A DNA stretch of 64,000 nt from Loxodes magnus (Eukaryota; Ciliophora; Karyorelictea; Loxodida; Loxodidae). Positions within the stretch are counted from its first letter, which is position 1; every line of letters begins with the position of its first letter. Below are positions 1 through 64,000 of this stretch, in pieces. The stretch spans positions 1-64,000 of the forward strand of contig CAMPDV010002364.1 of assembly GCA_946699065.1 (NCBI GenBank). The letters run 5' to 3'. The position numbers were made by a program, and so were the translations under genes. The notes beneath the pieces are model-generated. The model had not been told where the DNA came from. It saw only the letters and a list, made by a program, of their open reading frames with translations, and searched no databases.

Positions 1-1196
1 TCAGAGTTCATCGTATCGGGAAGTTATGATTATACTGTGAGACTATGGGACGTCAAGACAGGTACCTGTAAGACCATGAGTGGTCACACTAGTTATGTAT
101 CATCTGTGGCTATATCCAGTGATTCAGAGTTCATCGTATCGGGAAGTTATGATTATACTGTGAGACTATGGGACGTCAAGACAGGTACCTGTAAGACCAT
201 GAGTGATCACACTAGTTATGTATCATCTGTGGCTATATCCAGTGATTCAGAGTTCATCGTATCGGGAAGTTATGATTATACGGTGAGACTATGGGACGTC
301 AAGACAGGTACCTGTAAGACCATGAGTGGTCACACTAGTTATGTATTATCTGTGGCTATATCCAGTGATTCAGAGTTCATCGTATCGGGAAGTTATGATT
401 AGACTGTGAGACTATGGGACGTCAAGACAGGTACCTGTAAGACCATGAGTGGTCACACTAGTTATGTATTATCTGTGGCTATATCCAGTGATTCAGAGTT
501 CATCGTATCGGGAAGTTATGATTATACTGTGAGACTATGGGACGTCAAGACAGGTACCTGTAAGACCATGAGTGGTCACACTAGTTATGTATCATCTGTG
601 GCTATATCCAGTGATTCAGAGTTCATCGTATCGGGAAGTTATGATTATACGGTGAGACTATGGGACGTCAAGACAGGTACCTGTAAGACCATGAGTGGTC
701 ACACTAGTTATGTATCATCTGTGGCTATATCCAGTGATTCAGAGTTCATCGTATCGGGAAGTTATGATTATACGGTGAGACTATGGGACGTCAAGACAGG
801 TACCTGTAAGACCATGAGTGATCACACTAGTTATGTATCATCTGTGGCTATATCCAGTGATTCAGAGTTCATCGTATCGGGAAGTTATGATTAGACGGTG
901 AGACTATGGGACGTCAAGACAGGTACCTGTAAGACCATGAGTGGTCACACTAATTAGGTATTATCTGTGGCTATATCCAGTGATTCAGAGTTCATCGTAT
1001 CGGGAAGTTATGATTATACTGTGAGACTATGGGACGTCAAGACAGGTACCTGTAAGACCATGAGTGGTCACACTAATTAGGTATTATCTGTGGCTATATC
1101 CAGTGATTCAGAGTTCATCGTATCGGGAAGTTATGATTATACGGTGAGACTATGGGACGTCAAGACAGGTACCTGTAAGACCATGAGTGATCACAC
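1..1196 (+). CDS. Giant WD40-repeat protein, partial, frame block A (TAG read as sense)
   Basis: The block is open from the first base (reading Ser-Glu-Phe-Ile), so the gene begins upstream of the window. It holds about ten WD40 units of 41 residues. In-frame TAG codons occur in slot 25 (SYD-TAG-TV, near 400 and 892) and slot 5 (HTN-TAG-V, near 955 and 1078). With the standard code these would cut it into ORFs of 121 and 162 residues, each starting at the GTG of Val27. None has an upstream start region or ribosome-binding site, because the bases before each are just more repeat. The block ends where one T is missing in TCACAC-AGTT (expected TCACACTAGTT), shifting the frame by one. WD40 proteins are usually scaffolds that bind partners through propeller faces; no specific partner can be inferred. 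Confidence 0.6.
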
Positions 1197-2548
1197 AGTT
1201 ATGTATCATCTGTGGCTATATCCAGTGATTCAGAGTTCATCGTATCGGGAAGTTATGATTATACGGTGAGACTATGGGACGTCAAGACAGGTACCTGTAA
1301 GACCATGAGTGGTCACACTAGTTATGTATCATCTGTGGCTATATCCAGTGATTCAGAGTTCATCGTATCGGGAAGTTATGATTATACGGTGAGACTATGG
1401 GACGTCAAGACAGGTACCTGTAAGACCATGAGTGATCACACTAGTTATGTATCATCTGTGGCTATATCCAGTGATTCAGAGTTCATCGTATCGGGAAGTT
1501 ATGATTATACGGTGAGACTATGGGACGTCAAGACAGGTACCTGTAAGACCATGAGTGATCACACTAGTTATGTATCATCTGTGGCTATATCCAGTGATTC
1601 AGAGTTCATCGTATCGGGAAGTTATGATTATACGGTGAGACTATGGGACGTCAAGACAGGTACCTGTAAGACCATGAGTGGTCACACTAGTTATGTATCA
1701 TCTGTGGCTATATCCAGTGATTCAGAGTTCATCGTATCGGGAAGTTATGATTATACGGTGAGACTATGGGACGTCAAGACAGGTACCTGTAAGACCATGA
1801 GTGATCACACTAGTTATGTATCATCTGTGGCTATATCCAGTGATTCAGAGTTCATCGTATCGGGAAGTTATGATTATACGGTGATACTATGGGACGTCAA
1901 GACAGGTACCTGTAAGACCATGAGTGGTCACACTAGTTATGTATCATCTGTGGCTATATCCAGTGATTCAGAGTTCATCGTATCGGGAAGTTATGATTAT
2001 ACGGTGAGACTATGGGACGTCAAGACAGGTACCTGTAAGACCATGAGTGATCACACTAGTTATGTATCATCTGTGGCTATATCCAGTGATTCAGAGTTCA
2101 TCGTATCGGGAAGTTATGATTATACGGTGAGACTATGGGACGTCAAGACAGGTACCTGTAAGACCATGAGTGATCACACTAGTTATGTATCATCTGTGGC
2201 TATATCCAGTGATTCAGAGTTCATCGTATCGGGAAGTTATGATTATACGGTGAGACTATGGGACGTCAAGACAGGTACCTGTAAGACCATGAGTGGTCAC
2301 ACTAGTTATGTATCATCTGTGGCTATATCCAGTGATTCAGAGTTCATCGTATCGGGAAGTTATGATTAGACGGTGAGACTATGGGACGTCAAGACAGGTA
2401 CCTGTAAGACCATGAGTGATCACACTAGTTATGTATCATCTGTGGCTATATCCAGTGATTCAGAGTTCATCGTATCGGGAAGTTATGATTATACTGTGAG
2501 ACTATGGGACGTCAAGACAGGTACCTGTAAGACCATGAGTGGTCACAC
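1197..2548 (+). CDS. Giant WD40-repeat protein, frame block B
   Basis: This continues the same protein after the one-base loss at 1196/1197. It has about eleven units and only one TAG (slot 25, near 2367), so 385 residues are open in the standard code from 1212. Most units alternate GH and DH at residues 1-2 (GGT or GAT), and one carries Ile instead of Arg at residue 28 (near 1884). It ends at an extra T in CACACTACATT at about 2549. The expected CACACACATT would read HTHY, and removing the T restores the upstream frame exactly. I infer a sequencing or consensus error rather than a biological frameshift. Confidence 0.6.
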
Positions 2549-2549
2549 T

Positions 2550-3041
2550 ACATTATGTATTATCTGTGGCTATATCCAGTGATTCAGAGTTCATCGTATC
2601 GGGAAGTTATGATTATACGGTGAGACTATGGGACGTCAAGACAGGTACCTGTAAGACCATGAGTGATCACACTAGTTATGTATCATCTGTGGCTATATCC
2701 AGTGATTCAGAGTTCATCGTATCGGGAAGTTATGATTATACGGTGAGACTATGGGACGTCAAGACAGGTACCTGTAAGACCATGAGTGATCACACTAGTT
2801 ATGTATCATCTGTGGCTATATCCAGTGATTCAGAGTTCATCGTATCGGGTAGTGGAGATTATACGGTGAGACTATGGGACGTCAAGACAGGTACCTGTAA
2901 GACCATGAGTGGTCACACACATTATGTATTATCTGTGGCTATATCCAGTGATTCAGAGTTCATCGTATCGGGAAGTTATGATTATACGGTGAGACTATGG
3001 GACGTCAAGACAGGTACCTGTAAGACCATGAGTGATCACAC
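2550..3041 (+). CDS. Giant WD40-repeat protein, frame block C
   Basis: This block is exactly four units between two identical T insertions in the CACACTACATT motif (about 2549 and 3042). It contains the first SGSGD variant, in which Tyr23 is replaced by Gly and the preceding codon changes from GGA to GGT (near 2848). There is no in-frame TAG. In the other frame each junction gives a short meaningless tail (LCIICGYIQ then TGA), which supports the junctions being errors. Otherwise it is ordinary array. Confidence 0.55.
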
Positions 3042-3042
3042 T

Positions 3043-3903
3043 ACATTATGTATCATCTGTGGCTATATCCAGTGATTCAGAGTTCATCGTATCGGGAAGT
3101 TATGATTATACGGTGAGACTATGGGACGTCAAGACAGGTACCTGTAAGACCATGAGTGATCACACTAGTTATGTATCATCTGTGGCTATATCCAGTGATT
3201 CAGAGTTCATCGTATCGGGAAGTTATGATTATACGGTGAGACTATGGGACGTCAAGACAGGTACCTGTAAGACCATGAGTGATCACACTAGTTATGTATC
3301 ATCTGTGGCTATATCCAGTGATTCAGAGTTCATCGTATCGGGAAGTTATGATTATACGGTGAGACTATGGGACGTCAAGACAGGTACCTGTAAGACCATG
3401 AGTGATCACACACATTATGTATTATCTGTGGCTATATCCAGTGATTCAGAGTTCATCGTATCGGGAAGTGCAGATTAGACGGTGAGACTATGGGACGTCA
3501 AGACAGGTACCTGTAAGACCATGAGTGGTCACACTAGTTATGTATCATCTGTGGCTATATCCAGTGATTCAGAGTTCATCGTATCGGGAAGTTATGATTA
3601 TACTGTGAGACTATGGGACGTCAAGACAGGTACCTGTAAGACCATGAGTGATCACACTAGTTATGTATCATCTGTGGCTATATCCAGTGATTCAGAGTTC
3701 ATCGTATCGGGAAGTTATGATTATACTGTGAGACTATGGGACGTCAAGACAGGTACCTGTAAGACCATGAGTGGTCACACTAGTTATGTATCATCTGTGG
3801 CTATATCCAGTGATTCAGAGTTCATCGTATCGGGAAGTTATGATTATACTGTGAGACTATGGGACGTCAAGACAGGTACCTGTAAGACCATGAGTGATCA
3901 CAC
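3043..3903 (+). CDS. Giant WD40-repeat protein, frame block D
   Basis: The block is seven units between the second and third T insertions in the CACACTACATT motif (about 3042 and 3904). It includes one SAD unit (Tyr23 to Ala, GCA) directly followed by TAG in slot 25, near 3478. Seven units is the usual size of one WD40 propeller, but the block limits are probably errors, so that match should not be given weight. Confidence 0.55.
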
Positions 3904-3905
3904 TA

Positions 3906-6900
3906 CATTATGTATCATCTGTGGCTATATCCAGTGATTCAGAGTTCATCGTATCGGGAAGTTATGATTATACGGTGAGACTATGGGACGTCAAGACAGG
4001 TACCTGTAAGACCATGAGTGGTCACACTAGTTATGTATCATCTGTGGCTATATCCAGTGATTCAGAGTTCATCGTATCGGGTAGTGGAGATTATACGGTG
4101 AGACTATGGGACGTCAAGACAGGTACCTGTAAGACCATGAGTGGTCACACTAGTTATGTATCATCTGTGGCTATATCCAGTGATTCAGAGTTCATCGTAT
4201 CGGGAAGTTATGATTATACTGTGAGACTATGGGACGTCAAGACAGGTACCTGTAAGACCATGAGTGGTCACACTAGTTATGTATCATCTGTGGCTATATC
4301 CAGTGATTCAGAGTTCATCGTATCGGGAAGTTATGATTATACGGTGAGACTATGGGACGTCAAGACAGGTACCTGTAAGACCATGAGTGATCACACTAGT
4401 TATGTATTATCTGTGGCTATATCCAGTGATTCAGAGTTCATCGTATCGGGAAGTTATGATTATACGGTGATACTATGGGACGTCAAGACAGGTACCTGTA
4501 AGACCATGAGTGATCACACACATTATGCATTATCTGTGGCTATATCCAGTGATTCAGAGTTCATCGTATCGGGAAGTTATGATTATACGGTGATACTATG
4601 GGACGTCAAGACAGGTACCTGTAAGACCATGAGTGATCACACTAGTTATGTATCATCTGTGGCTATATCCAGTGATTCAGAGTTCATCGTATCGGGAAGT
4701 TATGATTATACGGTGAGACTATGGGACGTCAAGACAGGTACCTGTAAGACCATGAGTGGTCACACTAATTATGTATTATCTGTGGCTATATCCAGTGATT
4801 CAGAGTTCATCGTATCGGGAAGTTATGATTATACGGTGATACTATGGGACGTCAAGACAGGTACCTGTAAGACCATGAGTGGTCACACAGATTAGGTATC
4901 ATCTGTGGCTATATCCAGTGATTCAGAGTTCATCGTATCGGGAAGTTATGATTATACGGTGAGACTATGGGACGTCAAGACAGGTACCTGTAAGACCATG
5001 AGTGGTCACACTAGTTATGTATCATCTGTGGCTATATCCAGTGATTCAGAGTTCATCGTATCGGGTAGTGGAGATTATACGGTGAGACTATGGGACGTCA
5101 AGACAGGTACCTGTAAGACCATGAGTGGTCACACACATTATGTATTATCTGTGGCTATATCCAGTGATTCAGAGTTCATCGTATCGGGAAGTTATGATTA
5201 TACGGTGATACTATGGGACGTCAAGACAGGTACCTGTAAGACCATGAGTGGTCACACAGATTAGGTATCATCTGTGGCTATATCCAGTGATTCAGAGTTC
5301 ATCGTATCGGGAAGTTATGATTAGACGGTGAGACTATGGGACGTCAAGACAGGTACCTGTAAGACCATGAGTGGTCACACTAGTTATGTATCATCTGTGG
5401 CTATATCCAGTGATTCAGAGTTCATCGTATCGGGAAGTTATGATTATACGGTGAGACTATGGGACGTCAAGACAGGTACCTGTAAGACCATGAGTGATCA
5501 CACTAGTTATGTATTATCTGTGGCTATATCCAGTGATTCAGAGTTCATCGTATCGGGAAGTTATGATTATACGGTGATACTATGGGACGTCAAGACAGGT
5601 ACCTGTAAGACCATGAGTGGTCACACTAGTTATGTATCATCTGTGGCTATATCCAGTGATTCAGAGTTCATCGTATCGGGAAGTTATGATTATACGGTGA
5701 GACTATGGGACGTCAAGACAGGTACCTGTAAGACCATGAGTGATCACACTAGTTATGTATCATCTGTGGCTATATCCAGTGATTCAGAGTTCATCGTATC
5801 GGGAAGTTATGATTATACGGTGAGACTATGGGACGTCAAGACAGGTACCTGTAAGACCATGAGTGATCACACTAGTTATGTATCATCTGTGGCTATATCC
5901 AGTGATTCAGAGTTCATCGTATCGGGAAGTTATGATTATACGGTGAGACTATGGGACGTCAAGACAGGTACCTGTAAGACCATGAGTGATCACACACATT
6001 ATGTATTATCTGTGGCTATATCCAGTGATTCAGAGTTCATCGTATCGGGAAGTTATGATTATACGGTGATACTATGGGACGTCAAGACAGGTACCTGTAA
6101 GACCATGAGTGATCACACTAGTTATGTATCATCTGTGGCTATATCCAGTGATTCAGAGTTCATCGTATCGGGAAGTTATGATTATACGGTGAGACTATGG
6201 GACGTCAAGACAGGTACCTGTAAGACCATGAGTGGTCACACTAATTATGTATTATCTGTGGCTATATCCAGTGATTCAGAGTTCATCGTATCGGGAAGTT
6301 ATGATTATACGGTGATACTATGGGACGTCAAGACAGGTACCCGTAAGACCATGAGTGGTCACACTAATTAGGTATCATCTGTGGCTATATCCAGTGATTC
6401 AGAGTTCATCGTATCGGGAAGTTATGATTAGACGGTGAGACTATGGGACGTCAAGACAGGTACCTGTAAGACCATGAGTGATCACACTAGTTATGTATCA
6501 TCTGTGGCTATATCCAGTGATTCAGAGTTCATCGTATCGGGAAGTTATGATTATACGGTGAGACTATGGGACGTCAAGACAGGTACCTGTAAGACCATGA
6601 GTGGTCACACTAATTATGTATTATCTGTGGCTATATCCAGTGATTCAGAGTTCATCGTATCGGGAAGTTATGATTATACGGTGATACTATGGGACGTCAA
6701 GACAGGTACCTGTAAGACCATGAGTGGTCACACAGATTAGGTATCATCTGTGGCTATATCCAGTGATTCAGAGTTCATCGTATCGGGAAGTTATGATTAT
6801 ACGGTGAGACTATGGGACGTCAAGACAGGTACCTGTAAGACCATGAGTGGTCACACTAGTTATGTATCATCTGTGGCTATATCCAGTGATTCAGAGTTCA

Positions 6901-9900
6901 TCGTATCGGGTAGTGGAGATTATACGGTGAGACTATGGGACGTCAAGACAGGTACCTGTAAGACCATGAGTGGTCACACACATTATGTATTATCTGTGGC
7001 TATATCCAGTGATTCAGAGTTCATCGTATCGGGAAGTTATGATTATACGGTGAGACTATGGGACGTCAAGACAGGTACCTGTAAGACCATGAGTGGTCAC
7101 ACACATTATGTATTATCTGTGGCTATATCCAGTGATTCAGAGTTCATCATATCGGGAAGTTATGATTATACGGTGAGACTATGGGACGTCAAGACAGGTA
7201 CCTGTAAGACCATGAGTGATCACACTAGTTATGTATCATCTGTGGCTATATCCAGTGATTCAGAGTTCATCATATCGGGAAGTTATGATTATACGGTGAG
7301 ACTATGGGACGTCAAGACAGGTACCTGTAAGACCATGAGTGGTCACACTAGTTATGTATCATCTGTGGCTATATCCAGTGATTCAGAGTTCATCGTATCG
7401 GGTAGTGGAGATTATACGGTGAGACTATGGGACGTCAAGACAGGTACCTGTAAGACCATGAGTGGTCACACTAGTTATGTATCATCTGTGGCTATATCCA
7501 GTGATTCAGAGTTCATCGTATCGGGAAGTTATGATTATACTGTGAGACTATGGGACGTCAAGACAGGTACCTGTAAGACCATGAGTGGTCACACACATTA
7601 TGTATCATCTGTGGCTATATCCAGTGATTCAGAGTTCATCGTATCGGGTAGTGGAGATTATACGGTGAGACTATGGGACGTCAAGACAGGTACCTGTAAG
7701 ACCATGAGTGGTCACACACATTATGTATTATCTGTGGCTATATCCAGTGATTCAGAGTTCATCGTATCGGGTAGTGGAGATTATACGGTGAGACTATGGG
7801 ACGTCAAGACAGGTACCTGTAAGACCATGAGTGGTCACACACATTATGTATTATCTGTGGCTATATCCAGTGATTCAGAGTTCATCGTATCGGGAAGTTA
7901 TGATTATACGGTGAGACTATGGGACGTCAAGACAGGTACCTGTAAGACCATGAGTGATCACACTAGTTATGTATCATCTGTGGCTATATCCAGTGATTCA
8001 GAGTTCATCGTATCGGGAAGTTATGATTATACGGTGAGACTATGGGACGTCAAGACAGGTACCTGTAAGACCATGAGTGGTCACACTAATTATGTATCAT
8101 CTGTGGCTATATCCAGTGATTCAGAGTTCATCGTATCGGGAAGTTATGATTATACGGTGATACTATGGGACGTCAAGACAGGTACCCGTAAGACCATGAG
8201 TGGTCACACTAATTAGGTATTATCTGTGGCTATATCCAGTGATTCAGAGTTCATCGTATCGGGAAGTTATGATTATACTGTGAGACTATGGGACGTCAAG
8301 ACAGGTACCTGTAAGACCATGAGTGGTCACACTAATTAGGTATTATCTGTGGCTATATCCAGTGATTCAGAGTTCATCGTATCGGGAAGTTATGATTATA
8401 CGGTGAGACTATGGGACGTCAAGACAGGTACCTGTAAGACCATGAGTGATCACACTAGTTATGTATCATCTGTGGCTATATCCAGTGATTCAGAGTTCAT
8501 CGTATCGGGTAGTGGAGATTATACGGTGAGACTATGGGACGTCAAGACAGGTACCTGTAAGACCATGAGTGGTCACACACATTATGTATTATCTGTGGCT
8601 ATATCCAGTGATTCAGAGTTCATCGTATCGGGAAGTTATGATTATACGGTGAGACTATGGGACGTCAAGACAGGTACCTGTAAGACCATGAGTGGTCACA
8701 CACATTATGTATTATCTGTGGCTATATCCAGTGATTCAGAGTTCATCGTATCGGGAAGTTATGATTAGACGGTGAGACTATGGGACGTCAAGACAGGTAC
8801 CTGTAAGACCATGAGTGGTCACACTAGTTATGTATCATCTGTGGCTATATCCAGTGATTCAGAGTTCATCGTATCGGGAAGTTATGATTATACGGTGATA
8901 CTATGGGACGTCAAGACAGGTACCTGTAAGACCATGAGTGATCACACTAGTTATGTATCATCTGTGGCTATATCCAGTGATTCAGAGTTCATCGTATCGG
9001 GAAGTTATGATTATACGGTGATACTATGGGACGTCAAGACAGGTACCTGTAAGACCATGAGTGGTCACACTAGTTATGTATCATCTGTGGCTATATCCAG
9101 TGATTCAGAGTTCATCGTATCGGGAAGTTATGATTATACGGTGAGACTATGGGACGTCAAGACAGGTACCTGTAAGACCATGAGTGATCACACTAGTTAT
9201 GTATCATCTGTGGCTATATCCAGTGATTCAGAGTTCATCGTATCGGGAAGTTATGATTATACGGTGAGACTATGGGACGTCAAGACAGGTACCTGTAAGA
9301 CCATGAGTGATCACACTAGTTATGTATCATCTGTGGCTATATCCAGTGATTCAGAGTTCATCGTATCGGGAAGTTATGATTATACGGTGAGACTATGGGA
9401 CGTCAAGACAGGTACCTGTAAGACCATGAGTGATCACACACATTATGTATTATCTGTGGCTATATCCAGTGATTCAGAGTTCATCGTATCGGGAAGTTAT
9501 GATTATACGGTGATACTATGGGACGTCAAGACAGGTACCTGTAAGACCATGAGTGATCACACTAGTTATGTATCATCTGTGGCTATATCCAGTGATTCAG
9601 AGTTCATCGTATCGGGAAGTTATGATTATACGGTGAGACTATGGGACGTCAAGACAGGTACCTGTAAGACCATGAGTGATCACACTAGTTATGTATTATC
9701 TGTGGCTATATCCAGTGATTCAGAGTTCATCGTATCGGGTAGTGGAGATTATACGGTGAGACTATGGGACGTCAAGACAGGTACCTGTAAGACCATGAGT
9801 GGTCACACACATTATGTATTATCTGTGGCTATATCCAGTGATTCAGAGTTCATCGTATCGGGAAGTTATGATTATACGGTGAGACTATGGGACGTCAAGA

Positions 9901-11586
9901 CAGGTACCTGTAAGACCATGAGTGGTCACACACATTATGTATTATCTGTGGCTATATCCAGTGATTCAGAGTTCATCATATCGGGAAGTTATGATTATAC
10001 GGTGAGACTATGGGACGTCAAGACAGGTACCTGTAAGACCATGAGTGATCACACTAGTTATGTATCATCTGTGGCTATATCCAGTGATTCAGAGTTCATC
10101 ATATCGGGAAGTTATGATTATACGGTGAGACTATGGGACGTCAAGACAGGTACCTGTAAGACCATGAGTGGTCACACTAGTTATGTATCATCTGTGGCTA
10201 TATCCAGTGATTCAGAGTTCATCGTATCGGGAAGTTATGATTATACGGTGAGACTATGGGACGTCAAGACAGGTACCTGTAAGACCATGAGTGGTCACAC
10301 TAATTATGTATTATCTGTGGCTATATCCAGTGATTCAGAGTTCATCGTATCGGGAAGTTATGATTATACGGTGATACTATGGGACGTCAAGACAGGTACC
10401 TGTAAGACCATGAGTGGTCACACACATTATGTATCATCTGTGGCTATATCCAGTGATTCAGAGTTCATCGTATCGGGTAGTGGAGATTATACGGTGAGAC
10501 TATGGGACGTCAAGACAGGTACCTGTAAGACCATGAGTGGTCACACACATTATGTATTATCTGTGGCTATATCCAGTGATTCAGAGTTCATCATATCGGG
10601 AAGTTATGATTATACGGTGAGACTATGGGACGTCAAGACAGGTACCTGTAAGACCATGAGTGATCACACTAGTTATGTATCATCTGTGGCTATATCCAGT
10701 GATTCAGAGTTCATCATATCGGGAAGTTATGATTATACGGTGAGACTATGGGACGTCAAGACAGGTACCTGTAAGACCATGAGTGGTCACACTAGTTATG
10801 TATCATCTGTGGCTATATCCAGTGATTCAGAGTTCATCGTATCGGGTAGTGGAGATTATACGGTGAGACTATGGGACGTCAAGACAGGTACCTGTAAGAC
10901 CATGAGTGGTCACACTAGTTATGTATCATCTGTGGCTATATCCAGTGATTCAGAGTTCATCGTATCGGGAAGTTATGATTATACTGTGAGACTATGGGAC
11001 GTCAAGACAGGTACCTGTAAGACCATGAGTGGTCACACACATTATGTATCATCTGTGGCTATATCCAGTGATTCAGAGTTCATCGTATCGGGAAGTTATG
11101 ATTATACGGTGAGACTATGGGACGTCAAGACAGGTACCTGTAAGACCATGAGTGATCACACTAGTTATGTATCATCTGTGGCTATATCCAGTGATTCAGA
11201 GTTCATCGTATCGGGAAGTTATGATTATACGGTGAGACTATGGGACGTCAAGACAGGTACCTGTAAGACCATGAGTGGTCACACACATTATGTATCATCT
11301 GTGGCTATATCCAGTGATTCAGAGTTCATCGTATCGGGAAGTTATGATTATACGGTGAGACTATGGGACGTCAAGACAGGTACCTGTAAGACCATGAGTG
11401 GTCACACTAGTTATGTATCATCTGTGGCTATATCCAGTGATTCAGAGTTCATCGTATCGGGAAGTTATGATTAGACTGTGAGACTATGGGACGTCAAGAC
11501 AGGTACCTGTAAGACCATGAGTGGTCACACTAATTAGGTATTATCTGTGGCTATATCAAGTGATTCAGAGTTCATCGTATCGGGAA
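3906..11586 (+). CDS. Giant WD40-repeat protein, frame block E
   Basis: One reading frame is held for 7.7 kb (about 62 units) if TAG is sense. TAGs lie in slot 5 (HTD-TAG and HTN-TAG, for example near 4893, 5262, 6369, 6738, 8214 and 8337) and in slot 25 (near 5322, 6429, 8766 and 11472). Within it, 8772-11474 is the longest stretch of the window free of any stop in the standard code (900 residues, about 22 units). Variant units include SGSGD, IISGS (Val19 to Ile), HTHY, HTNY and R28I, plus a Val6 to Ala change near 4528 (GTA to GCA). It ends at a net 7-base loss near 11587 that removes the Tyr-Asp-Tyr codons. The duplicate of this segment near 18960 is intact. Confidence 0.65.
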
Positions 11587-12140
11587 GAGTACGGTGAGAC
11601 TATGGGACGTCAAGACAGGTACCTGTAAGACCATGAGTGGTCACACTAGTTATGTATCATCTGTGGCTATATCCAGTGATTCAGAGTTCATCGTATCGGG
11701 AAGTTATGATTATACTGTGAGACTATGGGACGTCAAGACAGGTACCTGTAAGACCATGAGTGGTCACACTAGTTATGTATCATCTGTGGCTATATCCAGT
11801 GATTCAGAGTTCATCGTATCGGGTAGTGGAGATTATACGGTGAGACTATGGGACGTCAAGACAGGTACCTGTAAGACCATGAGTGGTCACACACATTATG
11901 TATTATCTGTGGCTATATCCAGTGATTCAGAGTTCATCGTATCGGGAAGTTATGATTATACGGTGAGACTATGGGACGTCAAGACAGGTACCTGTAAGAC
12001 CATGAGTGGTCACACTAATTATGTATTATCTGTGGCTATATCCAGTGATTCAGAGTTCATCGTATCGGGAAGTTATGATTATACGGTGATACTATGGGAC
12101 GTCAAGACAGGTACCTGTAAGACCATGAGTGGTCACACAC
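7882..12140 (+). repeat. Large segmental duplication within the array, copy 1
   Basis: The order of variants matches 14640-19520. The offset is 6,758 bases (55 units minus the 7-base loss near 11587) up to about 9650. It becomes 7,373 bases (60 units minus 7) afterwards, because the second copy carries five extra units. The rare silent ATATCAAG marker at about 11554 recurs near 18927, as does the TGTRK unit (8187 and 14945). Confidence 0.8.
8772..11474 (+). other. Longest TAG-free run of WD40 units (900 codons)
   Basis: About 22 consecutive units lack TAG in either slot. The apparent start is the GTG of Val27 just after a TAG, so it is a stop-to-stop interval and not a gene start. It lies inside block E and shares its frame. 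Its second half recurs at 16883-18847 with the same order of variants. It matters because even with the standard code a large array can stay open here, while at 35-37 kb a TAG appears about every second unit. Confidence 0.7.
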
Positions 12141-15100
12141 ATTATGTATTATCTGTGGCTATATCCAGTGATTCAGAGTTCATCGTATCGGGAAGTTATG
12201 ATTAGACGGTGAGACTATGGGACGTCAAGACAGGTACCTGTAAGACCATGAGTGGTCACACTAATTAGGTATTATCTGTGGCTATATCCAGTGATTCAGA
12301 GTTCATCGTATCGGGAAGTTATGATTATACGGTGAGACTATGGGACGTCAAGACAGGTACCTGTAAGACCATGAGTGATCACACTAGTTATGTATCATCT
12401 GTGGCTATATCCAGTGATTCAGAGTTCATCGTATCGGGAAGTTATGATTATACGGTGAGACTATGGGACGTCAAGACAGGTACCTGTAAGACCATGAGTG
12501 ATCACACTAGTTATGTATCATCTGTGGCTATATCCAGTGATTCAGAGTTCATCGTATCGGGAAGTTATGATTATACGGTGAGACTATGGGACGTCAAGAC
12601 AGGTACCTGTAAGACCATGAGTGATCACACTAGTTATGTATCATCTGTGGCTATATCCAGTGATTCAGAGTTCATCGTATCGGGAAGTTATGATTATACG
12701 GTGAGACTATGGGACGTCAAGACAGGTACCTGTAAGACCATGAGTGGTCACACTAGTTATGTATCATCTGTGGCTATATCCAGTGATTCAGAGTTCATCG
12801 TATCGGGAAGTTATGATTAGACGGTGAGACTATGGGACGTCAAGACAGGTACCTGTAAGACCATGAGTGATCACACTAGTTATGTATCATCTGTGGCTAT
12901 ATCCAGTGATTCAGAGTTCATCGTATCGGGTAGTGGAGATTATACGGTGAGACTATGGGACGTCAAGACAGGTACCTGTAAGACCATGAGTGGTCACACA
13001 CATTATGTATCATCTGTGGCTATATCCAGTGATTCAGAGTTCATCGTATCGGTAAGTGCAGATTAGACGGTGAGACTATGGGACGTCAAGACAGGTACCT
13101 GTAAGACCATGAGTGGTCACACTAGTTATGTATCATCTGTGGCTATATCCAGTGATTCAGAGTTCATCGTATCGGTAAGTGCAGATTAGACGGTGAGACT
13201 ATGGGACGTCAAGACAGGTACCTGTAAGACCATGAGTGATCACACTAGTTATGTATTATCTGTGGCTATATCCAGTGATTCAGAGTTCATCGTATCGGGA
13301 AGTTATGATTATACGGTGAGACTATGGGACGTCAAGACAGGTACCTGTAAGACCATGAGTGATCACACACATTATGTATTATCTGTGGCTATATCCAGTG
13401 ATTCAGAGTTCATCGTATCGGGAAGTGCAGATTAGACGGTGAGACTATGGGACGTCAAGACAGGTACCTGTAAGACCATGAGTGGTCACACTAGTTATGT
13501 ATCATCTGTGGCTATATCCAGTGATTCAGAGTTCATCGTATCGGGAAGTTATGATTAGACGGTGAGACTATGGGACGTCAAGACAGGTACCTGTAAGACC
13601 ATGAGTGATCACACTAGTTATGTATTATCTGTGGCTATATCCAGTGATTCAGAGTTCATCGTATCGGGAAGTGCAGATTATACGGTGATACTATGGGACG
13701 TCAAGACAGGTACCTGTAAGACCATGAGTGATCACACTAGTTATGTATCATCTGTGGCTATATCCAGTGATTCAGAGTTCATCGTATCGGGAAGTTATGA
13801 TTATACTGTGAGACTATGGGACGTCAAGACAGGTACCTGTAAGACCATGAGTGGTCACACTAATTAGGTATTATCTGTGGCTATATCCAGTGATTCAGAG
13901 TTCATCATATCGGGAAGTTATGATTAGACGGTGAGACTATGGGACGTCAAGACAGGTACCTGTAAGACCATGAGTGATCACACTAGTTATGTATCATCTG
14001 TGGCTATATCCAGTGATTCAGAGTTCATCGTATCGGGAAGTTATGATTATACTGTGAGACTATGGGACGTCAAGATAGGTACCTGTAAGACCATGAGTGG
14101 TCACACACATTATGTATTATCTGTGGCTATATCCAGTGATTCAGAGTTCATCGTATCGGGAAGTTATGATTATACGGTGAGACTATGGGACGTCAAGACA
14201 GGTACCTGTAAGACCATGAGTGGTCACACACATTATGTATCATCTGTGGCTATATCCAGTGATTCAGAGTTCATCGTATCGGGTAGTGGAGATTATACGG
14301 TGAGACTATGGGACGTCAAGACAGGTACCTGTAAGACCATGAGTGGTCACACACATTATGTATTATCTGTGGCTATATCCAGTGATTCAGAGTTCATCAT
14401 ATCGGGAAGTTATGATTATACGGTGAGACTATGGGACGTCAAGACAGGTACCTGTAAGACCATGAGTGGTCACACACATTATGTATTATCTGTGGCTATA
14501 TCCAGTGATTCAGAGTTCATCATATCGGGAAGTTATGATTATACGGTGAGACTATGGGACGTCAAGACAGGTACCTGTAAGACCATGAGTGGTCACACAC
14601 ATTATGTATTATCTGTGGCTATATCCAGTGATTCAGAGTTCATCATATCGGGAAGTTATGATTATACGGTGAGACTATGGGACGTCAAGACAGGTACCTG
14701 TAAGACCATGAGTGATCACACTAGTTATGTATCATCTGTGGCTATATCCAGTGATTCAGAGTTCATCGTATCGGGAAGTTATGATTATACGGTGAGACTA
14801 TGGGACGTCAAGACAGGTACCTGTAAGACCATGAGTGGTCACACTAATTATGTATCATCTGTGGCTATATCCAGTGATTCAGAGTTCATCGTATCGGGAA
14901 GTTATGATTATACGGTGATACTATGGGACGTCAAGACAGGTACCCGTAAGACCATGAGTGGTCACACTAATTAGGTATTATCTGTGGCTATATCCAGTGA
15001 TTCAGAGTTCATCGTATCGGGAAGTTATGATTATACTGTGAGACTATGGGACGTCAAGACAGGTACCTGTAAGACCATGAGTGGTCACACTAATTAGGTA

Positions 15101-18100
15101 TTATCTGTGGCTATATCCAGTGATTCAGAGTTCATCGTATCGGGAAGTTATGATTATACGGTGAGACTATGGGACGTCAAGACAGGTACCTGTAAGACCA
15201 TGAGTGATCACACTAGTTATGTATCATCTGTGGCTATATCCAGTGATTCAGAGTTCATCGTATCGGGTAGTGGAGATTATACGGTGAGACTATGGGACGT
15301 CAAGACAGGTACCTGTAAGACCATGAGTGGTCACACACATTATGTATTATCTGTGGCTATATCCAGTGATTCAGAGTTCATCGTATCGGGAAGTTATGAT
15401 TATACGGTGAGACTATGGGACGTCAAGACAGGTACCTGTAAGACCATGAGTGGTCACACACATTATGTATTATCTGTGGCTATATCCAGTGATTCAGAGT
15501 TCATCGTATCGGGAAGTTATGATTAGACGGTGAGACTATGGGACGTCAAGACAGGTACCTGTAAGACCATGAGTGGTCACACTAGTTATGTATCATCTGT
15601 GGCTATATCCAGTGATTCAGAGTTCATCGTATCGGGAAGTTATGATTATACGGTGATACTATGGGACGTCAAGACAGGTACCTGTAAGACCATGAGTGAT
15701 CACACTAGTTATGTATCATCTGTGGCTATATCCAGTGATTCAGAGTTCATCGTATCGGGAAGTTATGATTATACGGTGATACTATGGGACGTCAAGACAG
15801 GTACCTGTAAGACCATGAGTGGTCACACTAGTTATGTATCATCTGTGGCTATATCCAGTGATTCAGAGTTCATCGTATCGGGAAGTTATGATTATACGGT
15901 GAGACTATGGGACGTCAAGACAGGTACCTGTAAGACCATGAGTGATCACACTAGTTATGTATCATCTGTGGCTATATCCAGTGATTCAGAGTTCATCGTA
16001 TCGGGAAGTTATGATTATACGGTGAGACTATGGGACGTCAAGACAGGTACCTGTAAGACCATGAGTGATCACACTAGTTATGTATCATCTGTGGCTATAT
16101 CCAGTGATTCAGAGTTCATCGTATCGGGAAGTTATGATTATACGGTGAGACTATGGGACGTCAAGACAGGTACCTGTAAGACCATGAGTGATCACACACA
16201 TTATGTATTATCTGTGGCTATATCCAGTGATTCAGAGTTCATCGTATCGGGAAGTTATGATTATACGGTGATACTATGGGACGTCAAGACAGGTACCTGT
16301 AAGACCATGAGTGATCACACTAGTTATGTATCATCTGTGGCTATATCCAGTGATTCAGAGTTCATCGTATCGGGAAGTTATGATTATACGGTGAGACTAT
16401 GGGACGTCAAGACAGGTACCTGTAAGACCATGAGTGGTCACACTAATTATGTATTATCTGTGGCTATATCCAGTGATTCAGAGTTCATCGTATCGGGAAG
16501 TTATGATTATACGGTGATACTATGGGACGTCAAGACAGGTACCCGTAAGACCATGAGTGGTCACACTAATTAGGTATCATCTGTGGCTATATCCAGTGAT
16601 TCAGAGTTCATCGTATCGGGAAGTTATGATTATACGGTGAGACTATGGGACGTCAAGACAGGTACCTGTAAGACCATGAGTGGTCACACTAATTATGTAT
16701 TATCTGTGGCTATATCCAGTGATTCAGAGTTCATCGTATCGGGAAGTTATGATTATACGGTGATACTATGGGACGTCAAGACAGGTACCTGTAAGACCAT
16801 GAGTGGTCACACAGATTAGGTATCATCTGTGGCTATATCCAGTGATTCAGAGTTCATCGTATCGGGAAGTTATGATTAGACGGTGAGACTATGGGACGTC
16901 AAGACAGGTACCTGTAAGACCATGAGTGGTCACACTAGTTATGTATCATCTGTGGCTATATCCAGTGATTCAGAGTTCATCGTATCGGGAAGTTATGATT
17001 ATACGGTGAGACTATGGGACGTCAAGACAGGTACCTGTAAGACCATGAGTGATCACACTAGTTATGTATTATCTGTGGCTATATCCAGTGATTCAGAGTT
17101 CATCGTATCGGGTAGTGGAGATTATACGGTGAGACTATGGGACGTCAAGACAGGTACCTGTAAGACCATGAGTGGTCACACACATTATGTATTATCTGTG
17201 GCTATATCCAGTGATTCAGAGTTCATCGTATCGGGAAGTTATGATTATACGGTGAGACTATGGGACGTCAAGACAGGTACCTGTAAGACCATGAGTGGTC
17301 ACACACATTATGTATTATCTGTGGCTATATCCAGTGATTCAGAGTTCATCATATCGGGAAGTTATGATTATACGGTGAGACTATGGGACGTCAAGACAGG
17401 TACCTGTAAGACCATGAGTGATCACACTAGTTATGTATCATCTGTGGCTATATCCAGTGATTCAGAGTTCATCATATCGGGAAGTTATGATTATACGGTG
17501 AGACTATGGGACGTCAAGACAGGTACCTGTAAGACCATGAGTGGTCACACTAGTTATGTATCATCTGTGGCTATATCCAGTGATTCAGAGTTCATCGTAT
17601 CGGGAAGTTATGATTATACGGTGAGACTATGGGACGTCAAGACAGGTACCTGTAAGACCATGAGTGGTCACACTAATTATGTATTATCTGTGGCTATATC
17701 CAGTGATTCAGAGTTCATCGTATCGGGAAGTTATGATTATACGGTGATACTATGGGACGTCAAGACAGGTACCTGTAAGACCATGAGTGGTCACACACAT
17801 TATGTATCATCTGTGGCTATATCCAGTGATTCAGAGTTCATCGTATCGGGTAGTGGAGATTATACGGTGAGACTATGGGACGTCAAGACAGGTACCTGTA
17901 AGACCATGAGTGGTCACACACATTATGTATTATCTGTGGCTATATCCAGTGATTCAGAGTTCATCATATCGGGAAGTTATGATTATACGGTGAGACTATG
18001 GGACGTCAAGACAGGTACCTGTAAGACCATGAGTGATCACACTAGTTATGTATCATCTGTGGCTATATCCAGTGATTCAGAGTTCATCATATCGGGAAGT

Positions 18101-21100
18101 TATGATTATACGGTGAGACTATGGGACGTCAAGACAGGTACCTGTAAGACCATGAGTGGTCACACTAGTTATGTATCATCTGTGGCTATATCCAGTGATT
18201 CAGAGTTCATCGTATCGGGTAGTGGAGATTATACGGTGAGACTATGGGACGTCAAGACAGGTACCTGTAAGACCATGAGTGGTCACACTAGTTATGTATC
18301 ATCTGTGGCTATATCCAGTGATTCAGAGTTCATCGTATCGGGAAGTTATGATTATACTGTGAGACTATGGGACGTCAAGACAGGTACCTGTAAGACCATG
18401 AGTGGTCACACACATTATGTATCATCTGTGGCTATATCCAGTGATTCAGAGTTCATCGTATCGGGAAGTTATGATTATACGGTGAGACTATGGGACGTCA
18501 AGACAGGTACCTGTAAGACCATGAGTGATCACACTAGTTATGTATCATCTGTGGCTATATCCAGTGATTCAGAGTTCATCGTATCGGGAAGTTATGATTA
18601 TACGGTGAGACTATGGGACGTCAAGACAGGTACCTGTAAGACCATGAGTGGTCACACACATTATGTATCATCTGTGGCTATATCCAGTGATTCAGAGTTC
18701 ATCGTATCGGGAAGTTATGATTATACGGTGAGACTATGGGACGTCAAGACAGGTACCTGTAAGACCATGAGTGGTCACACTAGTTATGTATCATCTGTGG
18801 CTATATCCAGTGATTCAGAGTTCATCGTATCGGGAAGTTATGATTAGACTGTGAGACTATGGGACGTCAAGACAGGTACCTGTAAGACCATGAGTGGTCA
18901 CACTAATTAGGTATTATCTGTGGCTATATCAAGTGATTCAGAGTTCATCGTATCGGGAAGTTATGATTATACGGTGAGACTATGGGACGTCAAGACAGGT
19001 ACCTGTAAGACCATGAGTGGTCACACTAGTTATGTATCATCTGTGGCTATATCCAGTGATTCAGAGTTCATCGTATCGGGAAGTTATGATTATACTGTGA
19101 GACTATGGGACGTCAAGACAGGTACCTGTAAGACCATGAGTGGTCACACTAGTTATGTATCATCTGTGGCTATATCCAGTGATTCAGAGTTCATCGTATC
19201 GGGTAGTGGAGATTATACGGTGAGACTATGGGACGTCAAGACAGGTACCTGTAAGACCATGAGTGGTCACACACATTATGTATTATCTGTGGCTATATCC
19301 AGTGATTCAGAGTTCATCGTATCGGGAAGTTATGATTATACGGTGAGACTATGGGACGTCAAGACAGGTACCTGTAAGACCATGAGTGGTCACACTAATT
19401 ATGTATTATCTGTGGCTATATCCAGTGATTCAGAGTTCATCGTATCGGGAAGTTATGATTATACGGTGATACTATGGGACGTCAAGACAGGTACCTGTAA
19501 GACCATGAGTGGTCACACTAGTTATGTATCATCTGTGGCTATATCCAGTGATTCAGAGTTCATCGTATCGGGAAGTTATGATTAGACGGTGAGACTATGG
19601 GACGTCAAGACAGGTACCTGTAAGACCATGAGTGGTCACACTAATTAGGTATTATCTGTGGCTATATCCAGTGATTCAGAGTTCATCGTATCGGGAAGTT
19701 ATGATTATACGGTGAGACTATGGGACGTCAAGACAGGTACCTGTAAGACCATGAGTGGTCACACTAGTTATGTATTATCTGTGGCTATATCCAGTGATTC
19801 AGAGTTCATCGTATCGGGAAGTTATGATTAGACTGTGAGACTATGGGACGTCAAGACAGGTACCTGTAAGACCATGAGTGGTCACACTAGTTATGTATTA
19901 TCTGTGGCTATATCCAGTGATTCAGAGTTCATCGTATCGGGAAGTTATGATTATACGGTGAGACTATGGGACGTCAAGACAGGTACCTGTAAGACCATGA
20001 GTGGTCACACTAGTTATGTATCATCTGTGGCTATATCCAGTGATTCAGAGTTCATCGTATCGGGAAGTTATGATTAGACGGTGAGACTATGGGACGTCAA
20101 GACAGGTACCTGTAAGACCATGAGTGGTCACACTAGTTATGTATCATCTGTGGCTATATCCAGTGATTCAGAGTTCATCGTATCGGGAAGTTATGATTAG
20201 ACGGTGAGACTATGGGACGTCAAGACAGGTACCTGTAAGACCATGAGTGATCACACTAGTTATGTATCATCTGTGGCTATATCCAGTGATTCAGAGTTCA
20301 TCGTATCGGGAAGTTATGATTATACGGTGAGACTATGGGACGTCAAGACAGGTACCTGTAAGACCATGAGTGGTCACACTAGTTATGTATCATCTGTGGC
20401 TATATCCAGTGATTCAGAGTTCATCGTATCGGGAAGTTATGATTATACGGTGAGACTATGGGACGTCAAGACAGGTACCTGTAAGACCATGAGTGGTCAC
20501 ACTAGTTATGTATCATCTGTGGCTATATCCAGTGATTCAGAGTTCATCGTATCGGGAAGTTATGATTATACGGTGATACTATGGGACGTCAAGACAGGTA
20601 CCTGTAAGACCATGAGTGGTCACACTAGTTATGTATCATCTGTGGCTATATCCAGTGATTCAGAGTTCATCGTATCGGGAAGTTATGATTAGACGGTGAG
20701 ACTATGGGACGTCAAGACAGGTACCTGTAAGACCATGAGTGGTCACACTAGTTATGTATCATCTGTGGCTATATCCAGTGATTCAGAGTTCATCGTATCG
20801 GGAAGTTATGATTAGACGGTGAGACTATGGGACGTCAAGACAGGTACCTGTAAGACCATGAGTGATCACACTAGTTATGTATCATCTGTGGCTATATCCA
20901 GTGATTCAGAGTTCATCGTATCGGGAAGTTATGATTATACTGTGAGACTATGGGACGTCAAGACAGGTACCTGTAAGACCATGAGTGATCACACTAGTTA
21001 TGTATCATCTGTGGCTATATCCAGTGATTCAGAGTTCATCGTATCGGGAAGTTATGATTATACTGTGAGACTATGGGACGTCAAGACAGGTACCTGTAAG

Positions 21101-24100
21101 ACCATGAGTGGTCACAAACATTATGTATTATCTGTGGCTATATCCAGTGATTCAGAGTTCATCGTATCGGGAAGTTATGATTATACGGTGAGACTATGGG
21201 ACGTCAAGACAGGTACCTGTAAGACCATGAGTGATCACACTAGTTATGTATCATCTGTGGCTATATCCAGTGATTCAGAGTTCATCGTATCGGGAAGTTA
21301 TGATTATACGGTGAGACTATGGGACGTCAAGACAGGTACCTGTAAGACCATGAGTGGTCACACTAGTTATGTATCATCTGTGGCTATATCCAGTGATTCA
21401 GAGTTCATCGTATCGGGAAGTTATGATTATACGGTGAGACTATGGGACGTCAAGACAGGTACCTGTAAGACCATGAGTGGTCACACTAGTTATGTATCAT
21501 CTGTGGCTATATCCAGTGATTCAGAGTTCATCGTATCGGGAAGTTATGATTATACGGTGATACTATGGGACGTCAAGACAGGTACCTGTAAGACCATGAG
21601 TGGTCACACTAGTTATGTATCATCTGTGGCTATATCCAGTGATTCAGAGTTCATCGTATCGGGAAGTTATGATTAGACGGTGAGACTATGGGACGTCAAG
21701 ACAGGTACCTGTAAGACCATGAGTGGTCACACTAGTTATGTATCATCTGTGGCTATATCCAGTGATTCAGAGTTCATCGTATCGGGAAGTTATGATTAGA
21801 CGGTGAGACTATGGGACGTCAAGACAGGTACCTGTAAGACCATGAGTGATCACACTAGTTATGTATCATCTGTGGCTATATCCAGTGATTCAGAGTTCAT
21901 CGTATCGGGAAGTTATGATTATACGGTGAGACTATGGGACGTCAAGACAGGTACCTGTAAGACCATGAGTGGTCACACACATTATGTATTATCTGTGGCT
22001 ATATCCAGTGATTCAGAGTTCATCGTATCGGGAAGTTATGATTATACGGTGAGACTATGGGACGTCAAGACAGGTACCTGTAAGACCATGAGTGGTCACA
22101 CACATTATGTATTATCTGTGGCTATATCCAGTGATTCAGAGTTCATCGTATCGGGAAGTTATGATTAGACGGTGAGACTATGGGACGTCAAGACAGGTAC
22201 CTGTAAGACCATGAGTGGTCACACTAGTTATGTATCATCTGTGGCTATATCCAGTGATTCAGAGTTCATCGTATCGGGAAGTTATGATTATACGGTGATA
22301 CTATGGGACGTCAAGACAGGTACCTGTAAGACCATGAGTGATCACACTAGTTATGTATCATCTGTGGCTATATCCAGTGATTCAGAGTTCATCGTATCGG
22401 GAAGTTATGATTATACGGTGATACTATGGGACGTCAAGACAGGTACCTGTAAGACCATGAGTGGTCACACTAGTTATGTATCATCTGTGGCTATATCCAG
22501 TGATTCAGAGTTCATCGTATCGGGAAGTTATGATTATACGGTGAGACTATGGGACGTCAAGACAGGTACCTGTAAGACCATGAGTGATCACACTAGTTAT
22601 GTATCATCTGTGGCTATATCCAGTGATTCAGAGTTCATCGTATCGGGAAGTTATGATTATACGGTGAGACTATGGGACGTCAAGACAGGTACCTGTAAGA
22701 CCATGAGTGATCACACTAGTTATGTATCATCTGTGGCTATATCCAGTGATTCAGAGTTCATCGTATCGGGAAGTTATGATTATACGGTGAGACTATGGGA
22801 CGTCAAGACAGGTACCTGTAAGACCATGAGTGATCACACACATTATGTATTATCTGTGGCTATATCCAGTGATTCAGAGTTCATCGTATCGGGAAGTTAT
22901 GATTATACGGTGATACTATGGGACGTCAAGACAGGTACCTGTAAGACCATGAGTGATCACACTAGTTATGTATCATCTGTGGCTATATCCAGTGATTCAG
23001 AGTTCATCGTATCGGGAAGTTATGATTATACGGTGAGACTATGGGACGTCAAGACAGGTACCTGTAAGACCATGAGTGGTCACACTAATTATGTATTATC
23101 TGTGGCTATATCCAGTGATTCAGAGTTCATCGTATCGGGAAGTTATGATTATACGGTGATACTATGGGACGTCAAGACAGGTACCCGTAAGACCATGAGT
23201 GGTCACACTAATTAGGTATCATCTGTGGCTATATCCAGTGATTCAGAGTTCATCGTATCGGGAAGTTATGATTATACGGTGAGACTATGGGACGTCAAGA
23301 CAGGTACCTGTAAGACCATGAGTGGTCACACACATTATGTATTATCTGTGGCTATATCCAGTGATTCAGAGTTCATCGTATCGGGAAGTTATGATTATAC
23401 TGTGAGACTATGGGACGTCAAGACAGGTACCTGTAAGACCATGAGTGGTCACACAGATTAGGTATCATCTGTGGCTATATCCAGTGATTCAGAGTTCATC
23501 GTATCGGGAAGTTATGATTAGACGGTGAGACTATGGGACGTCAAGACAGGTACCTGTAAGACCATGAGTGGTCACACTAGTTATGTATCATCTGTGGCTA
23601 TATCCAGTGATTCAGAGTTCATCGTATCGGGAAGTTATGATTATACGGTGAGACTATGGGACGTCAAGACAGGTACCTGTAAGACCATGAGTGATCACAC
23701 TAGTTATGTATTATCTGTGGCTATATCCAGTGATTCAGAGTTCATCGTATCGGGTAGTGGAGATTATACGGTGAGACTATGGGACGTCAAGACAGGTACC
23801 TGTAAGACCATGAGTGGTCACACACATTATGTATTATCTGTGGCTATATCCAGTGATTCAGAGTTCATCGTATCGGGAAGTTATGATTATACGGTGAGAC
23901 TATGGGACGTCAAGACAGGTACCTGTAAGACCATGAGTGGTCACACACATTATGTATTATCTGTGGCTATATCCAGTGATTCAGAGTTCATCATATCGGG
24001 AAGTTATGATTATACGGTGAGACTATGGGACGTCAAGACAGGTACCTGTAAGACCATGAGTGGTCACAAACATTATGTATTATCTGTGGCTATATCCAGT

Positions 24101-27100
24101 GATTCAGAGTTCATCGTATCGGGAAGTTATGATTATACGGTGAGACTATGGGACGTCAAGACAGGTACCTGTAAGACCATGAGTGATCACACTAGTTATG
24201 TATCATCTGTGGCTATATCCAGTGATTCAGAGTTCATCGTATCGGGAAGTTATGATTATACGGTGAGACTATGGGACGTCAAGACAGGTACCTGTAAGAC
24301 CATGAGTGGTCACACTAGTTATGTATCATCTGTGGCTATATCCAGTGATTCAGAGTTCATCGTATCGGGAAGTTATGATTATACGGTGAGACTATGGGAC
24401 GTCAAGACAGGTACCTGTAAGACCATGAGTGGTCACACTAGTTATGTATCATCTGTGGCTATATCCAGTGATTCAGAGTTCATCGTATCGGGAAGTTATG
24501 ATTATACGGTGATACTATGGGACGTCAAGACAGGTACCTGTAAGACCATGAGTGGTCACACTAGTTATGTATCATCTGTGGCTATATCCAGTGATTCAGA
24601 GTTCATCGTATCGGGAAGTTATGATTAGACGGTGAGACTATGGGACGTCAAGACAGGTACCTGTAAGACCATGAGTGGTCACACTAGTTATGTATCATCT
24701 GTGGCTATATCCAGTGATTCAGAGTTCATCGTATCGGGAAGTTATGATTAGACGGTGAGACTATGGGACGTCAAGACAGGTACCTGTAAGACCATGAGTG
24801 ATCACACTAGTTATGTATCATCTGTGGCTATATCCAGTGATTCAGAGTTCATCGTATCGGGAAGTTATGATTATACTGTGAGACTATGGGACGTCAAGAC
24901 AGGTACCTGTAAGACCATGAGTGATCACACTAGTTATGTATCATCTGTGGCTATATCCAGTGATTCAGAGTTCATCGTATCGGGAAGTTATGATTATACT
25001 GTGAGACTATGGGACGTCAAGACAGGTACCTGTAAGACCATGAGTGGTCACACACATTATGTATTATCTGTGGCTATATCCAGTGATTCAGAGTTCATCG
25101 TATCGGGAAGTTATGATTATACTGTGAGACTATGGGACGTCAAGACAGGTACCTGTAAGACCATGAGTGATCACACTAGTTATGTATCATCTGTGGCTAT
25201 ATCCAGTGATTCAGAGTTCATCGTATCGGGAAGTTATGATTATACTGTGAGACTATGGGACGTCAAGACAGGTACCTGTAAGACCATGAGTGATCACACT
25301 AGTTATGTATCATCTGTGGCTATATCCAGTGATTCAGAGTTCATCGTATCGGGTAGTGGAGATTATACGGTGAGACTATGGGACGTCAAGACAGGTACCT
25401 GTAAGACCATGAGTGGTCACACACATTATGTATTATCTGTGGCTATATCCAGTGATTCAGAGTTCATCGTATCGGGAAGTTATGATTATACGGTGATACT
25501 ATGGGACGTCAAGACAGGTACCTGTAAGACCATGAGTGGTCACACTAGTTATGTATCATCTGTGGCTATATCCAGTGATTCAGAGTTCATCGTATCGGGA
25601 AGTTATGATTATACGGTGAGACTATGGGACGTCAAGACAGGTACCTGTAAGACCATGAGTGGTCACACTAGTTATGTATCATCTGTGGCTATATCCAGTG
25701 ATTCAGAGTTCATCGTATCGGGAAGTTATGATTAGACGGTGAGACTATGGGACGTCAAGACAGGTACCTGTAAGACCATGAGTGATCACACTAGTTATGT
25801 ATCATCTGTGGCTATATCCAGTGATTCAGAGTTCATCGTATCGGGAAGTTATGATTATACTGTGAGACTATGGGACGTCAAGACAGGTACCTGTAAGACC
25901 ATGAGTGATCACACTAGTTATGTATCATCTGTGGCTATATCCAGTGATTCAGAGTTCATCGTATCGGGAAGTTATGATTATACTGTGAGACTATGGGACG
26001 TCAAGACAGGTACCTGTAAGACCATGAGTGGTCACAAACATTATGTATTATCTGTGGCTATATCCAGTGATTCAGAGTTCATCGTATCGGGAAGTTATGA
26101 TTATACGGTGAGACTATGGGACGTCAAGACAGGTACCTGTAAGACCATGAGTGATCACACTAGTTATGTATCATCTGTGGCTATATCCAGTGATTCAGAG
26201 TTCATCGTATCGGGAAGTTATGATTATACGGTGAGACTATGGGACGTCAAGACAGGTACCTGTAAGACCATGAGTGGTCACACTAGTTATGTATCATCTG
26301 TGGCTATATCCAGTGATTCAGAGTTCATCGTATCGGGAAGTTATGATTATACGGTGATACTATGGGACGTCAAGACAGGTACCTGTAAGACCATGAGTGG
26401 TCACACTAGTTATGTATCATCTGTGGCTATATCCAGTGATTCAGAGTTCATCGTATCGGGAAGTTATGATTATACGGTGAGACTATGGGACGTCAAGACA
26501 GGTACCTGTAAGACCATGAGTGGTCACACTAGTTATGTATCATCTGTGGCTATATCCAGTGATTCAGAGTTCATCGTATCGGGAAGTTATGATTAGACGG
26601 TGAGACTATGGGACGTCAAGACAGGTACCTGTAAGACCATGAGTGATCACACTAGTTATGTATCATCTGTGGCTATATCCAGTGATTCAGAGTTCATCGT
26701 ATCGGGAAGTTATGATTATACTGTGAGACTATGGGACGTCAAGACAGGTACCTGTAAGACCATGAGTGATCACACTAGTTATGTATCATCTGTGGCTATA
26801 TCCAGTGATTCAGAGTTCATCGTATCGGGAAGTTATGATTATACTGTGAGACTATGGGACGTCAAGACAGGTACCTGTAAGACCATGAGTGGTCACAAAC
26901 ATTATGTATCATCTGTGGCTATATCCAGTGATTCAGAGTTCATCGTATCGGGAAGTTATGATTATACGGTGAGACTATGGGACGTCAAGACAGGTACCTG
27001 TAAGACCATGAGTGATCACACACATTATGTATTATCTGTGGCTATATCCAGTGATTCAGAGTTCATCGTATCGGGAAGTTATGATTATACGGTGATACTA

Positions 27101-30100
27101 TGGGACGTCAAGACAGGTACCTGTAAGACCATGAGTGATCACACTAGTTATGTATCATCTGTGGCTATATCCAGTGATTCAGAGTTCATCGTATCGGGAA
27201 GTTATGATTATACGGTGAGACTATGGGACGTCAAGACAGGTACCTGTAAGACCATGAGTGGTCACACTAATTATGTATTATCTGTGGCTATATCCAGTGA
27301 TTCAGAGTTCATCGTATCGGGAAGTTATGATTATACGGTGATACTATGGGACGTCAAGACAGGTACCCGTAAGACCATGAGTGGTCACACTAATTAGGTA
27401 TCATCTGTGGCTATATCCAGTGATTCAGAGTTCATCGTATCGGGAAGTTATGATTATACGGTGAGACTATGGGACGTCAAGACAGGTACCTGTAAGACCA
27501 TGAGTGGTCACACTAATTATGTATTATCTGTGGCTATATCCAGTGATTCAGAGTTCATCGTATCGGGAAGTTATGATTATACGGTGATACTATGGGACGT
27601 CAAGACAGGTACCTGTAAGACCATGAGTGGTCACACAGATTAGGTATCATCTGTGGCTATATCCAGTGATTCAGAGTTCATCGTATCGGGAAGTTATGAT
27701 TAGACGGTGAGACTATGGGACGTCAAGACAGGTACCTGTAAGACCATGAGTGGTCACACTAGTTATGTATCATCTGTGGCTATATCCAGTGATTCAGAGT
27801 TCATCGTATCGGGAAGTTATGATTATACGGTGAGACTATGGGACGTCAAGACAGGTACCTGTAAGACCATGAGTGATCACACTAGTTATGTATTATCTGT
27901 GGCTATATCCAGTGATTCAGAGTTCATCGTATCGGGTAGTGGAGATTATACGGTGAGACTATGGGACGTCAAGACAGGTACCTGTAAGACCATGAGTGGT
28001 CACACACATTATGTATTATCTGTGGCTATATCCAGTGATTCAGAGTTCATCGTATCGGGAAGTTATGATTATACGGTGAGACTATGGGACGTCAAGACAG
28101 GTACCTGTAAGACCATGAGTGGTCACACACATTATGTATTATCTGTGGCTATATCCAGTGATTCAGAGTTCATCATATCGGGAAGTTATGATTATACGGT
28201 GAGACTATGGGACGTCAAGACAGGTACCTGTAAGACCATGAGTGGTCACAAACATTATGTATTATCTGTGGCTATATCCAGTGATTCAGAGTTCATCGTA
28301 TCGGGAAGTTATGATTATACGGTGAGACTATGGGACGTCAAGACAGGTACCTGTAAGACCATGAGTGATCACACTAGTTATGTATCATCTGTGGCTATAT
28401 CCAGTGATTCAGAGTTCATCGTATCGGGAAGTTATGATTATACGGTGAGACTATGGGACGTCAAGACAGGTACCTGTAAGACCATGAGTGGTCACACTAG
28501 TTATGTATCATCTGTGGCTATATCCAGTGATTCAGAGTTCATCGTATCGGGAAGTTATGATTATACGGTGAGACTATGGGACGTCAAGACAGGTACCTGT
28601 AAGACCATGAGTGGTCACACTAGTTATGTATCATCTGTGGCTATATCCAGTGATTCAGAGTTCATCGTATCGGGAAGTTATGATTATACGGTGATACTAT
28701 GGGACGTCAAGACAGGTACCTGTAAGACCATGAGTGGTCACACTAGTTATGTATCATCTGTGGCTATATCCAGTGATTCAGAGTTCATCGTATCGGGAAG
28801 TTATGATTAGACGGTGAGACTATGGGACGTCAAGACAGGTACCTGTAAGACCATGAGTGGTCACACTAGTTATGTATCATCTGTGGCTATATCCAGTGAT
28901 TCAGAGTTCATCGTATCGGGAAGTTATGATTAGACGGTGAGACTATGGGACGTCAAGACAGGTACCTGTAAGACCATGAGTGATCACACTAGTTATGTAT
29001 CATCTGTGGCTATATCCAGTGATTCAGAGTTCATCGTATCGGGAAGTTATGATTATACTGTGAGACTATGGGACGTCAAGACAGGTACCTGTAAGACCAT
29101 GAGTGATCACACTAGTTATGTATCATCTGTGGCTATATCCAGTGATTCAGAGTTCATCGTATCGGGAAGTTATGATTATACTGTGAGACTATGGGACGTC
29201 AAGACAGGTACCTGTAAGACCATGAGTGGTCACAAACATTATGTATTATCTGTGGCTATATCCAGTGATTCAGAGTTCATCGTATCGGGAAGTTATGATT
29301 ATACGGTGAGACTATGGGACGTCAAGACAGGTACCTGTAAGACCATGAGTGATCACACTAGTTATGTATCATCTGTGGCTATATCCAGTGATTCAGAGTT
29401 CATCGTATCGGGAAGTTATGATTATACGGTGAGACTATGGGACGTCAAGACAGGTACCTGTAAGACCATGAGTGGTCACACTAGTTATGTATCATCTGTG
29501 GCTATATCCAGTGATTCAGAGTTCATCGTATCGGGAAGTTATGATTATACGGTGAGACTATGGGACGTCAAGACAGGTACCTGTAAGACCATGAGTGGTC
29601 ACACTAGTTATGTATCATCTGTGGCTATATCCAGTGATTCAGAGTTCATCGTATCGGGAAGTTATGATTATACGGTGATACTATGGGACGTCAAGACAGG
29701 TACCTGTAAGACCATGAGTGGTCACACTAGTTATGTATCATCTGTGGCTATATCCAGTGATTCAGAGTTCATCGTATCGGGAAGTTATGATTATACGGTG
29801 AGACTATGGGACGTCAAGACAGGTACCTGTAAGACCATGAGTGGTCACACTAGTTATGTATCATCTGTGGCTATATCCAGTGATTCAGAGTTCATCGTAT
29901 CGGGAAGTTATGATTAGACGGTGAGACTATGGGACGTCAAGACAGGTACCTGTAAGACCATGAGTGATCACACTAGTTATGTATCATCTGTGGCTATATC
30001 CAGTGATTCAGAGTTCATCGTATCGGGAAGTTATGATTATACTGTGAGACTATGGGACGTCAAGACAGGTACCTGTAAGACCATGAGTGATCACACTAGT

Positions 30101-33100
30101 TATGTATCATCTGTGGCTATATCCAGTGATTCAGAGTTCATCGTATCGGGAAGTTATGATTATACTGTGAGACTATGGGACGTCAAGACAGGTACCTGTA
30201 AGACCATGAGTGGTCACAAACATTATGTATTATCTGTGGCTATATCCAGTGATTCAGAGTTCATCGTATCGGGAAGTTATGATTATACGGTGAGACTATG
30301 GGACGTCAAGACAGGTACCTGTAAGACCATGAGTGATCACACTAGTTATGTATCATCTGTGGCTATATCCAGTGATTCAGAGTTCATCGTATCGGGAAGT
30401 TATGATTATACGGTGAGACTATGGGACGTCAAGACAGGTACCTGTAAGACCATGAGTGGTCACACTAGTTATGTATCATCTGTGGCTATATCCAGTGATT
30501 CAGAGTTCATCGTATCGGGAAGTTATGATTATACGGTGATACTATGGGACGTCAAGACAGGTACCTGTAAGACCATGAGTGGTCACACTAGTTATGTATC
30601 ATCTGTGGCTATATCCAGTGATTCAGAGTTCATCGTATCGGGAAGTTATGATTATACGGTGAGACTATGGGACGTCAAGACAGGTACCTGTAAGACCATG
30701 AGTGGTCACACTAGTTATGTATCATCTGTGGCTATATCCAGTGATTCAGAGTTCATCGTATCGGGAAGTTATGATTAGACGGTGAGACTATGGGACGTCA
30801 AGACAGGTACCTGTAAGACCATGAGTGATCACACTAGTTATGTATCATCTGTGGCTATATCCAGTGATTCAGAGTTCATCGTATCGGGAAGTTATGATTA
30901 TACTGTGAGACTATGGGACGTCAAGACAGGTACCTGTAAGACCATGAGTGATCACACTAGTTATGTATCATCTGTGGCTATATCCAGTGATTCAGAGTTC
31001 ATCGTATCGGGAAGTTATGATTATACTGTGAGACTATGGGACGTCAAGACAGGTACCTGTAAGACCATGAGTGGTCACAAACATTATGTATTATCTGTGG
31101 CTATATCCAGTGATTCAGAGTTCATCGTATCGGGAAGTTATGATTATACGGTGAGACTATGGGACGTCAAGACAGGTACCTGTAAGACCATGAGTGATCA
31201 CACTAGTTATGTATCATCTGTGGCTATATCCAGTGATTCAGAGTTCATCGTATCGGGAAGTTATGATTATACGGTGAGACTATGGGACGTCAAGACAGGT
31301 ACCTGTAAGACCATGAGTGGTCACACTAGTTATGTATCATCTGTGGCTATATCCAGTGATTCAGAGTTCATCGTATCGGGAAGTTATGATTATACGGTGA
31401 TACTATGGGACGTCAAGACAGGTACCTGTAAGACCATGAGTGGTCACACTAGTTATGTATCATCTGTGGCTATATCCAGTGATTCAGAGTTCATCGTATC
31501 GGGAAGTTATGATTATACGGTGAGACTATGGGACGTCAAGACAGGTACCTGTAAGACCATGAGTGATCACACTAGTTATGTATCATCTGTGGCTATATCC
31601 AGTGATTCAGAGTTCATCGTATCGGGTAGTGGAGATTATACGGTGAGACTATGGGACGTCAAGACAGGTACCTGTAAGACCATGAGTGGTCACACACATT
31701 ATGTATTATCTGTGGCTATATCCAGTGATTCAGAGTTCATCGTATCGGGAAGTTATGATTATACTGTGAGACTATGGGACGTCAAGACAGGTACCTGTAA
31801 GACCATGAGTGATCACACTAGTTATGTATCATCTGTGGCTATATCCAGTGATTCAGAGTTCATCGTATCGGGAAGTTATGATTATACTGTGAGACTATGG
31901 GACGTCAAGACAGGTACCTGTAAGACCATGAGTGATCACACTAGTTATGTATCATCTGTGGCTATATCCAGTGATTCAGAGTTCATCGTATCGGGAAGTT
32001 ATGATTATACGGTGAGACTATGGGACGTCAAGACAGGTACCTGTAAGACCATGAGTGATCACACACATTATGTATTATCTGTGGCTATATCCAGTGATTC
32101 AGAGTTCATCGTATCGGGAAGTGCAGATTAGACGGTGAGACTATGGGACGTCAAGACAGGTACCTGTAAGACCATGAGTGGTCACACTAGTTATGTATCA
32201 TCTGTGGCTATATCCAGTGATTCAGAGTTCATCGTATCGGGAAGTTATGATTATACGGTGAGACTATGGGACGTCAAGACAGGTACCTGTAAGACCATGA
32301 GTGGTCACACACATTATGTATTATCTGTGGCTATATCCAGTGATTCAGAGTTCATCGTATCGGGAAGTTATGATTATACGGTGAGACTATGGGACGTCAA
32401 GACAGGTACCTGTAAGACCATGAGTGGTCACACTAATTAGGTATTATCTGTGGCTATATCCAGTGATTCAGAGTTCATCGTATCGGGAAGTTATGATTAG
32501 ACGGTGAGACTATGGGACGTCAAGACAGGTACCTGTAAGACCATGAGTGGTCACACTAGTTATGTATCATCTGTGGCTATATCCAGTGATTCAGAGTTCA
32601 TCGTATCGGGAAGTTATGATTATACGGTGAGACTATGGGACGTCAAGACAGGTACCTGTAAGACCATGAGTGATCACACTAGTTATGTATTATCTGTGGC
32701 TATATCCAGTGATTCAGAGTTCATCGTATCGGGAAGTTAAGATTATACGGTGATACTATGGGACGTCAAGACAGGTACCTGTAAGACCATGAGTGGTCAC
32801 ACTAGTTATGTATCATCTGTGGCTATATCCAGTGATTCAGAGTTCATCGTATCGGGAAGTTATGATTAGACGGTGAGACTATGGGACGTCAAGACAGGTA
32901 CCTGTAAGACCATGAGTGATCACACTAGTTATGTATCATCTGTGGCTATATCCAGTGATTCAGAGTTCATCGTATCGGGAAGTTATGATTATACGGTGAG
33001 ACTATGGGACGTCAAGACAGGTACCTGTAAGACCATGAGTGATCACACTAGTTATGTATCATCTGTGGCTATATCCAGTGATTCAGAGTTCATCGTATCG

Positions 33101-36100
33101 GGAAGTTATGATTATACGGTGAGACTATGGGACGTCAAGACAGGTACCTGTAAGACCATGAGTGATCACACACATTATGTATTATCTGTGGCTATATCCA
33201 GTGATTCAGAGTTCATCGTATCGGGAAGTTATGATTATACGGTGATACTATGGGACGTCAAGACAGGTACCTGTAAGACCATGAGTGATCACACTAGTTA
33301 TGTATCATCTGTGGCTATATCCAGTGATTCAGAGTTCATCGTATCGGGAAGTTATGATTATACGGTGAGACTATGGGACGTCAAGACAGGTACCTGTAAG
33401 ACCATGAGTGGTCACACTAATTATGTATTATCTGTGGCTATATCCAGTGATTCAGAGTTCATCGTATCGGGAAGTTATGATTATACGGTGATACTATGGG
33501 ACGTCAAGACAGGTACCCGTAAGACCATGAGTGGTCACACTAATTAGGTATCATCTGTGGCTATATCCAGTGATTCAGAGTTCATCGTATCGGGAAGTTA
33601 TGATTAGACGGTGAGACTATGGGACGTCAAGACAGGTACCTGTAAGACCATGAGTGATCACACTAGTTATGTATCATCTGTGGCTATATCCAGTGATTCA
33701 GAGTTCATCGTATCGGGAAGTTATGATTATACGGTGAGACTATGGGACGTCAAGACAGGTACCTGTAAGACCATGAGTGGTCACACTAATTATGTATTAT
33801 CTGTGGCTATATCCAGTGATTCAGAGTTCATCGTATCGGGAAGTTATGATTATACGGTGATACTATGGGACGTCAAGACAGGTACCTGTAAGACCATGAG
33901 TGGTCACACTAGTTATGTATCATCTGTGGCTATATCCAGTGATTCAGAGTTCATCGTATCGGGAAGTTATGATTATACTGTGAGACTATGGGACGTCAAG
34001 ACAGGTACCTGTAAGACCATGAGTGGTCACACTAGTTATGTATCATCTGTGGCTATATCCAGTGATTCAGAGTTCATCGTATCGGGTAGTGGAGATTATA
34101 CGGTGAGACTATGGGACGTCAAGACAGGTACCTGTAAGACCATGAGTGGTCACACACATTATGTATTATCTGTGGCTATATCCAGTGATTCAGAGTTCAT
34201 CGTATCGGGAAGTTATGATTATACGGTGAGACTATGGGACGTCAAGACAGGTACCTGTAAGACCATGAGTGGTCACACTAATTATGTATTATCTGTGGCT
34301 ATATCCAGTGATTCAGAGTTCATCGTATCGGGAAGTTATGATTATACGGTGATACTATGGGACGTCAAGACAGGTACCTGTAAGACCATGAGTGGTCACA
34401 CACATTATGTATTATCTGTGGCTATATCCAGTGATTCAGAGTTCATCGTATCGGGAAGTTATGATTAGACGGTGAGACTATGGGACGTCAAGACAGGTAC
34501 CTGTAAGACCATGAGTGGTCACACTAATTAGGTATTATCTGTGGCTATATCCAGTGATTCAGAGTTCATCGTATCGGGAAGTTATGATTATACGGTGAGA
34601 CTATGGGACGTCAAGACAGGTACCTGTAAGACCATGAGTGGTCACACTAATTATGTATTATCTGTGGCTATATCCAGTGATTCAGAGTTCATCGTATCGG
34701 GAAGTTATGATTATACGGTGAGACTATGGGACGTCAAGACAGGTACCTGTAAGACCATGAGTGATCACACTAGTTATGTATCATCTGTGGCTATATCCAG
34801 TGATTCAGAGTTCATCGTATCGGGAAGTTATGATTATACGGTGAGACTATGGGACGTCAAGACAGGTACCTGTAAGACCATGAGTGATCACACTAGTTAT
34901 GTATCATCTGTGGCTATATCCAGTGATTCAGAGTTCATCGTATCGGGAAGTTATGATTATACGGTGAGACTATGGGACGTCAAGACAGGTACCTGTAAGA
35001 CCATGAGTGGTCACACACATTATGTATCATCTGTGGCTATATCCAGTGATTCAGAGTTCATCGTATCGGGAAGTTATGATTAGACGGTGAGACTATGGGA
35101 CGTCAAGACAGGTACCTGTAAGACCATGAGTGATCACACTAGTTATGTATCATCTGTGGCTATATCCAGTGATTCAGAGTTCATCGTATCGGGTAGTGGA
35201 GATTATACGGTGAGACTATGGGACGTCAAGACAGGTACCTGTAAGACCATGAGTGGTCACACTAGTTATGTATCATCTGTGGCTATATCCAGTGATTCAG
35301 AGTTCATCGTATCGGTAAGTGCAGATTAGACGGTGAGACTATGGGACGTCAAGACAGGTACCTGTAAGACCATGAGTGGTCACACTAGTTATGTATCATC
35401 TGTGGCTATATCCAGTGATTCAGAGTTCATCGTATCGGTAAGTGCAGATTAGACGGTGAGACTATGGGACGTCAAGACAGGTACCTGTAAGACCATGAGT
35501 GATCACACTAGTTATGTATTATCTGTGGCTATATCCAGTGATTCAGAGTTCATCGTATCGGGAAGTTATGATTATACGGTGAGACTATGGGACGTCAAGA
35601 CAGGTACCTGTAAGACCATGAGTGATCACACACATTATGTATTATCTGTGGCTATATCCAGTGATTCAGAGTTCATCGTATCGGGAAGTGCAGATTAGAC
35701 GGTGAGACTATGGGACGTCAAGACAGGTACCTGTAAGACCATGAGTGGTCACACTAGTTATGTATCATCTGTGGCTATATCCAGTGATTCAGAGTTCATC
35801 GTATCGGGAAGTTATGATTATACGGTGAGACTATGGGACGTCAAGACAGGTACCTGTAAGACCATGAGTGGTCACACTAATTAGGTATTATCTGTGGCCA
35901 TATCCAGTGATTCAGAGTTCATCGTATCGGGAAGTGCAGATTATACGGTGAGACTATGGGACGTCAAGACAGGTACCTGTAAGACCATGAGTGATCACAC
36001 TAGTTATGTATCATCTGTGGCTATATCCAGTGATTCAGAGTTCATCGTATCGGGAAGTTATGATTATACTGTGAGACTATGGGACGTCAAGACAGGTACC

Positions 36101-39100
36101 TGTAAGACCATGAGTGGTCACACTAATTAGGTATTATCTGTGGCTATATCCAGTGATTCAGAGTTCATCATATCGGGAAGTTATGATTAGACGGTGAGAC
36201 TATGGGACGTCAAGACAGGTACCTGTAAGACCATGAGTGATCACACTAGTTATGTATCATCTGTGGCTATATCCAGTGATTCAGAGTTCATCGTATCGGG
36301 AAGTTATGATTATACTGTGAGACTATGGGACGTCAAGACAGGTACCTGTAAGACCATGAGTGGTCACACTAATTAGGTATTATCTGTGGCTATATCCAGT
36401 GATTCAGAGTTCATCGTATCGGGAAGTGCAGATTATACGGTGAGACTATGGGACGTCAAGACAGGTACCTGTAAGACCATGAGTGATCACACTAGTTATG
36501 TATCATCTGTGGCTATATCCAGTGATTCAGAGTTCATCGTATCGGGAAGTTATGATTATACGGTGAGACTATGGGACGTCAAGACAGGTACCTGTAAGAC
36601 CATGAGTGGTCACACTAATTAGGTATTATCTGTGGCCATATCCAGTGATTCAGAGTTCATCGTATCGGGAAGTTATGATTAGACGGTGAGACTATGGGAC
36701 GTCAAGACAGGTACCTGTAAGACCATGAGTGATCACACTAGTTATGTATTATCTGTGGCTATATCCAGTGATTCAGAGTTCATCGTATCGGGAAGTTATG
36801 ATTATACTGTGAGACTATGGGACGTCAAGACAGGTACCTGTAAGACCATGAGTGGTCACACTAGTTATGTATCATCTGTGGCTATATCCAGTGATTCAGA
36901 GTTCATCGTATCGGGAAGTTATGATTATACGGTGAGACTATGGGACGTCAAGACAGGTACCTGTAAGACCATGAGTGGTCACACTAATTAGGTATCATCT
37001 GTGGCTATATCCAGTGATTCAGAGTTCATCGTATCGGGAAGTTATGATTATACTGTGAGACTATGGGACGTCAAGACAGGTACCTGTAAGACCATGAGTG
37101 GTCACACTAGTTATGTATCATCTGTGGCTATATCCAGTGATTCAGAGTTCATCGTATCGGGAAGTTATGATTATACGGTGAGACTATGGGACGTCAAGAC
37201 AGGTACCTGTAAGACCATGAGTGGTCACACTAGTTATGTATCATCTGTGGCTATATCCAGTGATTCAGAGTTCATCGTATCGGGAAGTTATGATTATACG
37301 GTGAGACTATGGGACGTCAAGACAGGTACCTGTAAGACCATGAGTGGTCACACTAATTAGGTATTATCTGTGGCTATATCCAGTGATTCAGAGTTCATCG
37401 TATCGGGAAGTTATGATTATACGGTGAGACTATGGGACGTCAAGAAAGGTAACTGTAAGACCATGAGTGGTCACACACATTATGTATTATCTGTGGCCAT
37501 ATCCAGTGATTCAGAGTTCATCGTATCGGGTAGTGGAGATTAGACGGTGAGACTATGGGACGTCAAGACAGGTACCTGTAAGACCATGAGTGGTCACACT
37601 AGTTATGTATCATCTGTGGCCATATCCAGTGATTCAGAGTTCATCGTATCGGGAAGTAATGATTATACGGTGAGACTATGGGACGTCAAGACAGGTACCT
37701 GTAAGACCATGAGTGGTCACACTAGTTATGTATCATCTGTGGCTATATCCAGTGATTCAGAGTTCATCATATCGGGAAGTTATGATTATACGGTGAGACT
37801 ATGGGACGTCAAGACAGGTACCTGTAAGACCATGAGTGGTCACACACATTATGTATTATCTGTGGCTATATCCAGTGATTCAGAGTTCATCATATCGGGA
37901 AGTTATGATTATACGGTGAGACTATGGGACGTCAAGACAGGTACCTGTAAGACCATGAGTGGTCACACTAATTAGGTATTATCTGTGGCCATATCCAGTG
38001 ATTCAGAGTTCATCGTATCGGGAAGTTATGATTATACGGTGAGACTATGGGACGTCAAGAAAGGTAACTGTAAGACCATGAGTGGTCACACACATTATGT
38101 ATTATCTGTGGCTATATCCAGTGATTCAGAGTTCATCGTATCGGGTAGTTATGATTAGACGGTGAGACTATGGGACGTCAAGACAGGTACCTGTAAGACC
38201 ATGAGTGGTCACACTAGTTATGTATCATCTGTGGCTATATCCAGTGATTCAGAGTTCATCGTATCGGGAAGTTATGATTATACTGTGAGACTATGGGACG
38301 TCAAGACAGGTACCTGTAAGACCATGAGTGATCACACTAATTATGTATTATCTGTGGCTATATCCAGTGATTCAGAGTTCATCGTATCGGGTAGTGGAGA
38401 TTATACGGTGAGACTATGGGACGTCAAGACAGGTACCTGTAAGACCATGAGTGGTCACACACATTATGTATTATCTGTGGCTATATCCAGTGATTCAGAG
38501 TTCATCGTATCGGGAAGTTATGATTATACGGTGAGACTATGGGACGTCAAGACAGGTACCTGTAAGACCATGAGTGGTCACACACATTATGTATTATCTG
38601 TGGCTATATCCAGTGATTCAGAGTTCATCATATCGGGAAGTTATGATTATACGGTGAGACTATGGGACGTCAAGACAGGTACCTGTAAGACCATGAGTGG
38701 TCACAAACATTATGTATTATCTGTGGCTATATCCAGTGATTCAGAGTTCATCGTATCGGGAAGTTATGATTATACGGTGAGACTATGGGACGTCAAGACA
38801 GGTACCTGTAAGACCATGAGTGATCACACTAGTTATGTATCATCTGTGGCTATATCCAGTGATTCAGAGTTCATCGTATCGGGAAGTTATGATTATACGG
38901 TGAGACTATGGGACGTCAAGACAGGTACCTGTAAGACCATGAGTGGTCACACTAGTTATGTATCATCTGTGGCTATATCCAGTGATTCAGAGTTCATCGT
39001 ATCGGGAAGTTATGATTATACGGTGAGACTATGGGACGTCAAGACAGGTACCTGTAAGACCATGAGTGGTCACACTAGTTATGTATCATCTGTGGCTATT

Positions 39101-42100
39101 CCCAGTGATTCAGAGTTCATCGTATCGGGAAGTTATGATTAGACTGTGAGACTATGGGACGTCAAGACAGGTACCTGTAAGACCATGAGTGGTCACACTA
39201 GTTATGTATCATCTGTGGCTATATCCAGTGATTCAGAGTTCATCGTATCGGGAAGTTATGATTATACGGTGAGACTATGGGACGTCAAGACAGGTACCTG
39301 TAAGACCATGAGTGGTCACACTAATTAGGTATTATCTGTGGCTATATCCAGTGATTCAGAGTTCATCGTATCGGGAAGTGCAGATTATACGGTGAGACTA
39401 TGGGACGTCAAGACAGGTACCTGTAAGACCATGAGTGATCACACTAGTTATGTATCATCTGTGGCTATATCCAGTGATTCAGAGTTCATCGTATCGGGAA
39501 GTTATGATTATACGGTGAGACTATGGGACGTCAAGACAGGTACCTGTAAGACCATGAGTGGTCACACTAATTAGGTATTATCTGTGGCCATATCCAGTGA
39601 TTCAGAGTTCATCGTATCGGGAAGTTATGATTAGACGGTGAGACTATGGGACGTCAAGACAGGTACCTGTAAGACCATGAGTGATCACACTAGTTATGTA
39701 TCATCTGTGGCTATATCCAGTGATTCAGAGTTCATCGTATCGGGTAGTGGAGATTAGACGGTGAGACTATGGGACGTCAAGACAGGTACCTGTAAGACCA
39801 TGAGTGGTCACACTAGTTATGTATCATCTGTGGCTATATCCAGTGATTCAGAGTTCATCGTATCGGGAAGTTATGATTATACGGTGAGACTATGGGACGT
39901 CAAGACAGGTACCTGTAAGACCATGAGTGGTCACACTAGTTATGTATCATCTGTGGCTATATCCAGTGATTCAGAGTTCATCATATCGGGAAGTTATGAT
40001 TATACGGTGAGACTATGGGACGTCAAGACAGGTACCTGTAAGACCATGAGTGGTCACACACATTATGTATTATCTGTGGCTATATCCAGTGATTCAGAGT
40101 TCATCGTATCGGGAAGTTATGATTATACGGTGAGACTATGGGACGTCAAGACAGGTACCTGTAAGACCATGAGTGATCACACTAGTTATGTATCATCTGT
40201 GGCTATATCCAGTGATTCAGAGTTCATCGTATCGGGAAGTTATGATTAGACGGTGAGACTATGGGACGTCAAGACAGGTACCTGTAAGACCATGAGTGGT
40301 CACACTAATTAGGTATTATCTGTGGCTATATCCAGTGATTCAGAGTTCATCGTATCGGGAAGTTATGATTATACGGTGAGACTATGGGACGTCAAGACAG
40401 GTACCTGTAAGACCATGAGTGGTCACATTAATTAGGTATTATCTGTGGCTATATCCAGTGATTCAGAGTTCATCGTATCGGGAAGTTATGATTATACTGT
40501 GAGACTATGGGACGTCAAGACAGGTACCTGTAAGACCATGAGTGGTCACACTAATTAGGTATTATCTGTGGCTATATCCAGTGATTCAGAGTTCATCATA
40601 TCGGGAAGTTATGATTATACGGTTAGACTATGGGACGTCAAGACAGGTACCTGTAAGACCATGAGTGGTCACACTAATTAGGTATCATCTGTGGCTATAT
40701 CCAGTGATTCAGAGTTCATCGTATCGGGTAGTGGAGATTATACGGTGAGACTATGGGACGTCAAGACAGGTACCTGTAAGACCATGAGTGGTCACACACA
40801 TTATGTATTATCTGTGGCTATATCCAGTGATTCAGAGTTCATCGTATCGGGAAGTTATGATTATACGGTGAGACTATGGGACGTCAAGACAGGTACCTGT
40901 AAGACCATGAGTGGTCACACTAGTTATGTATCATCTGTGGCTATATCCAGTGATTCAGAGTTCATCGTATCGGGAAGTTATGATTATACGGTGAGACTAT
41001 GGGACGTCAAGACAGGTACCTGTAAGACCATGAGTGGTCACACTAATTAGGTATTATCTGTGGCTATATCCAGTGATTCAGAGTTCATCGTATCGGGAAG
41101 TTATGATTATACGGTGATACTATGGGACGTCAAGACAGGTACCTGTAAGACCATGAGTGGTCACACAGATTAGGTATCATCTGTGGCTATATCCAGTGAT
41201 TCAGAGTTCATCGTATCGGGAAGTTATGATTAGACGGTGAGACTATGGGACGTCAAGACAGGTACCTGTAAGACCATGAGTGGTCACACTAGTTATGTAT
41301 CATCTGTGGCTATATCCAGTGATTCAGAGTTCATCGTATCGGGAAGTTATGATTATACGGTGAGACTATGGGACGTCAAGACAGGTACCTGTAAGACCAT
41401 GAGTGATCACACTAGTTATGTATTATCTGTGGCTATATCCAGTGATTCAGAGTTCATCGTATCGGGAAGTTATGATTATACGGTGATACTATGGGACGTC
41501 AAGACAGGTACCTGTAAGACCATGAGTGGTCACACTAGTTATGTATCATCTGTGGCTATATCCAGTGATTCAGAGTTCATCGTATCGGGAAGTTATGATT
41601 ATACGGTGAGACTATGGGACGTCAAGACAGGTACCTGTAAGACCATGAGTGATCACACTAGTTATGTATCATCTGTGGCTATATCCAGTGATTCAGAGTT
41701 CATCATATCGGGAAGTTATGATTATACGGTGAGACTATGGGACGTCAAGACAGGTACCTGTAAGACCATGAGTGGTCACACTAGTTATGTATTATCTGTG
41801 GCTATATCCAGTGATTCAGAGTTCATCGTATCGGGAAGTTATGATTAGACTGTGAGACTATGGGACGTCAAGACAGGTACCTGTAAGACCATGAGTGGTC
41901 ACACTAGTTATGTATTATCTGTGGCTATATCCAGTGATTCAGAGTTCATCGTATCGGGAAGTTATGATTATACTGTGAGACTATGGGACGTCAAGACAGG
42001 TACCTGTAAGACCATGAGTGGTCACACTAGTTATGTATCATCTGTGGCTATATCCAGTGATTCAGAGTTCATCGTATCGGGAAGTTATGATTATACGGTG

Positions 42101-45100
42101 AGACTATGGGACGTCAAGACAGGTACCTGTAAGACCATGAGTGGTCACACTAATTAGGTATCATCTGTGGCTATATCCAGTGATTCAGAGTTCATCGTAT
42201 CGGGAAGTTATGATTATACGGTGAGACTATGGGACGTCAAGACAGGTACCTGTAAGACCATGAGTGGTCACACTAGTTATGTATCATCTGTGGCTATATC
42301 CAGTGATTCAGAGTTCATCGTATCGGGAAGTTATGATTATACGGTGAGACTATGGGACGTCAAGACAGGTACCTGTAAGACCATGAGTGGTCACACTAAT
42401 TAGGTATTATCTGTGGCTATATCCAGTGATTCAGAGTTCATCGTATCGGGAAGTTATGATTATACGGTGATACTATGGGACGTCAAGACAGGTACCTGTA
42501 AGACCATGAGTGGTCACACTAGTTATGTATCATCTGTGGCTATATCCAGTGATTCAGAGTTCATCGTATCGGGAAGTTATGATTATACGGTGAGACTATG
42601 GGACGTCAAGACAGGTACCTGTAAGACCATGAGTGATCACACTAGTTATGTATCATCTGTGGCTATATCCAGTGATTCAGAGTTCATCGTATCGGGAAGT
42701 TATGATTATACTGTGAGACTATGGGACGTCAAGACAGGTACCTGTAAGACCATGAGTGATCACACTAGTTATGTATCATCTGTGGCTATATCCAGTGATT
42801 CAGAGTTCATCGTATCGGGAAGTTATGATTATACGGTGAGACTATGGGACGTCAAGACAGGTACCTGTAAGACCATGAGTGGTCACACTAGTTATGTATT
42901 ATCTGTGGCTATATCCAGTGATTCAGAGTTCATCGTATCGGGAAGTTATGATTAGACTGTGAGACTATGGGACGTCAAGACAGGTACCTGTAAGACCATG
43001 AGTGGTCACACTAGTTATGTATTATCTGTGGCTATATCCAGTGATTCAGAGTTCATCGTATCGGGAAGTTATGATTATACTGTGAGACTATGGGACGTCA
43101 AGACAGGTACCTGTAAGACCATGAGTGGTCACACTAGTTATGTATCATCTGTGGCTATATCCAGTGATTCAGAGTTCATCGTATCGGGAAGTTATGATTA
43201 TACGGTGAGACTATGGGACGTCAAGACAGGTACCTGTAAGACCATGAGTGGTCACACTAGTTATGTATCATCTGTGGCTATATCCAGTGATTCAGAGTTC
43301 ATCGTATCGGGAAGTTATGATTATACGGTGAGACTATGGGACGTCAAGACAGGTACCTGTAAGACCATGAGTGATCACACTAGTTATGTATCATCTGTGG
43401 CTATATCCAGTGATTCAGAGTTCATCGTATCGGGAAGTTATGATTATACGGTGAGACTATGGGACGTCAAGACAGGTACCTGTAAGACCATGAGTGGTCA
43501 CACTAGTTATGTATCATCTGTGGCTATATCCAGTGATTCAGAGTTCATCGTATCGGGAAGTTATGATTAGACGGTGAGACTATGGGACGTCAAGACAGGT
43601 ACCTGTAAGACCATGAGTGGTCACACTAGTTATGTATCATCTGTGGCTATATCCAGTGATTCAGAGTTCATCGTATCGGGAAGTTATGATTATACGGTGA
43701 GACTATGGGACGTCAAGACAGGTACCTGTAAGACCATGAGTGATCACACTAGTTATGTATTATCTGTGGCTATATCCAGTGATTCAGAGTTCATCGTATC
43801 GGGAAGTTATGATTATACGGTGATACTATGGGACGTCAAGACAGGTACCTGTAAGACCATGAGTGGTCACACTAGTTATGTATCATCTGTGGCTATATCC
43901 AGTGATTCAGAGTTCATCGTATCGGGAAGTTATGATTATACGGTGAGACTATGGGACGTCAAGACAGGTACCTGTAAGACCATGAGTGATCACACTAGTT
44001 ATGTATCATCTGTGGCTATATCCAGTGATTCAGAGTTCATCATATCGGGAAGTTATGATTATACGGTGAGACTATGGGACGTCAAGACAGGTACCTGTAA
44101 GACCATGAGTGGTCACACTAGTTATGTATTATCTGTGGCTATATCCAGTGATTCAGAGTTCATCGTATCGGGAAGTTATGATTAGACTGTGAGACTATGG
44201 GACGTCAAGACAGGTACCTGTAAGACCATGAGTGGTCACACTAGTTATGTATTATCTGTGGCTATATCCAGTGATTCAGAGTTCATCGTATCGGGAAGTT
44301 ATGATTATACTGTGAGACTATGGGACGTCAAGACAGGTACCTGTAAGACCATGAGTGGTCACACTAGTTATGTATCATCTGTGGCTATATCCAGTGATTC
44401 AGAGTTCATCGTATCGGGAAGTTATGATTATACGGTGAGACTATGGGACGTCAAGACAGGTACCTGTAAGACCATGAGTGGTCACACTAATTAGGTATCA
44501 TCTGTGGCTATATCCAGTGATTCAGAGTTCATCGTATCGGGAAGTTATGATTATACGGTGAGACTATGGGACGTCAAGACAGGTACCTGTAAGACCATGA
44601 GTGGTCACACTAGTTATGTATCATCTGTGGCTATATCCAGTGATTCAGAGTTCATCGTATCGGGAAGTTATGATTATACGGTGAGACTATGGGACGTCAA
44701 GACAGGTACCTGTAAGACCATGAGTGGTCACACTAATTAGGTATTATCTGTGGCTATATCCAGTGATTCAGAGTTCATCGTATCGGGAAGTTATGATTAT
44801 ACGGTGATACTATGGGACGTCAAGACAGGTACCTGTAAGACCATGAGTGGTCACACTAGTTATGTATCATCTGTGGCTATATCCAGTGATTCAGAGTTCA
44901 TCGTATCGGGAAGTTATGATTATACGGTGAGACTATGGGACGTCAAGACAGGTACCTGTAAGACCATGAGTGATCACACTAGTTATGTATCATCTGTGGC
45001 TATATCCAGTGATTCAGAGTTCATCGTATCGGGAAGTTATGATTATACTGTGAGACTATGGGACGTCAAGACAGGTACCTGTAAGACCATGAGTGATCAC

Positions 45101-48100
45101 ACTAGTTATGTATCATCTGTGGCTATATCCAGTGATTCAGAGTTCATCGTATCGGGAAGTTATGATTATACGGTGAGACTATGGGACGTCAAGACAGGTA
45201 CCTGTAAGACCATGAGTGGTCACACTAGTTATGTATTATCTGTGGCTATATCCAGTGATTCAGAGTTCATCGTATCGGGAAGTTATGATTAGACTGTGAG
45301 ACTATGGGACGTCAAGACAGGTACCTGTAAGACCATGAGTGGTCACACTAGTTATGTATTATCTGTGGCTATATCCAGTGATTCAGAGTTCATCGTATCG
45401 GGAAGTTATGATTATACTGTGAGACTATGGGACGTCAAGACAGGTACCTGTAAGACCATGAGTGGTCACACTAGTTATGTATCATCTGTGGCTATATCCA
45501 GTGATTCAGAGTTCATCGTATCGGGAAGTTATGATTATACGGTGAGACTATGGGACGTCAAGACAGGTACCTGTAAGACCATGAGTGGTCACACTAGTTA
45601 TGTATCATCTGTGGCTATATCCAGTGATTCAGAGTTCATCGTATCGGGAAGTTATGATTATACGGTGAGACTATGGGACGTCAAGACAGGTACCTGTAAG
45701 ACCATGAGTGATCACACTAGTTATGTATCATCTGTGGCTATATCCAGTGATTCAGAGTTCATCGTATCGGGAAGTTATGATTATACGGTGAGACTATGGG
45801 ACGTCAAGACAGGTACCTGTAAGACCATGAGTGATCACACTAGTTATGTATCATCTGTGGCTATATCCAGTGATTCAGAGTTCATCGTATCGGGAAGTTA
45901 TGATTATACTGTGAGACTATGGGACGTCAAGACAGGTACCTGTAAGACCATGAGTGATCACACTAGTTATGTATCATCTGTGGCTATATCCAGTGATTCA
46001 GAGTTCATCGTATCGGGAAGTTATGATTATACGGTGAGACTATGGGACGTCAAGACAGGTACCTGTAAGACCATGAGTGATCACACTAGTTATGTATCAT
46101 CTGTGGCTATATCCAGTGATTCAGAGTTCATCGTATCGGGAAGTTATGATTATACGGTGAGACTATGGGACGTCAAGACAGGTACCTGTAAGACCATGAG
46201 TGGTCACACTAGTTATGTATTATCTGTGGCTATATCCAGTGATTCAGAGTTCATCGTATCGGGAAGTTATGATTAGACTGTGAGACTATGGGACGTCAAG
46301 ACAGGTACCTGTAAGACCATGAGTGGTCACACTAGTTATGTATTATCTGTGGCTATATCCAGTGATTCAGAGTTCATCGTATCGGGAAGTTATGATTATA
46401 CTGTGAGACTATGGGACGTCAAGACAGGTACCTGTAAGACCATGAGTGGTCACACTAGTTATGTATCATCTGTGGCTATATCCAGTGATTCAGAGTTCAT
46501 CGTATCGGGAAGTTATGATTATACGGTGAGACTATGGGACGTCAAGACAGGTACCTGTAAGACCATGAGTGGTCACACTAGTTATGTATCATCTGTGGCT
46601 ATATCCAGTGATTCAGAGTTCATCGTATCGGGAAGTTATGATTATACGGTGAGACTATGGGACGTCAAGACAGGTACCTGTAAGACCATGAGTGATCACA
46701 CTAGTTATGTATCATCTGTGGCTATATCCAGTGATTCAGAGTTCATCGTATCGGGAAGTTATGATTAGACGGTGAGACTATGGGACGTCAAGACAGGTAC
46801 CTGTAAGACCATGAGTGGTCACACTAATTAGGTATTATCTGTGGCTATATCCAGTGATTCAGAGTTCATCGTATCGGGAAGTTATGATTATACTGTGAGA
46901 CTATGGGACGTCAAGACAGGTACCTGTAAGACCATGAGTGGTCACACTAATTAGGTATTATCTGTGGCTATATCCAGTGATTCAGAGTTCATCGTATCGG
47001 GAAGTTATGATTATACGGTGAGACTATGGGACGTCAAGACAGGTACCTGTAAGACCATGAGTGATCACACTAGTTATGTATCATCTGTGGCTATATCCAG
47101 TGATTCAGAGTTCATCGTATCGGGAAGTTATGATTATACGGTGAGACTATGGGACGTCAAGACAGGTACCTGTAAGACCATGAGTGGTCACACTAATTAG
47201 GTATTATCTGTGGCTATATCCAGTGATTCAGAGTTCATCGTATCGGGAAGTGGAGATTATACGGTGAGACTATGGGACGTCAAGACAGGTACCTGTAAGA
47301 CCATGAGTGGTCACACTAATTAGGTATTATCTGTGGCTATATCCAGTGATTCAGAGTTCATCGTATCGGGAAGTTATGATTATACGGTGAGACTATGGGA
47401 CGTCAAGACAGGTACCTGTAAGACCATGAGTGGTCACACTAATTATGTATCATCTGTGGCTATATCCAGTGATTCAGAGTTCATCGTATCGGGAAGTTAT
47501 GATTATACGGTGAGACTATGGGACGTCAAGACAGGTACCTGTAAGACCATGAGTGGTCACACTAGTTATGTATCATCTGTGGCTATATCCAGTGATTCAG
47601 AGTTCATCGTATCGGGAAGTTATGATTATACGGTGAGACTATGGGACGTCAAGACAGGTACCTGTAAGACCATGAGTGATCACACTAGTTATGTATCATC
47701 TGTGGCTATATCCAGTGATTCAGAGTTCATCGTATCGGGAAGTTATGATTATACGGTGAGACTATGGGACGTCAAGACAGGTACCTGTAAGACCATGAGT
47801 GATCACACTAGTTATGTATCATCTGTGGCTATATCCAGTGATTCAGAGTTCATCGTATCGGGAAGTTATGATTATACTGTGAGACTATGGGACGTCAAGA
47901 CAGGTACCTGTAAGACCATGAGTGATCACACTAGTTATGTATCATCTGTGGCTATATCCAGTGATTCAGAGTTCATCGTATCGGGAAGTTATGATTATAC
48001 GGTGAGACTATGGGACGTCAAGACAGGTACCTGTAAGACCATGAGTGGTCACACTAGTTATGTATTATCTGTGGCTATATCCAGTGATTCAGAGTTCATC

Positions 48101-51100
48101 GTATCGGGAAGTTATGATTAGACTGTGAGACTATGGGACGTCAAGACAGGTACCTGTAAGACCATGAGTGGTCACACTAGTTATGTATTATCTGTGGCTA
48201 TATCCAGTGATTCAGAGTTCATCGTATCGGGAAGTTATGATTATACTGTGAGACTATGGGACGTCAAGACAGGTACCTGTAAGACCATGAGTGGTCACAC
48301 TAGTTATGTATCATCTGTGGCTATATCCAGTGATTCAGAGTTCATCGTATCGGGAAGTTATGATTATACGGTGAGACTATGGGACGTCAAGACAGGTACC
48401 TGTAAGACCATGAGTGGTCACACTAGTTATGTATCATCTGTGGCTATATCCAGTGATTCAGAGTTCATCGTATCGGGAAGTTATGATTATACGGTGAGAC
48501 TATGGGACGTCAAGACAGGTACCTGTAAGACCATGAGTGGTCACACTAATTAGGTATTATCTGTGGCTATATCCAGTGATTCAGAGTTCATCGTATCGGG
48601 AAGTTATGATTATACGGTGATACTATGGGACGTCAAGACAGGTACCTGTAAGACCATGAGTGGTCACACAGATTAGGTATCATCTGTGGCTATATCCAGT
48701 GATTCAGAGTTCATCGTATCGGGAAGTTATGATTAGACGGTGAGACTATGGGACGTCAAGACAGGTACCTGTAAGACCATGAGTGGTCACACTAGTTATG
48801 TATCATCTGTGGCTATATCCAGTGATTCAGAGTTCATCGTATCGGGAAGTTATGATTATACGGTGAGACTATGGGACGTCAAGACAGGTACCTGTAAGAC
48901 CATGAGTGATCACACTAGTTATGTATTATCTGTGGCTATATCCAGTGATTCAGAGTTCATCGTATCGGGAAGTTATGATTAGACGGTGAGACTATGGGAC
49001 GTCAAGACAGGTACCTGTAAGACCATGAGTGATCACACTAGTTATGTATCATCTGTGGCTATATCCAGTGATTCAGAGTTCATCGTATCGGGAAGTTATG
49101 ATTATACTGTGAGACTATGGGACGTCAAGACAGGTACCTGTAAGACCATGAGTGGTCACACTAGTTATGTATCATCTGTGGCTATATCCAGTGATTCAGA
49201 GTTCATCGTATCGGGAAGTTATGATTATACGGTGATACTATGGGACGTCAAGACAGGTACCTGTAAGACCATGAGTGGTCACACTAGTTATGTATCATCT
49301 GTGGCTATATCCAGTGATTCAGAGTTCATCGTATCGGGAAGTTATGATTATACGGTGAGACTATGGGACGTCAAGACAGGTACCTGTAAGACCATGAGTG
49401 GTCACACTAATTAGGTATTATCTGTGGCTATATCCAGTGATTCAGAGTTCATCGTATCGGGAAGTTATGATTATACGGTGAGACTATGGGACGTCAAGAC
49501 AGGTACCTGTAAGACCATGAGTGGTCACACTAGTTATGTATTATCTGTGGCTATATCCAGTGATTCAGAGTTCATCGTATCGGGAAGTTATGATTATACT
49601 GTGAGACTATGGGACGTCAAGACAGGTACCTGTAAGACCATGAGTGGTCACACTAATTAGGTATTATCTGTGGCTATATCCAGTGATTCAGAGTTCATCG
49701 TATCGGGAAGTTATGATTATACGGTGAGACTATGGGACGTCAAGACAGGTACCTGTAAGACCATGAGTGGTCACACTAGTTATGTATCATCTGTGGCTAT
49801 ATCCAGTGATTCAGAGTTCATCGTATCGGGAAGTTATGATTATACGGTGAGACTATGGGACGTCAAGACAGGTACCTGTAAGACCATGAGTGGTCACACT
49901 AATTAGGTATTATCTGTGGCTATATCCAGTGATTCAGAGTTCATCGTATCGGGAAGTTATGATTATACGGTGATACTATGGGACGTCAAGACAGGTACCT
50001 GTAAGACCATGAGTGGTCACACAGATTAGGTATCATCTGTGGCTATATCCAGTGATTCAGAGTTCATCGTATCGGGAAGTTATGATTAGACGGTGAGACT
50101 ATGGGACGTCAAGACAGGTACCTGTAAGACCATGAGTGGTCACACTAGTTATGTATCATCTGTGGCTATATCCAGTGATTCAGAGTTCATCGTATCGGGA
50201 AGTTATGATTATACTGTGAGACTATGGGACGTCAAGACAGGTACCTGTAAGACCATGAGTGGTCACACTAGTTATGTATCATCTGTGGCTATATCCAGTG
50301 ATTCAGAGTTCATCGTATCGGGAAGTTATGATTAGACGGTGAGACTATGGGACGTCAAGACAGGTACCTGTAAGACCATGAGTGATCACACTAGTTATGT
50401 ATCATCTGTGGCTATATCCAGTGATTCAGAGTTCATCGTATCGGGAAGTTATGATTATACGGTGAGACTATGGGACGTCAAGACAGGTACCTGTAAGACC
50501 ATGAGTGGTCACACTAGTTATGTATCATCTGTGGCTATATCCAGTGATTCAGAGTTCATCGTATCGGGAAGTTATGATTATACGGTGAGACTATGGGACG
50601 TCAAGACAGGTACCTGTAAGACCATGAGTGGTCACACTAGTTATGTATCATCTGTGGCTATATCCAGTGATTCAGAGTTCATCGTATCGGGAAGTTATGA
50701 TTATACGGTGAGACTATGGGACGTCAAGACAGGTACCTGTAAGACCATGAGTGATCACACTAGTTATGTATCATCTGTGGCTATATCCAGTGATTCAGAG
50801 TTCATCGTATCGGGAAGTTATGATTAGACGGTGAGACTATGGGACGTCAAGACAGGTACCTGTAAGACCATGAGTGGTCACACTAATTAGGTATTATCTG
50901 TGGCTATATCCAGTGATTCAGAGTTCATCGTATCGGGAAGTTATGATTATACTGTGAGACTATGGGACGTCAAGACAGGTACCTGTAAGACCATGAGTGG
51001 TCACACTAATTAGGTATTATCTGTGGCTATATCCAGTGATTCAGAGTTCATCGTATCGGGAAGTTATGATTATACGGTGAGACTATGGGACGTCAAGACA

Positions 51101-54100
51101 GGTACCTGTAAGACCATGAGTGATCACACTAGTTATGTATCATCTGTGGCTATATCCAGTGATTCAGAGTTCATCGTATCGGGAAGTTATGATTATACGG
51201 TGAGACTATGGGACGTCAAGACAGGTACCTGTAAGACCATGAGTGGTCACACTAGTTATGTATCATCTGTGGCTATATCCAGTGATTCAGAGTTCATCGT
51301 ATCGGGAAGTTATGATTAGACGGTGAGACTATGGGACGTCAAGACAGGTACCTGTAAGACCATGAGTGATCACACACATTATGTATTATCTGTGGCTATA
51401 TCCAGTGATTCAGAGTTCATCGTATCGGGAAGTTATGATTATACGGTGAGACTATGGGACGTCAAGACAGGTACCTGTAAGACCATGAGTGATCACACTA
51501 GTTATGTATCATCTGTGGCTATATCCAGTGATTCAGAGTTCATCGTATCGGGAAGTTATGATTATACGGTGAGACTATGGGACGTCAAGACAGGTACCTG
51601 TAAGACCATGAGTGGTCACACTAGTTATGTATCATCTGTGGCTATATCCAGTGATTCAGAGTTCATCGTATCGGGAAGTTATGATTATACGGTGAGACTA
51701 TGGGACGTCAAGACAGGTACCTGTAAGACCATGAGTGGTCACACTAATTAGGTATTATCTGTGGCTATATCCAGTGATTCAGAGTTCATCGTATCGGGAA
51801 GTTATGATTATACGGTGATACTATGGGACGTCAAGACAGGTACCTGTAAGACCATGAGTGGTCACACTAGTTATGTATCATCTGTGGCTATATCCAGTGA
51901 TTCAGAGTTCATCGTATCGGGAAGTTATGATTATACGGTGAGACTATGGGACGTCAAGACAGGTACCTGTAAGACCATGAGTGATCACACTAGTTATGTA
52001 TCATCTGTGGCTATATCCAGTGATTCAGAGTTCATCGTATCGGGAAGTTATGATTATACTGTGAGACTATGGGACGTCAAGACAGGTACCTGTAAGACCA
52101 TGAGTGGTCACACTAGTTATGTATCATCTGTGGCTATATCCAGTGATTCAGAGTTCATCGTATCGGGAAGTTATGATTATACGGTGATACTATGGGACGT
52201 CAAGACAGGTACCTGTAAGACCATGAGTGGTCACACTAGTTATGTATCATCTGTGGCTATATCCAGTGATTCAGAGTTCATCGTATCGGGAAGTTATGAT
52301 TATACGGTGAGACTATGGGACGTCAAGACAGGTACCTGTAAGACCATGAGTGGTCACACTAGTTATGTATCATCTGTGGCTATATCCAGTGATTCAGAGT
52401 TCATCGTATCGGGAAGTTATGATTAGACGGTGAGACTATGGGACGTCAAGACAGGTACCTGTAAGACCATGAGTGATCACACTAGTTATGTATCATCTGT
52501 GGCTATATCCAGTGATTCAGAGTTCATCGTATCGGGAAGTTATGATTATACTGTGAGACTATGGGACGTCAAGACAGGTACCTGTAAGACCATGAGTGGT
52601 CACAAACATTATGTATTATCTGTGGCTATATCCAGTGATTCAGAGTTCATCGTATCGGGAAGTTATGATTATACGGTGAGACTATGGGACGTCAAGACAG
52701 GTACCTGTAAGACCATGAGTGATCACACTAGTTATGTATCATCTGTGGCTATATCCAGTGATTCAGAGTTCATCGTATCGGGAAGTTATGATTATACGGT
52801 GAGACTATGGGACGTCAAGACAGGTACCTGTAAGACCATGAGTGATCACACTAGTTATGTATCATCTGTGGCTATATCCAGTGATTCAGAGTTCATCGTA
52901 TCGGGTAGTGGAGATTATACGGTGAGACTATGGGACGTCAAGACAGGTACCTGTAAGACCATGAGTGGTCACACACATTATGTATTATCTGTGGCTATAT
53001 CCAGTGATTCAGAGTTCATCGTATCGGGAAGTTATGATTATACGGTGAGACTATGGGACGTCAAGACAGGTACCTGTAAGACCATGAGTGATCACACTAG
53101 TTATGTATTATCTGTGGCTATATCCAGTGATTCAGAGTTCATCGTATCGGGAAGTTATGATTATACGGTGAGACTATGGGACGTCAAGACAGGTACCTGT
53201 AAGACCATGAGTGATCACACTAGTTATGTATCATCTGTGGCTATATCCAGTGATTCAGAGTTCATCGTATCGGGAAGTTATGATTATACGGTGAGACTAT
53301 GGGACGTCAAGACAGGTACCTGTAAGACCATGAGTGATCACACACATTATGTATTATCTGTGGCTATATCCAGTGATTCAGAGTTCATCGTATCGGGAAG
53401 TTATGATTATACGGTGATACTATGGGACGTCAAGACAGGTACCTGTAAGACCATGAGTGATCACACTAGTTATGTATCATCTGTGGCTATATCCAGTGAT
53501 TCAGAGTTCATCGTATCGGGAAGTTATGATTATACGGTGAGACTATGGGACGTCAAGACAGGTACCTGTAAGACCATGAGTGATCACACTAGTTATGTAT
53601 CATCTGTGGCTATATCCAGTGATTCAGAGTTCATCGTATCGGGAAGTTATGATTATACGGTGAGACTATGGGACGTCAAGACAGGTACCTGTAAGACCAT
53701 GAGTGATCACACTAGTTATGTATCATCTGTGGCTATATCCAGTGATTCAGAGTTCATCGTATCGGGAAGTTATGATTATACGGTGAGACTATGGGACGTC
53801 AAGACAGGTACCTGTAAGACCATGAGTGATCACACTAGTTATGTATCATCTGTGGCTATATCCAGTGATTCAGAGTTCATCGTATCGGGAAGTTATGATT
53901 ATACGGTGAGACTATGGGACGTCAAGACAGGTACCTGTAAGACCATGAGTGATCACACTAGTTATGTATTATCTGTGGCTATATCCAGTGATTCAGAGTT
54001 CATCGTATCGGGAAGTTATGATTATACGGTGATACTATGGGACGTCAAGACAGGTACCTGTAAGACCATGAGTGGTCACACTAGTTATGTATCATCTGTG

Positions 54101-57100
54101 GCTATATCCAGTGATTCAGAGTTCATCGTATCGGGAAGTGCAGATTAGACGGTGAGACTATGGGACGTCAAGACAGGTACCTGTAAGACCATGAGTGGTC
54201 ACACTAATTAGGTATTATCTGTGGCTATATCCAGTGATTCAGAGTTCATCGTATCGGGAAGTTATGATTATACGGTGAGACTATGGGACGTCAAGACAGG
54301 TACCTGTAAGACCATGAGTGATCACACTAGTTATGTATCATCTGTGGCTATATCCAGTGATTCAGAGTTCATCGTATCGGGAAGTTATGATTATACGGTG
54401 AGACTATGGGACGTCAAGACAGGTACCTGTAAGACCATGAGTGGTCACACTAGTTATGTATCATCTGTGGCTATATCCAGTGATTCAGAGTTCATCGTAT
54501 CGGGAAGTTATGATTAGACGGTGAGACTATGGGACGTCAAGACAGGTACCTGTAAGACCATGAGTGATCACACACATTATGTATTATCTGTGGCTATATC
54601 CAGTGATTCAGAGTTCATCGTATCGGGAAGTTATGATTATACGGTGAGACTATGGGACGTCAAGACAGGTACCTGTAAGACCATGAGTGATCACACTAGT
54701 TATGTATCATCTGTGGCTATATCCAGTGATTCAGAGTTCATCGTATCGGGAAGTTATGATTATACGGTGAGACTATGGGACGTCAAGACAGGTACCTGTA
54801 AGACCATGAGTGGTCACACTAGTTATGTATCATCTGTGGCTATATCCAGTGATTCAGAGTTCATCGTATCGGGAAGTTATGATTATACGGTGATACTATG
54901 GGACGTCAAGACAGGTACCTGTAAGACCATGAGTGATCACACTAGTTATGTATCATCTGTGGCTATATCCAGTGATTCAGAGTTCATCGTATCGGGAAGT
55001 TATGATTATACGGTGAGACTATGGGACGTCAAGACAGGTACCTGTAAGACCATGAGTGGTCACACTAATTATGTATTATCTGTGGCTATATCCAGTGATT
55101 CAGAGTTCATCGTATCGGGAAGTTATGATTATACGGTGATACTATGGGACGTCAAGACAGGTACCTGTAAGACCATGAGTGGTCACACAGATTAGGTATC
55201 ATCTGTGGCTATATCCAGTGATTCAGAGTTCATCGTATCGGGAAGTTATGATTAGACGGTGAGACTATGGGACGTCAAGACAGGTACCTGTAAGACCATG
55301 AGTGGTCACACTAGTTATGTATCATCTGTGGCTATATCCAGTGATTCAGAGTTCATCGTATCGGGAAGTTATGATTATACGGTGAGACTATGGGACGTCA
55401 AGACAGGTACCTGTAAGACCATGAGTGATCACACTAGTTATGTATTATCTGTGGCTATATCCAGTGATTCAGAGTTCATCGTATCGGGAAGTTATGATTA
55501 TACGGTGATACTATGGGACGTCAAGACAGGTACCTGTAAGACCATGAGTGGTCACACTAGTTATGTATCATCTGTGGCTATATCCAGTGATTCAGAGTTC
55601 ATCGTATCGGGAAGTTATGATTATACGGTGAGACTATGGGACGTCAAGACAGGTACCTGTAAGACCATGAGTGATCACACTAGTTATGTATCATCTGTGG
55701 CTATATCCAGTGATTCAGAGTTCATCGTATCGGGAAGTTATGATTATACGGTGAGACTATGGGACGTCAAGACAGGTACCTGTAAGACCATGAGTGATCA
55801 CACTAGTTATGTATCATCTGTGGCTATATCCAGTGATTCAGAGTTCATCGTATCGGGAAGTTATGATTATACGGTGAGACTATGGGACGTCAAGACAGGT
55901 ACCTGTAAGACCATGAGTGATCACACACATTATGTATTATCTGTGGCTATATCCAGTGATTCAGAGTTCATCGTATCGGGAAGTTATGATAAGACGGTGA
56001 GACTATGGGACGTCAAGACAGGTACCTGTAAGACCATGAGTGGTCACACTAATTAGGTATTATCTGTGGCTATATCCAGTGATTCAGAGTTCATCGTATC
56101 GGGAAGTTATGATTATACGGTGATACTATGGGACGTCAAGACAGGTACCTGTAAGACCATGAGTGATCACACTAGTTATGTATCATCTGTGGCTATATCC
56201 AGTGATTCAGAGTTCATCGTATCGGGAAGTTATGATTATACTGTGAGACTATGGGACGTCAAGACAGGTACCTGTAAGACCATGAGTGGTCACACTAGTT
56301 ATGTATCATCTGTGGCTATATCCAGTGATTCAGAGTTCATCGTATCGGGAAGTTATGATTATACGGTGAGACTATGGGACGTCAAGACAGGTACCTGTAA
56401 GACCATGAGTGGTCACACTAGTTATGTATCATCTGTGGCTATATCCAGTGATTCAGAGTTCATCGTATCGGGAAGTTATGATTATACGGTGAGACTATGG
56501 GACGTCAAGACAGGTACCTGTAAGACCATGAGTGATCACACTAGTTATGTATCATCTGTGGCTATATCCAGTGATTCAGAGTTCATCATATCGGGAAGTT
56601 ATGATTATACGGTGAGACTATGGGACGTCAAGACAGGTACCTGTAAGACCATGAGTGGTCACACTAATTAGGTATTATCTGTGGCCATATCCAGTGATTC
56701 AGAGTTCATCGTATCGGGAAGTTATGATTATACGGTGAGACTATGGGACGTCAAGACAGGTACCTGTAAGACCATGAGTGGTCACACTAATTAGGTATTA
56801 TCTGTGGCTATATCCAGTGATTCAGAGTTCATCGTATCGGGAAGTGCAGATTATACGGTGAGACTATGGGACGTCAAGACAGGTACCTGTAAGACCATGA
56901 GTGGTCACACTAATTAGGTATTATCTGTGGCTATATCCAGTGATTCAGAGTTCATCGTATCGGGAAGTTATGATTAGACGGTGAGACTATGGGACGTCAA
57001 GACAGGTACCTGTAAGACCATGAGTGGTCACACTAGTTATGTATCATCTGTGGCTATATCCAGTGATTCAGAGTTCATCGTATCGGGAAGTTATGATAAG

Positions 57101-57238
57101 ACGGTGAGACTATGGGACGTCAAGACAGGTACCTGTAAGACCATGAGTGGTCACACTAGTTATGTATTATCTGTGGCTATATCCAGTGATTCAGAGTTCA
57201 TCGTATCGGGAATTTGAGATTAGACGGTGAGACTATGG
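11591..57238 (+). CDS. Giant WD40-repeat protein, main frame block F (about 371 units)
   Basis: This is the core of the window: one phase is kept from 11591 to 57238 without a frame-breaking indel. If TAG and TAA are sense, it is open from 11591 to 57214, which is 15,208 codons. If only TAG is sense, one TAA at 32738-32740 divides it into 7,049 and 8,158 codons. All units have the same 41-residue WD40 core, so the product would hold dozens of propeller-sized sets. No signal peptide, membrane segment, catalytic domain or linker interrupts it. TAG codons occupy only slots 5 and 25. Rare changes include T34I (near 14078), an Ile-Pro pair (near 39099), T3I (near 40428) and KKGN for KTGT (near 37446 and 38061). 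The block ends in a degenerate unit with TGA (57215-57217) and a missing G near 57238. Function beyond a binding scaffold is unknown. Confidence 0.65.
12278..13561 (+). repeat. Dispersed duplicate segment with SVSAD units, copy 1
   Basis: Two units read SVSAD (GGA to GTA at residue 21, near 13051 and 13174), each followed by TAG in slot 25. The same pair recurs 22,263 bases (181 units) away. The TAG spacing around them is the same in both places, and a few residues differ. Confidence 0.75.
14640..19520 (+). repeat. Large segmental duplication within the array, copy 2
   Basis: This is the second copy of 7882-12140, with a 615-base (five-unit) insertion between about 16400 and 17040. It lacks the 7-base deletion of copy 1, so that deletion is either later than the duplication or a sequence error. 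The inserted part has HTN-TAG and HTD-TAG units. Confidence 0.8.
22830..27010 (+). repeat. 34-unit imperfect duplication, copy 1
   Basis: The TAG-bounded segment starts at 23225, 23525, 24755, 25739 and 26600 recur exactly 4,182 bases (34 x 123) later. The segments beginning at 23525 and 25739 are identical in sequence to their partners at protein level. Those at 23225 and 24755 differ in a few units. The TGTRK marker (23186) recurs at 27368. Confidence 0.8.
27011..31190 (+). repeat. 34-unit imperfect duplication, copy 2
   Basis: This abuts copy 1. A unit near 26896 reads HKHYVSS where its partner near 31078 reads HKHYVLS, so the exchange point probably lies close to it. Inside are seven-unit sub-repeats (861 bases), for example 29921 to 30782. 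Confidence 0.75.
32738..32740 (+). other. Only in-phase TAA of the array, in Tyr slot 23
   Basis: The bases read GGA AGT TAA GAT TAT, where other units have GGA AGT TAT GAT. It is the single TAA found in phase in about 520 units and falls in a Tyr slot, like all the TAGs. It is either a sense codon (UAR reassigned together), a real stop, or a base error. Confidence 0.8.
34541..35824 (+). repeat. Dispersed duplicate segment with SVSAD units, copy 2
   Basis: This is the partner of 12278-13561 at an offset of exactly 181 units. SVSAD units lie near 35314 and 35437. Differences include HTNYVL for DHTSYVS and HTHYVS for HTSYVS, so the copies have had time, or exchange, to diverge. Confidence 0.75.
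41237..43573 (+). repeat. Higher-order repeat, 19 units, copy 1
   Basis: The pattern of variants and TAGs from 41237 repeats 2,337 bases (19 x 123) later. The TAG-bounded segments of 203, 101, 78 and 180 codons follow in the same order and encode the same residues. Identity lasts about 2.26 kb and then breaks at a G/D difference at residue 1, in the last unit of the copy. Confidence 0.85.
43574..45910 (+). repeat. Higher-order repeat, 19 units, copy 2
   Basis: This directly abuts copy 1 and shares its TAG pattern and variants, including the IISGS unit near 44040 and R28I near 43822. Abutting copies at a whole-unit offset are the expected product of unequal crossing-over. A shorter related set restarts at 46280 and 48125. 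Confidence 0.85.
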
Positions 57239-57345
57239 ACGTCAAGACAGGTACCTGTAAGACCATGAGTGGTCACACTAGTTGTGTATATGCTGTGGCT
57301 ATATCCAGTGATTCAGAGTTCATCGTATCGGGAAGTTATGATTAG
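57209..57345 (+). pseudogene. Degenerate WD40 unit with TGA and one-base loss
   Basis: The unit reads GGA ATT TGA GAT TAG where GGA AGT GGA GAT is expected. It then lacks one G in CTATGGAC, and its next half reads HTSCVYAVA instead of HTSYVSSVA. The inverted copy near 62521-62610 keeps the same substitutions but has the G and lacks a different one. The substitutions are thus real and the indels are not consistent between arms. Confidence 0.65.
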
Positions 57346-59904
57346 ACGGTGAGACTATGGGACGTCAAGACAGGTACCTGTAAGACCATGAGTGATCACA
57401 CTAGTTTTGTAAGATCTGTGGCTATATCCAGTGATTCAGAGTTCATCGTATCGGGAAGTTATGATTATACTGTGAGACTATGGGACGTCAAGACAGGTAC
57501 CTGTAAGACCATGAGTGGTCACACTAATTAGGTATTATCTGTGGCTATATCCAGTGATTCAGAGTTCATCGTATCGGGAAGTTATGATTATACGGTGAGA
57601 CTATGGGACGTCAAGACAGGTACCTGTAAGACCATGAGTGATCACACTAGTTATGTATTATCTGTGGCTATATCCAGTGATTCAGAGTTCATCGTATCGG
57701 GAAGTTATGATTATACTGTGAGACTATGGGACGTCAAGACAGGTACCTGTAAGACCATGAGTGATCACACTAGTTTTGTAAGATCTGTGGCTATATCCAG
57801 TGATTCAGAGTTCATCGTATCGGGAAGTTATGATTATACGGTGAGACTATGGGACGTCAAGACAGGTACCTGTAAGACCATGAGTGGTCACACTAGTTAT
57901 GTATCATCTGTGGCTATATCCAGTGATTCAGAGTTCATCGTATCGGGAAGTTATGATTAGACGGTGAGACTATGGGACGTCAAGACAGGTACCTGTAAGA
58001 CCATGAGTGGTCACACTAGTTATGTATCATCTGTGGCTATATCCAGTGATTCAGAGTTCATCGTATCGGGAAGTTATGATTATACGGTGAGACTATGGGA
58101 CGTCAAGACAGGTACCTGTAAGACCATGAGTGGTCACACTAGTTATGTATCATCTGTGGCTATATCCAGTGATTCAGAGTTCATCGTATCGGGAAGTTAT
58201 GATTATACGGTGAGACTATGGGACGTCAAGACAGGTACCTGTAAGACCATGAGTGATCACACTAGTTATGTATCATCTGTGGCTATATCCAGTGATTCAG
58301 AGTTCATCGTATCGGGAAGTTATGATTATACTGTGAGACTATGGGACGTCAAGACAGGTACCTGTAAGACCATGAGTGATCACACTAGTTATGTATTATC
58401 TGTGGCTATATCCAGTGATTCAGAGTTCATCGTATCGGGAAGTTATGATTATACTGTGAGACTATGGGACGTCAAGACAGGTACCTGTAAGACCATGAGT
58501 GGTCACACTAATTAGGTATTATCTGTGGCTATATCCAGTGATTCAGAGTTCATCGTATCGGGAAGTTATGATTATACGGTGAGACTATGGGACGTCAAGA
58601 CAGGTACCTGTAAGACCATGAGTGGTCACACTAGTTATGTATCATCTGTGGCTATATCCAGTGATTCAGAGTTCATCGTATCGGGAAGTTATGATTATAC
58701 GGTGAGACTATGGGACGTCAAGACAGGTACCTGTAAGACCATGAGTGATCACACTAGTTATGTATCATCTGTGGCTATATCCAGTGATTCAGAGTTCATC
58801 GTATCGGGAAGTTATGATTATACTGTGAGACTATGGGACGTCAAGACAGGTACCTGTAAGACCATGAGTGATCACACTAGTTATGTATTATCTGTGGCTA
58901 TATCCAGTGATTCAGAGTTCATCGTATCGGGAAGTTATGATTATACTGTGAGACTATGGGACGTCAAGACAGGTACCTGTAAGACCATGAGTGGTCACAC
59001 TAATTAGGTATTATCTGTGGCTATATCCAGTGATTCAGAGTTCATCGTATCGGGAAGTTATGATTATACGGTGATACTATGGGACGTCAAGACAGGTACC
59101 TGTAAGACCATGAGTGGTCACACTAGTTATGTATCATCTGTGGCTATATCCAGTGATTCAGAGTTCATCGTATCGGGAAGTTATGATTATACGGTGATAC
59201 TATGGGACGTCAAGACAGGTACCTGTAAGACCATGAGTGGTCACACTAGTTATGTATTATCTGTGGCTATATCCAGTGATTCAGAGTTCATCGTATCGGG
59301 AAGTTATGATTATACGGTGAGACTATGGGACGTCAAGACAGGTACCTGTAAGACCATGAGTGGTCACACTAATTAGGTATTATCTGTGGCTATATCCAGT
59401 GATTCAGAGTTCATCGTATCGGGAAGTTATGATTATACGGTGATACTATGGGACGTCAAGACAGGTACCTGTAAGACCATGAGTGGTCACACTAGTTATG
59501 TATCATCTGTGGCTATATCCAGTGATTCAGAGTTCATCGTATCGGGAAGTTATGATTAGACGGTGAGACTATGGGACGTCAAGACAGGTACCTGTAAGAC
59601 CATGAGTGGTCACACTAGTTATGTATCATCTGTGGCTATATCCAGTGATTCAGAGTTCATCGTATCGGGAAGTTATGATTATACGGTGAGACTATGGGAC
59701 GTCAAGACAGGTACCTGTAAGACCATGAGTGATCACACTAGTTATGTATCATCTGTGGCTATATCCAGTGATTCAGAGTTCATCGTATCGGGAAGTTATG
59801 ATTATACTGTGAGACTATGGGACGTCAAGACAGGTACCTGTAAGACCATGAGTGATCACACTAGTTATGTATTATCTGTGGCTATATCCAGTGATTCAGA
59901 GTTC
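57239..59904 (+). CDS. Giant WD40-repeat protein, frame block G up to the palindrome centre
   Basis: About 22 units continue the array after the missing G near 57238. The first units are the most diverged of the window: HTSCVYAVA near 57283 and HTSFVRSVA near 57400 and 57771. After about 57850 the units return to the usual consensus. TAGs persist in both slots. The frame runs into the inversion point at 59904. Beyond it the + strand reads antisense repeat ([11 protein letters not shown]) and meets TAA at 59950-59952, so the C-terminus implied there is a junction product and not a natural end. The same units recur inverted on the other side. Confidence 0.55.
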
Positions 59905-59912
59905 GATACGAT
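59905..59912. other. 8-bp spacer at the palindrome centre
   Basis: The bases GATACGAT separate GATTCAGAGTTC on the left from its reverse complement GAACTCTGAATC on the right. The spacer continues the antisense repeat, where GATACGATGAACTC is normal, so the right arm overlaps into it. The left arm stops eight bases earlier, within the Phe17-Ile18 codons. Confidence 0.95.
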
Positions 59913-62900
59913 GAACTCTGAATCACTGGATATAGCCACAGATAATACATAACTAGTGTGATCACTCATGGTCTTACAGGTACCTGTCTTGACGTCCCAT
60001 AGTCTCACAGTATAATCATAACTTCCCGATACGATGAACTCTGAATCACTGGATATAGCCACAGATGATACATAACTAGTGTGATCACTCATGGTCTTAC
60101 AGGTACCTGTCTTGACGTCCCATAGTCTCACCGTATAATCATAACTTCCCGATACGATGAACTCTGAATCACTGGATATAGCCACAGATGATACATAACT
60201 AGTGTGACCACTCATGGTCTTACAGGTACCTGTCTTGACGTCCCATAGTCTCACCGTCTAATCATAACTTCCCGATACGATGAACTCTGAATCACTGGAT
60301 ATAGCCACAGATGATACATAACTAGTGTGACCACTCATGGTCTTACAGGTACCTGTCTTGACGTCCCATAGTATCACCGTATAATCATAACTTCCCGATA
60401 CGATGAACTCTGAATCACTGGATATAGCCACAGATAATACCTAATTAGTGTGACCACTCATGGTCTTACAGGTACCTGTCTTGACGTCCCATAGTCTCAC
60501 CGTATAATCATAACTTCCCGATACGATGAACTCTGAATCACTGGATATAGCCACAGATAATACATAACTAGTGTGACCACTCATGGTCTTACAGGTACCT
60601 GTCTTGACGTCCCATAGTATCACCGTATAATCATAACTTCCCGATACGATGAACTCTGAATCACTGGATATAGCCACAGATGATACATAACTAGTGTGAC
60701 CACTCATGGTCTTACAGGTACCTGTCTTGACGTCCCATAGTATCACCGTATAATCATAACTTCCCGATACGATGAACTCTGAATCACTGGATATAGCCAC
60801 AGATAATACCTAATTAGTGTGACCACTCATGGTCTTACAGGTACCTGTCTTGACGTCCCATAGTCTCACAGTATAATCATAACTTCCCGATACGATGAAC
60901 TCTGAATCACTGGATATAGCCACAGATAATACATAACTAGTGTGATCACTCATGGTCTTACAGGTACCTGTCTTGACGTCCCATAGTCTCACAGTATAAT
61001 CATAACTTCCCGATACGATGAACTCTGAATCACTGGATATAGCCACAGATGATACATAACTAGTGTGATCACTCATGGTCTTACAGGTACCTGTCTTGAC
61101 GTCCCATAGTCTCACCGTATAATCATAACTTCCCGATACGATGAACTCTGAATCACTGGATATAGCCACAGATGATACATAACTAGTGTGACCACTCATG
61201 GTCTTACAGGTACCTGTCTTGACGTCCCATAGTCTCACCGTATAATCATAACTTCCCGATACGATGAACTCTGAATCACTGGATATAGCCACAGATAATA
61301 CCTAATTAGTGTGACCACTCATGGTCTTACAGGTACCTGTCTTGACGTCCCATAGTCTCACAGTATAATCATAACTTCCCGATACGATGAACTCTGAATC
61401 ACTGGATATAGCCACAGATAATACATAACTAGTTGTGATCACTCATGGTCTTACAGGTACCTGTCTTGACGTCCCATAGTCTCACAGTATAATCATAACT
61501 TCCCGATACGATGAACTCTGAATCACTGGATATAGCCACAGATGATACATAACTAGGTGTGATCACTCATGGTCTTACAGGTACCTGTCTTGACGTCCCA
61601 TAGTCTCACCGTATAATCATAACTTCCCGATACGATGAACTCTGAATCACTGGATATAGCCACAGATGATACATAACTAGTGTGACCACTCATGGTCTTA
61701 CAGGTACCTGTCTTGACGTCCCATAGTCTCACCGTATAATCATAACTTCCCGATACGATGAACTCTGAATCACTGGATATAGCCACAGATGATACATAAC
61801 TAGTGTGACCACTCATGGTCTTACAGGTACCTGTCTTGACGTCCCATAGTCTCACCGTCTAATCATAACTTCCCGATACGATGAACTCTGAATCACTGGA
61901 TATAGCCACAGATGATACATAACTAGTGTGACCACTCATGGTCTTACAGGTACCTGTCTTGACGTCCCATAGTCTCACCGTATAATCATAACTTCCCGAT
62001 ACGATGAACTCTGAATCACTGGATATAGCCACAGATCTTACAAAACTAGTGTGATCACTCATGGTCTTACAGGTACCTGTCTTGACGTCCCATAGTCTCA
62101 CAGTATAATCATAACTTCCCGATACGATGAACTCTGAATCACTGGATATAGCCACAGATAATACATAACTAGTGTGATCACTCATGGTCTTACAGGTACC
62201 TGTCTTGACGTCCCATAGTCTCACCGTATAATCATAACTTCCCGATACGATGAACTCTGAATCACTGGATATAGCCACAGATAATACCTAATTAGTGTGA
62301 CCACTCATGGTCTTACAGGTACCTGTCTTGACGTCCCATAGTCTCACAGTATAATCATAACTTCCCGATACGATGAACTCTGAATCACTGGATATAGCCA
62401 CAGATCTTACAAAACTAGTGTGATCACTCATGGTCTTACAGGTACCTGTCTTGACGTCCCATAGTCTCACCGTCTAATCATAACTTCCCGATACGATGAA
62501 CTCTGAATCACTGGATATAGCCACAGCATATACACAACTAGTGTGACCACTCATGGTCTTACAGGTACCTGTCTTGACGTCCCATAGTCTCACCGTCTAA
62601 TCTCAAATTCCGATACGATGAACTCTGAATCACTGGATATAGCCACAGATAATACATAACTAGTGTGACCACTCATGGTCTTACAGGTACCTGTCTTGAC
62701 GTCCCATAGTCTCACCGTCTTATCATAACTTCCCGATACGATGAACTCTGAATCACTGGATATAGCCACAGATGATACATAACTAGTGTGACCACTCATG
62801 GTCTTACAGGTACCTGTCTTGACGTCCCATAGTCTCACCGTCTAATCATAACTTCCCGATACGATGAACTCTGAATCACTGGATATAGCCACAGATAATA

Positions 62901-64000
62901 CCTAATTAGTGTGACCACTCATGGTCTTACAGGTACCTGTCTTGACGTCCCATAGTCTCACCGTATAATCTGCACTTCCCGATACGATGAACTCTGAATC
63001 ACTGGATATAGCCACAGATAATACCTAATTAGTGTGACCACTCATGGTCTTACAGGTACCTGTCTTGACGTCCCATAGTCTCACCGTATAATCATAACTT
63101 CCGATACGATGAACTCTGAATCACTGGATATGGCCACAGATAATACCTAATTAGTGTGACCACTCATGGTCTTACAGGTACCTGTCTTGACGTCCCATAG
63201 TCTCACCGTATAATCATAACTTCCCGATATGATGAACTCTGAATCACTGGATATAGCCACAGATGATACATAACTAGTGTGATCACTCATGGTCTTACAG
63301 GTACCTGTCTTGACGTCCCATAGTCTCACCGTATAATCATAACTTCCCGATACGATGAACTCTGAATCACTGGATATAGCCACAGATGATACATAACTAG
63401 TGTGACCACTCATGGTCTTACAGGTACCTGTCTTGACGTCCCATAGTCTCACCGTATAATCATAACTTCCCGATACGATGAACTCTGAATCACTGGATAT
63501 AGCCACAGATGATACATAACTAGTGTGACCACTCATGGTCTTACAGGTACCTGTCTTGACGTCCCATAGTCTCACAGTATAATCATAACTTCCCGATACG
63601 ATGAACTCTGAATCACTGGATATAGCCACAGATGATACATAACTAGTGTGATCACTCATGGTCTTACAGGTACCTGTCTTGACGTCCCATAGTATCACCG
63701 TATAATCATAACTTCCCGATACGATGAACTCTGAATCACTGGATATAGCCACAGATAATACCTAATTAGTGTGACCACTCATGGTCTTACAGGTACCTGT
63801 CTTGACGTCCCATAGTCTCACCGTCTTATCATAACTTCCCGATACGATGAACTCTGAATCACTGGATATAGCCACAGATAATACATAATGTGTGTGATCA
63901 CTCATGGTCTTACAGGTACCTGTCTTGACGTCCCATAGTCTCACCGTATAATCATAACTTCCCGATACGATGAACTCTGAATCACTGGATATAGCCACAG
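59913..64000 (-). CDS. WD40-repeat protein on the inverted arm, with several frame breaks
   Basis: On the - strand the same 41-residue units run from 64000 down to 59913, in the same order of variants as the + strand from 55818 to 59904. The frame breaks at a missing C near 63101, a missing C near 62610, an extra G near 61556 and an extra T near 61433. None of these is present at the mirrored + positions. One standard-code end there reads EFEIRR, which is a shifted reading of the degenerate unit. TAG codons again fall only in slots 5 and 25. I infer that this is a lower-quality copy of the other arm and not a second gene. Confidence 0.5.
59913..64000 (-). repeat. Right arm of long inverted repeat
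   Basis: This arm mirrors 55818-59904 and reaches the window edge, so its full length is unknown. Indels relative to the left arm are an extra T near 61433, an extra G near 61556, a G present near 62583 that is missing on the left, a missing C near 62610 and a missing C near 63101. Most fall in or beside short homopolymers. Confidence 0.95.

Follow-up and report, generated by a model that had tools for sequence, protein, structure and literature searches.

Does TAG specify an amino acid in Loxodes magnus? The question is raised by a window of 64,000 bp (the whole stretch of DNA that we analysed, from contig CAMPDV010002364.1) in which a WD40 repeat is copied hundreds of times and many of the copies carry an in-phase TAG. 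The original prediction took TAG to be a sense codon in this array. Our analysis points to a different answer. We assign a probability of roughly 0.65 to the reading that this is a WD40 array of a receptor-like family under diversifying selection, that it has undergone satellite-like amplification, and that it is mostly untranslated. According to TRF, the whole window is one head-to-tail array, followed at its right end by more of the unit on the opposite strand:

1 to 59,904, forward strand: tandem array of 487 copies of a 123-bp (41-codon) WD40 unit (TRF, unit extraction and Pfam)
59,905 to 64,000, reverse strand: exact inverted copy of the adjoining 4.1 kb on the left, the turn itself being asymmetric by 8 bases (arm alignment)

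For positions 1 to 59,904, TRF gives a period of 123, 487.1 copies and 96% matches. The unit is exactly 123 bp long in 480 of the 486 full units, and adjacent units are contiguous, without non-repeat spacer. When translated with TAG as Gln, the array matches the PF00400 WD40 profile (Pfam; E 1.4e-185 over 750 aa), and the nearest solved chain is PDB 2ymu (E 2.8e-104, 317 aa). The consensus unit is stop-free only in the WD40 frame, the remaining five of the six frames holding 2, 4, 3, 4 and 4 stops. An in-frame ATG is present at unit codon 11 in all 473 of the 123-bp units compared.

The inverted copy is likely to reflect a single molecule or read that folded back on itself. Arm aligned to arm, there are 4085 identical bases, no substitutions, five single-base indels and 8 bases at the apex. 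Since units elsewhere in the array differ among themselves, this identity means either that the same molecule was seen twice or that the inverted copy is very fresh. All counts reported here are restricted to positions 1 to 59,904, with the mirror arm left out.

Among the 480 units of 123 bp, TAG occurs at codon 17 in 65 and at codon 37 in 77, and TAA occurs at codon 35 in one; 126 of the 480 have at least one TAG. The totals over 482 of the 486 units are 144 TAG, one TAA and one TGA, where the 482 are the 480 units together with two indel units (11487 and 57113) as far as these are in phase; four more indel units were not included. These totals bear out the original prediction of more than 100 in-phase TAG codons. 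All 146 of the stops counted lie in codons 17, 35 and 37, and none in the remaining 38 codons. An example of each TAG position, and the only two stops of other kinds, are as follows:

955 to 957, forward strand: one instance of TAG in unit codon 17, within HTN-TAG-V
400 to 402, forward strand: one instance of TAG in unit codon 37, within SYD-TAG-TV
32,738 to 32,740, forward strand: TAA in unit codon 35, the only one counted in phase
57,215 to 57,217, forward strand: TGA in unit codon 35, the only one counted in phase; repeated in the mirror arm

The longest TAG-free block comprises 21 units, from 8781. With TAG read as sense, the longest open frame is far larger:

32,750 to 57,217, forward strand: frame of 8155 codons, 75 of them TAG

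TAT predominates in each of the three columns that bear a stop (17, 35 and 37). At the two TAG columns the other codons are TAT, AAG, TGT and TTT, and never CAG; TGG at codon 17 does not occur within the array. Every TAG at codon 17 is preceded by Asn or Asp at codon 16 (TAG is present in 65 of the 86 units with either residue, 55 with Asn and 10 with Asp, versus 0 of the 394 others), and the partner of TAG at codon 37 is Tyr (66 units), Ala (9) or Gly (2) at codon 35. The TGA allele probably arose from a GGA allele and not from TAT. We also considered whether RIP produced the stops. This is not supported, given the lack of CAG among the alternatives to TAG and the 9 CpA that the consensus unit retains. 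The CA/TA and TG/TA ratios of the consensus unit (0.75 and 0.83) are low relative to a Podospora reference of ~2.2 (PMC1805685, in excerpt), which may not be the norm for this genome.

Is the confinement of stops to a few codons itself a sign of a changed code? Counted as distinct alleles, stops are 4 of the 13 alleles within codons 17, 19, 35 and 37 and 0 of the 24 outside them (Fisher p = 0.011). The consensus can reach a stop in one step by 19 paths, 8 of which lie within these same codons. A calculation by hand puts the chance that four stop alleles would all fall in the four codons at ~0.03 (8/19 to the fourth power); for the two common stop alleles alone, the chance that both would do so is ~0.18. 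Since the four codons include three TAT and hold 8 of the 19 stop paths, placement of the stops by chance is not remote. The original prediction also drew on the intactness of codons one step from a stop. There is indeed no stop in any of these, and the Cys codon is CGT in 7 units, but their intactness carries little weight because the copies were recently amplified and there are only 37 alternative codon alleles array-wide.

The distribution of those 37 alleles is informative about the origin of the unit. In the NWD genes of Podospora anserina, WD40 codons 7, 9, 25 and 27 are under strong diversifying selection, and the pairs 7/9 and 25/27 flank consensus codons 8 and 26 and lie on the modelled interaction surface of the propeller (PMC1805685, in excerpt). 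By spacing and by the flanked Val and Asp, a mapping made in this analysis, these four are codons 17, 19, 35 and 37 here. Similarly, positions 10, 11, 12, 14, 30, 32 and 39 of PMC12222747 (in excerpt) become codons 15, 16, 17, 19, 35, 37 and 3, of which codon 3 is invariant in the array. Codons 17, 19, 35 and 37 hold 13 of the 37 alternative alleles, against 3.6 expected (p = 2.7e-5), and the seven hypervariable codons hold 19 (p = 1.9e-6); both p-values are guides, as alleles are not independent draws. An apparent Trp-to-Met change in the unit at 57235 comes from the loss of one G within GGG, and we did not count it among the alleles. The 18 alleles that lie beyond the seven hypervariable codons are 12 nonsynonymous, 6 synonymous and 0 stop; the possible single changes of the consensus are 267 nonsynonymous, 83 synonymous and 19 stop, and about one stop would be expected among the 18. 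Alleles outside the seven codons thus look neutral. We infer that diversifying selection caused the variation at codons 17, 19, 35 and 37. The unit bears the mark of a receptor-like repeat that was diversified while coding, because alleles concentrate in the selected codons and these are also variable in bacterial relatives.

The array also retains traces of exchange between copies. In a duplicated block of 33 units, five units differ, solely by alleles that are present elsewhere in the array, which shows homogenisation. In a duplicated block of 20 units, the sole difference is the 7-bp deletion of the unit at 11487.

Which residue would TAG represent if it were translated? An exact 26-mer had 0 matches in viral_contigs and 0 in genome_contigs, blastn against plasmids gave no match, and neither did a protein search of viral_contigs. 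Protein searches of the other collections recovered nine bacterial loci in genome_contigs (35–54% identity), 271 plasmid records (all below 60%) and one phage record (43%). The closest matches are cyanobacterial, with 42–56% identity, and several are annotated NB-ARC or NACHT; PDB chains are the only eukaryotic sequences in these collections. Our comparison covers 98 units from the nine bacterial loci, and codons 35, 37, 16, 19 and 17 are within its eight most variable columns. Column 17 has Trp in 28 units, Arg in 24 and Gln in 9, and column 37 has Gln in 15, His in 14, Arg in 9 and Lys in 9. The combined score for the two columns, the only informative ones, is 0.37 for Arg, 0.24 for Gln and 0.10 for Gly. 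Gln, the residue originally favoured, therefore fits the bacterial relatives best together with Arg, but Arg scores at least as well, and the homologous columns point only weakly to any one residue. After Asn or Asp, the bacterial relatives hold Trp at column 17 in 17 of 36 units. Since Trp is the commonest residue in that context, TGG in a unit of the HTNWV type would, under the standard code, be a simple source of TAG at codon 17, a single transition away.

A code in which only UAG is reassigned should leave the frame intact. Within the array, however, there are the TAA at 32738, the TGA at 57215 and a 7-bp deletion in the unit at 11487. The units of abnormal length include:

11,487 to 11,602, forward strand: 116-bp unit with a net 7-bp deletion, frame shifted
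1,192 to 3,909, forward strand: four single-base indels, all at a CACAC site (motifs at 1192, 2544, 3037 and 3899)

We kept the 7-bp deletion as real; in the duplicate block from 17015, a normal 123-bp unit stands where the unit at 11487 has its deletion. We did not count the four single-base indels as real breaks, as two of the five single-base discrepancies between the mirror arms are at the same CACAC site, and they are probably read errors. Three of the four are an identical inserted T on two haplotypes and so may yet be a real variant, which would oppose a coding array. No odd-length unit is found between those at 11487 and 57113.

What history would produce such an array? We propose that the unit came from a fast-evolving, internally homogenised WD40 repeat, of the sort found at the C-terminus of NLR-type receptors in fungi and bacteria. 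Diversifying selection would have loaded surface codons 17, 19, 35 and 37 with variation while the repeat was still coding. Unequal exchange and conversion may then have expanded the block to at least 487 satellite-like copies, with duplicated blocks of up to 33 units, and this expansion presumably removed most copies from translation. Nonsense alleles could have arisen as TAG for Trp or Tyr at codon 17 and for Lys or Tyr at codon 37, and could have persisted because most copies were no longer translated. Exchange among copies would have spread TAG to 14% (codon 17) and 16% (codon 37) of units. The organism would use the standard code, and TAG would have no meaning in the array. Such an untranslated array accounts for the placement of TAG at least as well as a changed code does. 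Breaks that are independent of TAG (the TAA, the TGA and the 7-bp deletion) count in its favour, as do the concentration of alleles in the four selected codons, the neutral look of those beyond the seven, the homogenised 33-unit block, the Trp-rich context of TAG17 in the bacterial relatives and the size of a single product, ~20,000 residues (487 x 41). The confinement of stops to hypervariable codons, the fact that both common stop alleles are TAG, and the absence of odd-length units between 11487 and 57113 count against it.

An alternative explanation is that UAG is a sense codon, such that the array lies within one or more huge WD40 genes, TAG is a residue at two surface hypervariable codons, and UAA and UGA stay stops. 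Several observations are consistent with this: stops occur only at codons where WD40 relatives tolerate many residues, the 144 TAG stand against a single TAA and a single TGA, 8155 codons are open when TAG is read, and TAG alleles recombine like sense alleles (codon 35 is Tyr, Ala or Gly in units with TAG37, and codon 16 is Asn or Asp in those with TAG17). UAG-only reassignment is also known elsewhere (PMC5304391 and PMC11687900, in excerpt). Nonetheless, the TAA, the TGA and the deletion lie inside the array, alleles elsewhere look neutral, the length of the product is implausible, and the stop-bearing columns are mainly TAT, one step from TAA and TAG, with 8 of the 19 stop paths in four codons. 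We consider a sense UAG unlikely, and a shade less likely still the fuller claim that UAG is decoded as an amino acid in a WD40 array that resembles an immune receptor and runs to thousands of residues, the reassigned codon being used at the very sites where diversifying selection acts. Were UAG (or UAR) to encode Tyr, changes from TAT to TAG or TAA at codons 17, 35 and 37 would be synonymous, in agreement with the predominance of TAT in these three columns. However, TAT is one step from a stop anyway, Tyr is scarce at the TAG columns in the bacterial relatives (1 of 96 and 5 of 91), and the linkage of TAG17 to Asn or Asp would be needless for a silent change. A Tyr code is thus extremely unlikely.

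Two further explanations leave the code unchanged. Some blocks of the array could encode individual, shorter WD40 proteins, each terminated by TAG, with spacer making up the remainder. The 21-unit TAG-free block from 8781 would equal three seven-bladed propellers, and the ATG at codon 11 of every unit compared fits such proteins, but the units follow one another without any non-repeat spacer, and we regard this arrangement as very unlikely. There is next to no chance that the TAGs are sequencing or assembly errors. The contig does contain a fold-back and single-base indel discrepancies; base-calling error is nevertheless unlikely for the TAGs because there are 0 substitutions in the 4085 mirror-arm bases, a check that is not fully independent since both arms may stem from one molecule. 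In addition, TAG slots are concordant between the arms in the 28 readable unit pairs (of 32 listed, with four indel pairs set aside), and all 12 of those compared among three duplicated blocks also agree.

What would each outcome mean? If UAG is sense, the small set of nuclear codes that reassign UAG alone would gain a lineage in L. magnus, which would also display a reassigned codon at sites where diversifying selection acts. Should the array be a satellite, it would be a large natural record of receptor-repeat homogenisation, in which selected codons can still be read after amplification and nonsense alleles have spread inside the array. Our literature searches found no match for three peptides of the unit, no fitting case among WD40 megasatellites or satellite arrays, and nothing on pyrrolysine that bears on a WD40 array. 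ARAGORN found no tRNA genes in the window, which consists of nothing but the array.

The UAG-only nuclear codes described to date include UAG as Gln in Iotanema, as Leu in the rhizarian exLh, and as Leu or Gln in phyllopharyngean ciliates (PMC5304391 and PMC11687900, in excerpt). If the array is translated, it would resemble them in reading TAG as sense while UAA still terminates translation. It differs in its basis: those codes, as described in the same excerpts, rest on whole transcriptomes or genomes, with suppressor tRNA genes in two ciliates, whereas the present case draws on a single repeat unit, of which two columns are informative. Bacterial NB-ARC/NACHT-WD40 proteins, most of them from cyanobacteria, share with the array a high residue entropy at codons 16, 17, 19, 35 and 37 (nine loci), but a long array of this unit was not found in them. 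The NWD (hnwd) NLR genes of P. anserina (het-d, het-e and het-r) differ from the array in other respects. The L. magnus array has 487 copies, no NACHT or effector domain is visible in a window that is array alone, without flanks, and a quarter of its units carry a stop, for which we found no report in the excerpts on Podospora. Nevertheless, the likenesses are extensive. As the excerpted sources describe them, the Podospora genes have near-identical WD40 units that exchange with one another, and stop-bearing repeats and pseudogene members also occur among them (PMC1805685, PMC12222747). The 96% matches to consensus in the array compare with the >85% unit identity used to recognise hnwd-like repeats, a threshold for protein repeats (PMC4986451, in excerpt). 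Variation in both is focused on the same four surface codons (PMC1805685), 4 of the 41 in our unit, and involves six of the seven positions of PMC12222747. The array resembles the internally conserved WD40 repeats found in NLR-type genes of fungi and cyanobacteria.

Within the tandem array of WD40 repeat units at 1-59904, TAG at unit codon 17 is accompanied solely by Gly at codon 13 (65/65). Codon 13 itself has two alleles across the array, being Asp in 168 of the 480 copies of exactly 123 bp and Gly in the remainder.

Two neighbouring blocks of 18 units each lie at 41246-45796, with every unit matching its counterpart exactly; their spacing is 19 units. Near the right end of the forward arm (the array at 1-59904), rare unit types that are absent from the rest of the arm are clustered:

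57113-57850, rare unit types, codon 17 is Cys or Phe
57113-57850, rare unit types, codon 19 is Tyr or Arg
57113-57850, rare unit types, codon 35 is TGA

The turn of the probable fold-back, at 59897-59920, has an asymmetry of 8 bases. The arms flanking it are mirror images over 4.1 kb on each side, with 0 substitutions.
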